Of a stretch of 64,000 bases of DNA, positions 1 to 64,000 are shown piece after piece. The notes beneath the pieces were generated by a model. That model saw only the letters and a program-made list of their open reading frames with translations, was not told the DNA's origin and made no database searches. The position numbers and the translations under genes were made by a program. Origin of the DNA: Janibacter sp. CX7 (lineage in GTDB: Bacteria; Actinomycetota; Actinomycetes; Actinomycetales; Dermatophilaceae). Each line of letters starts with the position of its first letter. Position 1 is the stretch's first letter. The DNA lies in contig NZ_CP101464.1 of NCBI RefSeq assembly GCF_024362365.1, positions 992,001-1,056,000 on the forward strand. Direction: 5' to 3'.

Positions 1-309
1 AACATCGGCGACATCGGCGGCCTGGCCATCGGGCACGCGGCCTACCGGATCGCCGTCGGCGACGCGGCCGAGGAGGTCGGCGAGGACGGGCTGACCGGCG
101 ACCAGCGGTTCTTCAGCAACTGGGCGCGAGTGTGGTGCGGCGACGCGCGCACCGAGGAGGCCGTGCGGCTGCTGTCGATCGACCCGCACAGCCCGCAGGA
201 CGTCCGGGCCAATGCCGTGCGCAACATCGACGCCTTCCACGAGGCCTTCGGCACCGCCGAGGGCGACGACATGTGGCTCGACCCGCACGAGCGCGTCTCC
301 CTCTTCTGA
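1..309 (+). CDS. M13-family zinc metallopeptidase, C-terminal end (partial)
   Basis: The window opens inside this gene in frame 1 and 102 residues remain. The first residues, NIGDIGGLAI, match the conserved ENxxD segment of neprilysin/PepO-type M13 peptidases; the zinc-binding Glu would be the codon just before base 1. The conserved tail follows: DGLTGDQRFF, NWARVW, the DPHSP motif and a final PHERVSLF. These enzymes cleave oligopeptides with a single zinc; bacterial members are cytoplasmic or cell-envelope peptidases, and location cannot be judged without the N-terminus. The family usually ends in a C-terminal Trp, here replaced by Phe. The next gene starts 4 bases after the stop, so the two may be co-transcribed. 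The family call is firm; the substrate is unknown. Confidence 0.9.
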   Translation, partial: NIGDIGGLAIGHAAYRIAVGDAAEEVGEDGLTGDQRFFSNWARVWCGDARTEEAVRLLSIDPHSPQDVRANAVRNIDAFHEAFGTAEGDDMWLDPHERVSLF

Positions 310-313
310 GCCG

Positions 314-784
314 ATGACCCGCGAGGTGTCGTCAGCGCGTGACCGGGATGCGCTCGGCCGCGCGGAGAACTCGCGTCCACGTGACGGCCTCGGCCGACCC
401 CTGCCGCACGGCAGCGCGGGCGTGGCGCGAGTGGAGGCGCGCGAGCGCACCCCCGACGAGGCGCTGGCCGAGGCCCAGGAGTACCTCGACGCCGAGATGC
501 CCTTCCACGCCCACGAGGTGCTCGAGGAGCAGTGGAAGCGTGCCCCCGAGCCCGAGCGTGCCCTCTGGCAGGGGCTGGCCCAGCTCGCCGTCGGCCTGAC
601 CCACCAACGCCGGGGCAACTCCCGCGGCGCGGTGAGCGTGACGAGCCGCGGCGCCGACGCCGTCGAGCGCTATGTCGCGATCGCCCCCCACGGGATCGAC
701 GTCGGCGGGCTGGTCGTCTGGGCGCGGGCGCTGGCCGCCCGGCCCGACGGCGAGGTGCCGGTGCCCTCCCTTCGCCTGGTCTGA
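314..784 (+). CDS. DUF309 domain protein
   Basis: The protein has 156 residues and matches DUF309. It shows the FHAHEVLEEQWK signature (the family's AHE..E..W motif) near residues 60-70, then LWQGLAQLAVGLTHQRRGN. The family is a small all-helical bundle of unknown biochemical function. The first 45 residues are poorly conserved Arg-rich sequence; the ATG at 314, four bases after the peptidase stop, was taken as start, but a later start such as a GTG near residue 37 is possible. No signal peptide or membrane segment is present. The neighbours (M13 peptidase upstream, ftsY 58 bases downstream) give no functional hint. Confidence 0.75.
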   Translation: MTREVSSARDRDALGRAENSRPRDGLGRPLPHGSAGVARVEARERTPDEALAEAQEYLDAEMPFHAHEVLEEQWKRAPEPERALWQGLAQLAVGLTHQRRGNSRGAVSVTSRGADAVERYVAIAPHGIDVGGLVVWARALAARPDGEVPVPSLRLV

Positions 785-842
785 GGGGAGCGCCCGCCAC
801 GGGTTCGGCGAGGTCGGTGGGGCCTGCGAAGATGACCCCGTG

Positions 843-2282
843 ATGGGAATCGACACGCTGACCGAGTACATCGCCGTCGCGATCGGGCTGCTGGTCCTCC
901 TCGGGGGGCTCGCGGTGGGCCTGCTGCGCGGAGGCCGGGGCAAGAGCAAGGAGCTGCCGCCGGAGCACCGCCCGCCGGAGCGCCCCAAGGGCACCACCGA
1001 CCACCGCAGCGGCACGATCGTCCTCGACCGGCCGAGTGACCACGCCCAGCCCCAGGCTCCGCCTGCCGAGGCGAAGGGGGAGACCCCGCCTGCCGAGACG
1101 AAGCCTGCGGAGCGCCCCGCCGAGCCGGCCGCGCCCGAGACGACCACATCCACGACGAGCGAGCCCGAGACCGCGGACGAGGACGTCACGCCCGTCGGGC
1201 CCGATGCCGGCGCCGAGCGGGCCACCACCGCCCCGCCGGCCACGACCGAGCCGGCCACCGAGACCACGCCGGACGCTGACGCCCCGGTCGAGCCCGAGGT
1301 GCCCACCGCGCCCGAGACGGCCGAGCAGGCCGCCGTCGAGCCCGAGCTCGACACCCCCGCCCCGACCAAGGACCGGATGCGCTCGCTGCGCACCCGCCTG
1401 GCCCGCTCCAACGGCGCGATCGGCAAGGGCCTGCTCGCGCTGCTGTCGCAGGGCAAGCTCTCCGAGGAGGACTGGGAGGAGGTCGAGGACACCCTGCTCG
1501 TCGCCGACCTGGGCATGGAGCCGACGACCGAGCTCGTCGACTCGCTGCGCGAGCACGTCTCCGTCGACGGCACGACCGACCCCGAGGTCGCCAGGGACTG
1601 GCTCTACGCCGACCTGCTGCGCCTCGTCGACCCGACCATGGACCGCGGCCTGGCCGCCTCGCGCGTCGACGGTCGCCCCGCCTGCATCCTCGTCGTCGGG
1701 GTCAACGGCACCGGCAAGACGACGACCGTCGGCAAGCTCGCCCGCGTGCTCGTCGCCAACGACCGCGACGTCGTGCTCGGTGCGGCCGACACCTTCCGCG
1801 CCGCAGCGGCCGACCAGCTCGAGACCTGGGGCGCCCGGGTCGGCGTCCCGACGATCCGCAGCGACCGTGAGGGCGCGGACCCCGCGGCCGTGGCCTTCGA
1901 CGCGGTCAAGGCGGCCGCGGACACCGAGGCCGACGCGGTGATCGTCGACACCGCCGGTCGCCTGCACAACAAGGTCGGCCTCATGGACGAGCTGGCCAAG
2001 GTCAAGCGCGTCATCGAGAAGCAGACCCCCATCGACGAGGTGCTCCTCGTCCTCGACGCGACGACCGGGCAGAACGGCCTGGCCCAGGCGAAGATCTTCG
2101 CCGAGGCCGTCGACGTCACCGGTGTCGTGCTCACGAAGCTCGACGGCACTGCCAAGGGCGGCATCGTCGTCGCCGTGCAGCGCACGCTCGGGGTGCCGGT
2201 GAAGCTCGTCGGCCTCGGCGAGGGGCCGGACGACCTCGCGCCCTTCGTGCCGGAGGCCTTCGTCGACGCCATCGTCGGCTGA
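843..2282 (+). CDS. ftsY: Signal recognition particle receptor FtsY
   Basis: FtsY is the SRP receptor GTPase that docks ribosome-SRP complexes at the membrane. The 479-residue protein has an N-terminal hydrophobic helix (about residues 8-28), a long acidic Glu/Pro/Thr/Ala-rich linker to about residue 175, then the NG domain. The P-loop GVNGTGKTT lies near residue 286, followed by DTFRAAAADQLETW, DTAGRLH near 369 and TKLDGTAKGG near 430, all SRP-GTPase signatures. The membrane helix plus acidic linker is usual for actinobacteria. ATG 843 was chosen because the hydrophobic helix begins directly after it; a GTG one codon upstream is an alternative. A strong terminator follows at once. Its partner ffh is downstream, beyond the nitrogen genes. 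Confidence 0.97.
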   Translation: MGIDTLTEYIAVAIGLLVLLGGLAVGLLRGGRGKSKELPPEHRPPERPKGTTDHRSGTIVLDRPSDHAQPQAPPAEAKGETPPAETKPAERPAEPAAPETTTSTTSEPETADEDVTPVGPDAGAERATTAPPATTEPATETTPDADAPVEPEVPTAPETAEQAAVEPELDTPAPTKDRMRSLRTRLARSNGAIGKGLLALLSQGKLSEEDWEEVEDTLLVADLGMEPTTELVDSLREHVSVDGTTDPEVARDWLYADLLRLVDPTMDRGLAASRVDGRPACILVVGVNGTGKTTTVGKLARVLVANDRDVVLGAADTFRAAAADQLETWGARVGVPTIRSDREGADPAAVAFDAVKAAADTEADAVIVDTAGRLHNKVGLMDELAKVKRVIEKQTPIDEVLLVLDATTGQNGLAQAKIFAEAVDVTGVVLTKLDGTAKGGIVVAVQRTLGVPVKLVGLGEGPDDLAPFVPEAFVDAIVG

Positions 2283-2298
2283 TCCGGCAGCACCACGA

Positions 2299-2340
2299 CG
2301 AAGGGGCGCCCGCCGCGACATCGCGGCGGGCGCCCCTTCG
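2299..2340. terminator. Hairpin terminator between ftsY and the convergent gene
   Basis: A perfect 20-bp inverted repeat (2299-2318 with 2321-2340, two bases between) starts 17 bases after the ftsY stop and ends 26 bases before the stop of the convergent gene. It can terminate both. There is no T-run, as is common in high-GC actinobacteria. The outer arms are CGAAGGGG and CCCCTTCG, an inverted pair of the heptamer enriched across this window. Confidence 0.8.
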
Positions 2341-2365
2341 CTGTGCCCGGGGCCGGGCGGGGTGA

Positions 2366-3124
2366 TCAGGTGCGCTGGTTGAAGGTCAGGTAGTAGCGCA
2401 GCTGGGTCGAGGTCTGGATCGCCCAGGCGACCTCGACGTTGACCGTCGAGGTGCGGCTCGAGTCACCGGGGACGGGCGCGGTGCACGTGGCCGTGCGGCC
2501 CTTGATGAGGACGATGCCGCCGATGCAGTTGATGTCCGACTTCGTGTGGCCGTACTGGCTCATGCCACGCGCGATCTGCCCCTCGAGGTCGTCGGCGCTC
2601 AGCTGGTGCCGGCTGCTCGTGTTGGGCGTGCCCGCGGGGGCCGGGGGGACCGACTGCGTGGACGACGGCGAGTAGGTCGACGAGGGTGTGGTGGTCGTCG
2701 ACGGGGTCGTCGGCTCCGTGGTCGGCTCGGTGGTCGGCTCGGTGGTCGTCGTGGGCTCTGTGGTCGTCGTGGGCTCTGTGGTCGTCGTGGGCGGGGCCGT
2801 CGACGAGGCCGTGGTCGTCTCGTCGTCATCGTCGCCGAGCGCCACCAGACCGATCCCGCCGCAGCACACGAGGGCCAGGACGAGGGCGACCGCGCCAGCG
2901 ATCCAGGCCCACGCCGGGACGCCACCCTTGGTCGGCGGGGTCCCGCCGGGGTGACCTCCGTAGGGGTTGGTGCCCTGCTGACCGTACGGCTGCTGGCCGT
3001 AGGGCTGCTGACCGTACGGCTGCTGCTGTCCCTGCGGCTGGCCGTAGGGCTGCTGACCATGGGGCTGCTGGCCGTAGGGCTGGTGGGGACCGGGCTGGCC
3101 CGGAGGGGTGGGCGGCTGCGTCAT
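2366..3124 (-). CDS. Membrane-anchored DUF4333-like protein with PYGQQ and Thr/Pro repeats
   Basis: The 252-residue protein has a Gln/Pro/Gly/Tyr-rich cytoplasmic head (residues 1-68, repeats of PYGQQ), one membrane helix (about 70-95), a DDDDE patch, a Thr/Pro/Glu spacer (about 103-170, repeats of PTTTTE) and a small globular C-terminal domain (about 175-252). That domain has two cysteines (200 and 214) that probably pair, and looks like DUF4333. This is a common actinobacterial layout: disordered head, one helix, wall-spanning spacer, outer domain. The biochemical role is unknown. Its ATG overlaps the stop of the upstream DCC-family gene by 4 bases (ATGA), so translation is probably coupled. 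Confidence 0.7.
   Translation of the reverse strand: MTQPPTPPGQPGPHQPYGQQPHGQQPYGQPQGQQQPYGQQPYGQQPYGQQGTNPYGGHPGGTPPTKGGVPAWAWIAGAVALVLALVCCGGIGLVALGDDDDETTTASSTAPPTTTTEPTTTTEPTTTTEPTTEPTTEPTTPSTTTTPSSTYSPSSTQSVPPAPAGTPNTSSRHQLSADDLEGQIARGMSQYGHTKSDINCIGGIVLIKGRTATCTAPVPGDSSRTSTVNVEVAWAIQTSTQLRYYLTFNQRT
2705..2791 (-). repeat. In-gene tandem repeats coding the Thr/Pro/Glu spacer
   Basis: Imperfect tandem units of 12-18 bases encode three PTTTTE blocks and then PTTE blocks (residues 112-140) of the DUF4333-like protein. This is a coding low-complexity repeat likely to vary in copy number between strains. Confidence 0.75.
2975..3079 (-). repeat. In-gene tandem repeats coding PYGQQ units
   Basis: Near-identical 15-base units encode PYGQQ, PHGQQ and PYGQP blocks (residues 16-50) of the same protein. 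The unit length keeps the frame, so copy-number change would not break the gene. Confidence 0.8.
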
Positions 3125-3516
3125 GACTCTCCCTGCTCGTGGTGCGCCGGGAGGCTGCATGCTGGTGTTCCCCCCGGAAATGCCTGTCTGTGTCCTGCAA
3201 CCCAACGGTAGGCCAGACCCGCGAGCGCGTGCAGGCCGGGCAGGCGCAGCGCGACCCCGACGGGCCGCACCCACCAGCGCGAGGCGAGGAGCACCGCCGC
3301 GACGGCGTCGTGGCCGGAGGCGATGGCGCCGTCGGCGCCGACCCACTGCAGCGCCTCGTCGCACTGCTCCTGCGTCAGGCCGAGCGAAGGGAGGTCCAGC
3401 CGCTGGCTCGGGGCGACGTCGTAGTCGGCGGGAGAGCGACGCAGGCGCCGGACGACGAGGTCGGCGCAGGTCGTGCACATGCCGCAGTCGCCGTCGAAGA
3501 CGAGGATCGGACGCAT
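3121..3516 (-). CDS. DCC-family (DUF393) thiol-disulfide oxidoreductase-like protein
   Basis: The 131-residue protein starts MRPILVFDGDCGMCTTC. The DxDCxxC motif at residues 9-15 is the hallmark of the DCC/DUF393 family, distantly thioredoxin-like and predicted to act in thiol-disulfide exchange; direct biochemistry is scarce. A hydrophobic Arg/Trp stretch in the C-terminal half may touch the membrane. The gene overlaps the DUF4333-like gene by 4 bases, forming a two-gene operon divergent from amtB. The pairing is suggestive because the partner's outer domain has two cysteines, but a redox link is only inferred. Confidence 0.8.
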   Translation of the reverse strand: MRPILVFDGDCGMCTTCADLVVRRLRRSPADYDVAPSQRLDLPSLGLTQEQCDEALQWVGADGAIASGHDAVAAVLLASRWWVRPVGVALRLPGLHALAGLAYRWVAGHRQAFPGGTPACSLPAHHEQGES

Positions 3517-3585
3517 GGACCGATCGTCCCACGTGCTGGGACGGATCCGGCCGCGTCACAGAGGATTAACGCGCACGGGCGAGCG

Positions 3586-3623
3586 GAAACAGCGCCGTAA
3601 CATCGCGCGCCCGGAGCCGAAAC
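3586..3623 (+). promoter_or_regulatory. Candidate GlnR box upstream of amtB
   Basis: GAAAC (3586-3590), GTAAC (3597-3601) and GAAAC (3619-3623) lie on an exact 11-base grid, 24-61 bases before the amtB start. The actinobacterial GlnR operator is built from GTnAC and GAAAC half-sites spaced by 6 bases (11-base period), and amtB-glnK-glnD is a classic GlnR target. The half-site expected at 3608 is degenerate (CGCCC), so this is an imperfect box and the call is an inference. Confidence 0.5.
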
Positions 3624-3646
3624 GGCGCCGCACGAGGGTTCATCCC

Positions 3647-5421
<1,775 letters not shown>

Positions 5422-5435
5422 GCCTCGGACCCCAC

Positions 5436-7808
5436 ATGACCCGCACCGGAAGCGACATGCGATCCGCGCGGCTCGACCTCGCCGGCACCCGGGAGTTCAC
5501 CCTCCCCGGTGCCGGCGAGGCACGCCGGGCGGCCATCGGCGAGGCGACCCGCAGCTGGCTGACCGACCTCTACCGGGAGGCCGTGGGGGAGCGCGAGGGG
5601 ATCGCGCTCGCCGCCGTGGGCTCACTCGGCCGCGGCTGGTCCGGGCCGCTGAGCGACCTCGACCTCGTGCTCGTCCACGACGGGCGCAGCATCCGCCCCG
5701 GCGATCTCACGGCCATGGCCGACCGGCTCTGGTACCCGATCTGGGACTCGGGCCTGGCCCTCGACCACTCCGTGCGCTCGTCCGCCGAGTGCCGGGCCGT
5801 CGCCCGCGACGACCTGTCCGCGGCCGTCGGCCTGCTCGACCTCTCCCTCGTCGTCGGTGACGAGGAGCTCGTCGCCGGTGTGCGCTCCACCGTCGCGCAC
5901 GACTGGCGCTCCGGGGCCCGCACCCGGCTGCCGCAGTTCGTCGAGACGGTGCGGGCCCGTCACCACCGGCACGGCGACCTCAGCCAGCAGGTCGAGCCGG
6001 ACCTCAAGGAGGCCCTGGGCGGCCTGCGCGACGTCACCGTCCTCGACGCGCTCACCCGCGCCTGGCTCACCGACCGCCCCCACGGCGCGGTCGGGCCGGC
6101 CCTCACCCGGCTGCTCGACGTCCGCGACGCGCTGCACGTCGTGAGCGGCCGCGGTCGTGACCGGCTCCTGCGCGAGGAGCACGACGCCGTCTCCGCCCTG
6201 CTCGGCTTGGCCGACCCCGACGACCTGCTGACGCAGGTCTCGAGCTCGGCCCGGACCATCGCCTGGGCGCTGGAGTCGACGATGCGGCGTGCCAGCCAGA
6301 GCCAGCGGGCCCGCACGCTGCGGGTCGGACCCCGCCGACCGACGATGACCCCGCTCGGCCACGGGCTCTTCGCGCACGACGGCGAGGCGGTCCTCGGCTC
6401 GACCCGGCTCGTCGGGGTCGACGCGAGCCTCCCCCTTCGTGCTGCCGTCGTCGCGGCCCGCCACCGGCTGCCGCTCGCGCCGCAGACCCTCGCCAACCTC
6501 GCGGCCTGCCCCGACCTGCCGACACCGTGGGACGAGCAGGCCCGCGACCTGCTCTCCGACCTGCTCGCCGCCGGCCCCGGGCTCGAGGCCGTCTGGGAGG
6601 GCCTCGACCAGGTCGGCGTGGTCGAGCGCTGGCTGCCGGAGTGGACCGCGGTGCGGTGCCGCCCGCAGCACAACCCCGTGCACCGGCACACCGTCGACCG
6701 GCACCTGCTCGAGACCGTCGCCCGGGCGGCGGCGCTCGCCCGCGACGTCGCCCGGCCCGACCTGCTGCTGCTCGCCGCCCTGCTCCACGACATCGGCAAG
6801 ATCGCTGGTGCCCGCGACCACTCGCGCACGGGCGCCGACCTCGCCGACGGCGTGCTGCGGCGCTGGGGCCTGGCCGAGGAGGACCGCGAGGTCGTCGTGC
6901 TGCTCGTCCGCGAGCACCTGACCCTCATCGAGATGGCCACCCGGCGCGACCTGTCCGACCCCGCGACCGCGGCGGCCGTGGGCGACCTCGTCGGGCAGGA
7001 CGCGCAGACCTTCGAGCTGCTGCGGGCGCTCACCGTCGCCGACGCCCGGGCTGCCGGGCCCGCGGCCTGGACCGACTGGCGCGCCAGCCTGCTCGACACG
7101 CTCACGGGACAGGTCCGCGCCCGGCTCACCGGGGTCGCGCCGCCCGTGCCGCCCCTCGCGCCCGCCCCACGGGTCGACGACGAGGCCATCGGCGACGTCG
7201 TCGCCGGCCGACCGCACGTGCGCGTCGAGCCGGGGCCGGGTGGGTGGACGCTCACCGTGCACTGCCGGGACCGGACGGGCCTCTTCGCCGACACCGCGGG
7301 CCTGCTCGCCGCGCACGGCATGACGGTCCGTCGGGCCCGCCTGGCGACCGTCGACGGCATCGCCGTCGACGAGTGGTTCGTCGAGTCGCCCGGAGGCGAC
7401 CCGCCGGAGCCGCTGCGGATCACCGCCGGCCTCACCCGCCTCGAGGCAGGTGACCGTGCGGCGCTCGGCTCCCTCGCCCGGCGCCGACGCGCCCCGGAAC
7501 GGTCCGGGACGGCCGGCGGCGCCCGCGCCTTCGTGCTGCCGAGCGCCGGCAGCGGGGCGACGGTCATCGAGGTGCGCGCGCAGGACCGACCGGGGCTCCT
7601 GCACGACCTCGGCCTCGTCCTCGCGGGGGAGGGGCTCAGCGTCAGGTCGGCGCACATCTCCACGCACGCGGGCCAGACCCTCGACACCTTCTACGTCACC
7701 GACCGCGATGGTCGTGAGCTCGGGCCGGCCGCCGTGGCCCGGGCCGTCTCGGCCGTCATCGACGGGTGTGACGGAGACGGTGACGAAGGGAGCGCCGCGG
7801 GCAGATAA
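5436..7808 (+). CDS. glnD: P-II nucleotidyltransferase/removing enzyme GlnD
   Basis: GlnD adds and removes a nucleotidyl group on P-II Tyr51 in response to nitrogen status. Domains in this 790-residue protein: nucleotidyltransferase with GSLGRGWSGPLSDLD near residues 61-75; a central helical region; an HD domain with LLHDIGK near 449 and a downstream DHSRTGADL; and two C-terminal ACT domains (about 595-680 and 705-780), the likely glutamine sensors. All catalytic motifs are intact. ATG 5436 is the longest start, but the in-frame ATG at 5457 has a better ribosome site (GGAAG six bases upstream) and may be the true start, which would shorten the protein by 7 residues. The stop codon lies in the probable -10 box of ffh. 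Confidence 0.95.
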   Translation: MTRTGSDMRSARLDLAGTREFTLPGAGEARRAAIGEATRSWLTDLYREAVGEREGIALAAVGSLGRGWSGPLSDLDLVLVHDGRSIRPGDLTAMADRLWYPIWDSGLALDHSVRSSAECRAVARDDLSAAVGLLDLSLVVGDEELVAGVRSTVAHDWRSGARTRLPQFVETVRARHHRHGDLSQQVEPDLKEALGGLRDVTVLDALTRAWLTDRPHGAVGPALTRLLDVRDALHVVSGRGRDRLLREEHDAVSALLGLADPDDLLTQVSSSARTIAWALESTMRRASQSQRARTLRVGPRRPTMTPLGHGLFAHDGEAVLGSTRLVGVDASLPLRAAVVAARHRLPLAPQTLANLAACPDLPTPWDEQARDLLSDLLAAGPGLEAVWEGLDQVGVVERWLPEWTAVRCRPQHNPVHRHTVDRHLLETVARAAALARDVARPDLLLLAALLHDIGKIAGARDHSRTGADLADGVLRRWGLAEEDREVVVLLVREHLTLIEMATRRDLSDPATAAAVGDLVGQDAQTFELLRALTVADARAAGPAAWTDWRASLLDTLTGQVRARLTGVAPPVPPLAPAPRVDDEAIGDVVAGRPHVRVEPGPGGWTLTVHCRDRTGLFADTAGLLAAHGMTVRRARLATVDGIAVDEWFVESPGGDPPEPLRITAGLTRLEAGDRAALGSLARRRRAPERSGTAGGARAFVLPSAGSGATVIEVRAQDRPGLLHDLGLVLAGEGLSVRSAHISTHAGQTLDTFYVTDRDGRELGPAAVARAVSAVIDGCDGDGDEGSAAGR

Positions 7809-7811
7809 CCT
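7806..7811 (+). promoter_or_regulatory. -10 box TAACCT for leaderless ffh mRNA
   Basis: TAACCT sits 7 bases before the GTG start of ffh, which puts the predicted transcript start at or next to the start codon. There is no Shine-Dalgarno sequence, as expected for a leaderless mRNA. Confidence 0.5.
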
Positions 7812-7818
7812 TGGCCGG

Positions 7819-9447
7819 GTGTTCACCAGCCTGTCCGACCGCCTGACCGCGACCTTCAAGAACCTCCGCGGCAAGGGGCGCCTGTCCGAGTCCGACGTCA
7901 ACAAGACCGTCCGGGACATCCGGATGGCCCTCATCGACGCCGACGTGGCGCTGCCCGTCGTCAAGGAGTTCACCGCCGCGGTGCGCGAGCGTGCCACCGG
8001 CGCGGAGGTGAGCCAGGCCCTCAACCCCGCCCAGCAGGTCATCAAGATCGTCAACGACGAGCTCGTGACGATCCTCGGTGGCAACACCCGCACGATCCAG
8101 TTCGCCAAGCGGCCGCCGACGGTCATCATGCTCGCCGGCCTCCAGGGCTCCGGCAAGACGACCTTCGCCGGCAAGCTCGGCGCCTGGCTCAAGGAGCAGG
8201 GCCACACCCCGCTCCTCGTCGCGGCCGACCTGCAACGCCCCAATGCCGTCACCCAGCTCGAGGTGACCGGTCAGCGTGCGGGCGTCCCGGTCTTCGCGCC
8301 GGAGCGCGGCAACACCGGCGGCCACGACGCCGTCCTCGAGTCGGGGGAGGGCACCCGCTCCTTCGGCGACCCGGTCTCGGTCAGCCGCGCCGGCATCAGC
8401 CACGCGCAGGCCCAGCACCACGACGTCGTCATCGTCGACACCGCCGGCCGTCTCGCCGTCGACGCCGAGCTCATGCAGCAGGCGGCCGACATCCGCGCCG
8501 CCGTCGAGCCGGACGAGGTCCTCTTCGTCATCGACTCGATGATCGGCCAGGCGGCCGTCGAGACCGCGCGGGCCTTCGCCGAGGGCGTCGACTTCACCGG
8601 TGTCGTCCTGTCGAAGCTCGACGGTGACGCCCGCGGTGGTGCCGCGCTGTCGGTTGCCGGCACGACCGGGCGGCCGATCATGTTCGCCTCCACCGGCGAG
8701 CAGACCAAGGACATCGAGGTCTTCCACCCCGACCGCATGGCCGGCCGGATCCTCGACATGGGTGACGTCCTGACGCTCATCGAGCAGGCCGAGCGCGCCT
8801 TCGAGCGCGGCGAGGCCGAGGAGATGCAGCGCAAGTTCCTCGCCGAGGAGGACTTCACCTTCGACGACTTTCTCCAGCAGATGTCCGCGATCAAGCGGAT
8901 GGGCTCGCTGAAGTCGATGCTCAAGATGATGCCGGGCATGGGCCAGATGTCCGCCCAGCTCGACAACCTCGACGAGCGCGAGTTCGACCGGGTCGAGGCG
9001 ATGGTCCGCTCGATGACCCCCTTCGAGCGCACCCACCCCAAGCAGATCAACGGCTCGCGTCGCTCGCGCATCGCCAAGGGCTCGGGCGTGACTGTCTCCG
9101 AGGTCAACCAGCTCCTCGAGCGCTTCACCGAGGCGCAGAAGATGATGAAGCAGCTCGCCCGCGGCGGCGGCATGCCGGGCATGCCCGGTGTCCCCGGCAT
9201 GGGCGGCGGGCGCAAGAAGCAGACCAAGCAGCCCAAGAAGAAGGGCAAGTCGGGCAACCCCGCCAAGCGCGCCCAGCAGGAGCGCGAAGCCGCCGAGAAG
9301 GCGGCCGGGCGCGGTCCCGCCGGGTCCGCCTTCGGCGGCGGTGCGGCCGGTGGCGGTGCTGCTGGTGGCCAGGGCGGCCTGCCGGCCGACCTCGACCCGA
9401 GCCAGCTGCCGAAGGGCTTCGAGAAGTTCCTCGGCGGCGGCAGCTGA
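7819..9447 (+). CDS. ffh: Signal recognition particle protein Ffh
   Basis: Ffh binds 4.5S RNA and signal sequences and delivers nascent chains to FtsY. The 542-residue protein has an N-domain, a G-domain with P-loop GLQGSGKTT near residue 108, DTAGRLAVD near 210 and SKLDGDARGG near 268, then a Met-rich M-domain with SRRSRIAKGSG near 415. An unusually long Gly/Lys/Ala-rich tail (about 455-542) follows the Met-Pro-Gly repeats. GTG 7819 gives the canonical start FTSLSDRL and fits the leaderless -10 box. It lies right after glnD, as in other actinobacteria. Confidence 0.97.
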   Translation: MFTSLSDRLTATFKNLRGKGRLSESDVNKTVRDIRMALIDADVALPVVKEFTAAVRERATGAEVSQALNPAQQVIKIVNDELVTILGGNTRTIQFAKRPPTVIMLAGLQGSGKTTFAGKLGAWLKEQGHTPLLVAADLQRPNAVTQLEVTGQRAGVPVFAPERGNTGGHDAVLESGEGTRSFGDPVSVSRAGISHAQAQHHDVVIVDTAGRLAVDAELMQQAADIRAAVEPDEVLFVIDSMIGQAAVETARAFAEGVDFTGVVLSKLDGDARGGAALSVAGTTGRPIMFASTGEQTKDIEVFHPDRMAGRILDMGDVLTLIEQAERAFERGEAEEMQRKFLAEEDFTFDDFLQQMSAIKRMGSLKSMLKMMPGMGQMSAQLDNLDEREFDRVEAMVRSMTPFERTHPKQINGSRRSRIAKGSGVTVSEVNQLLERFTEAQKMMKQLARGGGMPGMPGVPGMGGGRKKQTKQPKKKGKSGNPAKRAQQEREAAEKAAGRGPAGSAFGGGAAGGGAAGGQGGLPADLDPSQLPKGFEKFLGGGS

Positions 9448-9454
9448 TCGACCG

Positions 9455-10255
9455 ATGGGTTCGCCGACGCTCCACGCGGTGACCTCGGGGACCTCCGGCC
9501 CCCGGGTCGCCTTCTGCCACGGGCTCTTCGGCCAGGGGCGCAACTGGACCCAGATCGCCAAGGGGCTGGCCGACATCAGCCGGCCGACCCTGCTCGACAT
9601 GCCCGACCACGGACGGTCGCCGTGGACCGAGCGCTTCGACTACCCGACCGCCGCCGACATCGTCGCCGACAACCTGCGGGCGATCGACCCGGACGAGCCG
9701 TGGATCGTCGTCGGGCACTCGATGGGCGGCAAGATCGCGATGCTCGTGGCCCTGCGCCACCCCGAGCTCGTCGAGCGGCTGTGCGTCGTCGACATCTCGC
9801 CGGCCGCGACGACGAGCTTCAGCGAGTTCGAGACCTACATCGCCGCGATGCAGGCGATGGACCTCGGCAGCATCACCACCCGTGAGCAGGCCGACGCGGC
9901 GATGCGCGAGGCCGCGCCCGACCCGGGAGTGCGGGCCTTCCTCCTGCAGAACCTGCGCCGTGAGGGCGAGGGCTGGCGCTGGCAGCCCAACCTCGAGGTG
10001 ATCGGCCGCGACATCGCCACCATCGGCGGCTGGCCCACCGACGAGGTGGCGGGTCTCGCCCCCTTCGACAAGACGGTGCTGTGGCTCGCCGGCGAGCGCT
10101 CCCTCTACGTCACCGACGACGAGCTCGCCGAGATGCGACGACTCTTCCCCCGGGTGCGGCTCGTGACCGTCAAGGGCGCCGGGCACTGGGTGCACTCCGA
10201 GGCGCCCGAGGTGACGCTCCAGTCGCTGCGGGCGCTCATCACCTCGTCACGCTGA
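9455..10255 (+). CDS. Alpha/beta-fold hydrolase (YbfF/ABHD11-like)
   Basis: The 266-residue protein is a complete alpha/beta hydrolase. It has an early CHGLFGQGRNW oxyanion segment, a DMPDHGRS loop, the nucleophile elbow GHSMGG (near residue 90) and a late GAGHWVHSE block supplying the catalytic His. The HGLFG...NW and DMRNHG-like signatures resemble esterases of the YbfF/ABHD11 type. The substrate is unknown; a small ester or thioester is likely. It starts 7 bases after the ffh stop and is probably co-transcribed. There is no signal peptide, so it is cytoplasmic. Confidence 0.85.
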   Translation: MGSPTLHAVTSGTSGPRVAFCHGLFGQGRNWTQIAKGLADISRPTLLDMPDHGRSPWTERFDYPTAADIVADNLRAIDPDEPWIVVGHSMGGKIAMLVALRHPELVERLCVVDISPAATTSFSEFETYIAAMQAMDLGSITTREQADAAMREAAPDPGVRAFLLQNLRREGEGWRWQPNLEVIGRDIATIGGWPTDEVAGLAPFDKTVLWLAGERSLYVTDDELAEMRRLFPRVRLVTVKGAGHWVHSEAPEVTLQSLRALITSSR

Positions 10256-10323
10256 CGCCGGGGTGTGATGGAGTGGAGGTGTCCGGCGGTCATGCCGGGC
10301 ACCCCGACCGAGAGGACCCGATC

Positions 10324-10965
10324 ATGTCCCGCATCGTCGTCATCGGTGGCCACGGCAAGGTGGCCCTGCTGCTCGCCCCGATCCTCGCCGAGCTCGGGCA
10401 CTCGGTGACCTCCGTCATCCGCAACCCCGACCACGCCGCCGACGTCGAGGCGGCCGGGGCCACCCCGCTCGTCGCCGACGTCGAGACGCTCGACACCGAC
10501 GGCATCGCCGAGGTCCTCGGCGGCCACGACGCCGTCGTGTGGTCCGCCGGCGCCGGCGGGGGAGACCCCGAGCGCACCCGGGCCGTCGACCAGGACGCGG
10601 CGATCCGCTCGATGGAGGCCGCGCAGCAGGCCGGCGTGCGGCGCTACGTCATGGTGAGCTACTGCGGCGCCGGACCCGACCACGGTGTCGACCCGGGCAG
10701 CTCCTTCCACGCCTATGCCGAGGCCAAGGCCGCGGCCGACGAGCACCTGCGCGGCACCGACCTCGACTGGACTGTCCTCGGCCCGAGCGGGCTGACCCTC
10801 GACCCGCCGACCGGCAAGATCCAGGTCGGCCGTGAGGGGAGCGGCCAGGTCTCGCGGGCCAACGTCGCCCGGGTCGTCGCGGCGACCCTCGATTCCAACG
10901 GCACCGTGCGGCGCACCATCGAGTTCCACGACGGCAGCACGCCGATCGACGAGGCCCTGCGCTGA
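10324..10965 (+). CDS. NAD(P)-binding atypical short-chain reductase (NmrA/YwnB-like)
   Basis: The 213-residue protein has an N-terminal dinucleotide-binding motif IVVIGGHGKVA and the atypical-SDR pattern seen in NAD(P)H-binding proteins of the YwnB/NmrA kind: a VVWSAGAGGG strand, YVMVSY, then a YAEAKAAADEHLRGT helix. Such proteins are reductases/epimerases or redox sensors; the substrate is unknown. The ATG at 10324 is preceded by GAGAGGACC, a fair ribosome site. It is a stand-alone gene between a hydrolase and an amidohydrolase. Confidence 0.8.
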   Translation: MSRIVVIGGHGKVALLLAPILAELGHSVTSVIRNPDHAADVEAAGATPLVADVETLDTDGIAEVLGGHDAVVWSAGAGGGDPERTRAVDQDAAIRSMEAAQQAGVRRYVMVSYCGAGPDHGVDPGSSFHAYAEAKAAADEHLRGTDLDWTVLGPSGLTLDPPTGKIQVGREGSGQVSRANVARVVAATLDSNGTVRRTIEFHDGSTPIDEALR

Positions 10966-10980
10966 CCCGAGCAGTCTGGA

Positions 10981-10986
10981 TAGCCT
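10981..10986 (+). promoter_or_regulatory. -10 box TAGCCT for a leaderless amidohydrolase mRNA
   Basis: TAGCCT is 6 bases before the ATG of the amidohydrolase gene and no Shine-Dalgarno is present. This spacing would place the transcript start on the start codon. Confidence 0.45.
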
Positions 10987-10992
10987 GCCGAC

Positions 10993-12081
10993 ATGGCTGA
11001 TGTGCTGCACGTCAAGGGCGAGGTGCTGGTCTCCGAGCAGGAGAGCGTGCCGGAGCTGTGGGTCATCGACGGCAAGGTCTCCTTCACGCCGCCGACCAGC
11101 GGTGACGTCGAGACGGTGACCGGCTACGTGCTGCCGGGCTTCGTCGACGCGCACTGCCACGTCGGACTCGACGCCCACGGGGCGGTCGACGACGCGACGA
11201 GCGAGCAGCAGGCGCTCACCGACCGTGACGCGGGGACCCTGCTCATCCGCGATGCCGGCTCCCCGGCCGACACCCGATGGATCGACGAGCGCGACGACCT
11301 GCCCAAGATCATCCGCGCCGGCCGGCACATCGCTCGCACCAAGCGCTACATCCGCAACTACGCGCACGAGGTCGAGCCCGAGCAGCTCGTCTCGCGGGTG
11401 CGGGCCGAGGCCCGCGCCGGCGACGGCTGGGTCAAGCTCGTCGGCGACTGGATCGACCGCGGGGTCGGCGACCTCGCTCCCTGCTGGCCGCGTGAGGTGC
11501 TCGTCGAGGCGATCGCTGCCGCCCACGAGGAGGGGGCGCGGGTGACCGCCCACTGCTTCGGCGAGGAGTCCCTCGCCGACTTCGCCGCGGCGGGCACCGA
11601 CTGCATCGAGCACGCGACCGGGCTCGTGCCCGAGACCGTCGCGGCCTTCGCCGAGCAGGGCATCGCCATCGTGCCCACCCTGGTCAACATCGAGACCTTC
11701 CCGCAGATCGCGGCCCCCGCCGCGGAGAAGTTCCCCGACTACCACCGGCACATGCTGCAGCTGCACGAACGGCGCTTCGAGACGATCGCCGCAGCCCACG
11801 ACGCCGGCATCGACGTCTTCGTCGGCACCGACGCGGGCGGCTCGCTGCCCCACGGTCTCGTCGCGCAGGAGATGGAGCTGCTGACCCGGGCCGGATTCAC
11901 CACTCGTGAGGCGCTCGCCGCCGGCACCTGGCGCTCCCGTGACTGGCTGGGTCACCCCGCCATCGCCGAAGGGGAGGACGCCGACCTCGTCGTCCTCGCC
12001 GATGACCCCCGTGAGGACGTGCGGGCCTGCGGCACACCGGCGCACGTGATCCTGCGGGGCGCTCGGGTCGGAGGCGGCTGA
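10993..12081 (+). CDS. Metal-dependent amidohydrolase family protein
   Basis: The 362-residue protein carries the amidohydrolase metal ligands in order: HxH in DAHCHVG (about 52-56), a Lys in GWVKLV (about 149), His in TAHCFG (about 182), His in IEHATG (about 203) and Asp in GTDAGGSLPHG (about 278). It resembles the imidazolonepropionase/prolidase-like branch that hydrolyses cyclic amides or peptides; the substrate is not predictable. A beta-sandwich around both ends is implied by IDGKVSF and the final strand. Complete, no signal peptide. A hairpin terminator overlaps its stop. Confidence 0.85.
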   Translation: MADVLHVKGEVLVSEQESVPELWVIDGKVSFTPPTSGDVETVTGYVLPGFVDAHCHVGLDAHGAVDDATSEQQALTDRDAGTLLIRDAGSPADTRWIDERDDLPKIIRAGRHIARTKRYIRNYAHEVEPEQLVSRVRAEARAGDGWVKLVGDWIDRGVGDLAPCWPREVLVEAIAAAHEEGARVTAHCFGEESLADFAAAGTDCIEHATGLVPETVAAFAEQGIAIVPTLVNIETFPQIAAPAAEKFPDYHRHMLQLHERRFETIAAAHDAGIDVFVGTDAGGSLPHGLVAQEMELLTRAGFTTREALAAGTWRSRDWLGHPAIAEGEDADLVVLADDPREDVRACGTPAHVILRGARVGGG

Positions 12082-12120
12082 GCCCCGGGACCATCGGGTC
12101 GTCCGATGATCCCGGGGCTC
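12080..12120. terminator. Bidirectional hairpin terminator
   Basis: GAGCCCCGGGA pairs with TCCCGGGGCTC, and inside it CATCGG pairs with CCGATG around a 5-base loop. It overlaps the amidohydrolase stop and lies 14 bases before the stop of the convergent transporter gene, so it can serve both. Confidence 0.75.
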
Positions 12121-12133
12121 GCGGGGGAGACGC

Positions 12134-13054
12134 TCAGGCGGGCTCGGCGACGAGCTCGCGCTCGTCCTCGGGGGAGTTGGCCTCGGCCGCGACCTCCGCG
12201 CGGTGGGCGCGGTAGCTGTAGGCGACGGCGGCGATCCAGCCGACCCAGATGACGGCGTAGATGCCCCAGACGGCGCTGCTGCCGAGGGCGAGGCCGTCGC
12301 CGCCGATGATCGTGCGGGCATTGGTCAGGACGATCAGGCCGCCGACGAGCGAGCCGAGGATGCGCGGCGGGATGGTGCGCACGAGCCAGGCGGCGATGGG
12401 GGCGGCGATGGCGCCACCGATGAAGAGCATCGCGACCCAGGAGAAGGCGATCCCCTGCGACCCGAGGGCGGCGAGGAAGCCGATGCTCGCGGCGACGGAG
12501 ATGAGGAACTCGCTCGTGTCGATCGAGCCGATGACCTTGCGGGGCTCGAGCCGGCCGCTCGCGAGGATCGCGGGGGTGCCGACCGGGCCCCAGCCGCCAC
12601 CGCCGGTCGCGTCGACGAAGCCGCCGAAGAGCCCGAGCGGCGCGAGGAAGCGCTTGCGCAGCGGCGTGCCGAGGCGGTCCTTGCGCAGACCCTTGAAGGT
12701 GAAGCGGAGCAGGACGTAGAGGCCGAGGGCGAGCAGGATCCCGGACATGACCGGCTTGGCCGTCGAGGTGTCGAGGCTGGCGAGGAAGGTCGCGCCGGCG
12801 AAGGCGCCGATGGCGCCGGGGACGCCGATCTTGAGCACGACCGGCCAGTCGACGTTGCCGAAGCGCCAGTGCGAGGCGCCCGAGACGAGGGTGGTGCCGA
12901 TCTCGGCGAGGTGGACCGTGGCGGACGCGGCCACCGGGTTGGTGCCGATGGCCAGCAGCAGCGTCGTCGTCGTGACGCCGTAGGCCATGCCGAGGGACCC
13001 GTCGACGAGCTGGGCGAGCAGGCCGACGACGGCCAGGAGGACGAGCTTGCGCAT
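12134..13054 (-). CDS. TauE/SafE family sulfite/anion exporter-like membrane protein
   Basis: The 306-residue protein has about 8 membrane helices and TauE/SafE (DUF81) features: an N-terminal LVDGSLGMAYG block and a second-half GGFVDATGGGGWGPVG block, the internal repeat typical of the family. Members export sulfite or sulfonate-derived anions, or import sulfur compounds. The ATG at 13054 (MRKLVLL) starts the first helix; longer in-frame starts up to 13156 add a polar head with no support. It is divergent from an Rrf2-type regulator, suggesting control by sulfur status (inference). Confidence 0.85.
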   Translation of the reverse strand: MRKLVLLAVVGLLAQLVDGSLGMAYGVTTTTLLLAIGTNPVAASATVHLAEIGTTLVSGASHWRFGNVDWPVVLKIGVPGAIGAFAGATFLASLDTSTAKPVMSGILLALGLYVLLRFTFKGLRKDRLGTPLRKRFLAPLGLFGGFVDATGGGGWGPVGTPAILASGRLEPRKVIGSIDTSEFLISVAASIGFLAALGSQGIAFSWVAMLFIGGAIAAPIAAWLVRTIPPRILGSLVGGLIVLTNARTIIGGDGLALGSSAVWGIYAVIWVGWIAAVAYSYRAHRAEVAAEANSPEDERELVAEPA

Positions 13055-13221
13055 ACGGAGGACTCTTTCCGTGAGGAGTGTGCGGCGCCCGGGCGAAGTC
13101 ACTGCTTCTCCCATGGGACTAGGGGGAGTTTTGCCCACGGTCTGCTTATGGGTCAAGTAACGGTCAGTTATGTCTCAGGGTGTGGTCTCCCGGGAGCGCG
13201 CCCCAAGGGATACTGGGCGGC
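13055..13221. promoter_or_regulatory. Divergent promoter region between the TauE-like and Rrf2 genes
   Basis: These 167 bases hold the promoters of both genes. A 10-bp palindrome TCCCATGGGA lies at 13109-13118, and the section 13109-13175 is less GC-rich than its surroundings. It is the best place for the Rrf2 operator, but no known box was recognised. Confidence 0.35.
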
Positions 13222-13683
13222 ATGGACATCTCGGCCCGATCGGACTACGCCGTCCGCGCGATGCTCACCCTCGCGGCGGCGAGCGAAGGGGGCGGCCCCG
13301 TCTCGGTCGTCCGGCTCGCCGCGGACCAGGAGCTCCCGCGCAAGTTCCTCGAGGCGATCCTCGCGGACCTGCGCCGCTCCGACCTCGTCACGAGCCGCAT
13401 GGGTGCCAGCGGGGGCTACCTGCTCGCGCGGCCCGCCGACCAGATCGCCGTCGGTGACGTCATCCGTGCCGTCGACGGCCCGCTCGCCGAGGTGCGGGGG
13501 GAGCGTCCGCAGGCCACGAGCTACGAGGGGGCTGCCACCCACCTGCGCACGGTGTGGGTGGCCGTGCGCTCCAGCGTCCGCTCCGTCCTCGACGGCACCA
13601 CCCTCGCCGACGTCCTCAGTGGTGACTTCCCGGACGCGGTCACCGAGGCCGTCGCCGCCCCGGGGGCCTGGGAGAACCGCTGA
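13222..13683 (+). CDS. Rrf2-family transcriptional regulator without cysteines
   Basis: The 153-residue protein opens with the Rrf2 winged-helix signature MDISARSDYAVRAMLTLA, with the recognition segment LPRKFLEAIL near residue 50 and the wing SGGYLLARP near 82. Fe-S sensing members such as IscR, NsrR and RsrR use three conserved Cys or His ligands; this protein has no cysteine at all. It therefore probably senses a metabolite or partner protein, as CymR does through cysteine synthase. Divergent placement from a sulfite-exporter-like gene fits a sulfur role (inference). ATG 13222 gives the canonical N-terminus. Confidence 0.85.
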   Translation: MDISARSDYAVRAMLTLAAASEGGGPVSVVRLAADQELPRKFLEAILADLRRSDLVTSRMGASGGYLLARPADQIAVGDVIRAVDGPLAEVRGERPQATSYEGAATHLRTVWVAVRSSVRSVLDGTTLADVLSGDFPDAVTEAVAAPGAWENR

Positions 13684-13877
13684 GAGCGCTGTCTGGGCCG
13701 AGGTGATCCCTGCGGCGGGTGACGTCCCGCCCCCTTCGTCCTGACGTGTTTTGGCCGGGGGTGGCCCCTCGTGGAACAATCGCCGCCGTACCCGTCCGCG
13801 CTGCTGCGCGCCGGATGCCTACACCCCGAGCTCGATACCCCGTGCGAACCGCGCACGGTCTCGCCGTGCTCACGAAA

Positions 13878-13884
13878 CGAAGGG
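13878..13884 (+). promoter_or_regulatory. CGAAGGG heptamer at the rpsP ribosome-binding position
   Basis: GAAGGGA ends about 9 bases before the GTG of rpsP and would serve as its ribosome site, so here the window's enriched heptamer doubles as a Shine-Dalgarno. The same arrangement (GAAGGGAGG) precedes the DUF2469 gene at 19874. The rest of 13684-13893 shows no other clear signal. Confidence 0.45.
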
Positions 13885-13893
13885 ACCACTCAC

Positions 13894-14406
13894 GTGGCCG
13901 TCAAGATCCGTCTGAAGCGCATGGGCAAGATCCGCGCTCCGTTCTACCGCGTCGTCATCATGGACTCCCGCGCCAAGCGCGATGGCCGTGCGATCGAGGA
14001 GATCGGCAAGTACCACCCCACCGAGGAGCCCTCGGTCATCGACATCGACAGCGAGCGCGCGCAGTACTGGCTCGCCCAGGGCGCCCAGCCCACCGAGGCC
14101 GTCGCCGCGCTGCTCAAGGTCACCGGTGACTGGCAGAAGTTCAAGGGCGAGGCCGGCGCCGAGGGCACCCTGAAGGTCAAGGAGCCCAAGACCTCGAAGA
14201 AGGACCTCTACGAGGCCGCTCTCGCCTCCTCCGACAAGGAGGGTGCCGAGCACGAGGCCATCACCGCGAAGAAGAAGGCCGACAAGGAGGCCGCCGACAA
14301 GAAGGCGGCCGAGGAGAAGGCTGCTGCGGAGAAGGCCGAGGCCGAGGCTGCCGAGGCCCCCGCCGAGGAGACCCCGGCCGAGGCCGAGACCACCACCGAG
14401 GCCTGA
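13894..14406 (+). CDS. rpsP: 30S ribosomal protein S16 with long Ala/Lys/Glu tail
   Basis: Residues 1-80 are a standard S16 ([20 protein letters not shown] at the start). The 170-residue protein is about twice the usual bacterial length; residues 115-170 are a low-complexity Lys/Ala/Glu helix changing into an acidic Ala/Glu/Thr end. Extended S16 tails are known in actinobacteria and their function is unclear. It leads the conserved rpsP-khpA-rimM-trmD group; the next gene starts 1 base after its stop. GTG 13894 gives the canonical N-terminus. Confidence 0.97.
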
Positions 14407-14407
14407 C

Positions 14408-14650
14408 ATGCTCGACGAGGCGCTCGAGCACCTGGTCACCGGCATCGTCGACCACAAGGACGACGTCGTCGTCCGGAGCAAGAACCTGCGTCGCGGCCAG
14501 ATCCTCGAGGTGCGCGTGCACCCCGACGACCTGGGTCGCGTCATCGGTCGCTCCGGCCGCACCGCCTCCGCCCTGCGCACCGTCCTCGGTGCGCTCTCCG
14601 GCGGGGAGAACGTGCGGATCGACATCGTCGACACCGACCGCGAGCGCTGA
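14408..14650 (+). CDS. khpA: KH-domain RNA-binding protein KhpA
   Basis: An 80-residue single KH domain with the GxxG loop in VIGRSGRTA (about residues 45-53), matching the YlqC/KhpA family that binds RNA and, in other Gram-positives, works with KhpB. It starts one base after rpsP ends, so it is part of the S16 operon. It is full length. Confidence 0.93.
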   Translation: MLDEALEHLVTGIVDHKDDVVVRSKNLRRGQILEVRVHPDDLGRVIGRSGRTASALRTVLGALSGGENVRIDIVDTDRER

Positions 14651-14673
14651 GGGCAGCGCCCACGTCATGACGG

Positions 14674-14703
14674 ATGGCCGTCACCCTGCGGGGTGGCGGC
14701 CAT
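14674..14703 (+). terminator. Hairpin between khpA and rimM (possible terminator or attenuator)
   Basis: ATGGCCGTCACCC pairs with GGGTGGCGGCCAT (one wobble pair) around the loop TGCG, 24 bases after the khpA stop. There is no T-run. It precedes the predicted leaderless rimM promoter, so it may separate the two transcription units. Confidence 0.5.
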
Positions 14704-14727
14704 TCGCCATGTCGGGCCGCGGGTACA

Positions 14728-14733
14728 TATCTT
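14728..14733 (+). promoter_or_regulatory. -10 box TATCTT for leaderless rimM mRNA
   Basis: TATCTT is 7 bases before the rimM ATG in an otherwise GC-rich spacer, with no Shine-Dalgarno. It suggests that rimM-trmD has its own leaderless start in addition to read-through from rpsP. Confidence 0.5.
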
Positions 14734-14740
14734 GTCCGGC

Positions 14741-15289
14741 ATGACTTCCACGCAGGGCCACGTCGTCGCCCGCATCGGCAAGCCGCACGCGCTGCGCGGC
14801 GAGGTGACCGTCCAGCTGCACACGGACGACCCGGAGAGCCGCCTCGTCCCGGGCGCCGTCTTCGAGACCCGGGCCCAGCCCGGCTCGGGCGTGCCGCGCC
14901 GGCTGACCCTGGCGACGACCCGCGTGCACCGGGGCATCTGGCTGCTCGGCTTCGAGGAGATCCCCGACCGCACGGGCGCGGAGTCGCTGCGCGGCACCCG
15001 CCTCGTGCTCGCGGAGGGCGAGCCGGACCCGACCGAGGACGACGAGGGCTGGTACGAGGAGGACCTCGTCGGTCTGACCGCGGTCGCGCCCGACGGCACC
15101 GTCGTCGGTGAGGTCGTCGCCCTCGAGCTCGGCGCGGCCCAGGACCGGCTGAGACTGCGGCGACCGGACGGCAGCGAGGCGCTCGTCCCCTTCGTCGAGG
15201 CGATCGTCCCCGAGGTCGACCCCGAGGCCGGCCGGCTCGTCGTCGACGCGCCCCCCGGTCTGCTCGACCTCGACGCGAAGGGGGAGTGA
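14741..15289 (+). CDS. rimM: Ribosome maturation factor RimM
   Basis: RimM binds S19 and helps mature the 30S head. The 182-residue protein has the N-terminal GHVVARIGKPHALRGEV block, then a PRC-barrel half containing GWYEEDLVGL and a final LVPFVEAIVPEVD block. Complete and of usual length. Followed by trmD after 3 bases, as in most bacteria. Confidence 0.95.
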   Translation: MTSTQGHVVARIGKPHALRGEVTVQLHTDDPESRLVPGAVFETRAQPGSGVPRRLTLATTRVHRGIWLLGFEEIPDRTGAESLRGTRLVLAEGEPDPTEDDEGWYEEDLVGLTAVAPDGTVVGEVVALELGAAQDRLRLRRPDGSEALVPFVEAIVPEVDPEAGRLVVDAPPGLLDLDAKGE

Positions 15290-15292
15290 GCC

Positions 15293-16492
15293 GTGCGCAT
15301 CGACGCCGTCTCGATCTTCCCCGACTACCTCGGCGCCCTCGACATCTCGCTCATCGGCAAGGCACGCCGGGACGGGATCATCGACCTGCGGGTGCACGAC
15401 CTGCGCGACTTCGCCCACGACCGGCACCGCACCGTCGACGACACCCCCTACGGCGGGGGAGCGGGCATGGTCATGAAGCCGCAGCCCTGGAGCGAGGCCC
15501 TCACCCACGTGCTCGACTCCGCCGACGAGACGACCGGCCCGGCGCCGGTTCTCGTCGTGCCCGGCCCGGGGGGTGAGCGCTTCACCCAGGCGACGGCGCG
15601 CGAGCTGGCGCAGGCACCGTGGCTCGCCTTCGCCTGCGGTCGCTACGAGGGCATCGACGAGCGGGTCTACGAGTGGGCCGCCGAGCGGATGCCGGTGCGG
15701 GTCATCTCGCTCGGCGACTACGTGCTCAACGGCGGCGAGGTCGCCGTCCTCGCGATGGTCGAGGCCATCGGCCGGTTGCTGCCGGGGGTCGTCGGCAATG
15801 CCGAGTCCCTCGTCGAGGAGTCGCACGAAGGGGGTCTGCTCGAGTACCCGATCTACACCAAGCCCGCGGTGTGGCAGGACGGCGACGGCGTCGAGCGAGC
15901 GGTCCCCGAGATCCTCCTCGGTGGCCACCACGGGGCGATCGCGCAGTGGCGCCACGAGCAGCGCCTCGCCCGCACGGCGGCGCGTCGCCCCGACCTGCTG
16001 CACGTCGCGGCGACCACCTCGGAGCTCGCCGGCCTCGAGCACTCGGTCGCCACCCGCGCCGACGCGGCCGAGCTGACGGTGCTGCAGAAGGCCTGCTGGA
16101 TCGAGATGGTCACCCCGCAGCAGCACTGGTGGGGCGCGCCGGCCGAGGACGCCGCGACGGTCGCCGACAACCTCGAGCACTGGACGACGCACCTCTTCCG
16201 CTCGCAGGGGCGGCTCGTGGGGTCGGTACGGGTGCGCCGCGACCCGCAGGAGCCGACGACCTGGCAGATCGGGCGGCTCATGGTCGCCCCCGACCTGCAG
16301 GGGCGCGGCCTCGGGCGGGCGCTGCTCGCGCACGCCGAGGCCCTGGCCCCGGCCGACACGAGCACCTACTGGCTCAACACCGGAGCAGACCAGGAGCGGC
16401 TGCTGCGGCTCTACAAGAAGGCCGGCTACCGCGTCTGCGGGCCCGGCGAGGGCCCCGGCACGGTCGACCTCACCCGGCGGCGCCGCTCCTGA
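15293..16492 (+). CDS. trmD: tRNA (guanine37-N1)-methyltransferase TrmD fused to a GNAT acetyltransferase domain
   Basis: Residues 1-235 are a complete TrmD, which methylates G37 of tRNAs to hold the reading frame. Its knotted SAM site is visible in [21 protein letters not shown] and [11 protein letters not shown] (near 139), and the tail has [10 protein letters not shown] and [10 protein letters not shown]. The protein then continues without a stop to residue 399 as a GNAT domain: a core strand (RLVGSVRVR), the acetyl-CoA loop [14 protein letters not shown] (near 328) and [10 protein letters not shown]. TrmD is usually 230-280 residues, so this is a real fusion, not read-through of a stop. 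The acetyl acceptor is unknown. The stop codon falls inside a REP-like repeat. The GTG start gives the canonical [10 protein letters not shown]. Confidence 0.93.
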
Positions 16493-16522
16493 GGAGGCGA
16501 GGGTCGAGCCGTCTCGAAGGGC
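16487..16522 (+). repeat. REP-like dispersed repeat, copy 1
   Basis: It has TCCTGAGGAG, a 13-base spacer, then CGTCTCGAAGGG. Two further copies are at 43809 and 56512. The stop codon of trmD (16490-16492) is inside the repeat and the stop of the convergent membrane-protein gene (16522) is at its edge, so it occupies the whole gap between the convergent genes. Confidence 0.7.
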
Positions 16523-16899
16523 TACAGGCAGCCGGGCAGCCACACCCGCAGGGCGACCTCGAGCCCGGCGGTTCCGACGAGCACGAGCAGCAGCCACACC
16601 CAGCCTTGGGCGCGGTGCCCCAGGGAGAGCAGCGCGCCGGGGATCGCGAGCAGCAGGAAGACCGTCGGCAGGCCCAGCTGCAGGACCCGGCCGACGACGG
16701 CGGCGCCCTCGCAGGCCGGGGCGCTCCCGTCCTCGAGGGCGAGCAGGCCACGCACCCGCGAGGCGAGCAGCGCGGCGGAGGGGGCGAGCAGCGCGACGGT
16801 CAGCAGGGCACCGACGATGCGAAGGGGGCGGCGCCCGTCGGTCGACGGGGCGGCAGCTGTCGTGGAGGGCTCGGCCGTCACGACTCGATTGGTGGACAT
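16522..16899 (-). CDS. Small membrane protein of unknown function
   Basis: The 125-residue protein has a polar head (about 1-30) and three hydrophobic helices: [39 protein letters not shown] and [20 protein letters not shown]. Two cysteines (in APACEG and the C-terminal LPGCL) face the same side and might pair. A good ribosome site (GAGGGGAG) precedes ATG 16899, and the codon pattern follows the GC3 bias of its neighbours, so the gene is probably real. No family recognised. It is convergent with trmD and divergent from rplS. Confidence 0.6.
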
Positions 16900-17083
16900 G
16901 CGCTCCCCTCTGGCAGAATCGGACATCGCGCTCATTGACACCGCCCCTGCCACAGGGGGAGTGCCGGGAGAGACGATGCCAGCAGGCACCGACCACCCGC
17001 AGCACGCGGCGGTGGGCGCGACTCCTCACACAGTACTGACGAGGGCGGGCGACCTGTGGCGTCCGCAGGAAAGCGACAGCGCC

Positions 17084-17440
17084 ATGCAGCGTTTCGACGA
17101 GATCGACAAGGCGTCCCTGCGGGACGACATCCCCGAGTTCCGGGCCGGCGACACCGTCAAGGTCCACGTCAAGGTCATCGAGGGCAACCGCTCCCGTGTC
17201 CAGGTCTTCCAGGGCGTCGTCATCCGCCGCCACGGCGGCGGCGTGGGCGAGACCTTCACCGTCCGCAAGGTCTCCTTCGGCGTCGGCGTGGAGCGCACCT
17301 TCCCGCTGCACACCCCGGTCATCGAGAAGATCGAGGTCGCCACCCGTGGTGACGTCCGCCGCGCGAAGCTCTACTACCTGCGCAACCTGCGCGGCAAGGC
17401 TGCCCGCATCCGCGAGCGTCGCGAGACCCCCGCGAGCTGA
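17084..17440 (+). CDS. rplS: 50S ribosomal protein L19
   Basis: The 118-residue protein is a standard L19: [30 protein letters not shown] and the tail [17 protein letters not shown]19 sits at the 30S-50S interface. ATG 17084 follows a GGAAAG ribosome site. About 180 bases separate it from the divergent membrane-protein gene and should carry its promoter, although no clear box was identified. Confidence 0.97.
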
Positions 17441-17462
17441 CCCAGCTGCCTGACAGGGGCTC

Positions 17463-17468
17463 TAGGCT
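17463..17468 (+). promoter_or_regulatory. -10 box TAGGCT for leaderless lepB mRNA
   Basis: TAGGCT is 7 bases before the ATG of the first lepB, with no Shine-Dalgarno in between, in the 35-base gap after rplS. Confidence 0.5.
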
Positions 17469-17475
17469 GACCTCG

Positions 17476-18159
17476 ATGTCGAGCGAGCCCACCCAGGACA
17501 CCCCCACCTCGACCCCCGCCGGAGACCCGGCGGGGGTCGACGTGCGTCCGGCGCGCCGGCTGCTCCTCGAGATCGGCGTGGCCGTCCTGCTCGTCGTGCT
17601 CGTGCGGGCCTTCGTCATGCAGTCCTTCCACGTCCCGAGCGCGTCGATGGAGCCGACGATCATGCCGGGGGACCGGGTCGTCGTCACGAAGATCGGCGCG
17701 GGCGAGATCGAGCGCGGTGACGTCATCGTCTTCGACGGCACCGACACCTTCGCGGCTGCCGACCGCACCCCCTTCGCCTCCGACGGGATCATCGGCCGCT
17801 CGCTGTCGGCGATCGCCTCGACGCTGTCCGTCGACCTCGGGGAGCAGGACTTCCTCAAGCGGGTCGCGGGCGTCGGCGGCGACCGGGTGACGTGCACGCC
17901 CGAGCGCGGCCTGCTCGTCAACGGCGACCGGGTCGACGAGCCCTGGCTGGAGCCGGGCACGAAGGCCTGCGACACCCCCTTCGACGTGGAGGTCCCGGCA
18001 GGTCGTCTCTTCGTCCTCGGTGACAACCGTGATGACTCCGCCGACTCCCGCAGCCACCTCGGCGATCCGGGAGGCGGCATGGTGCCGGTCGACGACGTCG
18101 TCGGTCACGTGGCGTGGCGCTACTGGCCGCTCGACCGGGTCGGCGGTCTCGAGCACTGA
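17476..18159 (+). CDS. lepB: Signal peptidase I (first of two)
   Basis: Type I signal peptidase, removing signal peptides outside the membrane. The 227-residue protein has one N-terminal helix (about 28-45), the nucleophile Ser57 in PSASMEPT, the general base Lys128 in FLKRVAGVGGD and the GDNRDDSADSR box near 182. Catalytic residues are all present. It is followed 120 bases later by a second lepB with a different N-terminus, so the two may divide substrates. Confidence 0.95.
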   Translation: MSSEPTQDTPTSTPAGDPAGVDVRPARRLLLEIGVAVLLVVLVRAFVMQSFHVPSASMEPTIMPGDRVVVTKIGAGEIERGDVIVFDGTDTFAAADRTPFASDGIIGRSLSAIASTLSVDLGEQDFLKRVAGVGGDRVTCTPERGLLVNGDRVDEPWLEPGTKACDTPFDVEVPAGRLFVLGDNRDDSADSRSHLGDPGGGMVPVDDVVGHVAWRYWPLDRVGGLEH

Positions 18160-18279
18160 GCCGCGGCGGCCCGCGGACGGGCTCGGACACGGGGGGCTCG
18201 GATGCCGTCCTGCGGCACCCGAGCAGCGATACTGGAACGGATGACGTCCCGGAACGGGGCGCGGTAGAGGAAGAGACCT

Positions 18280-19101
18280 GTGGCACACGACCCTGATTCG
18301 GCCCACGCCGAGGCCGAGGACGAAGAGCGCGAGCGGGCCCGCGAGGAGCGGGAGCGCAGCGATCGCGGACTCGGAGCCCGGCTCGGCGCGGCGGTCCGCG
18401 AGATCGTCGTCGTCCTGGCGATGGCGCTGACGCTGTCCTTCGTCGTCAAGACCTTCCTCGTGCAGGCCTTCTTCATCCCCAGCGAGTCGATGCAGAACAC
18501 GCTGCTCGTCGGTGACCGGGTCGTCGTCTCCAAGCTCACGCCGGGTCCCTTCGACATCAAGCGCGGCGACATCGTCGTCTTCGAGGACCCGGGCGACTGG
18601 CTCAGCCCGTCGCCGCAGACCGACCGCGGACCGGTGCTCGACGGCATCCGCAGCGGTCTGATGTTCGTCGGCCTGCTGCCCGACACCTCCGAGGGCCACC
18701 TCATCAAGCGGGTCATCGGCCTGCCCGGCGACCACGTGCAGTGCTGCGACGCCGAGGGGCGGCTGCTCATCAACGGCGAGCCCGTCGACGAGACGCCCTA
18801 TCTCAAGCCGGGCGTCGAGGCGAGCCAGCAGGAGTTCAACATCACCGTGCCGAGCGGGCGGCTGTGGGTCATGGGTGACAACCGCAGCGACTCCTCGGAC
18901 TCGCGCTTCCACGACCCGGGCGGCAACGGCGACAAGGGCTCGGTGCCGATCGACCTCGTCGTCGGTCGAGCCGTGGTCACGGTCTGGCCCTTCAACCGGA
19001 TGACGACCCTGTCCGACTACCCCGAGGTCTACACGGAGGTCCCGGACGCAGGCAGCAACCGCTCGCTGGGCCCACCGGCGCGCGAGCCGCACACGTCGTG
19101 A
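18280..19101 (+). CDS. lepB: Signal peptidase I (second of two)
   Basis: The 273-residue paralogue has a highly charged Glu/Arg cytoplasmic head (residues 1-40), one membrane helix, Ser70 in PSESMQNT, Lys143 in [11 protein letters not shown] and the [11 protein letters not shown] box. It has a C-terminal extension after the catalytic core. GTG 18280 follows a good GAGGAAGAG ribosome site. The stop overlaps rnhB by 4 bases (GTGA), the usual lepB-rnhB arrangement. Confidence 0.95.
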
Positions 19102-19892
19102 CGACCGCCCGTCGCGCACCCCGCTCCGGGCGAGGCCTCTCCGGCAAGCCCAGCCTGCGTGTCGAGCGCGAGCTGCAGCGGGCCGGGCACCGGGTGCTCG
19201 CCGGGATGGACGAGGTCGGTCGCGGTGCGCTCGCCGGGCCCGTGAGCGTCGGCGTCGTCGTCATCGACGAGACCTGCCGCACCGCGCCGGCCGGGGTGCG
19301 TGACTCCAAGCTGCTCACGCCGGCCGCCCGCCGGGCGATGGTCCCGCGGCTGCAGCGGTGGTCCCTGGCGCACGCCGTCGGTCACGCGCAGCCGGAGGAG
19401 ATCGACGAGATCGGGATCATCGCCGCCCTGCGTCTGGCCGGGCGGCGGGCGCTGGCCCGGATCGACGTCGTGCCCGACCTCGTCCTGCTCGACGGCAACC
19501 ACGACTGGCTGACCGACCCCGAGGAGGTCGGGCTCTTCGCCGAGCTGTCGGGCGGGGCGTCGACACCTCCGGTGCGCACGATGATCAAGGCCGACATGCG
19601 GTGCAGCTCGGTCGCAGCGGCGAGCGTGCTGGCGAAGGTCGAGCGCGACGACCGCATGGTCGAGCTGGCGCGCGAGCACCCGCACTACGGCTGGGAGGAC
19701 AACAAGGGCTACTCGGCGAGCGCGCACATGGACGCCCTCGGTGTGCACGGGCCCAGCGAGCAGCACCGCCGCTCGTGGTCGCTGCCGGGGGTGGCCCCGG
19801 TCGCGCCGCAGGTCGTGGGAGATGATGAGGGCGTCGCGGGTGTGGGCCCCGAGCTGCTCGCGACGTCGACGAGCGAAGGGAGGTCCCGGTGA
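19098..19892 (+). CDS. rnhB: Ribonuclease HII
   Basis: RNase HII removes ribonucleotides and RNA from RNA-DNA hybrids. The 264-residue protein has the signature [14 protein letters not shown] (about 35-48) with catalytic Asp and Glu, VLLDGNHDW mid-protein and the [13 protein letters not shown] block. The C-terminal ~35 residues are low complexity. It overlaps both neighbours by 4 bases (GTGA), forming a tight lepB-rnhB-DUF2469 operon. Confidence 0.95.
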
Positions 19893-20203
19893 GCTCTGAG
19901 GACCTGGAGAAGTACGAGACCGAGATGGAGCTCGCGCTCTACCGCGAGTACCGCGACGTGGTGCACCTCTTCAGCCACGTCGTCGAGACCGAGCGGCGCT
20001 TCTACCTCGCCAACAGCGTCGACGTGAAGGTGCGCGGCGAGGGCGCGGAGGTCTACTTCGAGGTGACGATGCAGGACGCGTGGGTGTGGGACATCTACCG
20101 CCCCGCGCGCTTCGCCAAGCAGGTGCGGGTCGTGACCTTCAAGGACGTCAACGTCGAGGAGCTCGCGAAGTCCGAGCTCGAGATGCCCGAGGGCGGCTTC
20201 TAG
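19889..20203 (+). CDS. DUF2469 family protein
   Basis: This 104-residue acidic protein ([20 protein letters not shown] start) belongs to DUF2469, a family conserved through actinobacteria directly after rnhB. Function unknown. No membrane segment. The GTG start overlaps the rnhB stop and is preceded by GAAGGGAGG, a strong ribosome site that also contains the enriched heptamer. Confidence 0.92.
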
Positions 20204-20346
20204 CCCCGTCGCGCGCATCGGCGGCCCGGGCTGCCGGGGTCGGTTGTCCCCATGCTCGTGGCCGCGCTCGCCGTCGTCCACAACCTCGCGCGGACCCGGC
20301 CACGCCCCCTTCGCCCGCCCTTGACTGGGTGCCGGAGGTGGTCGCG

Positions 20347-20718
20347 ATGACCGAGGTGGAGCCCACACGGGCCAGGGTGGGAGCAGAGGGCGAGGACTTC
20401 GCCGTGCGCTTCCTGACGAAGCAGGGGATGCGGTTGCTCGACCGCAACTGGCGCTGCCGCGAAGGGGAGATCGACCTCGTCCTGCGCGACGGTGACGTCA
20501 TCGTCGTCTGCGAGGTCAAGACCCGGCGGAGCCTGGCCTTCGGCCACCCGGTCGAGGCGGTCACCCGGGCCAAGCTCGCCCGGCTGCGCCGGCTCGCGGG
20601 GCGGTGGCTCGCCGAGCACCGGGTCGACTCCAGCGGTGTACGACTCGACGTCGTGGCCCTGCACCTGCTGCCGGACGAGACCTATCGGGTCCAGCACGTC
20701 AGGGGAGACGGGCTGTGA
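20347..20718 (+). CDS. YraN/UPF0102 family endonuclease-like protein
   Basis: The 123-residue protein has the UPF0102 pattern: GAEGEDFAVRFL, NWRCREGEIDLVLRD and CEVKTRRS, which form a Holliday-junction-resolvase-like nuclease fold with Asp, Glu and Lys. Biochemical function is unsettled. It overlaps comM by 4 bases. ATG 20347 was chosen; a GTG 15 bases upstream could add a few residues. The preceding 143 bases carry no obvious gene. Confidence 0.9.
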   Translation: MTEVEPTRARVGAEGEDFAVRFLTKQGMRLLDRNWRCREGEIDLVLRDGDVIVVCEVKTRRSLAFGHPVEAVTRAKLARLRRLAGRWLAEHRVDSSGVRLDVVALHLLPDETYRVQHVRGDGL

Positions 20719-22256
20719 GCATCGGGGTCACCCGCGGAGTGGCGCTGAGGGGCATCACGGGGCACCTCGTCGACATCGAGTGCCACGTCGGACGCGGTCT
20801 GCCGGCCTTCGACATCGGCGGGCTGCCCGACACCGCGCTGAGGCAGGCGCCCCAGCGGGTGCGGGCGGCCTCGATCTCGGCCGGCTACTCGCTCAACGCT
20901 CGCCAGCTGACGGTCAACCTGTCGCCGGCGGCGATCCCCAAGCACGGCACCGGCTTCGACCTCGGCATCGCCGTCGCGGTGCTCGCGGCGTGCGACGAGG
21001 TGCCGGCCGACGCCGTGCGTCCGGTCGCCCACCTGGCCGAGCTGGGGCTCGACGGCCGGCTGCGTCATGTGACCGGGGTCCTGCCGGCGGTCCTCGCCGC
21101 CCAGGCGGCGGGGTGCGACCACGTCGTCGTCGCCCCCGACGACGTCGGCGAGGCACGGCTCGTCGAAGGGGTGCGGGTCTCGACGGCCACGACGCTCGGT
21201 GACCTCGTGCTCGCCTACCGGTCCGGCCGGCGTGCGGGGGAGCGGCTGCCCGAGGCGCCGGAGCCCTCGAGCGACGGCCCGCCGCGCAGCGGACGCCGGC
21301 TCGACCTCGCCGAGGTGTCCGGTCAGCACGAGGCCCGTACGGCGCTCATGCTGGCCGCCGCCGGAGGGCACCACCTGCTGCTCAACGGCCCGCCGGGCTC
21401 GGGCAAGACCATGCTCGCCGAGCGGCTGGTCACGATCCTGCCGCCGCTGACCCGCGAGCAGGCGCTCGAGACCCTCGCCGTGCGCTCCCTCGTCGGGGCC
21501 GCCCCGCCGACCGGTCTCGACGTCGTGCCTCCCTTCGTCGCCCCGCACCACTCCGCCAGCGTCGCGGCCCTCGTGGGCGGTGGCTCCGGTCTGGTGCTGC
21601 CGGGCGCACTCTCCCAGGCCCATCACGGCGTCCTTTTTCTCGACGAGGCCGCCGAGTTCGGCTCGGCCGTGCTGCAGGCGCTGCGCCAGCCCCTCGAGTC
21701 CGGGAGGGTGGTCATCGCCCGGGCTCGCGAACGGGTCACCTACCCGGCGCGGGTCCAGCTGGTCCTCGCCGCCAACCCGTGCCCGTGCGGCGAGGGCTAC
21801 GGCAAGGGGCTGGCCTGCCGGTGCCGGCCGACCGAGCGCCGCGCCTACGCCGCGCGGCTCAGCGGTCCGCTGCTCGACCGGGTCGACATCCAGGTTCAGG
21901 TGCCCAAGGTGAGCCTGGCCGACCTCAGCGAGGACCCGCCCGACTCGAGCGAGGCGGTCGCGGCCCGCGTGCTGGCTGCCCGCGAGGTGCAGCGACGCCG
22001 CTGGGAGCCCCTCGGCTGGTCGCTCAACAGCCAGGTCCCGGGGCCGCAGCTGCGGCGTCGCCCGTGGCGGCTGCCCTCGGCGACGACGTCGACCCTCGAC
22101 CGGGCACTCGATCTCGGGCAGGTGACCGTCCGGGGGTACGACCGGATCCTGCGGCTGGCGTGGACCTCGGCCGACCTCAACGGCCGCACGGTCCCCAGCC
22201 CGACCGATGTGGGTCTGGCACTGATGTACCGCACGCAGGGCGCGGTGGCGGCGTGA
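20715..22256 (+). CDS. comM: ComM-like AAA+ ATPase (Mg-chelatase-like helicase)
   Basis: A 513-residue YifB/ComM protein. It has the N-terminal Lon-like fold (VDIECHVGRGLPAFDIGGLPD), Walker A GPPGSGKT near residue 226, Walker B GVLFLDEAAEF, and a Cys-rich NPCPCGEGYGKGLACRC segment. In Vibrio, ComM is a helicase that drives branch migration during natural transformation. In actinobacteria the gene is conserved beside dprA but its role is untested. It overlaps yraN and dprA by 4 bases each. Confidence 0.93.
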   Translation: MSIGVTRGVALRGITGHLVDIECHVGRGLPAFDIGGLPDTALRQAPQRVRAASISAGYSLNARQLTVNLSPAAIPKHGTGFDLGIAVAVLAACDEVPADAVRPVAHLAELGLDGRLRHVTGVLPAVLAAQAAGCDHVVVAPDDVGEARLVEGVRVSTATTLGDLVLAYRSGRRAGERLPEAPEPSSDGPPRSGRRLDLAEVSGQHEARTALMLAAAGGHHLLLNGPPGSGKTMLAERLVTILPPLTREQALETLAVRSLVGAAPPTGLDVVPPFVAPHHSASVAALVGGGSGLVLPGALSQAHHGVLFLDEAAEFGSAVLQALRQPLESGRVVIARARERVTYPARVQLVLAANPCPCGEGYGKGLACRCRPTERRAYAARLSGPLLDRVDIQVQVPKVSLADLSEDPPDSSEAVAARVLAAREVQRRRWEPLGWSLNSQVPGPQLRRRPWRLPSATTSTLDRALDLGQVTVRGYDRILRLAWTSADLNGRTVPSPTDVGLALMYRTQGAVAA

Positions 22257-23434
22257 GGCGGCCCGAGCGCGATAGCGCCCCGACGGGTGCCGAGGTCGCC
22301 CGCGCCCACGCGATGGTCGGTTCCGACGAGCGGCGCGCACGGGTCGCGTGGTCGCGGGTGCTCGAGCTGCGACGTGAGCGGGTGAGCGATGCGCCGCACG
22401 CCCTGCAGTCAGCCCTCGCCGAGGTCGGCCACGTGGAGGCCTGGCACCGGCTCGTGGACGGCGATCTGCTCCGCTCGGACAACGCCCGGGCACGCGTGGC
22501 CGGGGTCGACGTCGACGGCGAGCTGGACCGCGTCGAGCGCACCGGGGCCCGGGTCGTGATCCCGGGCGACGCCGACTGGCCCGACGCGCTCGACCACCCG
22601 CTCGTGTCCCCGCACCTGCTCCACGTGCGGGGGCAGGGGTCGCTCACCGACCTGTCGGCCCGGGCCGTCGCCATCGTCGGATCGCGGGCGAGCACGGGCT
22701 ACGGCGAGGCCATCGCCCGGGAGATCGGGGCAGGTGCCGCCGGTCGGGGGTGGACGGTCGTCTCCGGCGCGGCCTTCGGCATCGACGCCGCGGCCCACCA
22801 AGGGGCGCTCGCGGTCCACGGACCGGCCATCGCCGTGCTCCCGTGCGGGCCGGACCGGGTCTACCCGGAGGGCAACCGGCGGCTCGTCGAGGCCGTCGCC
22901 GAGCAGGGGGTCGTCATCACCGAGCTGGCGATCGGGACCGTGGCCATGCGGCACCGCTTCCTCTCGCGCAACCGGATCATCGCTGCCCTGTCGCGGGCGA
23001 CCCTCGTCGTCGAGGCGGGGCTGCGGTCGGGCTCGCTCAACACCGCTGGCTGGGCCGAGGCGATGCGCCGCCCGGTCGGGCTCGTGCCCGGCCCGGTGAC
23101 CCAGATGTCCTCGGCCGGCTGCCACGAGTGGATCCAGAAGCATCGCGGCAGCCTCGTCACCGACACCGCCGACCTGCTCGCGCTCGCCGGCCGAGTGGGT
23201 GAGGAGGTCGACCTGCCGGTCGAGCAGCTCGGACCCGCGCGCGAGCTCGACGCGCTGACCCCACCGCAGCGCCGCATCCACGACCTGCTCAGTCGCAGTC
23301 GCGGCACGAGCTCGGGGGAGCTGGCGGCCGAGCTCGTGCTGCCGGTCGAGGAGGTCTTCGCCGAGATCGCGACGATGTCGATCGACGGGTGGGTCGAGCA
23401 GGACGACGGGGGGCTGTGGCGGCGAGCGCGATGA
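22253..23434 (+). CDS. dprA: DNA-processing protein DprA
   Basis: DprA protects incoming single-stranded DNA and loads RecA. The 393-residue protein has an N-terminal SAM-like region, the Rossmann core beginning VAIVGSRASTGYG (near 143), SGAAFGIDAAAHQGAL and SRNRIIAALSRATLVVEA, and a C-terminal winged-helix (about 330-390, LTPPQRRIHDLL). It is complete. GTG 22253 overlaps the comM stop. With comM it forms a transformation-type DNA processing pair, although no DNA-uptake pilus genes are in this window. Confidence 0.95.
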   Translation: MRRPERDSAPTGAEVARAHAMVGSDERRARVAWSRVLELRRERVSDAPHALQSALAEVGHVEAWHRLVDGDLLRSDNARARVAGVDVDGELDRVERTGARVVIPGDADWPDALDHPLVSPHLLHVRGQGSLTDLSARAVAIVGSRASTGYGEAIAREIGAGAAGRGWTVVSGAAFGIDAAAHQGALAVHGPAIAVLPCGPDRVYPEGNRRLVEAVAEQGVVITELAIGTVAMRHRFLSRNRIIAALSRATLVVEAGLRSGSLNTAGWAEAMRRPVGLVPGPVTQMSSAGCHEWIQKHRGSLVTDTADLLALAGRVGEEVDLPVEQLGPARELDALTPPQRRIHDLLSRSRGTSSGELAAELVLPVEEVFAEIATMSIDGWVEQDDGGLWRRAR

Positions 23435-23495
23435 GCCGGGCGGTGACCGGTGTCGCCTCCGCCCGGAGGGAGGTGGGTCGTGGCACCGTGAGGGG

Positions 23496-24440
23496 GTGAG
23501 CGCCGCGTCGACCTCCGAGCCCGCGCCGCCCCCCGCGTGGGTCGGCGATGTCGTCGACGCCTTCGCGACCCACCTGCTGCGGGAGCGCGACCGGTCCGAG
23601 CACACGATCCGCGCCTACGTCGGTGACACCAGGGCATGCCTGGCGTGGTGCGCCGCCGAGGGCAGCGACGGCGTTGCCGAGGTCACGCTCGCCCAGCTGC
23701 GCGCTTGGCTCGGCACGCTCGCCGCGAGCGGTGCGGCCCGGTCGACGCTCTCCCGACGCTCGGCGGCGGTGCGCACCTTCTTCGCCTGGACGACGCGCAC
23801 CGGCCGGACGGCCACGGACCCCGCGCTGCGGCTGGCGTCACCCAAGCGGCAGCGCACCCTGCCCGACGTCGTCTCCCGCGAGGGGATGACCGCCGTCCTC
23901 GACGTGGCCGCCGTCGCCGCGGACGACGAGGACCCGATCCACCTGCGCAACCGGGCCGTCCTCGAGCTGCTCTACGCCAGCGGGATCCGAGTCAGCGAGC
24001 TCACCGGCCTCGACGTCGACGACGTCGACCGGGGCCGTCGCGTCGTGCGCGTGCTCGGCAAGGGCCGCAAGGAGCGGGTCGTGCCCTACGGCGGGCCGGC
24101 CGACGAGGCCCTCGGCGAGTGGCTCGAGCGCGGCCGACCTCGGGTGGCCGTCGACGGCTCGGGCCCGGCGCTCTTCCTCGGCAGGCGCGGTCGCCGCGTC
24201 GATCCCCGTCAGGTGCGAGAGGTCGTGCACGCACTGCTCGCCCATGTCCCTGATGCCCCTGATGTCGGCCCGCACGGGTTACGTCACTCCGCGGCGACCC
24301 ACCTGCTCGAGGGCGGCGCCGACCTGCGCATGGTCCAGGAGCTGCTCGGCCACTCCTCGCTCGCGACGACGCAGATCTACACCCACGTCTCGCTCGACCG
24401 TCTGCGCCGCAGCTACGAGCAGGCCCACCCCCGCGCCTGA
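23496..24440 (+). CDS. xerC: Tyrosine recombinase XerC
   Basis: XerC resolves chromosome dimers with XerD at dif. The 314-residue protein has a SAM-like N-terminal DNA-binding domain and the full catalytic set: Arg in SGIRVSEL, Lys in GKGRKER, His-x-x-Arg in HGLRHSAATH, His in LLGHSS and Tyr295 in IYTHVSLD. Its place after dprA is the standard actinobacterial position, so it is not a prophage integrase. No dif-like site was recognised nearby. Confidence 0.93.
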   Translation: MSAASTSEPAPPPAWVGDVVDAFATHLLRERDRSEHTIRAYVGDTRACLAWCAAEGSDGVAEVTLAQLRAWLGTLAASGAARSTLSRRSAAVRTFFAWTTRTGRTATDPALRLASPKRQRTLPDVVSREGMTAVLDVAAVAADDEDPIHLRNRAVLELLYASGIRVSELTGLDVDDVDRGRRVVRVLGKGRKERVVPYGGPADEALGEWLERGRPRVAVDGSGPALFLGRRGRRVDPRQVREVVHALLAHVPDAPDVGPHGLRHSAATHLLEGGADLRMVQELLGHSSLATTQIYTHVSLDRLRRSYEQAHPRA

Positions 24441-24535
24441 CCGGCGTCGTCCACACCCTCGCGGCCGTTGGCTCCGCCGTCCACAGCCGCGCCGGCACCG
24501 TCCCACCGGCGACGCAGGGCGACCACGCTCGATCC

Positions 24536-25024
24536 ATGAGCACCGTCCCCTTCGTCGCCCTCGCCCTCGCCGGGGCGCTCACCGGCCCTCCGCCCCCGCC
24601 GGCCGCCGACCGCTGGTCGTGGCCGGTGGGCGGCGGTGCACCTCCTGCGGTCGTCGCCCCCTTCGACGCACCGCAGGAGCAGTGGGGCGCCGGGCACCGC
24701 GGCATCGACCTCGCGACCTTCGTGGGCGCGCCGACCACCGCGGTCGCCGACGGCGTCGTCACGCACCGCGGGCGGATCGCCGGCCGCGGCACGGTGAGCG
24801 TCACGCACGCCAGCGGGGTCCGCAGCACCTACGAGCCGGTCGACGCGAGTGTCACGACCGGTGACCGCGTCAGGCGGGGGCAGCAGATCGGCACCGTCGG
24901 TCCGGAGGCCGGCCACTGCGCCCCCGCCACCTGCCTGCACCTCGGCGCACGGCGCGGCCCGACATACCTCGACCCGATGACCTTCTTCGGTGCCCGGCGG
25001 GTGATCCTGCTGCCCGTCCGCTGA
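24536..25024 (+). CDS. Secreted M23-family metallopeptidase
   Basis: The 162-residue protein begins with a probable signal peptide (residues 1-24, hydrophobic then Pro-rich). The LytM/M23 zinc ligands are present: His and Asp in HRGIDLA (about 56-62) and His in CLHLGARRG (about 140). It should cut peptidoglycan cross-links outside the cell, unless inactive like some LytM factors. A peptidase gene between xerC and rpsB is conserved in actinobacteria. The stop lies 7 bases from the convergent aminotransferase stop. Confidence 0.88.
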   Translation: MSTVPFVALALAGALTGPPPPPAADRWSWPVGGGAPPAVVAPFDAPQEQWGAGHRGIDLATFVGAPTTAVADGVVTHRGRIAGRGTVSVTHASGVRSTYEPVDASVTTGDRVRRGQQIGTVGPEAGHCAPATCLHLGARRGPTYLDPMTFFGARRVILLPVR

Positions 25025-25031
25025 GTCCGGG

Positions 25032-26189
25032 TCAGCCGGTGAAGGCGGCGAGCCGCCGGCAGGCCTCGTCGAGGACGGGCACCTGCTTGCAGAAGGCGAA
25101 GCGCACGAGCGAGGACATCCGCTCCGGCTCGTCGCAGAAGACCGACACCGGCACGGCGGCCACGCCGGCGGCAGCGGGCAGGTCGAGGCACCACTGGAGG
25201 GCGTCGGTGACGCCGAGGGGTGCGGCATCGGCGACGACGAAGTAGGTCCCGTCCGACGGGCGCACGTCGAGCCCGGCGGCCTCGAGCCCGCTGACGAGCA
25301 GGTCGCGTCGCTCGCGGAGGGAGTCGGTGAGGTCGGTGAGCACCTGCGGTCCCAGACCCAGTGCGTGGGCGACGGCGTGCTGCAGGGGAGAGGCGGTCGT
25401 GAAGGTCAGGTACTGCTTGACGACGCGGGCGGCCCGCACGAGGGGAGCGGGGCCGGTGACCCAGCCGACCTTCCACCCCGTGACGGAGAAGAACTTGCCG
25501 GCCGAGCCGATCGTCAGGGTCCGCTCGGCCATCCCGGGCAGGGTCGCGATCGGCACGTGCGGCACGCCGAAGGTCAGGTGCTCGTAGACCTCGTCGCTGA
25601 TGACCCACGCGTCGTGCCGGCGGGCGAGGTCGGCGACGACCTCGAGCTCGGCGCGGGTGAAGACCTTGCCGAGGGGGTTGTGCGGGGTGTTGAGCAGGAC
25701 CACGCGCGTGCGCTCGGAGAAGGCCGCGGCGAGCTGCTCGGGGTCGAAGCTCAGGTCCGGGTATGACAGCGGGACGGTCCGACGGACCCCGCCCGCCAGG
25801 TCGATACCCGCCGCGTAGCTGTCGTAGTAGGGCTCGAAGGTGACGACCTCGTCGCCGGGGGAGACCAGCCCGAGCAGGCTCGCCGCGATCGCCTCGGTCG
25901 CCCCGGAGGTGATGAGCACCTCCGTCGCCGGATCATGACGAAGGGAGTGGAAGCTCGCCTGGTGCGCGGCGACCGCCTCGCGCAGGGCCGGGATGCCGAT
26001 CGATGGCGGGTACTGGTTGTGGCCGGCCGCGACCGCCGCCCGTGCCGCCTCGAGGACCTCCGCGGGTCCGTCGGTGTCGGGGAAGCCCTGCCCGAGGTTG
26101 ACCGCGTCGTGCTCGAGGGCGAGCGCCGACATGGTCGCGAAGATCGTCTCGGCGTGCGGCTCCATGCGGTCGACGAGGGGTGAGCTCAT
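25032..26189 (-). CDS. dapC: Class I PLP aminotransferase, probable N-succinyldiaminopimelate aminotransferase
   Basis: The 385-residue protein is fold-type I with VNLGQGFPDTDGP, NQYPPSIG, TSGATEAIAA, NTPHNPLGKV and the PLP lysine in SAGKFFSVTGWKVGW. The pattern is close to mycobacterial DapC, which transaminates succinyl-aminoketopimelate in lysine and peptidoglycan precursor synthesis. Kynurenine/glutamine transaminases share these motifs, so the substrate is an inference. A TAGCCT box 6 bases before ATG 26189 suggests a leaderless mRNA. It is convergent with the M23 gene and divergent from rpsB. Confidence 0.85.
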   Translation of the reverse strand: MSSPLVDRMEPHAETIFATMSALALEHDAVNLGQGFPDTDGPAEVLEAARAAVAAGHNQYPPSIGIPALREAVAAHQASFHSLRHDPATEVLITSGATEAIAASLLGLVSPGDEVVTFEPYYDSYAAGIDLAGGVRRTVPLSYPDLSFDPEQLAAAFSERTRVVLLNTPHNPLGKVFTRAELEVVADLARRHDAWVISDEVYEHLTFGVPHVPIATLPGMAERTLTIGSAGKFFSVTGWKVGWVTGPAPLVRAARVVKQYLTFTTASPLQHAVAHALGLGPQVLTDLTDSLRERRDLLVSGLEAAGLDVRPSDGTYFVVADAAPLGVTDALQWCLDLPAAAGVAAVPVSVFCDEPERMSSLVRFAFCKQVPVLDEACRRLAAFTG

Positions 26190-26195
26190 GCCCGC

Positions 26196-26201
26196 AGGCT
26201 A
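26196..26201 (-). promoter_or_regulatory. -10 box TAGCCT for leaderless dapC-like mRNA
   Basis: On the minus strand TAGCCT lies 6 bases before the ATG, with no ribosome-binding sequence between. Confidence 0.5.
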
Positions 26202-26238
26202 CGCGGGGCGACGATTTCCCCCCTTCGCCCCGCCGCCG

Positions 26239-26405
26239 TAGGATGGGGGGCACATCCAGTCTGTCTGGATGAATTCGCGTGTTCCTCGCCGGGTGATCAG
26301 ATCACTGTGAATCCGGGGCCACACCACGGCAGTCCCGATCTCGGTCGGGCGGGGTGGGTCGGAGCACCAGGAGACAACTGACAATCAACGAGAGAGGACT
26401 TCGGC
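26239..26405 (+). promoter_or_regulatory. rpsB promoter (-10 TAGGAT) and structured 5' leader
   Basis: TAGGAT at 26239-26244 is a good -10 box and predicts transcription from about 26251, giving a leader of roughly 155 bases. The leader starts with CATCCAG/CTGGATG (26253-26271), then GTGATC/GATCAC (26293-26305), then a CCCGA/TCGGG stem near 26334-26349. Many bacteria autoregulate rpsB-tsf through S2 binding to the leader; such a role here is an inference. Confidence 0.5.
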
Positions 26406-27308
26406 ATGGCCGTCGTCACCATGCGCCAGCTCCTGGAGAGCGGCGTCCACTTCGGGCACCAGACCCGCCGGTGGAACCCCAAGATGAAGCGCTTCATCAT
26501 GACCGAGCGCAACGGCATCTACATCATCGACCTGCAGCAGTCGCTGACCTACATCAACGACGCCTACGAGTTCGTCAAGCAGACCGTGTCCCACGGCGGC
26601 ACGATCCTCTTCGTCGGCACGAAGAAGCAGGCCCAGGAGCCCATCGCCGAGCAGGCGACGCGCGTCGGGATGCCCTACGTCAACCACCGCTGGCTCGGTG
26701 GCATGCTCACGAACTTCCAGACGATCTCCAAGCGCCTCACGCGCCTGAAGGAGCTCGAGGAGATCGACTTCGACACCGTCGCCGGCTCCGGCTACACGAA
26801 GAAGGAGCTCCTCATCCTTCGCCGTGAGAAGGACAAGCTGGAGAAGACCCTCGGCGGTATCCGCAACATGGCCAAGGTCCCCTCGGCCGTGTGGATCGTC
26901 GACACCAAGAAGGAGCACCTGGCCGTCGACGAGGCCCGCAAGCTCGGCCTCCCGGTCATCGCCATCCTCGACACCAACTGCGACCCCGACGAGGTCGACT
27001 ACAAGATCCCGGGCAACGACGACGCGATCCGCTCCGTCACCCTGCTCACCCGCGTCGTCGCCGACGCGGTTGCCGACGGCCTGATGGCCCGTGGTGGCGG
27101 CAACGCCACCGAGGGTGCTGGGTCCGTCGAGGCCGAGCCGATGGCCGAGTGGGAGCGCGAGCTCCTCGCCGGTGAGGGCACCGAGGCTGCGGCTCCCGCC
27201 GCCGAGGCTCCCGCTGCCGAGGCCGCCCCGGAGGCTGCTGCCACCGAGGCCCCCGCCGCCGAGGCTGCCCCGGAGGCTCCGGCCGCCGAGGCCACCCCCG
27301 AGGCCTGA
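26406..27308 (+). CDS. rpsB: 30S ribosomal protein S2 with Ala/Glu-rich tail
   Basis: Residues 1-230 are a typical S2 ([20 protein letters not shown] start, [43 protein letters not shown]). Residues 245-300 are an added acidic Ala/Glu/Pro repeat tail. The protein is 300 residues long against about 240-260 usually; similar tails occur in other actinobacteria. It is co-transcribed with tsf. Confidence 0.97.
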
Positions 27309-27360
27309 GCACCACCTCACCGACCACCGTCACACTCTGAGCAAGGAGAACGGGACACAC

Positions 27361-28188
27361 ATGGCGAACTACACCGCCGCTGACATCAAGGAGCTGCGCG
27401 AGCGCACCGGCGCCGGCATGCTCGACGTGAAGAAGGCGCTCGACGAGGCCGAGGGCGACAAGTCCAAGGCCCAGGAGCTGCTGCGCATCAAGGGCCTCAA
27501 GGGCGTCACCAAGCGTGAGGGCCGCACGACCTCCAACGGGCTCGTCGTGGCCCAGGCCGAGGCCGGCGTCGGCACGCTCGTCGAGGTCCTCTGCGAGACC
27601 GACTTCGTCGCGAAGGGCGAGAAGTTCGGCGCCCTCGCCGACGAGGTCCTCGCTGCTGCGGTCGCGTCCAAGGCCACCGACGCCGAGAGCCTGCTCGCGG
27701 CCCCGGCCGGCGACAAGACGGTCAAGGAGCTCCTCGACGACGCCAACGCGACGATCGGCGAGAAGATCGAGGTCAAGCGGGTTGCCCGCGTCGAGGCCCC
27801 CCAGGTCTCGGCCTACCTGCACAAGACCAGCCCCGACCTGCCCGCCCAGATCGGTGTCCTGCTGGGCACCGAGGGTGGCGACGCCCAGGTGGCTCGTGAC
27901 GTCGCGATGCACATCGCGGCCTTCAGCCCCAACGTGCTCACCCGCGACGAGATCGACGCCGACGTCGTCGCCAACGAGCGCCGGATCGCCGAGGAGACGG
28001 CCAAGGAGGAGGGCAAGCCCGAGGCTGCGCTCCCCAAGATCGTCGAGGGCCGGGTCAACGGCTTCTTCAAGGAGAACGTCCTGCTCGACCAGCCCTTCGC
28101 CAAGGACTCCAAGAAGTCCGTTGGCAAGGTCCTCGAGGAGGCCGGCGCGAGCGCGACGCAGTTCGCCCGCTTCCGCGTCGGTTCCTGA
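27361..28188 (+). CDS. tsf: Elongation factor Ts
   Basis: EF-Ts is the nucleotide exchange factor of EF-Tu. The 275-residue protein starts ANYTAADIKELRERTGAGM, with the TDFV motif (CETDFVAKGEKF) that inserts near the EF-Tu nucleotide and the later VAMHIAAFSP block. Complete. ATG 27361 follows AAGGAGAACGG, a strong ribosome site. A perfect hairpin terminator follows the gene. Confidence 0.97.
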   Translation: MANYTAADIKELRERTGAGMLDVKKALDEAEGDKSKAQELLRIKGLKGVTKREGRTTSNGLVVAQAEAGVGTLVEVLCETDFVAKGEKFGALADEVLAAAVASKATDAESLLAAPAGDKTVKELLDDANATIGEKIEVKRVARVEAPQVSAYLHKTSPDLPAQIGVLLGTEGGDAQVARDVAMHIAAFSPNVLTRDEIDADVVANERRIAEETAKEEGKPEAALPKIVEGRVNGFFKENVLLDQPFAKDSKKSVGKVLEEAGASATQFARFRVGS

Positions 28189-28203
28189 CGAACCCCGCAC
28201 CGC

Positions 28204-28243
28204 CGAAGGGCGCCGCACCCCAGCCGGGGTGCGGCGCCCTTCG
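28204..28243. terminator. Hairpin terminator after tsf
   Basis: A perfect 18-bp stem (28204-28221 with 28226-28243) and a 4-base loop AGCC start 15 bases after tsf and end 18 bases before the convergent gene's stop. The arm ends are CGAAGGG and CCCTTCG, an inverted heptamer pair as at 2299. Confidence 0.85.
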
Positions 28244-28260
28244 TCATGCTCGGCGGCAGG

Positions 28261-28842
28261 TCACGGGGAGCGCCGCGGCTGGGTCCACGGCAGGAAGAGC
28301 CGCGTGACGAAGGGGAGGAAGACGTACGTCATCCACGGGATGGCGATGGCGCAGGTGAGCAGCACGCGGCCCCACGCCGGCCAGCCCTCGGTGACCATCG
28401 CGAGCACATAGGTGAGCACCAGGCTCGTGGGGAAGAAGGCGCAGAAGATGACGACCATCTGCTTCCACCGCGGGGGAGCGGGAGGAGCGATGTCTCCGCC
28501 GGTCACCTCGTGCGGCTCGTCGAACCAACCCTCGATGCCGGTGCGTGACTCCATGCGGGTCGCCTCGACGAGGCGCGCGGCGGCTCCGAGCCACCGGGCC
28601 CGCTCGTGCGACTCCTGCCAGCGCTCGAGCGCGGCGGCGTCGGCGAAGCGGTAGAGCATGTGCCACTGGTCGGAGCCGAGCGACGGGCGCACCCACCCCG
28701 AGCCGAGGAAGCCGGGGAAGCGCCGGGCGAGGGTCGTCCCCGCGTCGGCCCACACCTGCATGAGGGCTTCGTCCTCGGGGCGGACGGTGCGGGTGATCGA
28801 GACGGTGACGGGGGCCGACCGGTCGGCGGGTGCGGTGCTCAC
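28261..28842 (-). CDS. ABM-domain protein with two C-terminal membrane helices
   Basis: The first ~110 residues look like an antibiotic-biosynthesis-monooxygenase (ABM) ferredoxin-like domain (VTVSITRTVRPEDEALM, GFLGSGWVRP, WHMLYRF, ALERWQES). Two hydrophobic helices follow, QMVVIFCAFFPTSLVLTYVL and a second near residue 160. This combination is found in a known class of membrane-anchored ABM-fold proteins of unknown function. The GTG at 28842 was chosen because a TATCCT box lies 8 bases upstream; a TTG three codons earlier is possible. It lies downstream of the alkB-tetR pair but may have its own promoter. Confidence 0.75.
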   Translation of the reverse strand: MSTAPADRSAPVTVSITRTVRPEDEALMQVWADAGTTLARRFPGFLGSGWVRPSLGSDQWHMLYRFADAAALERWQESHERARWLGAAARLVEATRMESRTGIEGWFDEPHEVTGGDIAPPAPPRWKQMVVIFCAFFPTSLVLTYVLAMVTEGWPAWGRVLLTCAIAIPWMTYVFLPFVTRLFLPWTQPRRSP

Positions 28843-28850
28843 GACCGGCA

Positions 28851-28856
28851 AGGATA
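28851..28856 (-). promoter_or_regulatory. -10 box TATCCT before the ABM-domain gene
   Basis: TATCCT (minus strand) lies 8 bases before the GTG chosen as start, in the short gap after the TetR gene. It suggests a separate, leaderless transcript. Confidence 0.4.
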
Positions 28857-28861
28857 AGCCG

Positions 28862-29440
28862 TCAGGACCCGTCCGGGATCGCGTCGAGGACGACCCGCAC
28901 CATCCAGGCGAGGTGCTCGCCGACCTGCTCGGGCGTGCCCGTCGGGTGCATCACCTGCGACAGCGCCACCCGGACGATGACCTCGATCGTCGCGTCGATC
29001 CGGGCCTGCGGCAGCGGCAGGGCGAAGGGGGCGACGAGCCCCTGGACGGTCGCGGTCGCCAGCTCGAGCAGGTGCTCGGGTCGGGTCGTCAGGAGCGGGA
29101 GCAGCTCGGTGTCGGCGCCGTGGGCGGCGGACACGACGCCGCGCACGAGGGCGCTGTCCTCGGCCCGCTGCAGCACGCGGGTGATCGACGCCTCGATGGC
29201 GGTGGGCACGTCGGGCGCCCCGTCGAAGCCGGCGATGACCTCCCCGAGGAAGCCCTCGACCTCACGGATGACGAGGGCCTCGGCGAGCTCGGCCTTGGTC
29301 CCGACCTCGGTGTGCACGGTCTGGCGGCTGACGCCGACCGCGGAGGCGATCTTGCCCATCGACACCGCGGCCCAGCCACCGCCGATCGTCAGACCGGCGG
29401 TGGCGTCGAGGATCCGTGCGCGCAGCGGGGAGTCGGTCAC
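28862..29440 (-). CDS. TetR-family regulator of the alkane hydroxylase gene
   Basis: The 192-residue protein has an N-terminal TetR helix-turn-helix (ILDATAGLTIGGGWAAVSMG, IASAVGVSRQTVHTEVGTK) and a helical ligand-binding C-terminal half. Its GTG overlaps the alkB stop by 4 bases (GTGA), so it is made from the same transcript and probably represses its own operon until an alkane or fatty acid binds. This arrangement is known for alkB clusters in other actinobacteria. The inverted repeat at 30996-31022 is the likely operator. Confidence 0.85.
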   Translation of the reverse strand: MTDSPLRARILDATAGLTIGGGWAAVSMGKIASAVGVSRQTVHTEVGTKAELAEALVIREVEGFLGEVIAGFDGAPDVPTAIEASITRVLQRAEDSALVRGVVSAAHGADTELLPLLTTRPEHLLELATATVQGLVAPFALPLPQARIDATIEVIVRVALSQVMHPTGTPEQVGEHLAWMVRVVLDAIPDGS

Positions 29441-30936
29441 GCCGCGCCGGCCTCGACGACGAAGTCGAGCTTGTCGCGCACCCCGCAGTCGGGGCAGGTC
29501 CAGTCGCTCGGCACCTCGGCCCAGGCCGTGCCCGCCGCGAAACCCTCGTGCTCGTCACCGGCGGCGACGACGTAGCGGTAGCCGCAGCCCGGGCAGCGCG
29601 CGGCCGTGACGTCGTCTGGCGCCTCGGGCAGCGCGGGCGCCTCGAGCACGGCGATCGCCGTGGCCCCGCCCGACGCGCGGTCCTGCCGGGCCGAGTGCGC
29701 GGCGAGGATCCGCTCCCGCTTGCGTGGGTCGATGTTGGCCCGGGTCAGGTCGCCGTCGAAGTGGGCCGCGACCCGGGGGTCCATGACCCGCTGCCACAGC
29801 GGGGGCACGAGGGCGAGGACGATCATGCCCGCATAGCCGGTCGGCAGCACCGGGGCCTCGTCGAAGGTGCGCAGGGCCTGGTAGCGCCGCGTCGGGTTGG
29901 CGTGGTGGTCGCTGTGCCGCTGCAGGTGGTAGAGGAAGACATTGGTCGCGATGTTGTCGGAGTTCCACGAGTGGCTCTGCAGGACGCGCTCGTAGCGCTC
30001 GACGTCCCCGTGGTGGACCTTGGTCCGCAGCATCCCGTAGTGCTCGAGGTAGTTGACGACCTCGAGCAGGCTGAGCCCGATGAAGCCCTGGAGCAGGAGG
30101 TAGGGGAGCAGCCCCGGCCCGAGCCACAGCACGAGCGCGGCCCAGAGCACGAGCGTCATGAGCCAGGCATTGAGCACGTCGTTGTCGAGGCGCCACGGGT
30201 GCTTTCCGCGGCGGGCCAGCCGGCGGGCCTCGAGGCGCCACGCGCTGCGCAGCGAGCCGATCACGGTGCGAGGCCAGAAGGCGTAGAAGCTCTCGCCCAG
30301 CCGCGAGCTCGCCGGGTCCTCGGGCGTCGCGACCCGGACGTGGTGGCCGCGGTTGTGCTCGATGAAGAAGTGCCCGTAGCCGCTCTGCGCGAGCGCCACC
30401 TTGGACAGCCAGCGCTCGTGCTGCGGCCGCTTGTGGCCCAGCTCGTGGGCGGTGTTGATGGCGATGCCCCCGACGCAGCCGATCGAGACCGCCGCCCCGA
30501 TCTTGTCGATCGTCGTCAGCTCGAAGGGAGTGCCCAGTCGCTCCGGCAGGTCGGCCGCCAGGTCGCCCAGACCGAGGGCACCGAGCACGTCGGGCGTGGG
30601 GTTGCCCCGGGCGATGAGGTACATCGCCGCGGCGAAGCCGAGGTACTGGATCGGGACGTAGGCGTAGATGATCCACGCGTAGTAGCGGTCGGCCTCGAGC
30701 GCCTTGACGAGCTCCTCGGGCGGGTTGTGCGCGTCACGTCCCACGAGCAGGTCGATCGCCGGGATGACACCGAGGATGATGATCGGGCCGAGCCACAACC
30801 ACCAGTGCCAGCCGGTCGTCGCGTAGCCGAGGTAGGCCACGAAGGCCAGCGAGGGCACGACCAGCCCGATGAGCCACAGATGGCGCTTGCGATCGCGCCA
30901 CGTCACCTGTCCGTCTGCCGACACCATCGTCGCCAT
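29437..30936 (-). CDS. alkB: Alkane 1-monooxygenase AlkB fused to rubredoxin
   Basis: AlkB is a membrane di-iron enzyme that hydroxylates the terminal carbon of medium-chain alkanes, taking electrons from rubredoxin. The 499-residue protein has about six membrane helices and the histidine boxes HELGHK (164-169), EHNRGHH (193-199), NYLEHYG (295-301) and LQRHSDHH (338-345). Residues 448-499 form a rubredoxin domain with CPGCGY and CPDCG iron ligands, so the electron donor is built in. Such fusions are known in several actinobacteria. ATG 30936 is preceded by GAGGAG. No rubredoxin reductase is nearby. The gene is co-transcribed with tetR. Confidence 0.95.
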   Translation of the reverse strand: MATMVSADGQVTWRDRKRHLWLIGLVVPSLAFVAYLGYATTGWHWWLWLGPIIILGVIPAIDLLVGRDAHNPPEELVKALEADRYYAWIIYAYVPIQYLGFAAAMYLIARGNPTPDVLGALGLGDLAADLPERLGTPFELTTIDKIGAAVSIGCVGGIAINTAHELGHKRPQHERWLSKVALAQSGYGHFFIEHNRGHHVRVATPEDPASSRLGESFYAFWPRTVIGSLRSAWRLEARRLARRGKHPWRLDNDVLNAWLMTLVLWAALVLWLGPGLLPYLLLQGFIGLSLLEVVNYLEHYGMLRTKVHHGDVERYERVLQSHSWNSDNIATNVFLYHLQRHSDHHANPTRRYQALRTFDEAPVLPTGYAGMIVLALVPPLWQRVMDPRVAAHFDGDLTRANIDPRKRERILAAHSARQDRASGGATAIAVLEAPALPEAPDDVTAARCPGCGYRYVVAAGDEHEGFAAGTAWAEVPSDWTCPDCGVRDKLDFVVEAGAA

Positions 30937-30995
30937 GCCACAGCTCCTCGTCGTCGAGTGGTCCTGCTGCGGTGACGGTACTGACGATCGGGTAA

Positions 30996-31022
30996 CTTGA
31001 CAACTGGTCACAAAATGTCAAG
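30996..31022. promoter_or_regulatory. Candidate TetR operator/promoter of alkB
   Basis: CTTGACA (30996-31002) and TGTCAAG (31016-31022) form a perfect 7-bp inverted repeat with 13 bases between, about 60-85 bases before alkB. On the alkB strand the outer arm contains a perfect TTGACA -35 hexamer, so a bound regulator would block the polymerase. Confidence 0.55.
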
Positions 31023-31150
31023 CAGGGTCCCGGTGATCTCCCTTCGCCGCCGGGTCGTCGCCGGTCCTTGCCGAGGAGTCCTCTGTCGGGCCGCACCTGT
31101 GGAAGGATCGGGGCGATCCCCCTTCGCCCTCGACCACAGGGAGCACACCC

Positions 31151-31876
31151 GTGTCCGACGAGACCACCACCCCCTACCGACGCGTCCTCCTCAAGCTGTC
31201 CGGCGAGGTCTTCGGCGGCGGCAAGGTCGGGGTGGCCCCCGACGTCGTGCGCGGTGTGGCGGACCAGATCGCCGAGGCCGTGGCGAAGGGAGTCCAGGTC
31301 GCGATCGTCGTCGGCGGCGGCAACTTCTTCCGTGGCGCCCAGCTGCAGGAGCAGGGCATGGACCGCACCCGAGCCGACTACATGGGCATGCTCGGCACCG
31401 TGATGAACTGCCTTGCGCTGCAGGACTTCCTCGAGGACGCCGGTGTCGACACCCGCGTCCAGACCGCCATCACGATGGGCCAGGTCGCCGAGCCCTACAT
31501 CCCGCGCCGCGCGATCCGCCACCTCGAGAAGGGCCGCGTCGTCATCTTCGGCGCCGGCGCCGGCATGCCCTTCTTCTCGACCGACACGGTGAGCGCCCAG
31601 CGCGCCCTGGAGATCAAGTGCGACGCGGTGCTGATGTCCAAGAACGGCGTCGACGGAGTCTACGACTCCGACCCGCGCAAGAACCCCGACGCCCGCAAGC
31701 TCGAGAGCGTCACCTACGAGGAGGCGCTCCAGCAGGACCTCAGGGTCGTCGACGCCGCGGCCTTCAGCCTCTGCCGGGAGAACAAGCTGCCGATGCTCGT
31801 CTTCGGCATGGAGGGCGAGGGCAATGTGACCCGTGCCCTGCTCGGCGAGTCCATCGGCACCCTCGTCCACGCCTGA
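31151..31876 (+). CDS. pyrH: UMP kinase
   Basis: PyrH phosphorylates UMP to UDP. The 241-residue protein has the amino-acid-kinase pattern: [48 protein letters not shown] and [13 protein letters not shown]. Complete. GTG 31151 gives a short actinobacterial head before the fold. It leads the conserved pyrH-frr-cdsA-rlmN set. Confidence 0.97.
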
Positions 31877-31955
31877 GTGAGAGACTGACCCCAGACCACC
31901 GCGGCACCCGCCGCCCGCCCGCCACGGCCGCCACGGCCGGACAAGGAGAGCCCCA

Positions 31956-32513
31956 ATGATCGAGGACGCACTGCTCGAGGCCCAGGACAAGATGGACAAG
32001 GCCGTCGAGGTGGCCAAGGACAACTTCGCCGGGATCCGCACCGGTCGCGTCAACCCGGGCCTCTTCAGCGGGGTCCTCGTCGACTACTACGGGTCGCCGA
32101 CGCCGCTGCAGCAGCTCGCCTCCTTCGCCACGCCCGAGGCCCGCACCCTGCTCATCACCCCCTTCGACAAGTCGTCGATGGGCGCGATCGAGAGCGCGCT
32201 GCGTGACTCCGACCTCGGCGCCAACCCGAGCAACGACGGCACGGTCATCCGCGTGACCATGCCCGAGCTGACCGCCGAGCGGCGCAAGGAGTACATCAAG
32301 CTGGCGCACTCGCAGGGCGAGGACGCCAAGATCTCGATCCGCCACGTCCGACGTGCCGCCAAGGACACCATCGACAAGCTCGTCAAGGACGGCGAGGTCG
32401 GCGAGGACGACGGCACCCGGGGCGAGAAGGAGCTCGACGCGCTGACGAAGAAGTACGTCGAGACCGTCGACACCCTGCTCAAGTCCAAGGAAGCCGAGCT
32501 CTCCGAGGTCTGA
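31956..32513 (+). CDS. frr: Ribosome recycling factor
   Basis: RRF splits post-termination ribosomes with EF-G. The 185-residue protein has the usual length and blocks (FAGIRTGRVNPGLF, YYGSPTPLQQLA, ELTAERRKEYIKLA, RHVRRAAKD). ATG 31956 is preceded by AAGGAGAG. cdsA starts 1 base after its stop. Confidence 0.97.
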   Translation: MIEDALLEAQDKMDKAVEVAKDNFAGIRTGRVNPGLFSGVLVDYYGSPTPLQQLASFATPEARTLLITPFDKSSMGAIESALRDSDLGANPSNDGTVIRVTMPELTAERRKEYIKLAHSQGEDAKISIRHVRRAAKDTIDKLVKDGEVGEDDGTRGEKELDALTKKYVETVDTLLKSKEAELSEV

Positions 32514-32514
32514 T

Positions 32515-33390
32515 GTGACCGAGCCCGAGTCCGCGACCCGTCGCTCCGTCCGGGCGGCCGCGCCCGCCCCGGCCGCTCCGACGAGTCGTGCCGGGCGCAA
32601 CCTGCCCGTCGCCATCGCGACCGGCGTCGCCCTGGGCGGCGTGGCCGCCGGTTCGCTGGCGCTGCACCCCGTCGCCTTCCTCGTCGTCGTCTGCGTCGCC
32701 ATGGTCGTGGCGGTGTGGGAGATGCGCCAGGCCCTGAGCGAAGGGGGGCTCTACGCCCCCTTCGCCCCGGTCGCCATCGGCGCCGTGAGCATGACGGTCG
32801 CCGCCTACGTCCGCGGGGCCGAGGCGCTCGTCTTCGCGGCCGCGCTGACCCTCGTCGCCACGCTCGTCTGGCGGGTCGCCGACGGGCTCGCGGGGGCGCT
32901 GCGTGATGTCGGTGCCGGTGCGCTGATCCTGCTCTACCCCTGCCTGCTCGCGGGCTTCGCCGCGATGATGCTCGCGGAGCCCCAGGGCCAGTGGCGCATC
33001 TTCGTCTTCATCCTCATCACCATCTTCTCCGACATCGGGGGCTATGCCTTCGGTGTGCTCTTCGGCAAGCACCCGATGGCGCCGAAGCTGTCCCCGAAGA
33101 AGTCCTGGGAGGGCTTCGCCGGCTCGGTCATCTCGTGCGCCGCGGTCGGCGCGATCGCCATCCCGCTCACCCTCGACGGGGCGTGGTGGCAGGGCGCGAT
33201 CCTCGGGGCGCTCACCGCCCCGGTGGCGACGATCGGTGATCTCATCGAGTCCAGCCTCAAGCGCAACCTCGGGATCAAGGACATGTCCAACATCCTGCCG
33301 GCCCACGGTGGCCTCATGGACCGGCTCGACTCGCTCGTCCTCGTCATCCCGCTCATGTGGGTGGCGCTGCGGATCATCGCCCCGCACTGA
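32515..33390 (+). CDS. cdsA: Phosphatidate cytidylyltransferase
   Basis: CdsA makes CDP-diacylglycerol, the precursor of phosphatidylglycerol, cardiolipin and phosphatidylinositol. The 291-residue membrane protein has about 7-8 helices after an Ala/Arg-rich head, the PKLSPKKSWEGFAGS block and the C-terminal signature DLIESSLKRNLGIKDMS followed by PAHGGLMDRLDS. Complete. It is coupled to frr. Confidence 0.95.
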   Translation: MTEPESATRRSVRAAAPAPAAPTSRAGRNLPVAIATGVALGGVAAGSLALHPVAFLVVVCVAMVVAVWEMRQALSEGGLYAPFAPVAIGAVSMTVAAYVRGAEALVFAAALTLVATLVWRVADGLAGALRDVGAGALILLYPCLLAGFAAMMLAEPQGQWRIFVFILITIFSDIGGYAFGVLFGKHPMAPKLSPKKSWEGFAGSVISCAAVGAIAIPLTLDGAWWQGAILGALTAPVATIGDLIESSLKRNLGIKDMSNILPAHGGLMDRLDSLVLVIPLMWVALRIIAPH

Positions 33391-33508
33391 CCTCCCTGAC
33401 GCATCCCTGACGGGGTCCCCGGCCGCCCCTGACCACGTGTTCACCCGCGGTCCCAGGTCCGGCCCTAGCGTCGCTCGTGCCCCGGCACCCGACCGTCAAG
33501 GACCCGCC

Positions 33509-34138
33509 ATGCGCCTGCGCGCCACCTGCTCCGTCCTCGCTGCCACCGCGGCGACCTCGATCGCCCTGGCGCCGGCCGCGACGGCCACCGCATCGCCCCC
33601 GGGCATCCCGTCGACGGCCACCGCCATCAGCCAGCTCGACGCCCTGCCCGTCGAGACGGAGGGGTCGATGACCGGCTACGACCGCGACGAGTTCAACCAC
33701 TGGATCACCGTCGACGGGTGCGACACCCGCGAGACCGTCCTCGCCCGGGACGGCGACGACGTCGAGGTCGGCTCGGACTGCCGGCCCACGTCGGGGGACT
33801 GGTTCAGCGAGTACGACGGCGCCTCCTTCACCGACGGCAGCGACCTCGACATCGACCACGTCGTCCCGCTCGCCGAGGCGTGGCGCTCCGGCGCGGACTC
33901 GTGGTCGGACCAGGAGCGCGAGGACTTCGCCAACGACCTCGAGGGCCCCCAACTCATCGCCGTCTCGGCCTCCTCCAACCGGTCGAAGGGGGACCAGGAC
34001 CCCTCGACGTGGTGGCCGACCCGCACGACCTACCGGTGCACCTACGCCAAGATGTGGGTGGCGACGAAGTATCGCTGGGGGCTGGCCCTGCAGTCCGCGG
34101 AGAAGACCGCGCTGTCCGACCGGCTCGCGAGCTGCTGA
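33509..34138 (+). CDS. Secreted HNH-family (DUF1524-like) endonuclease
   Basis: The 209-residue protein has a signal peptide (about 1-28, ending ATATASP) and an HNH-type core: DIDHVVPLAEAW (about 113-124) and SNRSKGDQDPSTWWP (about 155-169). Paired cysteines (72 and 91; 176 and 209) would suit an exported protein. The family is a common actinobacterial secreted nuclease, perhaps for scavenging DNA; activity is inferred from motifs. A TAGCGT box at 33466 may be its -10, and AAGGA precedes the ATG. Confidence 0.85.
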   Translation: MRLRATCSVLAATAATSIALAPAATATASPPGIPSTATAISQLDALPVETEGSMTGYDRDEFNHWITVDGCDTRETVLARDGDDVEVGSDCRPTSGDWFSEYDGASFTDGSDLDIDHVVPLAEAWRSGADSWSDQEREDFANDLEGPQLIAVSASSNRSKGDQDPSTWWPTRTTYRCTYAKMWVATKYRWGLALQSAEKTALSDRLASC

Positions 34139-34146
34139 GGCCGACG

Positions 34147-34470
34147 ATGAGCCGCACGAGCACCTTCACCGCCCGACCCGGTGGCGTGGCCACCCGTGAG
34201 GTCGGCACCATCACCGGCCGCATCGAGCTCGAGACGAGCGAGCGTGACGGGCAGGTCTCCTCCCGGGTGCGCTACGAGGGGGCGGACGAGTGGTACCACC
34301 TCACCGAGGAGCCGACCATCGGCAGCGCCGAGGCGGTCCACGAGGCCCTCGTCGGCGTGCTCTCCGGCCCGGAGCAGTCATCGACTCCCGACGAGGCGGC
34401 CCACGGCGAGGGGCAGGGGCGCGACGCCGCCGACCCGGCTGCGGGCAGCTTTGGTGGGGCACGCTCCTGA
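34147..34470 (+). CDS. Small hypothetical protein
   Basis: A 107-residue protein with no recognised family. Residues 1-75 look folded (REVGTITGRIELETSERDGQ, then YEGADEWYHLTEEP), suggesting a small beta-rich domain; the last 30 residues are disordered. No signal peptide or membrane helix. It lies 8 bases after the nuclease gene and 6 bases before rlmN, and its GC3 pattern is coding-like, so it is probably a real gene. Confidence 0.6.
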   Translation: MSRTSTFTARPGGVATREVGTITGRIELETSERDGQVSSRVRYEGADEWYHLTEEPTIGSAEAVHEALVGVLSGPEQSSTPDEAAHGEGQGRDAADPAAGSFGGARS

Positions 34471-34476
34471 CCTGAG

Positions 34477-35700
34477 ATGATGGGCGGGATGACCGACCTG
34501 CCCACGCCCTCGACCGCCCGCCCGGCGCCCGGCCAGCTGACGATGACCGCGCCCCGCCGCGGCAAGCCGCCGCGCCATCTCGCCGACCTCGACCTCGCCG
34601 GCCGGGTCGAGTGGGCCAAGGAGTTGGGTCTGCCCGGCTTCCGCGCGAAGCAGCTGTCGACGCACTACTTCACCCACCACACCGACGACCCCGAGCAGAT
34701 GAGTGACCTGCCCAAGGCCGCCCGCGAGGAGCTTGCCGCCGCGATGCTCCCGCGCCTGCTCACGCCGGTGCGCACGATCACCGCCGACCGCGGAGCGACC
34801 CTGAAGTCGGTCTGGCGCCTGCACGACGGTGCCCTCGTCGAGTCGGTGCTCATGCGCTACCCGCGCCGGGCGACGATCTGCATCTCCAGCCAGGCCGGCT
34901 GCGGGATGAACTGCCCCTTCTGCGCCACCGGCCAGGAGGGCCTGACGCGCAACATGTCGACGGCCGAGATCGTCGGCCAGGTCGTCGAGGCCAACCGTCT
35001 GCTCGCGGAGGCCGGTGACCTGCCGCTGGGTGACGACGCCGGCGCCGCGCTCGGTGCCGAGGCCGATGACGAAGGGGAGTCCCTCCCTTCGTCCTCGGGC
35101 CGCCGGGTCACCAACGTCGTCTTCATGGGCATGGGTGAGGCGCTGGCCAACTACAAGGCCGCGATCGGCGCCATCCGCCGCATGGTGGACCCGTCGCCGG
35201 AGGGCCTGGGCATGAGCGCCCGCGGCATCACGATGTCGTCCGTCGGTCTGGTCACCGGCATCGACCGGCTCACCGAGGAGGGCATCCCGGTGACGCTCGC
35301 GCTGTCGCTGCACGCGCCCGACGACGAGCTGCGCGACGAGCTCGTGCCGATCAACACGCGCTTCAAGGTCGACGAGGCGATCGACGCCGCGCACCGCTAC
35401 TACCTGCGCACCGGGCGCCGGGTGAGCATCGAGTACGCCCTGATCCGCGACATCAACGACCAGGCCTGGCGTGCCGACCTGCTCGGCAAGAAGCTCACCG
35501 AGCGCGGCAAGGGCTGGGTGCACGTCAACCCGATCCCGCTCAACCCCACGCCGGGCTCGAAGTGGACCGCCTCGCGGCGGGGCGTCGAGCAGCAGTTCGT
35601 CGAGCGGCTGCGCGCCCACGGCATCCCGACGACGGTGCGGGACACGCGCGGCAGCGACATCGACGGCGCCTGCGGGCAGCTCGCGGCGGCGACCGCATGA
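34477..35700 (+). CDS. rlmN: Dual-specificity 23S rRNA/tRNA adenine C2-methyltransferase RlmN, with a lineage-type insert
   Basis: RlmN is a radical-SAM enzyme methylating A2503 of 23S rRNA and A37 of some tRNAs. The 407-residue protein has the cluster motif CGMNCPFC (about 144-151), [23 protein letters not shown] and a late [11 protein letters not shown] with the cysteine needed for catalysis. Residues about 184-208 are a polar insert not part of the core fold; its DNA (35068-35093) is a hairpin built from two inverted CGAAGGG heptamers. ATG 34477 is the longest start; ATG 34489 (MTDLPTP) is equally plausible. It overlaps purU by 4 bases. Confidence 0.95.
35068..35093. repeat. Inverted CGAAGGG pair inside the rlmN coding sequence
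   Basis: GACGAAGGGGAG and CTCCCTTCGTC are inverted copies (one bulged G) separated by TCC. They encode the acidic/serine part of the RlmN insert. The hairpin mimics the terminator arms seen at 2299, 28204 and 43844, yet lies within a reading frame. Confidence 0.7.
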
Positions 35701-36566
35701 GCGCGCCCGTCACCGGGGCCCACGAGATCGTCCTCACCCTGAGCGGACCGGACCGCCGTGGCATCGTCCACGCCGTCACCGGGGCGATGGCCGGGCTCGA
35801 CCTCAACATCCTCGACAGCCAGCAGTTCGGCGACCCGTCGACCGGCGAGTTCCACCTGCGGATGCACCTGCAGGGGGAGGGGGCGATCGACGCCGAGCGG
35901 CTCGAGGCGCAGCGCGCCCGACTGGCCGACGAGCTCGGCGCCGACGTCGACGTCCACGACCCGAGCGAGCCGCACCGGCTGCTCGTCATGGTGAGCCGTC
36001 AGGGGCACGTGCTCAACGACCTGCTCTTCCGGGTGCGCACCGGCCAGCTCAACGTCGTCGTGCCGGCCGTCGTGTCCAACCACGAGGACTTCCGCGCCGA
36101 GGTCGAGTGGCACGGCATCCCCTTCCACCACGTGCCGGTCACCCGGGAGACCAAGCCGCAGGCCGAGGCGCGGCTGCGCGAGATCATCGCGGCCGAGCAG
36201 GTCGAGACGGTGGCGCTCGCGCGCTACATGCAGGTGCTCTCCGAGGACCTGTGCGCCGACCTGCCCGGCCGGGTCATCAACATCCACCACTCGCTGCTGC
36301 CGTCCTTCAAGGGGGCGCGCCCCTACTCGCAGGCGCACGAGCGCGGGGTCAAGGTCATCGGGGCCACGGCCCACTACGTGACCTCCGACCTCGACGAGGG
36401 CCCGATCATCGAGCAGGACTTCCGCCGGGTCGACCACCGGATGAGCCCGGCACAGCTCGCCGCTACCGGCGCCGAGCTCGAGGCGATGGCCTTCGCCCGG
36501 GCGCTGCGCTGGCACGTCGAGCGCCGGGTCGTCCTGCGTGGCCGGCGCACGATCGTCTTCGACTGA
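35697..36566 (+). CDS. purU: Formyltetrahydrofolate deformylase
   Basis: PurU hydrolyses 10-formyl-THF to THF and formate, balancing one-carbon pools. The 289-residue protein has an N-terminal ACT domain ([20 protein letters not shown]) and a formyltransferase-like domain with [20 protein letters not shown] (about 199-212) and [19 protein letters not shown]. The catalytic His and Asp are present. The ATG overlaps the rlmN stop. A terminator follows. Confidence 0.95.
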
Positions 36567-36571
36567 CCCCC

Positions 36572-36597
36572 TTCGCATTTCCTTGAGGAAATGCGAA
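36572..36597. terminator. Terminator hairpin after purU
   Basis: TTCGCATTTCC pairs perfectly with GGAAATGCGAA around TTGA, beginning 6 bases after the purU stop. It is the most AT-rich hairpin in the window and is flanked by CCCCTTCG before and CGAAGGGG (36624) after. Confidence 0.8.
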
Positions 36598-36667
36598 CCC
36601 GGCCCGCACGCCTCAGATACGTGCGAAGGGGAGAGGGCGGGTCTCGCCACGAGGGCAGGCTCTCCCT

Positions 36668-36673
36668 TAGGTT
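36668..36673 (+). promoter_or_regulatory. -10 box TAGGTT for leaderless ROK regulator mRNA
   Basis: TAGGTT lies 6 bases before ATG 36680, with no Shine-Dalgarno. This supports ATG 36680 over the in-frame TTG two codons upstream. Confidence 0.5.
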
Positions 36674-36679
36674 TTGATC

Positions 36680-37849
36680 ATGAAGACAGGCGGGTCGGCT
36701 CCGGGGTCGCAGTCCTCGCTGCGCCGGGCCAACCGAGAGCGGGTGGTCGAGACGCTGTCCGCGCACGGCCCGCTCACCCAGGTCGAGATCTCCGGCGCGA
36801 CCGGACTGTCGCCGGCGACGATCTCCAACCTCGTGCGCGATCTCGACGCCGACGGCGAGGTCGCCCTGTCCAACAGCGTGCGCAATGGTCGCCGCGCCGT
36901 GCTCGTCGCGCTCGCCGAGGGAGGGCCCCTGCTCGCGGGAGTGGCCTTCGGAGACAGGGATATCCGCGTGGCCATCGGCACCGGACCCAACGACGTCATC
37001 GCCAGCCAGCGGATGCCGCTGCCGCAGGACCACCACGCCGACGAGGGGCTGGACCGGGCAGCCCGGCTGCTGCACGATCTGCTCGTCGACAACGGTCGAT
37101 CGGTGCCCGACCTCGACCAGGTCGCGCTCGGGCTGCCGGCTCCCGTCGACTCGGTGACCGGGGCGGTCGGCTCCGAGCTGATCATGCCCGGCTGGCGGGG
37201 TGTGCCGGCGGCGGCCGAGCTCGAGACCGCCCTGCGAGCCCCCGTCGTCCTCGACAACACCGCCAACCTCGCGGCCGAGGGGGAGCTCCTGGCCGGTGCC
37301 CTGAGCCGCGTCTCCACCGGCGCATACCTCAAGCTCTCGCACGGCGTCGGTGCTGGCCTGGTCATCGGCGGGCGGGTCTTCCGGGGCAGCGCCGGCACCG
37401 CGGGGGAGATCGGCCACGTGACGATCGACGAGGCCGGCCCGGTGTGCCGGTGCGGCAACCGCGGCTGCCTCAACACCTATGTCGGGTCGCCGGCGCTCAT
37501 CGCGGCCATCGCCCCGTCCCAGGGACCGATCGGCTTGCGCGACATCGTCGCTCGCGCCCAGCAGGGCGACCCGGGCTGTCGTCGGGTCATCGTCGACGCC
37601 GGCCGCCACCTCGGCGTCGCCGTCGCGGGGCTGGTCAACCTGCTCAACCCCGAGGTCATCGCCGTCGGCGGCCAGCTGGCCCGCACCGGTGACCTGCTGC
37701 TCGACGCGATGCGTGAGGGCGTCGAGCGCAGCGCGATCCCGAGTGCGGCCGCGAGCGTCGTGCTCGTGCTCGGGGCGCTCGGGGACGAGGCCGACGTGCG
37801 CGGGGCGCTGCTGCGCGCCGCCACGGCCCGGTCGGCGCGGGTCGGCTGA
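36680..37849 (+). CDS. ROK-family transcriptional repressor
   Basis: The 389-residue protein has an N-terminal winged helix (about 15-75, VEISGATGLSPATISNLV) and a C-terminal ROK kinase-like domain with the zinc site GHVTIDEAGPVCRCGNRGCL (about 239-260). The ROK ATP/sugar fold is complete, but as a repressor it most likely senses a sugar rather than phosphorylating it. It lies directly upstream of and in the same direction as a sugar ABC importer, the usual XylR/NagC-like context, and should control that operon. Confidence 0.9.
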   Translation: MKTGGSAPGSQSSLRRANRERVVETLSAHGPLTQVEISGATGLSPATISNLVRDLDADGEVALSNSVRNGRRAVLVALAEGGPLLAGVAFGDRDIRVAIGTGPNDVIASQRMPLPQDHHADEGLDRAARLLHDLLVDNGRSVPDLDQVALGLPAPVDSVTGAVGSELIMPGWRGVPAAAELETALRAPVVLDNTANLAAEGELLAGALSRVSTGAYLKLSHGVGAGLVIGGRVFRGSAGTAGEIGHVTIDEAGPVCRCGNRGCLNTYVGSPALIAAIAPSQGPIGLRDIVARAQQGDPGCRRVIVDAGRHLGVAVAGLVNLLNPEVIAVGGQLARTGDLLLDAMREGVERSAIPSAAASVVLVLGALGDEADVRGALLRAATARSARVG

Positions 37850-37869
37850 GGTCGCACTTCGGCGACACG

Positions 37870-37911
37870 TTGAGTTCAAGTCTTGACGTCAAGGAGCGAC
37901 AGTTCTAGCGT
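37870..37911 (+). promoter_or_regulatory. Promoter and candidate ROK operator of the sugar ABC operon
   Basis: TTGACG (37883-37888), exactly 17 bases, then TAGCGT (37906-37911) form a good promoter. The -35 is inside a perfect 12-bp palindrome CTTGACGTCAAG (37882-37893), preceded by a second imperfect copy TTGAGTTCAA (37870-37879). A regulator bound here would cover the -35. Confidence 0.65.
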
Positions 37912-37966
37912 CCCGACCTGAGCGAGCCACACGGGGTGGCTGGCACATCTCAACGAGGAGATCGAC

Positions 37967-39064
37967 ATGACCACTCCCGCGCACCGCATGTCTCGTGCCC
38001 TGGCCCTTCCGCTCGCGCTGGCGCTCGGCGCGGGCGCCCTCACCGCGTGCAGCTCGGGGGAGGGCTCCGGCTCGGGCTCCGGGGGTGACGCCGACTCGGG
38101 TGGAGCGCTGAAGATCGCGCTCCTGCTGCCGGAGTCGAAGACGACCCGCTACGAGTCCTTCGACCGGCCCCTCTTCGAGGCTGCGGTCAAGGCCGAGTGC
38201 GCCGACTGCGAGGTCGTCTACAACAACGCCGACCAGGACGCGACGAAGCAGCAGCAGCAGTTCGAGTCCGCCGTCACGGAGGGTGCGGACGTCATCGTCC
38301 TCGACGCGGTCGACGGCAAGGCCGCCGCCTCGCTCGTGAGCAGCGCCAAGGGCCAGGACATCCCGGTCATCGCCTACGACCGCTTCGTCGCCGGCTCCGA
38401 CTACTACGTCTCCTTCGACAACCAGAAGGTCGGGGAGCTGCAGGGCCAGGCGCTCCTCGACGCGATGAAGGAGGACGGCAAGACCTCCGGCGACATCGTC
38501 ATGATCAACGGCGCCCCGACCGACGCCAACGCCGCCGACTTCAAGAAGGGCGCGCACTCGGTCATCGACAAGAGCGACTACACCGTCGCCGCCGAGTACG
38601 ACACCCCCGACTGGAGCCCGGACAAGGCGCAGTCGTGGATGGAGGGCCAGCTGTCGAAGGTCAAGGGCGACCTCGTCGGGGTCTACGCGGCCAACGACGG
38701 CACGGCCGGCGGCGCCATCGCCGCGCTCAAGGGTGGCGGCGTCGACCCCCTTCCGCCGGTTACCGGCCAGGACGCGGAGCTCGCCGCGATCCAGCGCGTC
38801 GTCACCGGCGACCAGCGGATGACGATCTACAAGGCGATCAAGCCGGAGGCCGAGGACGCCGCCAAGGCCGCCATCGCCCTGGGCAACGGCGAGAAGCCGG
38901 AGGCCGAGGACGAGAAGGAGGGCGTGCCCGCGACCCTCCTCGACCCGGTCGTCGTGTCCAAGGACAACATCAAGGACACCGTCGTCAAGGACGGCTTCTA
39001 CAAGGTCGAGGACATCTGCGCGGGCTCGGTCGCCACGGCGTGTGCCTCCGCCGGCCTGAAGTGA
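37967..39064 (+). CDS. Sugar ABC transporter substrate-binding lipoprotein
   Basis: The 365-residue protein has a lipoprotein signal with lipobox LTAC (Cys28), a Gly/Ser linker and a periplasmic-binding type I fold (LKIALLLPESKTTRYE, ADVIVLDAVDG, IPVIAYDRFV, YAANDGTAGGAIAALK). It resembles XylF/ChvE-type binding proteins for xylose or related pentoses; the exact sugar is an inference. It is the first gene of a three-gene importer. A GAGGAG site precedes the ATG. Confidence 0.9.
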   Translation: MTTPAHRMSRALALPLALALGAGALTACSSGEGSGSGSGGDADSGGALKIALLLPESKTTRYESFDRPLFEAAVKAECADCEVVYNNADQDATKQQQQFESAVTEGADVIVLDAVDGKAAASLVSSAKGQDIPVIAYDRFVAGSDYYVSFDNQKVGELQGQALLDAMKEDGKTSGDIVMINGAPTDANAADFKKGAHSVIDKSDYTVAAEYDTPDWSPDKAQSWMEGQLSKVKGDLVGVYAANDGTAGGAIAALKGGGVDPLPPVTGQDAELAAIQRVVTGDQRMTIYKAIKPEAEDAAKAAIALGNGEKPEAEDEKEGVPATLLDPVVVSKDNIKDTVVKDGFYKVEDICAGSVATACASAGLK

Positions 39065-39091
39065 CCCGACCGACGACGACGAAGGACTGAC

Positions 39092-39889
39092 ATGACCACG
39101 ACCTCCACCGGGCAGCCGGTGCTCTCGATCCACGGGCTGTCGAAGCGCTTCGGCGCCGTGCAGGCTCTCAAGGACATCGACTTCGACGTCCGCCCGGGGG
39201 AGGTCGTGGCCCTCGTCGGCGACAACGGCGCCGGCAAGTCCACCCTCGTCAAGGCGATTGCCGGCGTCTACGTCCCGGACGAAGGGGAGATCACCGTCGA
39301 CGGAGCCCGGGCCAGCATCTCCAGCCCGGCCGAGTCGCAGCGGCTCGGCATCGCGACGGTCCACCAGGACCTCGCGCTGTGCGACAACCTCGACGTCGTC
39401 GGCAACCTCTTCCTCGGGCAGGAACGTCGCCGTCTCGGGATGCTCGACGAGGTCGCGATGGAGAGCGAGAGCTGGCGGCTGCTGCGCCAGCTGAGCGCGA
39501 AGATCCCCTCCGTGCGCATCCCCGTCGCGAGCCTCTCCGGTGGCCAGCGGCAGACCGTCGCCATCGCCCGCAGCCTCCTCGGCAACCCCAAGGTCGTCAT
39601 GCTCGACGAGCCGACGGCGGCCCTCGGCGTCGCCCAGACCGCGGAGGTGCTCAACCTCGTCGAGCGCCTGCGGGAGAACGGCCTCGGCGTCATCCTCATC
39701 AGCCACAACATGTCCGACGTCATGGCGGTCGCCGACCGCGTCACCGTGCTGCGGCTGGGCCGCAACAACGGCACCTTCCACGTCAGCCAGACCACGTCGC
39801 AGGAGATCATCGCCGCGATCACCGGCGCGACGACCAATGCCGTCTCGGAGCGCGCCGCGCGCCGGGCCACCCAGGAGGCCGCCCGATGA
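39092..39889 (+). CDS. Sugar ABC transporter ATP-binding protein, single-domain
   Basis: The 265-residue ATPase has Walker A GDNGAGKST (about 46-54), signature LSGGQRQ (about 149-155), Walker B VMLDEPTAALG and the switch His in ISHNMSD. Most xylose/ribose/galactose-type ATPases (XylG, RbsA, MglA) are two fused copies of about 500 residues; this is a single copy like FrcA, so it should work as a homodimer. It overlaps the permease gene by 4 bases. Confidence 0.92.
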   Translation: MTTTSTGQPVLSIHGLSKRFGAVQALKDIDFDVRPGEVVALVGDNGAGKSTLVKAIAGVYVPDEGEITVDGARASISSPAESQRLGIATVHQDLALCDNLDVVGNLFLGQERRRLGMLDEVAMESESWRLLRQLSAKIPSVRIPVASLSGGQRQTVAIARSLLGNPKVVMLDEPTAALGVAQTAEVLNLVERLRENGLGVILISHNMSDVMAVADRVTVLRLGRNNGTFHVSQTTSQEIIAAITGATTNAVSERAARRATQEAAR

Positions 39890-41181
39890 GCACCGCCCGC
39901 ACCCCCGACGTCGAGAGCACCTCCCCGGTCACGCCCGCCACGTCTGACGCCGCCACGCTGCCCGCCGACCTGCAGGACGAGCGGCTGATCTCCGAGCAGG
40001 GGCTCTCCGGTTGGCTCGCCGCGACCTGGGGCCGGATCCGCACCGGCGACCTCGGCTCGCTGCCGGTCGTCATCGGTCTCGTCGTCATCTGGGTCGTCTT
40101 CCAGTCGCTCAACGACAACTTCCTGTCCAGCCGCAACCTCGTCAACCTCACGCTCCAGTCGGCGGCCGTCGGCACGATCTCCATCGGTGTCGTGCTCGTG
40201 CTGCTGCTGGGGCAGATCGACCTGTCGGTCGGCTCGATCAGCGGCCTGTCCTCGGCGGTCCTGGCCGTCGGCTTCGTCAACCACGGGTGGTCGGCGCCGG
40301 TCGCGATCATCGCCGCGCTGCTCGCCGGTCTCGTCGTCGGCCTGCTCTACGGGGCGATCTTCACGACCTTCGGCGTCCCGAGCTTCGTCATCACGCTGGC
40401 GGGCCTGCTCGGCTTCCTCGGGCTGCAGCTGCTCGTGCTCGGCGACGAGGGGACGGTCAACCTCCCCTTCGACTCCGGGCTGGTGAAGTTCGCCCAGAAG
40501 ACCTTCCTCGTCCCCGCGGCGACCTATGCCCTCATCGCGGCCGTCGTCGCGATCTACGTCGTCACCCGCGTGCGGGCGGGCATGCAGCGCAAGGCTGCCG
40601 GTCTCTCCGCGCCGTCGACGACGGCGACGGCGGTGCGGGCCGTGCTGCTGGCGCTCGTCCTCGGGGTCCCGGCCTTCGTGCTCAACCAGGACCGCGGCGT
40701 GCCGATGATGTTCCTGACCTTCCTCGCGCTCGTCGTCGTCATGGACCTCGCGCTGCGACGCACCTCGTGGGGCCGCGCCGTCATGGCCGTCGGCGGCAAC
40801 GTCGAGGCCGCGCGCCGCGCCGGCATCCGGGTCAAGCGCGTCTACCTGTCGGTCTTCGCGCTCACGGCGACCTTCGCCGCGCTCGGCGGCATCTTCGCCG
40901 CGTGCCGCCTGGCCGCGGCCAACCAGAGCAGCGGTGGCGCCGACACCAACCTCAACGCCATTGCCGCAGCGGTCATCGGCGGCACGAGCCTCTTCGGCGG
41001 GCGCGGCTCGGCCTACTCGGCCCTGCTCGGCGTCATCGTCATCCAGTCGATCAGCTCCGGGCTGAGCCTGCTCAACCTCGACTCGTCGGTGCGCTACATG
41101 GTCACCGGTGGGGTGCTCCTGCTCGCCGTGGTCATCGACTCGCTGAGCCGTCGCAGCCGCGCCGCGCACGGCCGCGCCTGA
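39886..41181 (+). CDS. Sugar ABC transporter permease (XylH-like)
   Basis: The 431-residue protein has a 60-residue polar head and about 10-12 hydrophobic helices. The BPD_transp_2 features LLLGQIDLSVGSISGLSS, TFGVPSFVITLAGLLGF and AAVIGGTSLFGGRGS are present, matching the xylose/ribose permease family. The ATG overlaps the ATPase stop. The stop is 3 bases from the convergent LOG gene. Confidence 0.92.
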   Translation: MSTARTPDVESTSPVTPATSDAATLPADLQDERLISEQGLSGWLAATWGRIRTGDLGSLPVVIGLVVIWVVFQSLNDNFLSSRNLVNLTLQSAAVGTISIGVVLVLLLGQIDLSVGSISGLSSAVLAVGFVNHGWSAPVAIIAALLAGLVVGLLYGAIFTTFGVPSFVITLAGLLGFLGLQLLVLGDEGTVNLPFDSGLVKFAQKTFLVPAATYALIAAVVAIYVVTRVRAGMQRKAAGLSAPSTTATAVRAVLLALVLGVPAFVLNQDRGVPMMFLTFLALVVVMDLALRRTSWGRAVMAVGGNVEAARRAGIRVKRVYLSVFALTATFAALGGIFAACRLAAANQSSGGADTNLNAIAAAVIGGTSLFGGRGSAYSALLGVIVIQSISSGLSLLNLDSSVRYMVTGGVLLLAVVIDSLSRRSRAAHGRA

Positions 41182-41184
41182 TCC

Positions 41185-42336
41185 TCACGGCGTGAGGAGC
41201 GCGGCGGCCTCCTCGGGCGTCTCGACGAGGTGCAGCACCTCGCCGAGCGGCCGGCCGGTGCCGAGCGCCCGCAAGGCCGGCCACACCGGCACGGTCTCGG
41301 TCCAGTGCTCGAGCCCGACGAGCACGAGCGGGGGCAGAGGCTCGCCCTCGGGGGCGTAGTAGAGCGGGGTGCACGCCTGGAAGATCTCCTGCACCGTGCC
41401 CGCCGCGCCCGGCAGGACGACGAGGCCACCGGTGCTCTGCGCGAGGAGCACGTCCTCGCGCAGGGCATTGGAGAAGTACTTCGCGATGCCGTCGCAGAAG
41501 ACATTGGGCGGTTCGTGCCCGTAGAACCACGTCGGGATCCCGTAGCTGCGTGCCGCGCCCTCCGCCGCACCCAGGTCGGCGCGCACCTGCAGGGCCAGCT
41601 CGGCCCATGCCTCGACCGACGGTCGGAAGCTCGGCACGGCGGCCAGTCGATCCAGTGCGACGTCGACCGCATCGGTGGTCGGGGCGAGAGACCCGAGGTT
41701 GGCCGCCTCCATCGCACCCGGACCGCCGCCGGTGAGCACGGCGTGGCCGCCGGCGGCGAGGGCGTGCCCGAGGCGAGCGGCGTCGGCGTAGTCGCTGCTG
41801 CCGCGCTCGAGCGCGTGCCCGCCCATGACGCCGACGACGTCGAGCCCGTGCAGCGCCTCGACGAGCGCGTCCTGCACCGCGTCGTCGTGGACCGCCCGCA
41901 GCAGCGTCGCCCAGGCATCGTGCTGGGTGCGTGCCTTACGGCTCCAGGCGTAGGCCCGCGCATCCACCGTGCTCGGGTAGCCGGCGGTCTCGAGTCCGCC
42001 GTAGAGGTCGAAGGGGGAGTACAGCTGCGAGCGGAAGGGCTGGACCGGGCAGGTCGGGTCGGGCGGCACGATGACCGCGCCGCGGGCGACGAGGTCGCGG
42101 GCCAGCTCGTCGGGCACCTCACCGCCGAGGACCACGAGGCCACGCACGTCGGCGCGGGAGAGGTGGTCCGCGTGCGGGGCGAGGTCGAGTCCCTGCAGCC
42201 GCCAGCCGGCCAGCGAGGTGCCCGACTCGGCGAGGCGACGCAGACCCCCTTCGTCATGGACCTCGCGATAGGCGGGGTCGTCGGACCGGCGACCGAGCCG
42301 GTCACGCAGGGGGTGGCGGCGCGTCTCGCGAGTCAT
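41185..42336 (-). CDS. LOG-family protein (lysine decarboxylase-like, nucleoside 5'-monophosphate phosphoribohydrolase fold)
   Basis: The 383-residue protein has an N-terminal extension (about 1-150) and a C-terminal LOG Rossmann domain with GGGPGAMEAANLG (about 204-216) and PGAAGTVQEIF (about 305-315). The second motif departs from the usual PGGxGTxxE at its third position. LOG enzymes release cytokinin-type bases or ribose-5-phosphate from nucleoside monophosphates; longer versions like this also occur in bacteria with unclear substrate. A TAGGTT box 6 bases before ATG 42336 suggests a leaderless mRNA. Confidence 0.8.
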   Translation of the reverse strand: MTRETRRHPLRDRLGRRSDDPAYREVHDEGGLRRLAESGTSLAGWRLQGLDLAPHADHLSRADVRGLVVLGGEVPDELARDLVARGAVIVPPDPTCPVQPFRSQLYSPFDLYGGLETAGYPSTVDARAYAWSRKARTQHDAWATLLRAVHDDAVQDALVEALHGLDVVGVMGGHALERGSSDYADAARLGHALAAGGHAVLTGGGPGAMEAANLGSLAPTTDAVDVALDRLAAVPSFRPSVEAWAELALQVRADLGAAEGAARSYGIPTWFYGHEPPNVFCDGIAKYFSNALREDVLLAQSTGGLVVLPGAAGTVQEIFQACTPLYYAPEGEPLPPLVLVGLEHWTETVPVWPALRALGTGRPLGEVLHLVETPEEAAALLTP

Positions 42337-42342
42337 CCCGCC

Positions 42343-42348
42343 AACCTA
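42343..42348 (-). promoter_or_regulatory. -10 box TAGGTT for leaderless LOG-family mRNA
   Basis: TAGGTT (minus strand) lies 6 bases before the ATG with only GGCGGG between. Confidence 0.5.
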
Positions 42349-42615
42349 GCCAGCCGGTCCGACAAGGTGTCCGGGGCGTTGGGGGTCCGTATGGATTTCG
42401 CCAAGGAATGAGGCGTCGCGCGGCGCTCTAGGGCGTCCGGGCAGCGTCCGGGACGCCCGCAAGATCATCGTCAGAAGCGCGATCAGGCGGATCTTCTTAC
42501 CGTCCGATGACGCTTCGAGGTGCCCATTTGTCGCCGTGGACAGTCGTCGGCGGGGCTCCTAGGGTCCGGCAGCAAGCCGTCGCCGAGATCCGGCGGCGGT
42601 CCACGAAAGGAACGC

Positions 42616-43791
<1,176 letters not shown>

Positions 43792-43808
43792 CGCCACTGA
43801 TGCACGGT

Positions 43809-43841
43809 TCCTGAGGAGGCCGTCCGCGGCCGTCTCGAAGG
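43809..43841 (+). repeat. REP-like dispersed repeat, copy 2
   Basis: TCCTGAGGAG, a spacer with a GGCCG/CGGCC self-complementary core, then CGTCTCGAAGG. It is intergenic, 17 bases after the protease stop. Confidence 0.7.
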
Positions 43842-43843
43842 AC

Positions 43844-43878
43844 GGGCCCGCTCCCTTCGTCACGAAGGGGGCGGGCCC
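43844..43878. terminator. Terminator hairpin with inverted CGAAGGG pair
   Basis: A 17-bp stem (43844-43860 with 43862-43878, one wobble) whose inner part is CCCTTCGT facing ACGAAGGG. It terminates the protease gene and could also stop transcription from the convergent aminotransferase gene. Confidence 0.75.
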
Positions 43879-43889
43879 GCTGCTCGTCC

Positions 43890-43964
43890 GGAGTCTGCAT
43901 TGCCGTTGGGCAATGCAAGGTCGGGGGGTCAGGAGTCTGCATTGCCGTTGGGCAATGCAGACTC
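43890..43964. repeat. Two tandem copies of a hairpin element
   Basis: A 28-base unit (GGAGTCTGCATTGCC, loop GTTG, GGCAATGCA) occurs at 43890-43917 and again at 43932-43959, 42 bases apart. The second copy extends to a perfect 14-bp stem (43933-43964). They lie just before the stop of the convergent aminotransferase gene and look like a duplicated terminator. Confidence 0.75.
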
Positions 43965-43967
43965 GGG

Positions 43968-45371
43968 TCAGAGGTGGTTGGGCGCCTCGGTGAGGACCGT
44001 GCGCAGCCGCTGCTCGATGTCGTCGAACTCCGCCTGGCCGATGGTCAGCGGGGGAGCGAGCTGCACGACCGGGTCGCCGCGGTCGTCCGCGCGGCAGTAC
44101 AGGCCCGCGTCGAAGAGCGCCTTGGACAGGTAGCCGCGCAGCATCGACTCCGACTCGGCGGCGTTGAAGGTCTCGCGGGTCGCCTTGTCCTTGACCAGCT
44201 CGATCCCGTAGAAGTAGCCCTCGCCGCGCACGTCGCCGACGATCGGCAGGTCGAGCAGCCGCTCGAGGGTGCGGCGGAAGGCCGGGGCATTTTCCTTCAC
44301 GTGGTCGTTGAGGCCCTCGCGCTCGAAGATGTCGAGGTTGGCCAGGGCGACCGCGGCGCTCACCGGGTGGCCACCGAAGGTGTAGCCGTGGGTGAAGGTG
44401 TTGGCCCCGCTCTTGTAGGGCTCGAAGAGCCGGTCGCTCGCGATCATCGCGCCGATCGGGGAGTAACCGGAGGTCATCCCCTTCGCGCAGGTGATGATGT
44501 CGGGCGTGTAGCCGAAGTCCTCGCAGGCGAACATCGAGCCGATCCGGCCGAAGGCGCAGATGACCTCGTCGGAGACGAGCAGCACGTCGTACTCGTCGCA
44601 GATCTCGCGCACCCGCTCGAAGTACCCGGGCGGCGGCGGGAAGCAGCCGCCGGCATTCTGCACCGGCTCGAGGAAGACGGCGGCGACGGTGTCGGGGCCC
44701 TCGAACTCGATCGCCTCGGCGATCCGGTCGGCGGCCCAGCGGCCGAAGGCCTTGGGGTCGTCGCGCAGGTCCTCGGCGGCCCGGTAGATGTTGGTGTTGG
44801 GCACCTTGTGCGCGCCCGGCACGAGCGGCTCGAAGTCCTCCTTCAGCGGCGGCAGGCCGGTGATCGACAGGGCGCCGTGCGGGGTGCCGTGGTAGGCGAT
44901 CGAGCGCGAGATGACCTTGTGCTTCTTCGGCTTGCCGGTGAGCTTGAAGTACTGCTTGGCCAGCTTCCACGCGGACTCGACGGCCTCGCCGCCACCGGTG
45001 GTGAAGAAGACGCGGTTGAGGTCGCCGGGGGCGCCGGCCGCGAGCCGCTCGGCGAGCTCGATGGCGGCCGGGTGGGCGTAGGACCAGATGGGGAAGAAGG
45101 CGAGCTTCTCGGCCTGCTTGAGCGCCGTCTCGGCGAGCTCCTGGCGACCGTGCCCGACCTGGACGACGAAGAGGCCGGCGAGGCCGTCGATGTACTCCCG
45201 CCCGGTGTCGTCCCAGATCTTGTGGCCCTCGCCGCGCACGATCGTCGGGATGTGCCCGCCCTCCTCGTAGACGGAGTGGCGGGTGAAGTGCATCCACAGG
45301 TGGTCTCGGGCGGCCTGCTGCAGGTCGGTGCCCCGAGCAGTGCGGGCGGTGGTCATGGGCTCTTGGGTCAT
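43968..45371 (-). CDS. Class III PLP aminotransferase of the polyamine locus (putrescine or GABA transaminase type)
   Basis: The 467-residue protein has the class III pattern: NRVFFTTGGGEAVESAWKLA, SRSIAYHGTPHGALSITG, EPVQNAGGCFPPPPGYF, SDEVICAFGRIG and the PLP Lys297 in CAKGMTSGYSPIG. It resembles omega-amine transaminases that act on putrescine, GABA or beta-alanine with pyruvate or 2-oxoglutarate. Context (Lrp regulator, aminobutyraldehyde dehydrogenase, PotDABC) favours putrescine, giving 4-aminobutanal. ATG 45371 has a GGGGGA site and overlaps the Lrp stop by 4 bases. Confidence 0.85.
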   Translation of the reverse strand: MTQEPMTTARTARGTDLQQAARDHLWMHFTRHSVYEEGGHIPTIVRGEGHKIWDDTGREYIDGLAGLFVVQVGHGRQELAETALKQAEKLAFFPIWSYAHPAAIELAERLAAGAPGDLNRVFFTTGGGEAVESAWKLAKQYFKLTGKPKKHKVISRSIAYHGTPHGALSITGLPPLKEDFEPLVPGAHKVPNTNIYRAAEDLRDDPKAFGRWAADRIAEAIEFEGPDTVAAVFLEPVQNAGGCFPPPPGYFERVREICDEYDVLLVSDEVICAFGRIGSMFACEDFGYTPDIITCAKGMTSGYSPIGAMIASDRLFEPYKSGANTFTHGYTFGGHPVSAAVALANLDIFEREGLNDHVKENAPAFRRTLERLLDLPIVGDVRGEGYFYGIELVKDKATRETFNAAESESMLRGYLSKALFDAGLYCRADDRGDPVVQLAPPLTIGQAEFDDIEQRLRTVLTEAPNHL

Positions 45372-45826
45372 CTGGTCCCCCAGTTGTAGTGCTGCTTGTT
45401 GAGCTTGAGATAGACGAAGGTCTCGGTGGAGCGCACGCCCGGCAGGGTGCGGATGCGCGCGGTGAGGAGGTCGAGCAGGTGGGCGTCGTCCTCGCAGACG
45501 ACCTCGACGAGCAGGTCGAAGCTGCCGGCGGTCGTCACGACGTAGTCGACCTCGGGCATCTCGGCGAGCGCATCGGCGACCGGTCCCATGTCGCCGTCGA
45601 CGGTCAGGCCGATCATGGCCTGCCGACGGAAGCCCACCTGGAGCGGGTCGGTGACCGCGACGATCTGCATGAGACCGCCGTCGATGAGCCGACCGACGCG
45701 CTGGCGCACGGCGGCCTCGGAGAGGCCGACGGCCCGGCCGATCGTCGCGTAGGACTGACGACCGTCCTCCTGGAGGTGCTCGATGATCTGCTTGCTCATC
45801 TCGTCGAGCGGAGCAGGGGTGGTCAT
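45368..45826 (-). CDS. Lrp/AsnC-family regulator of the polyamine locus
   Basis: The 152-residue protein has an N-terminal helix-turn-helix ([32 protein letters not shown]) and a C-terminal RAM effector domain ([17 protein letters not shown]). It is co-translated with the aminotransferase and divergent from the dehydrogenase and transporter genes, the right position to control both arms, probably sensing an amine or amino acid. The ATG at 45826 was chosen; in-frame starts at 45835 and 45892 are possible. Confidence 0.88.
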
Positions 45827-45870
45827 GGCGCCCATCGTGGCGTGAGGTCGGTCGCATGGCAAGCCGAGCG

Positions 45871-45947
45871 CGACGAAATCCGTACGAAACACTCGTGATC
45901 GCAGATGTTTTCACAGTTAGGGCCGCCGGAGCCTGTCGATTTCGTCG
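45871..45947. promoter_or_regulatory. Inverted repeats in the Lrp/dehydrogenase divergent promoter
   Basis: CGACGAAAT (45871-45879) and ATTTCGTCG (45939-45947) are perfect 9-base inverted copies 59 bases apart in the shared control region. Lrp-type proteins often bind several spaced sites and wrap DNA, so these are candidate half-sites (inference). Confidence 0.45.
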
Positions 45948-45996
45948 ACGGCGCACTATCGTCTGGGTCACATTCCCGATCGGAAGGACCCCAGTC

Positions 45997-47442
45997 GTGA
46001 CCCAGCCCCGGACCCTGCGCAACTTCATCGGTGGCGAGTACGTCGACGCCACCGGCGACGCGAGCATCGATCTGGTCAACCCCGCGACCGGGCAGGTCGT
46101 CGCCCACGCTCCTGTCTCCACGCAGGCCGACGTCGACGCGGCCTATGCGAGCGCCGAGGCCGGCTTCGCCGAGTGGTCCGAGGCGACGCCGGGCGAGCGG
46201 CAGAGCGCCCTGCTCAAGTTCGCCGACGCCCTCGAGTCCCGCGCCGAGGACCTCATCCGGCTCGAAGGGGAGAACACCGGCAAGCCGCATGCCCTCACCG
46301 CCACCGAGGAGGTGCCGGTCATGTGCGACCAGCTGCGCTTCTTCGCCGGTGCCGCCCGCGTGCTCGAGGGCCGCGCCTCCGCCGAGTACATGAAGGGCCA
46401 CACGAGCTGGATCCGCCGCGAGCCCATCGGCGTCGTCGGCCAGGTGACCCCGTGGAACTACCCGATGATGATGGCCGCGTGGAAGATCGGCCCGGCGTTG
46501 GCCGCCGGCAACTCGATCGTCCTCAAGCCGAGCGACACCACGCCCGAGACCACCCTGCTCATGGCCGAGGTCGCCAGCGAGTTCCTGCCCGCCGGCACCT
46601 TCAACGTCATCACCGGTGACCGCGACACCGGTCGGATGGTCGTCGAGCACGACACCCCCGGCCTCGTCGCCATCACCGGCTCGGTGCGCGCGGGAGTCGA
46701 GGTCGCCGCCTCCGCGGCGCGCAACCTCAAGCGCGCCCACCTCGAGCTCGGCGGCAAGGCGCCGGTCGTCGTCTTCGACGACGCCGACATCGAGGCCGCG
46801 GTCGAGGGCATCGCCACGGCCGGCTACTTCAATGCCGGTCAGGACTGCACCGCCGCCACCCGTGTGCTCGCCGCGCCGGGCATCCACGACGACTTCGTCG
46901 CCGCCCTGGCCGAGTACGCCCGTGACAACGCCAAGGTCGGCATGCCCGACGACGAGGACGCGCTCCTCGGCCCGGTCAACAACAGCAACCAGCTGGCCAA
47001 GGTCGCCGGATTCATCGACCGGCTGCCCGACCACGCCAACCTCGCGCAGGGTGGCGAGCGGCTCACCGCGATGGGCGACGGCTTCTTCTACGCGCCGACG
47101 GTCGTCTCCGGCCTGCAGCAGGACGACGAGGCGATCCAGGACGAGATCTTCGGCCCGGTCATCACCGTCCAGCGCTTCACCGACGAGGACCAGGCCGTCG
47201 CCTGGGCCAACGGCGTCGAGTACGGCCTCGCGTCGTCGGTGTGGACCAAGGACTTCGGGCGCGCGATGCGCATGAGCAAGCGCCTCGACTTCGGCTGCGT
47301 CTGGATCAACACCCACATCCCGCTCGTCGCCGAGATGCCGCACGGCGGCTTCAAGAAGTCCGGCTACGGCAAGGACCTGTCGATGTACGGCTTCGAGGAC
47401 TACACCCGGGTCAAGCACGTCATGGCCAACATCGAGAGCTGA
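45997..47442 (+). CDS. Gamma-aminobutyraldehyde dehydrogenase
   Basis: The 481-residue aldehyde dehydrogenase has [20 protein letters not shown], the general base Glu250 in LELGGKAP and the nucleophile Cys284 in GQDCTAATR. Its C-terminal [23 protein letters not shown] pattern resembles the aminobutyraldehyde/betaine-aldehyde subgroup (PatD-like). It would oxidise 4-aminobutanal to GABA with NAD+. GTG 45997 follows GGAAGGACC. It begins the right-hand arm of the polyamine locus. Confidence 0.88.
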
Positions 47443-47488
47443 CGCACCACCCTCCCCTTCGTCCCTCCCCACGGAAGCGAGGTCCGAC

Positions 47489-48748
47489 ATGGACCGCTTT
47501 CGGCGTCCCGCCGACCCCAGAACCGCCGAGCTGATCCGGGCCGCGCAGGCCTCCGCCCGCTCACGGCGCCGGCTCTCCCCGAGCCGGCGTGACGTGCTCG
47601 GCCTCGCCGGCCTCGGTGTCGGTGCCAGCGTCCTCGGGGCGTGCGCGCCGCCGAAGCCGCCGGCCGGGGGAGGGGCGGCGGCGGTCGAGCTGCCCATGGA
47701 CCTCTCGGACCAGGAGAAGGTCGTCCGGTGGGCCAACTGGACCGCCTATCTCGACATGGACGACGCGGGCAAGACCTATCCGACGCTCACCGCCTTCGAG
47801 AAGGAGAGCGGGATCAAGGTCACCTACACCGAGGACATCGACGACAACGACACCTACTTCAACAAGATCGCGCCACAGCTGCGGGCGAAGCAGGACATCA
47901 ACCGCGACATCTTCACCTTCACCGACTGGATGGCCAACCGGATCATCCGCGAGGGGCTGTGCCAGCCGCTGGAGCTGCTCCAGATGCCCAATGCGAGCAA
48001 CCTGCTCGCGCCGCTGCAGGAGGTCTCCTTCGACCCGGGGCGGCAGCACTCGCTCACCTGGCAGTCCGGCTTCGCCGGCATCGGCTACCACAAGAAGAAG
48101 GTCGGCCGGGAGCTCAAGGCGATCGAGGACCTGTGGGCCGACGACCTCAAGGGCCGCATCTCGGTGCTCAGCGAGTTCCGCGACACCCTCGGCCTGATCA
48201 TGCAGGCGCAGGGCGTCGACCCGTCCGGCGACTTCACCCAGGCGCAGTTCGAGGCGGCGACCGGCGAGATCGACAAGCGGCTCACCGACGGCTACATCCG
48301 CCGGATCAAGGGCAACAGCTATCTCAACGACCTCAAGAGCGGCAATGCCGTGGCCGGCATCGTCTGGTCCGGTGACCTCTTCATCCTGCGCGCCGAGACC
48401 GAGGACGACGACTGGGAGTTCGTCATCCCCGAGTCCGGCGGGATGCTGTGGAGCGACAACCTCATGGTCCCGATCACCAGCCAGCACCGGCGCAACGCCC
48501 AGCGGGTCATGGACTACTACTACGACCCCAAGGTGGCCGCGGAGGTCGCCGCCTGGGTCAACTACATCTGCCCCGTCGAGGGGGCCCGCGAGGAGATGGA
48601 GAAGATCGACCCCGAGCTCGCGGAGTCGCCCTTCATCTTCCCGAGCGAGGACTACATCGCCGACCACGACATCGTCGGCTTCCGGGCACTGTCCTCGCAG
48701 GAGGACGCGGACTACAGCGCCCTGTGGGCGAGGACGGTGGGCAACTGA
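47489..48748 (+). CDS. potD: Polyamine ABC transporter substrate-binding protein (PotD/PotF-like)
   Basis: The 419-residue protein has a signal with a twin-arginine-like SRRDVLGLAG (about 32-41) and lipobox VLGAC (Cys52), so it may be a Tat-exported lipoprotein. The mature part resembles PotD: VVRWANWTAYLDMD, FEKESGIKVTYTEDI, GIGYHKKKVG, and SGDLFILRAE, which supplies acidic or aromatic pocket residues. Its ligand is probably putrescine or spermidine. It overlaps potA by 1 base and leads the potDABC operon. Confidence 0.9.
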   Translation: MDRFRRPADPRTAELIRAAQASARSRRRLSPSRRDVLGLAGLGVGASVLGACAPPKPPAGGGAAAVELPMDLSDQEKVVRWANWTAYLDMDDAGKTYPTLTAFEKESGIKVTYTEDIDDNDTYFNKIAPQLRAKQDINRDIFTFTDWMANRIIREGLCQPLELLQMPNASNLLAPLQEVSFDPGRQHSLTWQSGFAGIGYHKKKVGRELKAIEDLWADDLKGRISVLSEFRDTLGLIMQAQGVDPSGDFTQAQFEAATGEIDKRLTDGYIRRIKGNSYLNDLKSGNAVAGIVWSGDLFILRAETEDDDWEFVIPESGGMLWSDNLMVPITSQHRRNAQRVMDYYYDPKVAAEVAAWVNYICPVEGAREEMEKIDPELAESPFIFPSEDYIADHDIVGFRALSSQEDADYSALWARTVGN

Positions 48749-49923
48749 TGGGCCTCCTGCGACGTTCCACCTCCGACGGTGTCCGCGAGGCGAAGGGAGA
48801 TCTCGTCCTGGAGTCGGTGACGAAGACCTTCGGGGACTTCACCGCCGTCGACGACCTCGACCTGCACGTGCCGCGGGGCTCCTTCTTCGCACTCCTCGGG
48901 CCCTCCGGCTGCGGCAAGACGACCACCCTGCGCATGGTGGCCGGTCTCGAGCAGCCCTCTGCCGGAAGGGTCCTCATCGGCGAGACCGACCTCACCGGGT
49001 CGCGGCCCTACGAGCGTCCGGTCAACACCGTCTTCCAGAGCTATGCGCTCTTCCCGCACCTGTCGATCCGCGACAACGTCGCCTTCGGGCCGAAGCGCCG
49101 CGGCGAGGGTGACGCAGTCCGCCTCGCCGACGAGGCGCTCGAGCTGGTCCAGATGGCCCACCTCGCCGGGCGTCGCCCCGCGCAGCTCTCCGGCGGCCAG
49201 CAGCAGCGCGTGGCCCTCGCCCGGGCGATCGTCAACCGCCCGGAGGTGCTGCTGCTCGACGAGCCGCTCGGTGCCCTCGACCTGAAGCTGCGGCGCCAGA
49301 TGCAGGTCGAGCTCAAGCGGATCCAGACCGAGGTCGGCCTGACCTTCATCCACGTCACCCACGACCAGGAGGAGGCCATGACGATGGCCGACACGGTCGC
49401 GGTGATGAACAAGGGGCGCATCGAGCAGATGGGTGCCCCCGAGGAGCTCTACGACCTGCCGGGCACCGCCTTCGTCGCCGGCTTCGTCGGGCAGTCCAAC
49501 CTCGTGCCCGCGACGGTCACCGGCAGCGACGGTGACCACCTCGTCGCCGACGCGGCGGGCACGACCGTGCGGGTGCCGCGCTCGCGGGCCGCGGTGACCG
49601 AGGGACAGGTGCTCTTCGGCGTCCGTCCCGAAAAGGTGCGGCTGCACCCCCTTCGGCCCGAGTCGGCAGGGAGCGACGTGCGGGCGACGGTCACCGACGT
49701 CTCCTTCACCGGCGTCGCCACCCAGTACCTCGTCACGGTGCCCTCGGGCGGCCAGTGGTCGGTCTACGAGCAAAATCTCGACGTCGAGCCGCAGTCGACC
49801 CGGCCGGGCGACGAGGTCTGGCTGTCGTGGAACCCCGCCCACGCCTTCATCGTGGCCGCCGACGACGTGCCCGAAGGGGCGGAGGGCAAGGCCTTCATCG
49901 CCACCGCGGGGGAGGCATCGTGA
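48748..49923 (+). CDS. potA: Polyamine ABC transporter ATP-binding protein
   Basis: The 391-residue ATPase has Walker A GPSGCGKTT (about 51-59), signature LSGGQQQR, Walker B LLLDEPLGALD, the switch His in HVTHDQEE, and a C-terminal TOBE domain (about 285-370) as in PotA. Its ATG overlaps the last base of the potD stop, and its own stop overlaps potB by 4 bases. Confidence 0.93.
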   Translation: MGLLRRSTSDGVREAKGDLVLESVTKTFGDFTAVDDLDLHVPRGSFFALLGPSGCGKTTTLRMVAGLEQPSAGRVLIGETDLTGSRPYERPVNTVFQSYALFPHLSIRDNVAFGPKRRGEGDAVRLADEALELVQMAHLAGRRPAQLSGGQQQRVALARAIVNRPEVLLLDEPLGALDLKLRRQMQVELKRIQTEVGLTFIHVTHDQEEAMTMADTVAVMNKGRIEQMGAPEELYDLPGTAFVAGFVGQSNLVPATVTGSDGDHLVADAAGTTVRVPRSRAAVTEGQVLFGVRPEKVRLHPLRPESAGSDVRATVTDVSFTGVATQYLVTVPSGGQWSVYEQNLDVEPQSTRPGDEVWLSWNPAHAFIVAADDVPEGAEGKAFIATAGEAS

Positions 49924-50831
49924 CCACCGCGACGGCGGGCGGACCCCCTTCGCCTGCAACGGATCCCGACGTCGCCGAGGGCCGGCGCTCCCGCCGGATC
50001 GCCTACCTGCTGCTTCTGCCGGGCGTGCTGTGGCTCGTCGTCTTCTTCGTCGTGCCGGTCGTCCAGCTCTTCACCGTCAGCCTGCAGAGCGACTACCCGG
50101 GGGCGCCCGGCTACTACTACCGCGACGTCAACTTCTCCAACTACGTCGACGCGCTCGTGGAGTTCTGGCCGCACATGCTGCGCTCGCTGCTCTTCGGGGC
50201 CCTCGCGACCTTCTTCGCCTTCGTCCTGGCCTACCCGCTCGCCTACGCGATGGCCTTCAAGGCGGGGCGGTGGCGCTCGGTGATGCTCATCTGCGTCATC
50301 GCGCCCTTCTTCACCTCCTTCATCCTGCGGACCATCGCCTGGCGGCAGATCCTCGCCGACGACGGTGTCGTCGCCAGCGTGCTCACCTCGCTGCACCTGC
50401 TCCCCGGTGGGCGGATCACCGAGACCTGGGTGGCGGTCGTCGCGGGGCTGACCTACAACTTCCTGCCCTTCATGGTGCTGCCGATCTACGCCTCGCTCGA
50501 GCGCGCCGACCCGCGGGTCATCGAGGCCGGCGGTGATCTCTATGCCAACGGCATGACGACCTTCGCCCGGGTCACCCTGCCGATGTCGATGCCGGGGGTG
50601 CTCGCCGGGACGCTGCTCACCTTCATCCCCGCCTCCGGCGACTACGTCAACGCCGAGCTGCTCGGGTCCGACCGGAGCACCAAGATGGTCGGCAACGTCA
50701 TCGAGAGCCAGTTCTTCAAGGTGCCCGGCGGTTACGACACGGCCGCGGCGCTGAGCTTCACGCTCATGGCGATGATCCTCGTCCTCGTCTTCTTCTACGT
50801 CCGCCGCTTCGGCACCGAGGAGCTGGTCTGA
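49920..50831 (+). CDS. potB: Polyamine ABC transporter permease PotB
   Basis: The 303-residue permease has six membrane helices and the EAA loop (ADPRVIEAGGDLYANGMTTF, then VTLPMSMPGV). It shares the PotB/PotH layout with a long periplasmic first loop. GTG 49920 overlaps the potA stop; potC follows after 1 base. Confidence 0.92.
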   Translation: MTTATAGGPPSPATDPDVAEGRRSRRIAYLLLLPGVLWLVVFFVVPVVQLFTVSLQSDYPGAPGYYYRDVNFSNYVDALVEFWPHMLRSLLFGALATFFAFVLAYPLAYAMAFKAGRWRSVMLICVIAPFFTSFILRTIAWRQILADDGVVASVLTSLHLLPGGRITETWVAVVAGLTYNFLPFMVLPIYASLERADPRVIEAGGDLYANGMTTFARVTLPMSMPGVLAGTLLTFIPASGDYVNAELLGSDRSTKMVGNVIESQFFKVPGGYDTAAALSFTLMAMILVLVFFYVRRFGTEELV

Positions 50832-50832
50832 G

Positions 50833-51648
50833 ATGCGCACCGTGACCCGCTGGATCGGCGACCGCTTCGCGATGATCGCCGCGATCCTCGTGCTCTTCTA
50901 CCTCTTCCTGCCGGTCCTCTACACCTTCATCTTCAGCTTCAACGACTACCGCAAGTCCAACATCACGTGGAACTCCAACGCCGGCCCGACGCTCAAGCAC
51001 TGGGAGAACCCGTGCGGCGCTCCCGGCATCTGCGACTCCCTCGTCACCTCGCTGCAGGTGGGGCTGCTCGCGACCTTCGTCGCCACCGTGCTCGGCACGA
51101 TGATCGCCTTCGCGATGGTGCGGCACCGCTTCCGGGGCAAGGCGGCGAGCGACCTGCTCGTCTTCGTGCCGATGGCCACGCCCGAGATCGTCCTCGGCGC
51201 GAGCCTGCTGACGATCTTCGTGCAGGGCTTCTCGCAGGTGGGCCTGCGGCTGGGCTTCTGGACGATCGTCATCGCCCACATCATGTTCTGCCTGAGCTTC
51301 GTCGTCGTCACCGTGCGAGCGCGGCTGCAGAGCCTCGACCCGCGGATGGAGGAGGCCGCCCAGGACCTCTACGCCGGGCCGGGAGAGACCTTCTGGCGGG
51401 TGACGCTGCCGCTCGTGCTGCCGGGCATCGTCGGCGCCGCGATGCTCGCCTTCAGCCTGAGCTTCGACGACTTCATCATCACCAACTTCGTCTCGGGTGA
51501 CACGAGCACCTTCCCGAAGTTCGTCTACGTCAGCTACCTGCGCGGCATCCCCGCCCAGGCCAATGTCATCGGCTTCTCGCTCTTCGTCATCGCGGTCCTG
51601 CTCGTCGTGGTCGGCCAGCGCGTGGCGAGCAGCCGGACCTCGAAGTGA
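50833..51648 (+). CDS. potC: Polyamine ABC transporter permease PotC
   Basis: The 271-residue permease has six helices and an EAA loop (LDPRMEEAAQDLYAGPGETF, then VTLPLVLPGI). The FDDFIITNFVSG block is typical of PotC/PotI. It completes the importer. Confidence 0.92.
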   Translation: MRTVTRWIGDRFAMIAAILVLFYLFLPVLYTFIFSFNDYRKSNITWNSNAGPTLKHWENPCGAPGICDSLVTSLQVGLLATFVATVLGTMIAFAMVRHRFRGKAASDLLVFVPMATPEIVLGASLLTIFVQGFSQVGLRLGFWTIVIAHIMFCLSFVVVTVRARLQSLDPRMEEAAQDLYAGPGETFWRVTLPLVLPGIVGAAMLAFSLSFDDFIITNFVSGDTSTFPKFVYVSYLRGIPAQANVIGFSLFVIAVLLVVVGQRVASSRTSK

Positions 51649-51662
51649 GTCGGGAGGCTCTC

Positions 51663-52958
51663 ATGCGTGTGCTCATGATCGGTGCCGGCGGGGTCGGTGA
51701 CGCGGCGGCCAAGATCGCCGCCGAGCGCGACTTCTTCGAGCTGTGGGTGGTGGCCGACTACTCGCTGGAGCGGGCCGAGGCGACGGTTGCCGCGGCGACG
51801 GCACGAAGGGGGAAGGAGGGAGCGTTCGTCGCGACGCAGGTCGACGCCTCCGACCCGGCGGCGGTGACGGCGCTGGCCCGTGAGCACGGCGCGACGCACG
51901 TCTTCAACGCCGTCGACCCGCGCTTCGTCATGCCGATCTTCGACGGGGCACTCGCCGCCGGGGCCGACTACCTCGACATGGCGATGTCGCTGTCCACGCC
52001 ACACCCGGAGCGGCCGCACGAGCTGCCCGGGGTCAAGCTCGGTGACCTGCAGCTGGCCCGGTCGGGGGAGTGGGAGTCCGCGGGCCGGCTCGCGCTGCTC
52101 GGCATCGGTGTCGAGCCGGGGCTGTCCGATGTCTTCGCCCGCTACGCGGCCGACGGGCTCTTCGACGAGATCGACGAGCTCGGCACCCGCGACGGGGCCA
52201 ACCTCGTCGTCCACGACGAGGACGGCAACGAGGTCTTCGCCCCCGGCTTCTCCATGTGGACGATCATCGAGGAGTGCCTCAACCCGCCCGTGGTGTGGGA
52301 GCGCGAGCGGGCCGGCGGTGACGTGGAAGCAGGCTTCGCGACGCTGCCCCCCTTCGCCGAGCCGGAGGTCTTCGACTTCCCCGAGGGGATCGGCCCGGTC
52401 GAGTGCGTGCACGTCGAGCACGAGGAGGTCCTGCTCATGCCGCGCTGGGTCGACGCCGGCCGGGTGACCTTCAAGTACGGCCTGGGCGAGCAGATGATCT
52501 CCATGCTCAAGATGCTCCACGAGCTGGGCCTGGACTCGACCGACCCGGTCGATGTCAAGGGGGTGCAGGTCAGCCCGCGTGACGTCGTCGCGGCCGTGCT
52601 GCCCGACCCGGCGACGATCGGTCCGCGGATGACCGGCAAGACCTGTGCCGGGCTGCTCGTCACGGGGACCAAGGACGGCGCTCCGCGGGCGGTCTACCTC
52701 TACCACGTGGCCGACAACGAGGTCTCGATGCGCGACTACGACGCCCAGGCGGTCGTGTGGCAGACGGCGATCAACCCCGTCGTCGCGCTCGAGCTGCTCG
52801 CGACGGGCGTCTGGTCGGGCTCGGGTGCCAGGGGGCCGGAGGCCTTCGACGCGCGGCCCTTCCTCGAGCTGCTCGCTGCTCCCGCCCCGCAGGGATACGG
52901 CTCGCCGTGGGGGATCGAGGAGCGCGACCCGGCCGCCCCCAACCGCAGCCCCGACTGA
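51663..52958 (+). CDS. Saccharopine-dehydrogenase-like oxidoreductase of the polyamine locus
   Basis: The 431-residue protein has an N-terminal NAD(P) motif (RVLMIGAGGVGDAAAKIA) and the saccharopine dehydrogenase/homospermidine synthase-like C-terminal catalytic fold (DYLDMAMSLS, GIGVEPGLSDVFARYA, PFAEPEVFDFPEGIGPVECV). Its place directly after potC suggests polyamine metabolism, such as a carboxynorspermidine-synthase-type or amine-to-aldehyde reaction; the true substrate is unknown. ATG 51663 has a GGGAGG site; a GTG 18 bases upstream overlapping potC is possible. Confidence 0.8.
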   Translation: MRVLMIGAGGVGDAAAKIAAERDFFELWVVADYSLERAEATVAAATARRGKEGAFVATQVDASDPAAVTALAREHGATHVFNAVDPRFVMPIFDGALAAGADYLDMAMSLSTPHPERPHELPGVKLGDLQLARSGEWESAGRLALLGIGVEPGLSDVFARYAADGLFDEIDELGTRDGANLVVHDEDGNEVFAPGFSMWTIIEECLNPPVVWERERAGGDVEAGFATLPPFAEPEVFDFPEGIGPVECVHVEHEEVLLMPRWVDAGRVTFKYGLGEQMISMLKMLHELGLDSTDPVDVKGVQVSPRDVVAAVLPDPATIGPRMTGKTCAGLLVTGTKDGAPRAVYLYHVADNEVSMRDYDAQAVVWQTAINPVVALELLATGVWSGSGARGPEAFDARPFLELLAAPAPQGYGSPWGIEERDPAAPNRSPD

Positions 52959-52966
52959 CCTCATCG

Positions 52967-53058
52967 ATGGTTGTGTCGTGAAGTGGTAGCCGGGGGAGCC
53001 GGCAGCCCCCACCAGCTACCTGTCGGCTTCCGGACCTACCGGTTCAACACACAACCAT
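52967..53058. repeat. 92-bp imperfect inverted repeat between convergent genes
   Basis: The left arm (52967-52989, starting ATGGTTGTGT) matches the reverse of the right arm (53036-53058, ending ACACAACCAT) at 19 of 23 positions. Between them lie a GGGGG/CCCCC hairpin nested in GGTAGC/GCTACC. It fills the gap between convergent genes, so it could act as a terminator, but its length and arms also resemble a small mobile or REP-type element. Confidence 0.6.
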
Positions 53059-53076
53059 GTGGGTCGCGGCGAAGAT

Positions 53077-53979
53077 TCAGTGGAGCTGGAGCTCGCGCTC
53101 GGGGCGCCGGTGAGTGGGCGTGCCGGGGGTGCGCACCGACCACTGCGCGGTGAGCGGGCGCAGGCTGTGCACGGTGGGCTTCGCCAGGTCGAAGGGGTGC
53201 GTGCGCAGCCACACCGCCGCCGGCACCGGGACCGGCTGGGGGCGCGGGGTCGGCGCCGGGGCGGACTCGGGCTCGCTGTCGCGGCCACGGCGGCCCGGCA
53301 GGTCGTAGCTCCAGCCGAAGGGGAGGCCCTGCCGGGTGAGTGCACGGTCGCCGTTGACGATGAGGCGCAGCACGAGTCCACCGGCCAGCAGCCCGGCGAC
53401 GAGGTCGGTGGGCCAGTGGAAGCCGAGGTAGAAGGCGACGACGATCGCCTGCAGCGCGATGAGCGTGACGAGCCAGGTCAGGCGCCGACGCAGCCGGGTG
53501 TCGGGGCCGGCGTAGGCGAGGATCAGGTAGGCCGCGGCGCCGTAGATGAGGACCGCCTCGGCGGCGTGGCCGGAGGGGTAGGCGATGCCGTACAAGCCGT
53601 GGGCAATCGGGCCGCCGTCCCAGAAGCCACCACCGGTGCCGTGGATGGGTGCCGAGCGACCGAGCAGGACCTTCATCCCGCCGATGCCGACGTAGAAGCC
53701 GACCTCGGCCGCGGCGACGATCGCCAGCGGGTGCCAGGTGCGGTGGCGCCAGGCGAGCACGAGGGCGACCGCGAGCAGGACCGGCAGGCAGACCGCCTGA
53801 CCGGCGACGGCATTGGGCACCGAGTCGAGGAACTGCCACCAGTTGGGCGTGTAGCGCTTGGCCCAGTAGCCCTGGAAGCGCTCGTCATAGGGCTGGAGTG
53901 GGCCCGCTGCCAGCAGCGTGAACACGACGAGCGCACCGGCGAGGACCGGTGCGCTGGTCAGTCGAGGGAGGCGGGCCAC
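53077..53979 (-). CDS. PAP2-superfamily membrane phosphatase
   Basis: The 300-residue protein has six hydrophobic helices and the three PAP2 phosphatase motifs: KVLLGRSAP, YPSGHAAEA and FHWPTDLVAG (containing the catalytic His residues). The substrate is probably a lipid phosphate such as phosphatidic acid or undecaprenyl pyrophosphate. A Pro/Ala/Arg-rich cytoplasmic tail (about 225-300) is not part of the domain. The GTG at 53979 begins just before the first helix. Confidence 0.88.
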   Translation of the reverse strand: MARLPRLTSAPVLAGALVVFTLLAAGPLQPYDERFQGYWAKRYTPNWWQFLDSVPNAVAGQAVCLPVLLAVALVLAWRHRTWHPLAIVAAAEVGFYVGIGGMKVLLGRSAPIHGTGGGFWDGGPIAHGLYGIAYPSGHAAEAVLIYGAAAYLILAYAGPDTRLRRRLTWLVTLIALQAIVVAFYLGFHWPTDLVAGLLAGGLVLRLIVNGDRALTRQGLPFGWSYDLPGRRGRDSEPESAPAPTPRPQPVPVPAAVWLRTHPFDLAKPTVHSLRPLTAQWSVRTPGTPTHRRPERELQLH

Positions 53980-54082
53980 CCTCTAGGGATAGTGGACGAG
54001 TCTGAACGGAACCTGAAGAACACGCCATCTGTGAGCAATTGCACAGGTCCACCCGGAACCCGCGTCCGGGGTCGGGTGCGCC

Positions 54083-55159
54083 TCAGGACAGCTCGGCGCG
54101 CACCGCGTCGACGAAGGTATCGACGTCGCTCTCGGTCGTGTCCCAGGCGCACATCCAGCGCACCTGACCGGTCGTCTCGTCCCAGAAGTAGAAGCGGAAG
54201 GACTCCATGAGCCGCTCGCTCGACTCCCGGGCGAGGATCGGGAAGACGGCATTGGCCTCGACCTCGGTGGGCAGGGTGATGCCCTCGATGTCGGCGACGC
54301 CGTCGGCGAGGCGCCGGGCCATTGCGTTGGCGTGCTCGGCATTGCGCCGCCACAGGTCGCCCTCGAAGATCGCGAGCAGCTGCGCCGAGACGAAGCGCAT
54401 CTTGCTCGCCAGCTGCATCGACTGCTTGCGCAGGAAGGTCGCGCCGGTCACCCGGTCGGGGGAGAGGACGACGACCGCCTCGGCGAGCATCGCGCCGATC
54501 TTGGTCCCGCCGAGCGACAGGATGTCGACGCCGGCGTCAGTCGTCAGCTCACGCAGCTCGACCCCCAGGGCGGCCGCCGCATTGGACAGGCGCGAGCCGT
54601 CGAGGTGCAGCACCCACCCCATCTCGTGGACGAGGTCGGCGATCGCGCGGATCTCGGCCGGCGTGTAGACGGTGCCGACCTCGGTGGAGTTGGTGATCGA
54701 GACGACGCCGACCTGGGCGAAGTGCTCGTCGCCGACCCGGGCCGGGTAGGCGCGGATGAGCTCGGGCGTCAGCTTGCCGTCGGGGGTGTCGATGACGTTG
54801 ACCTTGAGCCCGCCGACCCGCTCGGGCGCGGCGGCCTCGTCGACGTGGATGTGGGCGCTGCTCGTCGTGAGCACCGACCCCCAGCGCGGCGTGCACGCCT
54901 GCAGCGCAAGGACATTGGCCCCCGTGCCGTTGAAGACCGGGTAGACCTGCGCCGCCGTGCCGAAGACCTCGGAGAGCACCTCGGTCAGACGCGCGGTGTA
55001 GACGTCCTCGCCGTAGGCGACCTGGTGGCCGCCGTTGGCCGCGACGATCGCCGCGAGCACCTCGGGGTGCACGCCGGCGTAGTTGTCGCTGGCGAAGCCG
55101 CGGCTCGACGGGTCGTGGATCGGGGCGAAGGGGGTTGCCTGGGTGGTCGTGTCGGTCAC
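54083..55159 (-). CDS. ltaE: Low-specificity L-threonine aldolase
   Basis: The 358-residue PLP enzyme has FASDNYAGVHPEV, YGEDVYTARLTEVL, VFNGTGANVLAL, HLDGSRLSNAAAALG and the PLP lysine in SLGGTKIGAM, the threonine aldolase pattern. It splits threonine or allo-threonine to glycine and acetaldehyde. Its GTG overlaps the stop of the upstream DUF6421 gene by 4 bases, so the two are translated together; the functional link is unknown. Confidence 0.9.
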   Translation of the reverse strand: MTDTTTQATPFAPIHDPSSRGFASDNYAGVHPEVLAAIVAANGGHQVAYGEDVYTARLTEVLSEVFGTAAQVYPVFNGTGANVLALQACTPRWGSVLTTSSAHIHVDEAAAPERVGGLKVNVIDTPDGKLTPELIRAYPARVGDEHFAQVGVVSITNSTEVGTVYTPAEIRAIADLVHEMGWVLHLDGSRLSNAAAALGVELRELTTDAGVDILSLGGTKIGAMLAEAVVVLSPDRVTGATFLRKQSMQLASKMRFVSAQLLAIFEGDLWRRNAEHANAMARRLADGVADIEGITLPTEVEANAVFPILARESSERLMESFRFYFWDETTGQVRWMCAWDTTESDVDTFVDAVRAELS

Positions 55160-57330
55160 GCGGGGATCCTCTCAGCCGCGGCGGCCTCGGCAGCGCGCGG
55201 GTCGAGGGTGCCGGTGATGCCGCGGGTGGCCTCGATGACGGGCGCGAGCTTCTTGCGCAGCGCCTCGTAGAAGACGTTGAGCGGGAACTCGTCGGGCTGC
55301 ACGAGGTCGGTCAGACCCTTCGGCGGGCCGTCGAGCGGCAGGTGCTCGGCCCCCTTCGCCCAGGCCGACGCTGGGTGCGGCGCGACGTAGCCGGCGATGA
55401 ACTGGTGCGCGGCCATCCAGTGCCCGACCCGGGAGCGGTCGATGCCCTCGCGGTAGAGGGTCTCGACCTCGTCGGACAGGGCGACGACCGCGGCCGGGAC
55501 CTGCGCCCAGTCGAAGGTCAGCGTGTTGTCGGTCCAGCGCATCGCCCCGCGCTTGTGCAGCCACGCGAAGAGCAGCTGCCCGCCGAGGCCGTCGTAGTTG
55601 CGCACCCGGTCGCCGGTGACGGGGAAGCGGAAGAGCCGGTCGAAGAGGATCGCCAGCTGCACGGCGCGGGCATAGGGGTGGCCCGCCTCCGCCAGCGTCA
55701 CGCTCTGCCGGAAGGTGTTGAGGTCGCAGCGCAGTTCCTCGAGGGCGTACATCCAAAAGGGCATGCGCTGCTTGATCATGAAGGGGTCGAAGGGGAGGTC
55801 CCCGTGGCTGTGCGTGCGGTCGTGGATGAGGTCCCACATCGCGAAGGTCGCCTGGGCGACCTCCTGCGAGGCGACGAGCCGCTCGCCCTCGGGCGGCAGG
55901 TCGAGGCCGAGCACCTCCGCGGAGGCGGAGGTCACGCGACGGAAGCGGGCGGCCTCGCGGTCGCAGAAGATCGCGCCCCAGCTGAACTTCGGCACCTCGC
56001 GCACGGCGACGGTCTCGGGGAAGAGGACGGCCGAGTTGGTGTCGTAGCCGGGGGTGAAGTCGATGAAGCGGACCGGCAGGAACATCGGGTTGTCGTAGGT
56101 CGCCTCGACGTCGGCGAGCCACTGGGGCCACATGACGTCGAAGAGCACGGCCTCGAAGACCCGGTCGAGGTTGCCGTTCTGCGTGTACATCGGGAAGACG
56201 GCGAGGTGCTGCGTGCCGTCGACGCGGTGCCGGTCGGGGCGGAAGGCCATGAGCGAGTCGAGGAAGTCGGGCACCCCGAAGCCGCCGTCGACCCAGCGCT
56301 GCAGGTCGACCGGCAGCGCCGCCAGGTAGTCGGCGTCGTGCGGGAAGCGCGGCGCGAGCTCGGTGATCCGCTCGGCCATGACGGCCACGAGCGCGGTCGC
56401 CCGCTCGCGGTCGGCGTCGTCGGCGAGCGACCCGTCCTTGGTCTGCATGAGCCGCAGCTCCTCCACGGCCGCCTTGAGCGCGACCCACGCGTCGCTGCCC
56501 CCCACCTCCGGTCCCTGAGGAGCGAGTCCGCTCTGCGGGCGAGCGTCTCGAAGGGACGCATCCCCATTCCCCGCCCACGTCACGAGGTTCACCCAGAACT
56601 CCTCGTGGTCGAGCTCACCGATCGAGTCGTCCCCGACGAGGTCGGAGTCCGCGAGCACGACGACGCGGCCGGCGCCGTGCTGCACGGTGACGGCGAGCGG
56701 CTGGGCCGCGGGGTGGGCGGTGGCGGAGGTGCGGGCGAGGACGCGGGCACCCGGGGCGCCGGAGGCGTCGATGGTCCCGGCGCGGTAGAAGCACAGCTCG
56801 TCGATGCCGGCCATGACGCCCTGCCCGGGGCCGGTGCTCGTCTCGCCGAGGACCCAGGTCGCATTGCCCTGGTGGCGGCGGCCGCCGTCGGCGCGCTCGT
56901 GGACGAGCGTGGAGACGATCTTCAGGCCGAAGGGAGCCAGCAGCTCGTTGAGGTTGTTGCCGTGGGCGTCGTGGTCGCACTCGCCGAGGACGACGAGACC
57001 GCCCCCCTTCGCCACGTGGTCGGTGACGGCGGTGATCTCGGCGGGGGAGAGGACCGGCGGCAGGTCGCCGGCGACGCGCTCGCTGGAGGCGGCTGCGGGG
57101 TGGGCTATGACGAGGACGTCGGTGCCGGCCAGCGCCTCCGGCGTCAGCTCACCGTCGGTGTGGGCCAGGACCTCGGTGCCGCGCTCGCGCAGGACCGCGG
57201 CGGCCCGGGCGAGGCTCGCGTCGCCGGGGTTGGCGGGGTTCATCCGCTCGGCGAGCTCGGGGTCGATGGACCACGCGCTGCTGTGCGCCTGGTCGAGGAG
57301 CACCCGGGCGAAGGGGGTCGTGACAGTCAT
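55156..57330 (-). CDS. Two-domain protein: GATase/DUF4350-like N-terminal domain joined to DUF6421
   Basis: The 724-residue protein has two parts. Residues 1-255 look like a Rossmann-type glutamine-amidotransferase-like or DUF4350-like domain (RVLLDQAHSSAWSID, GGGLVVLGECDHD, VVVLADSDLVGDDSIGEL). Residues 275-724 match actinobacterial DUF6421 (VFPMYTQNGN, FTPGYDTNSAVLFPETVA, FCDREAARFRR, HDRTHSHGDLPFDPFMIKQR, NYDGLGGQLLFAW); the HDRTHSHGD segment looks like a metal or catalytic site. Function unknown. Residues 259-273 are coded by a copy of the REP-like repeat, at the domain junction. ATG 57330 has a GGAGG site. Co-translated with ltaE. Confidence 0.8.
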   Translation of the reverse strand: MTVTTPFARVLLDQAHSSAWSIDPELAERMNPANPGDASLARAAAVLRERGTEVLAHTDGELTPEALAGTDVLVIAHPAAASSERVAGDLPPVLSPAEITAVTDHVAKGGGLVVLGECDHDAHGNNLNELLAPFGLKIVSTLVHERADGGRRHQGNATWVLGETSTGPGQGVMAGIDELCFYRAGTIDASGAPGARVLARTSATAHPAAQPLAVTVQHGAGRVVVLADSDLVGDDSIGELDHEEFWVNLVTWAGNGDASLRDARPQSGLAPQGPEVGGSDAWVALKAAVEELRLMQTKDGSLADDADRERATALVAVMAERITELAPRFPHDADYLAALPVDLQRWVDGGFGVPDFLDSLMAFRPDRHRVDGTQHLAVFPMYTQNGNLDRVFEAVLFDVMWPQWLADVEATYDNPMFLPVRFIDFTPGYDTNSAVLFPETVAVREVPKFSWGAIFCDREAARFRRVTSASAEVLGLDLPPEGERLVASQEVAQATFAMWDLIHDRTHSHGDLPFDPFMIKQRMPFWMYALEELRCDLNTFRQSVTLAEAGHPYARAVQLAILFDRLFRFPVTGDRVRNYDGLGGQLLFAWLHKRGAMRWTDNTLTFDWAQVPAAVVALSDEVETLYREGIDRSRVGHWMAAHQFIAGYVAPHPASAWAKGAEHLPLDGPPKGLTDLVQPDEFPLNVFYEALRKKLAPVIEATRGITGTLDPRAAEAAAAERIPA
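56512..56556 (+). repeat. REP-like dispersed repeat, copy 3, inside the DUF6421 gene
   Basis: TCCCTGAGGAG, a 21-base spacer, CGTCTCGAAGGGA. The arms GTCCC/GGGAC are inverted. It is read in frame on the minus strand as a short peptide (residues about 259-273) linking the two domains. Confidence 0.7.
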
Positions 57331-57635
57331 TGCGGCCTCCGGCGGCGAAATCTGGAAGTTCAACGCTCATAGCGTGACAAAACCGGAGGATTTACGCCAG
57401 TCCGACGCAGGGTGGGGTGAACCTGCATGCGGGTGGTGCGTGAGTGGTGCCGATTGTTCAGGTTGGGGTCGGCGGGTCGGTGGGTGGGTGGGGTTGTGGT
57501 GGGTGAGACTGCGGGTGTTGCCGGTGTGTGGGCCTGTTGGGGTTCGACGGCGAGTGCTGGGGAGGCGTGTGGTGGTGCGGCGTTGGTTGGTGGCTGTGGT
57601 TGTGGTGGTCGCCTTCTTCCCGAGGGGCGGCTGAC
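57331..57635. other. Intergenic GT-skewed stretch with G-quadruplex motif
   Basis: This 305-base gap shows no convincing gene. From about 57430 to 57620 the plus strand is rich in G and T and poor in A and C, unlike the rest of the window. G-tracts at 57466-57469, 57475-57477, 57483-57485, 57487-57489 and 57491-57494, with loops of 1-5 bases, fit an intramolecular G-quadruplex. Open frames across it have atypical composition. Confidence 0.6.
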
Positions 57636-57860
57636 ATGGGACTGCGCTCTTTGGGACGAAGAGGGAACGTCCAACTCGCTCATGATGATGAGCGGCGGTT
57701 CCCGGGGCTGCTGATCCAGGGCGACACGTTGGCCGGCTTGATCGAGGATCTTGAGGAGGAGGCGCCCGACTCGTACGCGTTGCAGACGGCGAAGTCGTGG
57801 CTCGCCGCCTACGAAGAGATGATGCGTGAGGTCCACCTGGAGTTGCCCTACAGTCACTGA
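57636..57860 (+). CDS. Small conserved-looking protein (possibly DUF6959)
   Basis: A 74-residue protein with ERRFPGLLIQGDTLAGLIED and a helical acidic second half ending YEEMMREVHLELPYSH. The RRFPGxLIQGDTL segment resembles DUF6959, a small family of unknown function. The ATG at 57636 is chosen; it has GAGGGGCGG as a possible ribosome site. It lies between the GT-skewed stretch and gabD. Confidence 0.55.
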   Translation: MGLRSLGRRGNVQLAHDDERRFPGLLIQGDTLAGLIEDLEEEAPDSYALQTAKSWLAAYEEMMREVHLELPYSH

Positions 57861-57899
57861 CCCGCTTCACGGAGGGCACTGCATGCTCAGGGCAGGCCG

Positions 57900-57905
57900 T
57901 AACGT
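57900..57905 (+). promoter_or_regulatory. -10 box TAACGT for leaderless gabD mRNA
   Basis: TAACGT lies 7 bases before ATG 57913, and the spacer TGCCCCC has no ribosome site. Confidence 0.45.
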
Positions 57906-57912
57906 TGCCCCC

Positions 57913-59376
57913 ATGGCAGCCGTGACGCAGAAGTCAGCCCTCGAGTACGCCCCCACTCAGCTCTACATCGGAGGGCAGTGGCGCGATGCCGGTGACGGCG
58001 CCACCTTCGCCGTGAGCGACCCGGCCACCGGCAAGACCCTCGTCGAGGTCGCCGACGCAACCGTCGCCGACGGCAAGGCGGCGCTCGACGCGGCCGTCGC
58101 CGCGCAGGCCGAGTGGGCCGCGACCGACCCGCGGGTGCGCTCGGAGATCCTGCGCTCGGCCTTCGAGCTCATCACCGAGCGGGCCGACACCTTCGCCATG
58201 CTCATGACCCTCGAGATGGGCAAGCCCCTGGCCGAGGCGCGCGGCGAGGTGACCTACGGCGGTGAGTTCTTCCGCTGGTTCGCCGAGGAGGCCGTGCGCA
58301 TCCACGGCCGCTACGCCGTCGCCCCCAGCGGTGGGACCCGCCTGATGACGATGAAGCAGCCCGTCGGGCCGGTCTTCGCCATCACTCCGTGGAACTTCCC
58401 GCTCGCCATGGGCACCCGCAAGATCGGCCCCGCGATCGCCGCCGGCTGCACCACCGTCGTCAAGCCGGCCCACGAGACACCGCTGACGATGCTCGCCCTG
58501 GCCCGCCTGCTCGAGGAGGTCGGCCTGCCCGCCGGCGTGCTCAACGTCGTGCCGACGACCTCCTCCGGCGAGGTGAGCGAGCCGATCATCCGCGACCCGC
58601 GCCTGCGCAAGCTGACCTTCACCGGCTCCACGCCGGTCGGCAAGAAGCTCGTCGAGCAGTCCTCCGAGCAGCTGCTGCGCACCTCGATGGAGCTCGGGGG
58701 CAATGCCCCCTTCGTCGTCTTCGAGGACGCCGACCTCGAGCGCGCCGTCGAGGGCGCGATGCTCGCCAAGATGCGCAACATCGGCGAGGCCTGCACCGCC
58801 GCCAACCGCTTCATCGTCCACGAGTCGGTCGCCGACGACTTCGCCGCGGCCCTGGCCGACCGCATGGGCGCCCTGACCATGGGCAAGGGCACGACGAAGG
58901 GGGTCGACGTCGGCCCGCTCATCACCGAGAAGGCGCGCACCGGCGTCGCCGAGCTCGTCGACGACGCGCTCTCGCAGGGCGCCCGCGCCCTCGTCGGTGG
59001 CGAGGTGCCCTCGGGCAAGGGCTGGTTCTACCCGCCGACCGTCCTCACCGACGTCCCGGCGAGCGCCCGCGTGCTCACCGAGGAGATCTTCGGCCCGGTC
59101 GCGCCGATCACGACCTTCAGCACCGAGGAGGAGGCCGTGCGCCTGGCCAACTCCACCGAGTACGGCCTCGTCGCCTACGTCTTCACCGAGAACACCTCCC
59201 GGACCATCCGCGTCGCCGAGGCGCTCGAGTTCGGCATGGTCGGGATCAACCAGGGCATCGTCTCCAACCCCTCGGCCCCCTTCGGCGGGGTCAAGCACTC
59301 CGGCTTCGGCCGCGAAGGGGGATTCGAGGGCATCGAGGAGTACCTCGAGACCAAGTACGTCGGCCTGGCGCTCTGA
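57913..59376 (+). CDS. gabD: Succinate-semialdehyde dehydrogenase (NADP+)
   Basis: The 487-residue aldehyde dehydrogenase has QPVGPVFAITPWNFPLAM, the base Glu260 in MELGGNAP and the nucleophile Cys294 in IGEACTAANRF. The NFPLAM and GEACTAANR patterns are those of GabD, which oxidises succinate semialdehyde to succinate. It would complete the GABA shunt-like end of the polyamine pathway 10 kb upstream. A leaderless start is likely. Confidence 0.88.
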   Translation: MAAVTQKSALEYAPTQLYIGGQWRDAGDGATFAVSDPATGKTLVEVADATVADGKAALDAAVAAQAEWAATDPRVRSEILRSAFELITERADTFAMLMTLEMGKPLAEARGEVTYGGEFFRWFAEEAVRIHGRYAVAPSGGTRLMTMKQPVGPVFAITPWNFPLAMGTRKIGPAIAAGCTTVVKPAHETPLTMLALARLLEEVGLPAGVLNVVPTTSSGEVSEPIIRDPRLRKLTFTGSTPVGKKLVEQSSEQLLRTSMELGGNAPFVVFEDADLERAVEGAMLAKMRNIGEACTAANRFIVHESVADDFAAALADRMGALTMGKGTTKGVDVGPLITEKARTGVAELVDDALSQGARALVGGEVPSGKGWFYPPTVLTDVPASARVLTEEIFGPVAPITTFSTEEEAVRLANSTEYGLVAYVFTENTSRTIRVAEALEFGMVGINQGIVSNPSAPFGGVKHSGFGREGGFEGIEEYLETKYVGLAL

Positions 59377-59378
59377 CC

Positions 59379-59879
59379 GTGTCGAAGACCTGGCGCACCC
59401 GGCTGCAGCTGGCCGGGGGAGTCCTGCTGATCCTGCTCGCCGCCTGGATCGTCATCACCGGCGGCACCGGCGGCACCGGGGGCGACTCCTCGCCCGGCGG
59501 GTCGACCACCTCCGCCGCGACCTCGGCGACCTCGCAGACCGAGGCGGGGGGACCCCCTTCGGGCACAGGGGAGTCCGGCTCCACTCCCGACTCCGGGCTG
59601 GACACGATCGCCGAGTCGCAGCTGCCGCCGGAGGGCCGCGAGACGCTCGAGCTGATCCGCTCCGACGGACCCTTCCCCTACGACCGCGACGGCATCACCT
59701 TCGGCAACCGCGAGGGGATCCTGCCCGACCAGTCGCAGGGCTACTACCGCGAGTACACCGTGCCGACGCCCGGCGAGGACGACCGCGGCGCGCGCCGGAT
59801 CGTCGGCGGGCAGGACGGCGACCGCTACTACACGGACGACCACTACGCGAGCTTCGCCCAGATCGAGGAGGGGCAGTGA
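59379..59879 (+). CDS. Secreted or membrane-anchored guanyl-specific ribonuclease (barnase/RNase N1 type)
   Basis: The 166-residue protein has one N-terminal hydrophobic helix (about 11-27), a Gly/Thr/Ser linker, then a ribonuclease domain (about 75-166): LELIRSDGPFPYDRDG, Glu125 in REYTVPTPG, Arg137/Arg140 in RGARRIVGG and His155 in TDDHY, the barnase-like catalytic set. It should cut RNA outside the cell. The helix could be an uncleaved anchor. GTG 59379 lies 3 bases after gabD. Its stop overlaps the barstar-like gene. Confidence 0.88.
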   Translation: MSKTWRTRLQLAGGVLLILLAAWIVITGGTGGTGGDSSPGGSTTSAATSATSQTEAGGPPSGTGESGSTPDSGLDTIAESQLPPEGRETLELIRSDGPFPYDRDGITFGNREGILPDQSQGYYREYTVPTPGEDDRGARRIVGGQDGDRYYTDDHYASFAQIEEGQ

Positions 59880-60199
59880 TCCACATCGAGGCCGCCGGGG
59901 TCGACGGGCTGCTCGCCCGCGCGGTCACCAGCACCGACCACGTCCACCTCGTCGACGGCGGGTCCGGGCGGGAGGAGACCTACGACCGCTTCGCCGAGGC
60001 GCTCGTGCTGCCCGAGCACTTCGGGCGCAACCTCGACGCCCTCATGGACTGCCTGCGCGACGTCGCCGACCGGCACGAGGGGCCGTGGACGCTCGTGTGG
60101 CGCCCGGGCCACGGCGGCGCCGACCCGGGCGTGCTCGACGTGCTCGGTGACCTCGACGACGAGTACCCGGACCTGAGCATCGTGGTGGCGGATCGCTGA
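59876..60199 (+). CDS. Barstar-family ribonuclease inhibitor
   Basis: A 107-residue barstar-like protein: LPEHFGRNLDALMDCLRDV (about 43-61) is the barnase-binding helix region, and the late acidic LGDLDDEYPDLSIVV follows the family fold. It has no signal, so it stays in the cytoplasm and protects the cell from misdirected RNase. The GTG start overlaps the RNase stop (GTGA), which ensures the two are made together. Confidence 0.9.
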   Translation: MIHIEAAGVDGLLARAVTSTDHVHLVDGGSGREETYDRFAEALVLPEHFGRNLDALMDCLRDVADRHEGPWTLVWRPGHGGADPGVLDVLGDLDDEYPDLSIVVADR

Positions 60200-60207
60200 G
60201 GGGCGGG

Positions 60208-60942
60208 TCAGGACAGCGTGGACAGGCCGGCCGCGAGCGCGAAGCCGACGACCGTCACCAGGCCCGCCATCGGACCCGCAGCCGACCGGGCCTCGGGGAT
60301 CATCTCGTCGACGAGCATGACGAGAAGCGCGCCGGCGGCGAAGCCGCTGATGAGGGCGGCGCCGCCCTCGCCAGAGATGTCGGCCAGCGCATAGCCGCCG
60401 AGCGTGGCGAGGGCGCACACGACAGTCACGCCGAGCCACAGCAGCAGGATGGAGCGGCGCGGGACCGTGCGGCGCATGTCGGCGGCCGAGCCGATGCCCT
60501 CGGGCAGGTTGGAGACCCATACCGCGACGAGGAGCGCGACGCTCACTCCGCCACCGGAGGCCAGGCCGATGCCGAGGACGGCCTGCTCCGGGATGCCGTC
60601 GAGGAAGGCGCCGAGGGCGAGCCCCGCCCCCGATCCGTCCGCGTCGTCGACCTCCCGATCGGGATGGCCGCGGTGCCGGCGGGCGCCCATGGCCTGGATC
60701 GCATGGTTGCCGCCGGTGAAGGCGAGAGCGCCCAGGGCGATCCCCACCGCCACCGGGACAGGGCCGCCTGTGCGCACGCCTTCCTCGGCGAGCTCGAAGG
60801 CCACGGACGCGATGAGGGCGCCGGCACCGAAGGCCAGGACGAGACCGACGAGGCGTCGCGGCCAGGTGCGGGCGACGCCGAGCAGGGCGCCGACGAGCAG
60901 CGACGAGCCTGCGAGCGCTCCCCACAGCAGTGCGGCGGTCAC
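60208..60942 (-). CDS. ZIP-family metal transporter
   Basis: The 244-residue protein has about 8 helices and ZIP-like motifs: LGAFLDGIPEQAVLGIGL (metal-binding helix) and WVSNLPEGIGSA, with a His/Asp-rich loop (HRGHPDREVDDADG, about 90-105) between helices. It resembles zinc/iron ZIP transporters such as the ZupT type. The direction of the GTG start at 60942 puts it divergent from the thioesterase. No metal-sensor box was recognised. Confidence 0.85.
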   Translation of the reverse strand: MTAALLWGALAGSSLLVGALLGVARTWPRRLVGLVLAFGAGALIASVAFELAEEGVRTGGPVPVAVGIALGALAFTGGNHAIQAMGARRHRGHPDREVDDADGSGAGLALGAFLDGIPEQAVLGIGLASGGGVSVALLVAVWVSNLPEGIGSAADMRRTVPRRSILLLWLGVTVVCALATLGGYALADISGEGGAALISGFAAGALLVMLVDEMIPEARSAAGPMAGLVTVVGFALAAGLSTLS

Positions 60943-60995
60943 GGCGCCCTCCCTTCGGTCGTGGTGGCGGCGCGGGTCACTGTCATGATGGCGCG

Positions 60996-61490
60996 GTGAC
61001 GACTCCCACCGACACCCGCATCACCCTCTCCCGCGTCATGTCCCAGGCCGAAGCCAACCTCCTGGGCAATGTGCACGGCGGCAACATCATGAAGATGGTC
61101 GACGACACCGCCGGCGTCTCGGCCAACCGCTTCGCGCAGGGGCCGGCCGTCACGGCGGCGATGGACGAGATGGCCTTCCTCAACCCCGTGCGCGTCGGCG
61201 ACGTGCTTCACGTGAGCGCACAGGTCAACTGGGCCGGCACCTCGTCGATGGAGGTCGGCGTGCGGGCCGAGGTCGACCGCTGGGACGCCGTCACCGACCG
61301 CGTCCACGTCGCGAGCGCCTACCTCGTCTTCGTCGCCGTCGATGCCGAAGGGGGGACCCGTCACGTCCCCGAGCTGAGCATCGAGACGCCCGAGGAGCAG
61401 CGGCGGTTCCGCGAGGCGGAGATCCGCCGGGCCAACCGGCTCGCCCGCCGCGAGGCCATCGAGTCCAGCCGTCGGGAGGAGAGCGCGTGA
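60996..61490 (+). CDS. Hotdog-fold acyl-CoA thioesterase (YciA/BFIT-like)
   Basis: The 164-residue protein has the acyl-CoA thioesterase signature LLGNVHGGNIMKMVDDTAG (about 21-39), the substrate loop and AMDEMAFLNPVRVGDVL. The C-terminal basic helix extends the usual domain. GTG 60996 gives the family N-terminus; a CATGAT box 6 bases upstream suggests a leaderless mRNA. It overlaps dxr by 4 bases (GTGA), so both are co-translated. Confidence 0.88.
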   Translation: MTTPTDTRITLSRVMSQAEANLLGNVHGGNIMKMVDDTAGVSANRFAQGPAVTAAMDEMAFLNPVRVGDVLHVSAQVNWAGTSSMEVGVRAEVDRWDAVTDRVHVASAYLVFVAVDAEGGTRHVPELSIETPEEQRRFREAEIRRANRLARREAIESSRREESA

Positions 61491-62665
61491 GCACGCGCGT
61501 CACCCTGCTCGGCTCCACCGGGTCCATCGGCACGCAGGGCCTGCAGGTCATCGCTGCCCACCCCGAGCGCTTCGAGGTGGAGGTGCTCGCCGGTGGTGCC
61601 AACACGCGGCTGATCGCCGCCCAGGCCGCACGTTTTCGCCCTTCGCTCGTGGCGGCGGCCGGCGGCACCCGCGAGGAGCTGACCGCGGCGATCGCAGCGG
61701 CCGCGGACGACGCCGGGGTCCCCGGCTACGCGCCCGAGGTCGTCGTGGGGGAGGAGGCCGCGACGATCGCGGCCGGCGCGCCGACCGACGTCGTGCTCAA
61801 TGGCATCACCGGCGCCATCGGGCTGCGGCCCACGCTCGCGGCACTGCGCTCCGGGGCCCGGCTGGCCCTGGCCAACAAGGAGTCGCTGATCATCGGCGGC
61901 CCGATCGTCAAGGACGTCGCCGCGCCCGAGCAGATCGTGCCGGTCGACTCCGAGCACTCCGCGATCGCCCAAGCGCTGCGCTCCGGCCGCGCCGAGGAGG
62001 TGCGCAAGCTCGTCGTCACCGCGAGCGGCGGGCCCTTCCGCGGCATGGACCGCGACGCGCTGCGCGAGGTGACGCCGGAGGCGGCGCTCAAGCACCCGAA
62101 CTTCGCGATGGGGCGGGTCATCACGACCAACAGCGCGACGCTCGTCAACAAGGGGCTCGAGCTCATCGAGGCGCACCTGCTCTTCGACGTGCCGATGGAC
62201 CGCATCGAGGCCGTCGTCCACCCGCAGCAGATCATCCACTCGATGGTCGAGTTCCACGACGGTGCGGTCATCGCCCAGCTCGGGCTGCCGACGATGCTCG
62301 CGCCGATCGCGCTCGGCCTGTCGTGGCCGGAGCGGCTCACCGACGTCGAGACCCCTGTCGACTGGACGCAGGCGCAGGACTGGCGCTTCGAGCCGCTCGA
62401 CGACGAGGCCTTCCCCGCCGTGCGGCTCGCCCAGCAGGTCGGTGCCGCCGGTGGCACCCACCCGGCCGTCTACAACGCGGCCAACGAGGTCGGGGTCGAC
62501 GCCTTCCACGACGGCGAGTGCCGCTTCACCGACATCGTCGACACGATCGAGCGGGTGCTGCAGCGGCACGACGACGCGCGCTTCGACGCGCACACCGTCG
62601 AGGGCGTGCTCGCGGCGGACGCCTGGGCGCGGGACGAGGCCCGGTCGGTCCTCAGGACCGCGTGA
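61487..62665 (+). CDS. dxr: 1-deoxy-D-xylulose 5-phosphate reductoisomerase
   Basis: Dxr makes MEP, the committed step of the non-mevalonate isoprenoid pathway. The 392-residue enzyme has the NADPH loop LLGSTGSIGTQ (about 7-17), ALANKESLI, VDSEHSAIAQ (metal site), TASGGPFRGM and HPQQIIHSMVEF. Complete. It lies upstream of a site-2 protease, as in most actinobacteria. Confidence 0.96.
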   Translation: MSTRVTLLGSTGSIGTQGLQVIAAHPERFEVEVLAGGANTRLIAAQAARFRPSLVAAAGGTREELTAAIAAAADDAGVPGYAPEVVVGEEAATIAAGAPTDVVLNGITGAIGLRPTLAALRSGARLALANKESLIIGGPIVKDVAAPEQIVPVDSEHSAIAQALRSGRAEEVRKLVVTASGGPFRGMDRDALREVTPEAALKHPNFAMGRVITTNSATLVNKGLELIEAHLLFDVPMDRIEAVVHPQQIIHSMVEFHDGAVIAQLGLPTMLAPIALGLSWPERLTDVETPVDWTQAQDWRFEPLDDEAFPAVRLAQQVGAAGGTHPAVYNAANEVGVDAFHDGECRFTDIVDTIERVLQRHDDARFDAHTVEGVLAADAWARDEARSVLRTA

Positions 62666-62677
62666 GACGATCAGACC

Positions 62678-64000
62678 ATGCTGCTCTACGTGCTGGGGGT
62701 CCTGCTTGCCGTCGTGGGCATCGCCCTGTCGATCGCCCTGCACGAGATCGGCCACCTCGTCCCGGCGAAGAAGTTCGGCCTGCGGGTGCCGCAGTACATG
62801 GTCGGCTTCGGCCCGACGGTCTGGTCGCGTCGCCGCGGCGAGACGGAGTACGGCGTCAAGGCGATCCCGCTGGGCGGCTACATCCGGATGATCGGCATGT
62901 TCCCGCCGGCCCAGGACGGGCGGGTGCGCACCACGAGCACCGGGCGGATGAGCCAGCTCGTCGACGAGGCTCGGCAGCAGAGCTTCGAGGAGGTCCGCCC
63001 CGAGGACGAGGGCCGGATGTTCTACCAGCTGCCGATCTGGAAGCGGGTCGTCATCATGATGGGCGGTCCGGTGATGAACCTGCTCATCGCGCTCGTCGTC
63101 CTCGGCGGCATCTGGACGATGAGCGGCATCGCCGTGACGACGACGACCGTGGCGTCGGTCAACGAGTGCGTCGACATCAAGCAGATGGGGCAGCAGGCGG
63201 CCGACGAGTGCACCTCCGACATGCCCGTCGCGCCGGCCAACGAGGCCGGGCTCAAGCCGGGTGACCGGATCACCGAGATCAACGGCCGGCCCGTCTCGAC
63301 GTGGGCCGACGTCCGCGGCGCGATCCGGGCCAACCTGGACAAGCCGCTGACGATGACGGTCGAGCGTGACGGGGCGGCCAAGGAGCTCGAGGCCGACCCG
63401 ATCGTCCTCGACATGCCCGTCTACGACGACAACGGCGCACCGCAGACCGATGCCTCGGGCACGGTGCGCACCGAGCGCGCCGGCTTCCTCGGCGCGAGCC
63501 CGACCCAGGAGATGCAGAAGCAGTCGATCACCGCCGTGCCCGGGCTCTTCGGGGACCAGCTCGGCGACACCTACGGGCTGCTCGTGCGCATCCCGCAGAA
63601 GCTCGTCGGCGTCGCGCAGGCGGCCTTCGGCAGCAGCGAGCGCGACCCCAACGGCCCGATGTCGGTCGTCGGGGTCGGACGGGTCGCCGGTGAGGTCGCC
63701 AGCTCCGACGTCTTCGGCGACACCAAGGACAAGGCGATCCTCCTGCTCAGCCTCCTCGGCGGGCTCAACCTCGTGCTCTTCGCCTTCAACACCGTGCCGC
63801 TGCTGCCGCTCGACGGCGGCCACGTCGCCGGCGCGCTGTGGGAGGCGGTCAAGAAGGGCTGGGCCAGGCTGCGCGGCCTGCCCGACCCCGGACCCGTCGA
63901 CGTCGCCAAGGCGCTGCCGCTGGCCTATGTCGTCGCCATCGCCTTCCTCGGCATGACCCTGCTGCTCGTCTACGCCGACATCGTCAAGCCGGTGAAGCTG
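62678..64000 (+). CDS. rip1: M50 site-2 zinc protease (Rip1/RseP type), 3' end beyond the window
   Basis: Rip1/RseP cuts membrane-embedded anti-sigma factors. The frame is open to the end of the window, giving 441 residues, close to the family's full length. It has the zinc motif HEIGH (residues 22-26) in the first helix, a PDZ domain with AGLKPGDRITEINGRPV (about 190-206), GGPVMNLLIAL and the third ligand Asp379 in LLPLDGGH. It has four membrane helices. It follows dxr by 12 bases. Confidence 0.93.
   Translation, partial: MLLYVLGVLLAVVGIALSIALHEIGHLVPAKKFGLRVPQYMVGFGPTVWSRRRGETEYGVKAIPLGGYIRMIGMFPPAQDGRVRTTSTGRMSQLVDEARQQSFEEVRPEDEGRMFYQLPIWKRVVIMMGGPVMNLLIALVVLGGIWTMSGIAVTTTTVASVNECVDIKQMGQQAADECTSDMPVAPANEAGLKPGDRITEINGRPVSTWADVRGAIRANLDKPLTMTVERDGAAKELEADPIVLDMPVYDDNGAPQTDASGTVRTERAGFLGASPTQEMQKQSITAVPGLFGDQLGDTYGLLVRIPQKLVGVAQAAFGSSERDPNGPMSVVGVGRVAGEVASSDVFGDTKDKAILLLSLLGGLNLVLFAFNTVPLLPLDGGHVAGALWEAVKKGWARLRGLPDPGPVDVAKALPLAYVVAIAFLGMTLLLVYADIVKPVKL

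Follow-up and report, generated by a model that had tools for sequence, protein, structure and literature searches.

What has filled this stretch of Janibacter DNA with copies of one short word? The preliminary description of the window (the entire 64-kb stretch analyzed) had counted about 42 and 40 copies of the heptamer CGAAGGG on the two strands, and had considered an uptake-signal-like sequence, a HIP1-like element, and a nucleoid-protein site as candidate roles. Exact matching yielded 43 and 42 copies (85 in total), and the earlier estimate of ~8 copies per strand was reproduced by arithmetic from base frequencies. The excess is genuine and larger than originally stated. On average, 100 dinucleotide shuffles of the window contained only 11.5 copies (maximum 23), and a third-order Markov model predicted 31.8. 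The eighth base is mostly G or A (76 of 85), as described, with 59 G, 17 A, 8 C, and 1 T. The core of the word is the octamer CGAAGGGG, which is non-palindromic, tolerates R at position 8, and extends to the consensus G-R-CGAAGGG-R-G (Table 1).

The enrichment holds for the whole genome, which contains 2,588 copies of CGAAGGGG (1273 + 1315; 0.80 per kb) versus 124 copies of the reversed word (57 + 67). It is also independent of codon usage. Across 449 predicted genes in 464 kb of Janibacter sequence, CGAAGGGG occurs 291 times in coding sequence versus 57.7 ± 6.2 times after synonymous-codon shuffling, and CGAAGGG 415 versus 137.4 ± 7.9 times; they rank first among all 8-mers and 7-mers, respectively, and neither the Markov nor the codon-shuffle model reaches the observed number of heptamers. 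The word had been said to fall in all reading frames. Several settings are indeed used, but the distribution is uneven, with 246 of the 291 coding copies in three of the six frame/strand settings (antisense-read P-F, 105; x-K-G, 89; x-E-G, 52) and only 5 in the setting that requires the codons CGA AGG. Both gene senses are equally represented (146 vs. 145), which is consistent with the previous assertion that Shine-Dalgarno sites or the edges of REP-like repeats account for only a few copies.

Although 291 of the 417 copies in the 464 kb are located inside genes, the density of CGAAGGGG is about fourfold higher in intergenic regions (2.79 vs. 0.70 per kb). Close pairs are mostly inverted (29 of 41, '+-' type), and three chosen inverted pairs are predicted to fold into long hairpins; the pair at 2299..2306 and 2333..2340, which sits between convergent genes, has a predicted fold of -47.8 kcal/mol (z -8.2). 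Judging from such folds, inverted pairs may be able to act as terminators. At 13 tRNA-integrase junctions, CGAAGGGG is rarer on the island side than on the core side (0.33 vs. 0.79 per kb within 6 kb, p = 2.4e-4; p = 0.042 within 4 kb and 1.3e-5 within 8 kb), with the exception of one junction with the reversed direction (L196; 4 vs. 1) and one that is dense on both sides (L207; 7 vs. 8).

Table 1. Copies of CGAAGGGG and the comM gene in the window. The other 26 of the 85 CGAAGGG copies have an eighth base that is not G.
Feature	Position	Strand	Context
comM gene	20715..22256	+	YifB type by eye; used to assign the window to its genus
CGAAGGGG	1072..1079	+	predicted gene 843..2282
CGAAGGGG	2299..2306	+	intergenic, left arm of hairpin pair
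CGAAGGGG	2333..2340	-	intergenic, right arm of hairpin pair, convergent genes
CGAAGGGG	3910..3917	-	predicted gene 3713..5086
CGAAGGGG	6432..6439	-	predicted gene 5436..7808
CGAAGGGG	9018..9025	-	predicted gene 7819..9447
CGAAGGGG	10060..10067	-	predicted gene 9455..10255
CGAAGGGG	11967..11974	+	predicted gene 11002..12081
CGAAGGGG	13284..13291	+	predicted gene 13222..13683
CGAAGGGG	13731..13738	-	intergenic
CGAAGGGG	15187..15194	-	predicted gene 14741..15289
CGAAGGGG	15276..15283	+	predicted gene 14741..15289
CGAAGGGG	15826..15833	+	predicted gene 15293..16492
CGAAGGGG	16820..16827	+	predicted gene 16522..16899 (-)
CGAAGGGG	17769..17776	-	predicted gene 17476..18159
CGAAGGGG	17976..17983	-	predicted gene 17476..18159
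CGAAGGGG	20306..20313	-	intergenic
CGAAGGGG	20460..20467	+	predicted gene 20347..20718
CGAAGGGG	21164..21171	+	comM gene
CGAAGGGG	24547..24554	-	predicted gene 24536..25024
CGAAGGGG	24658..24665	-	predicted gene 24536..25024
CGAAGGGG	26220..26227	-	intergenic
CGAAGGGG	28308..28315	+	predicted gene 28261..28842 (-)
CGAAGGGG	29023..29030	+	predicted gene 28862..29440 (-)
CGAAGGGG	31119..31126	-	intergenic
CGAAGGGG	32159..32166	-	predicted gene 31956..32513
CGAAGGGG	32739..32746	+	predicted gene 32515..33390, arm of inverted pair
CGAAGGGG	32757..32764	-	predicted gene 32515..33390, arm of inverted pair
CGAAGGGG	33984..33991	+	predicted gene 33509..34138
CGAAGGGG	35070..35077	+	predicted gene 34477..35700; opposed by 7-mer copy 35085-35091 (-)
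CGAAGGGG	36568..36575	-	intergenic
CGAAGGGG	36624..36631	+	intergenic
CGAAGGGG	39280..39287	+	predicted gene 39092..39889
CGAAGGGG	40464..40471	-	predicted gene 39886..41181
CGAAGGGG	42009..42016	+	predicted gene 41185..42336 (-)
CGAAGGGG	42246..42253	-	predicted gene 41185..42336 (-)
CGAAGGGG	42681..42688	-	predicted gene 42676..43791
CGAAGGGG	43863..43870	+	intergenic; opposed by 7-mer copy 43853-43859 (-)
CGAAGGGG	44478..44485	-	predicted gene 43968..45356 (-)
CGAAGGGG	46263..46270	+	predicted gene 45997..47442
CGAAGGGG	47454..47461	-	intergenic
CGAAGGGG	49648..49655	-	predicted gene 48748..49923
CGAAGGGG	49872..49879	+	predicted gene 48748..49923
CGAAGGGG	49945..49952	-	intergenic
CGAAGGGG	51804..51811	+	predicted gene 51669..52958
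CGAAGGGG	52349..52356	-	predicted gene 51669..52958
CGAAGGGG	53190..53197	+	predicted gene 53077..53925 (-)
CGAAGGGG	53316..53323	+	predicted gene 53077..53925 (-)
CGAAGGGG	55126..55133	+	predicted gene 54083..55159 (-)
CGAAGGGG	55351..55358	-	predicted gene 55156..57330 (-)
CGAAGGGG	55788..55795	+	predicted gene 55156..57330 (-)
CGAAGGGG	57004..57011	-	predicted gene 55156..57330 (-)
CGAAGGGG	57309..57316	+	predicted gene 55156..57330 (-)
CGAAGGGG	58707..58714	-	predicted gene 57913..59376
CGAAGGGG	58895..58902	+	predicted gene 57913..59376
CGAAGGGG	59277..59284	-	predicted gene 57913..59376
CGAAGGGG	59313..59320	+	predicted gene 57913..59376
CGAAGGGG	59554..59561	-	predicted gene 59379..59879
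CGAAGGGG	61346..61353	+	predicted gene 60996..61490

Enrichment of CGAAGGGG is present in all genomes of Janibacter (16) and Marihabitans (3) sampled but absent from the other 51 of the 53 genera sampled in the family and from 184 genomes of 19 other families in the same order; most related genomes contain only about one tenth of the Janibacter count. Other words take its place. CGGCATAC is enriched in 30 of the 53 genera, CGGCGTAC in 6, and CGGCATCC in 3, with ~900 to 4,700 copies per genome, and none of the four words is clearly present in 14 genera of the sampled family. The search beyond the family covered CGAAGGGG and CGGCATAC, and enrichment of the latter is absent from 273 outside genomes; CGGCGTAC and CGGCATCC were sought within the family only. 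In the four samples that could be scored, CGGCATAC is ~9- to 14-fold above its own synonymous shuffle. Close pairs of the three other words show no clear excess in the samples taken (6 vs. 4.5, 3 vs. 2.8, and 5 vs. 3.9 expected).

The four words are nearly mutually exclusive among genera and clustered on the tree. In a phylogeny of 44 genomes, which is based on ComEC alone and has weak deep forks, the lineages with CGAAGGGG form a single clade (100/100) nested in a group (91/93) of 27 genomes, 14 of which carry CGGCATAC, and the word labels require 9 changes versus 21.8 in shuffles. The topology suggests that the words represent lineage-specific dialects congruent with phylogeny. The CGAAGGGG sites of the window are conserved in 63 of 107 cases within the clade but only in 2 of 40 cases in six relatives that lack the word.

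These observations favor the uptake-signal-like role among those initially proposed, and the comparison with sister genera, where the word is replaced by others, lends it the most weight. Density, occurrence on both strands, intergenic preference, hairpin pairs, and scarcity in islands point in the same direction. We consider it probable, with odds of roughly two in three, that Janibacter and Marihabitans have a DNA uptake-sequence system with CGAAGGGG as its self-tag, and that this word is one dialect of a system shared by most sampled genera of the family. A slightly bolder and slightly less secure proposal, which we nevertheless favor, is that of a complete dialect system in a Gram-positive family that arose independently of those of Neisseriaceae and Pasteurellaceae, operates via Flp/Tad pili, comprises at least four words within this one family, and saw CGGCATAC replaced by the near-unrelated CGAAGGGG on the Janibacter/Marihabitans branch.

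Pasteurellaceae and Neisseriaceae are unrelated, Gram-negative families. Sequence-specific DNA uptake has been reported for several species of these two families, according to a review (PMC5031613). The DNA uptake sequences (DUS) of Neisseriaceae, as described in PMC3630211, form inverted pairs linked to terminators, and their dialects follow phylogeny and are one or a few bases apart. Like the Janibacter word, they are short, non-palindromic, and present in thousands of copies on both strands, with inverted pairs and dialects. By contrast, the family of Janibacter consists of high-GC Gram-positive bacteria with Flp/Tad genes, its words are different, and uptake is only proposed; CGAAGGGG differs from its sister word at most positions, whereas the Neisseria dialects in PMC3630211 differ less. 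The density of the Janibacter word (800 per Mb) resembles that of the uptake signal sequences (USS) reported for Pasteurellaceae (Hin-USS, ~500–800 per Mb; Apl-USS, 200–500 per Mb; PMC12616744), and both have subclade-specific variants, but the latter concern another word and other organisms, and their USS-dependent uptake has been measured. Among Actinomycetota, natural transformation of Micrococcus luteus is reported to use Flp/Tad, ComEA, and ComEC (PMC6370729), and phylum and gene kinds (ComEA, ComEC, TadA-C, Flp, and TadE-type pilins) match those of the Janibacter family; the main text of a paper on this species (PMC4322843) does not contain the term 'uptake sequence'. The sequence data suggest an uptake-sequence system with dialects in Actinomycetota.

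The genes for ComEA, ComEC, TadA-C, Flp, and TadE-type pilins are present in the family. ComEC was found in 115 of 119 genomes, ComEA adjoins ComEC in 17 of 21 loci, and Flp is encoded in 30 of 32 word-bearing Tad loci (loci cut by a contig end excluded); no Flp was found in the stretch read of two genomes with thousands of copies of CGGCATAC (G047 and G109). Presence of the word cannot be predicted from this machinery, because family members without any of the four words have ComEC and Tad genes just as often. A counterpart of ComP, the receptor type for the DUS of Neisseriaceae, was not found in the family, nor was a ComP-like minor pilin specific for the word among the Tad/Com proteins compared across dialect switches (g26 and g44), where TadE/TadG diverge more than TadA but do so also within single dialects. 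The literature searched yielded no data on transformation of these organisms.

In the proposed mechanism, competent cells would use the Flp/Tad pilus to capture DNA and ComEA/ComEC to import it, as M. luteus is reported to do. The receptor at the cell surface would probably be a minor pilin and would prefer DNA that carries the word. Tagged alleles would then displace untagged alleles by transformation, and such a drive, kept in check by constraints on codons and proteins, may scatter the word over the core genome, where it would settle mostly at the least harmful sites (intergenic regions and common codon pairs), leaving islands poorer. A shift in receptor specificity in a lineage would entail a shift of the word and give rise to dialects. 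If true, uptake specificity would depend neither on the outer-membrane step nor on type IVa pili, because it would have originated independently in Gram-positive bacteria, which lack an outer membrane and whose pili are of a different type. Dozens of genera would be expected to be naturally transformable, and donor DNA supplied with the word would serve as a genetic tool in them. Several dialect switches by a single base would allow the receptor to be mapped by comparison, and a new group would become available for testing whether uptake words spread by molecular drive or because self-DNA is selected for.

The strongest competitor, which we regard as unlikely, is a site for chromosome organization or for a nucleoid protein, where a DNA-binding protein of the family needs many spread sites and has changed its specificity between lineages. 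This role, also initially proposed, is compatible with a lineage-specific word spread genome-wide over both strands, and the density of CGAAGGGG tends to be weakly higher toward the origin (Spearman -0.40, p = 0.07, 21 stretches). However, it predicts neither hairpin pairs nor dialects; gaps between copies are near random apart from close pairs (CV 0.95), and a drive explains single-base dialects and near mutual exclusivity more easily than does a genome-wide move of functional sites to new positions.

HIP1, Chi, and KOPS resemble CGAAGGGG in being short, over-represented words found genome-wide. HIP1 is a palindromic octamer, whereas Chi and KOPS are strand-biased. A DNA-modification word, be it HIP1-like, linked to a methyltransferase, or a self-mark read by a defense nuclease, seems distinctly improbable. 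HIP1 has a similar density, and lineage-specific words would suit shifting methyltransferase specificities, but the element is non-palindromic and tolerates R at position 8; hairpin pairs and fourfold intergenic enrichment are not known features of HIP1. The HIP1-like role of the preliminary description fits worse than an uptake sequence, given a non-palindromic element with lineage-specific variants.

Marginally less probable still is a Chi-type recombination hot spot, which would guard DNA against the cell's own exonuclease. In its favor, CGAAGGGG is rich in G and includes GAAGGGG, a single mismatch away from the Chi of Staphylococcus aureus (GAAGCGG), and rarity beside island integrases would also be expected of a Chi. 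However, the word lacks the leading-strand enrichment of a Chi (222 leading vs. 195 lagging in 464 kb, p = 0.20), in line with the absence of strong strand bias noted previously, its over-representation is well above that known for Chi, and the sister words, CGGCATAC for example, are not rich in G. The same counts lack the strong polarity toward the terminus that is expected for KOPS or AIMS. The match is with uptake sequences and their dialects and not with Chi, KOPS, or HIP1, based on the lack of strand bias, the intergenic density, the hairpin pairs, the scarcity in islands, and the import genes.

An explanation purely by ordinary composition, by codon bias, or by dispersed terminator or REP elements can be dismissed because of the excess over codon shuffles and the low counts in related genomes, even if most coding copies occupy three common-codon settings and some intergenic copies form predicted hairpins. 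The prevalence of copies in genes, in equal senses, speaks against it as well.

An exact count of the heptamer CGAAGGG gives 85 copies in the window (43 on the plus strand and 42 on the minus strand), which confirms its over-representation on both strands noted in the preliminary description; the expectation is only 11.5 in 100 dinucleotide-preserving shuffles (maximum 23) and 31.8 under a third-order Markov model. The eighth base is G in 59 of the 85 copies and A in 17, and the ninth base is G in 58. In a 464-kb sample of the same genome, which consists of the window and 20 stretches of 20 kb, the 8-mer core CGAAGGGG is present in 417 copies with the consensus G-R-CGAAGGG-R-G, and the 9-mer CGAAGGGGG occurs at 20 times its third-order Markov expectation. 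Of the single-base variants, only the one with A at position 8 showed a comparable excess over its count in six loci of relatives. The enrichment extends to the entire chromosome (one contig of 3,229,343 bases), which carries 1273 + 1315 copies of CGAAGGGG (0.80 per kb) vs. 57 + 67 copies of the same word read backwards (reversed control).

Codon bias or base composition as an explanation is ruled out by synonymous-codon shuffles, which preserve each protein and its codon usage, and by the low counts in relatives. The coding regions of the sample (449 genes predicted with a simple purpose-written gene finder) contain 291 copies of CGAAGGGG, compared to 57.7 ± 6.2 (maximum 75) in 100 shuffles, and the reversed control in the same genes is at expectation (18 vs. 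16.7). Neither a Markov nor a codon-shuffled model, which the preliminary description had named as possible refutations, predicts a count similar to that observed. Among the words expected at least 15 times, CGAAGGG ranks first of all 7-mers and CGAAGGGG first of all 8-mers in excess over the codon shuffle (six shuffles).

The location of dnaA, dnaN, and recF (identified by eye) at the start of the contig allows the stretches to be assigned to replichores, with the terminus taken as opposite the origin end. The replichore count (222 copies in leading and 195 in lagging orientation; p = 0.20; 464 kb) agrees with the earlier impression that there is no strong strand bias and leads us to reject strand-polar elements such as Chi or KOPS. 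A ribosome-binding or RNA element is ruled out by the even distribution of genic copies between sense (146) and antisense (145) orientation.

The density of CGAAGGGG is 2.79 per kb in intergenic regions and 0.70 per kb in genes, and no preference for one half of the genes was found. The gaps between copies are near random (CV 0.95), save for an excess at 20–40 bp (25 vs. 7.3 expected). Copies that lie no more than 60 bp apart form 41 pairs, of which 29 have the +- arrangement, 10 the -+ arrangement, and two the same direction; three hand-picked pairs, including one at positions 2296–2345 of the window, fold into long hairpins (z = -8.2 to -10.7). Intergenic regions with +- pairs were encountered between convergent (10 of 57), co-directional (8 of 166), and divergent genes (4 of 70). 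These inverted pairs resemble those of the DNA uptake sequences (DUS) of Neisseria, which a published account links to terminators (PMC3630211).

CGAAGGGG is restricted to a small clade. It is present in all 16 Janibacter genomes (1,198 to 2,588 copies) and, in a sample of the family Dermatophilaceae (119 genomes from 53 genera), in five genomes of Janibacter and three of Marihabitans (1,813–3,180 copies), the latter taken in the wide sense that includes J. melonis (genus g38; genera, genomes, and loci or stretches are denoted by g, G, and L, respectively). The other 111 genomes of the family have at most 396 copies (reversed controls up to 251), and the maximum among 184 genomes from 19 other families of the order is 457, with a reversed control of 259 in the same genome. 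Individual loci of 12–22 kb show the same pattern, with 0.54–0.98 copies per kb in ten loci of Janibacter and Marihabitans and 0–0.19 per kb in six loci from Kribbia, J. massiliensis, Phycicoccus (two), Tetrasphaera, and Knoellia. The comM protein encoded in the window shares 93% identity with that of J. indicus, 81–84% with those of eight further loci (Janibacter proper or J. melonis), and 76% with that of Marihabitans asiaticum, which assigns the window to Janibacter.

The word is also sparse in DNA adjacent to island integrases. In the window's genome, integrases are represented by two matches of the XerC/XerD score class; six relatives supplied 17 stretches with an integrase and three as controls. 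Six of the 17 (L193, L195, L197, L200, L204, and L205), which have no tRNA and carry 3–13 copies of CGAAGGGG per 20 kb each, were left out, and the test used 13 integrase–tRNA junctions from five genomes. Within 6 kb, there are 21 copies in 64.2 kb on the integrase side (0.33 per kb) vs. 62 copies in 78.0 kb on the opposite side of the tRNA (0.79 per kb; p = 2.4e-4); the corresponding p values are 0.042 at 4 kb and 1.3e-5 at 8 kb. These figures include one junction with the reverse trend (L196; four copies on the integrase side vs. one) and another with a short integrase fragment and a high density on both sides (L207).

Sister genera in the same family use other words. CGGCATAC was first seen in an unbiased 8-mer scan of Knoellia, Tetrasphaera, and three further genera (16–20 copies vs. 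about one expected). With carriers defined by at least 900 copies and a ratio of 2.5 or more to the reversed control, the genome-wide table yields 30 of the 53 genera, with up to 4,724 copies per genome; the eight Janibacter and Marihabitans genomes have 7–41. Outside the family (273 genomes from 19 families), CGGCATAC reaches at most 177 copies, with controls of like order. The excess over the codon shuffle is evident in genomes G112 (14 vs. 1.6), G066 (14 vs. 1.0), and G082 (13 vs. 1.0) and in Knoellia (13 vs. 1.4); the result for Tetrasphaera is void because zero genes were predicted there. A second scan pointed to CGGCGTAC and CGGCATCC, which are partly codon-driven (in Microbacterium, 26 copies of CGGCATCC in coding sequence vs. 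11.3 in the shuffle) and whose genome-wide counts cover the family. CGGCGTAC is present in 1,125–4,185 copies in g3 (two of four genomes), g24, g25, g40 (three of three), g48 (two of three), and genome G083 of g26, and in 39–785 copies in the remaining genomes. CGGCATCC is present in 2,099–4,480 copies in g17 (two of two), g27, and g44 (four of four) and in 241–1,040 copies in the others, with a marginal case in G016 of g2 (1,336). By this tally of the family sample, 39 of the 53 genera clearly carry one of the four words and 14 do not.

Only G058 and G092 of g44 have two words at more than 1,000 copies and more than four times the reversed control each. They mix CGGCATAC and CGGCATCC, and the other members of the genus (G115 and G129) have 3,619–4,480 copies of CGGCATCC and 288–361 of CGGCATAC; the mixture is perhaps a dialect switch in progress. 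In the stretches sampled from G083 (L184–L186), the candidate word CGCCGTAC occurs alongside CGGCGTAC at about four times the codon shuffle (29 vs. 7.8). The congeners of this genome, G040 and G109, use CGGCATAC, and the difference between them points to a recent dialect switch. CCGCATCG, which is likewise about fourfold enriched in the stretches sampled from G071 (41 vs. 9.6; L140, L159, L169, and L172), a member of a genus without any of the four words, is possibly a further dialect.

The distribution of the words follows the phylogeny. In a maximum-likelihood tree of ComEC from 44 family members, whose deep forks are weak, from which G026 dropped out, and in which the fragmentary G118 sits on a very long branch, the seven CGAAGGGG genomes form a single clade (100/100) nested in a group of 27 members (91/93), 14 of which carry CGGCATAC. 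This placement suggests that CGAAGGGG replaced CGGCATAC, probably once. CGGCATCC forms one clade (95/92), and CGGCGTAC requires two origins. The word labels change nine times on the tree vs. 21.8 times when shuffled, with G116 labeled as CGGCATAC at just 404 copies and the two-word genomes G058 and G092 as CGGCATCC.

Among the aligned window sites in the ten loci of Janibacter and Marihabitans, CGAAGGGG is retained in 63 of 107 (38–73% per locus vs. 20–50% for control 8-mers of like composition, which it exceeds in every locus). In six loci of word-less relatives, it is retained in two of 40 (control 8-mers, 11–20%), and 30 of the 38 altered sites differ from CGAAGGGG in one to three positions. 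The simplest reading of this retention within the clade and of the small differences outside is that point changes within the clade gave rise to the sites, which were thereafter preserved more than other DNA.

We consider it likely, with a probability of roughly two in three, that CGAAGGGG works like an uptake sequence, because it is a sharp, short word that is present in thousands of copies on both strands, without polarity and independently of codons, and because it is clade-restricted, shows an intergenic excess and inverted, terminator-like pairs, and has a lower density beside island integrases. Above all, the reading draws on the existence of phylogenetically structured dialects that are nearly mutually exclusive. 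To our knowledge, no class of elements other than DNA uptake sequences has this combined profile. A review locates sequence-specific uptake in Neisseriaceae and Pasteurellaceae (PMC5031613). No report of such a system in this family or phylum was found in the open-licence full-text literature.

The ComEA/ComEC and Flp/Tad genes present here are of the kind that serves transformation in Micrococcus luteus (PMC6370729). ComEC is encoded by 115 of the 119 family genomes. Among 21 ComEC loci that were read, 17 also encode ComEA next to it; by eye, ComEA combines a membrane anchor with an SLBB-like and a helix-hairpin-helix part. One of the remaining four loci lacks a recognizable ComEC. The Flp/Tad set of seven genes (TadZ, TadA, TadB, TadC, Flp, TadE, and a TadG-like protein) was scored in 46 loci, including L213, L218, and L239, of which 34 are from word-bearing, nine from word-less, and three from low-count genomes. 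Without L218 and L239, whose contigs end before Flp, 32 word-bearing loci are left; Flp is present in 30 and the full set in 28. The set is incomplete in G083 and G050, where the stretch stops right past TadE, and Flp is absent from the stretch read in the word-bearing G047 and G109. Flp, TadE, and TadG are present in all nine loci from genomes without any of the four words, and two of the three low-count genomes (G017 and G097) have no Flp at the locus. In these two (L220 and L221), Flp was not found after TadC, where L220 has ABC-transporter-like genes (by eye); CGGCGTAC, the word of their genus, numbers 345 and 347 copies vs. 1,125 and 2,529. There is no general correlation between the words and the Flp/Tad genes, and since word-less relatives also possess them, their presence cannot account for who has a word.

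A clade-specific receptor was sought beside comEA/comEC and in the Tad locus but not found. In g44, proteins compared across two words are 59–60% (TadE), 47–52% (TadG), and 67–69% (TadA) identical; within Janibacter, which has one word, the values are 67–73%, 56–68%, and 78–79%. TadE and TadG thus diverge beyond TadA also within one word, and the comparison singles out no receptor. Likewise, no candidate stood out among the Tad and Com proteins compared across the dialect switches in g26 and g44; the Tad comparison did not include a second Tad locus (L162–L164).

In the window's genome, a REP-like family of palindromic repeats of 30-odd bases around ACCCTAGGGT, roughly AACTCTGCARRACCCTAGGGTYYTGCAGAGTT (by eye), is spread over 17 sites of the 464-kb sample, none of them in the window; 15 sites are intergenic, and four times there are pairs 42–43 bp apart. 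In the coding sequence of the window and the 20 stretches (L111–L130), examples of words that are nearly absent relative to the codon shuffle are AGCGTA (0 vs. 34.5), GTATCA (0 vs. 22.2), and CCCCCCC (3 vs. 130.5), which possibly reflects avoidance of restriction or slippage. In the 464-kb sample, CCAATGCC exceeds its third-order Markov expectation 11-fold, and all 30 copies listed fall within predicted genes.

Positions of two further repeated words in the genome of Janibacter sp. CX7
Feature	Location	Position	Strand	Basis
ACCCTAGGGT repeat	L111	9734		
ACCCTAGGGT repeat	L112	17288		
ACCCTAGGGT repeat	L128	8167		
ACCCTAGGGT repeat	L111–L130	14 other places		
CCAATGCC	window	209	+	word count
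CCAATGCC	window	8240	+	word count
CCAATGCC	window	39834	+	word count
CCAATGCC	window	12317	-	word count
CCAATGCC	window	41464	-	word count
CCAATGCC	window	53809	-	word count
CCAATGCC	window	54248	-	word count
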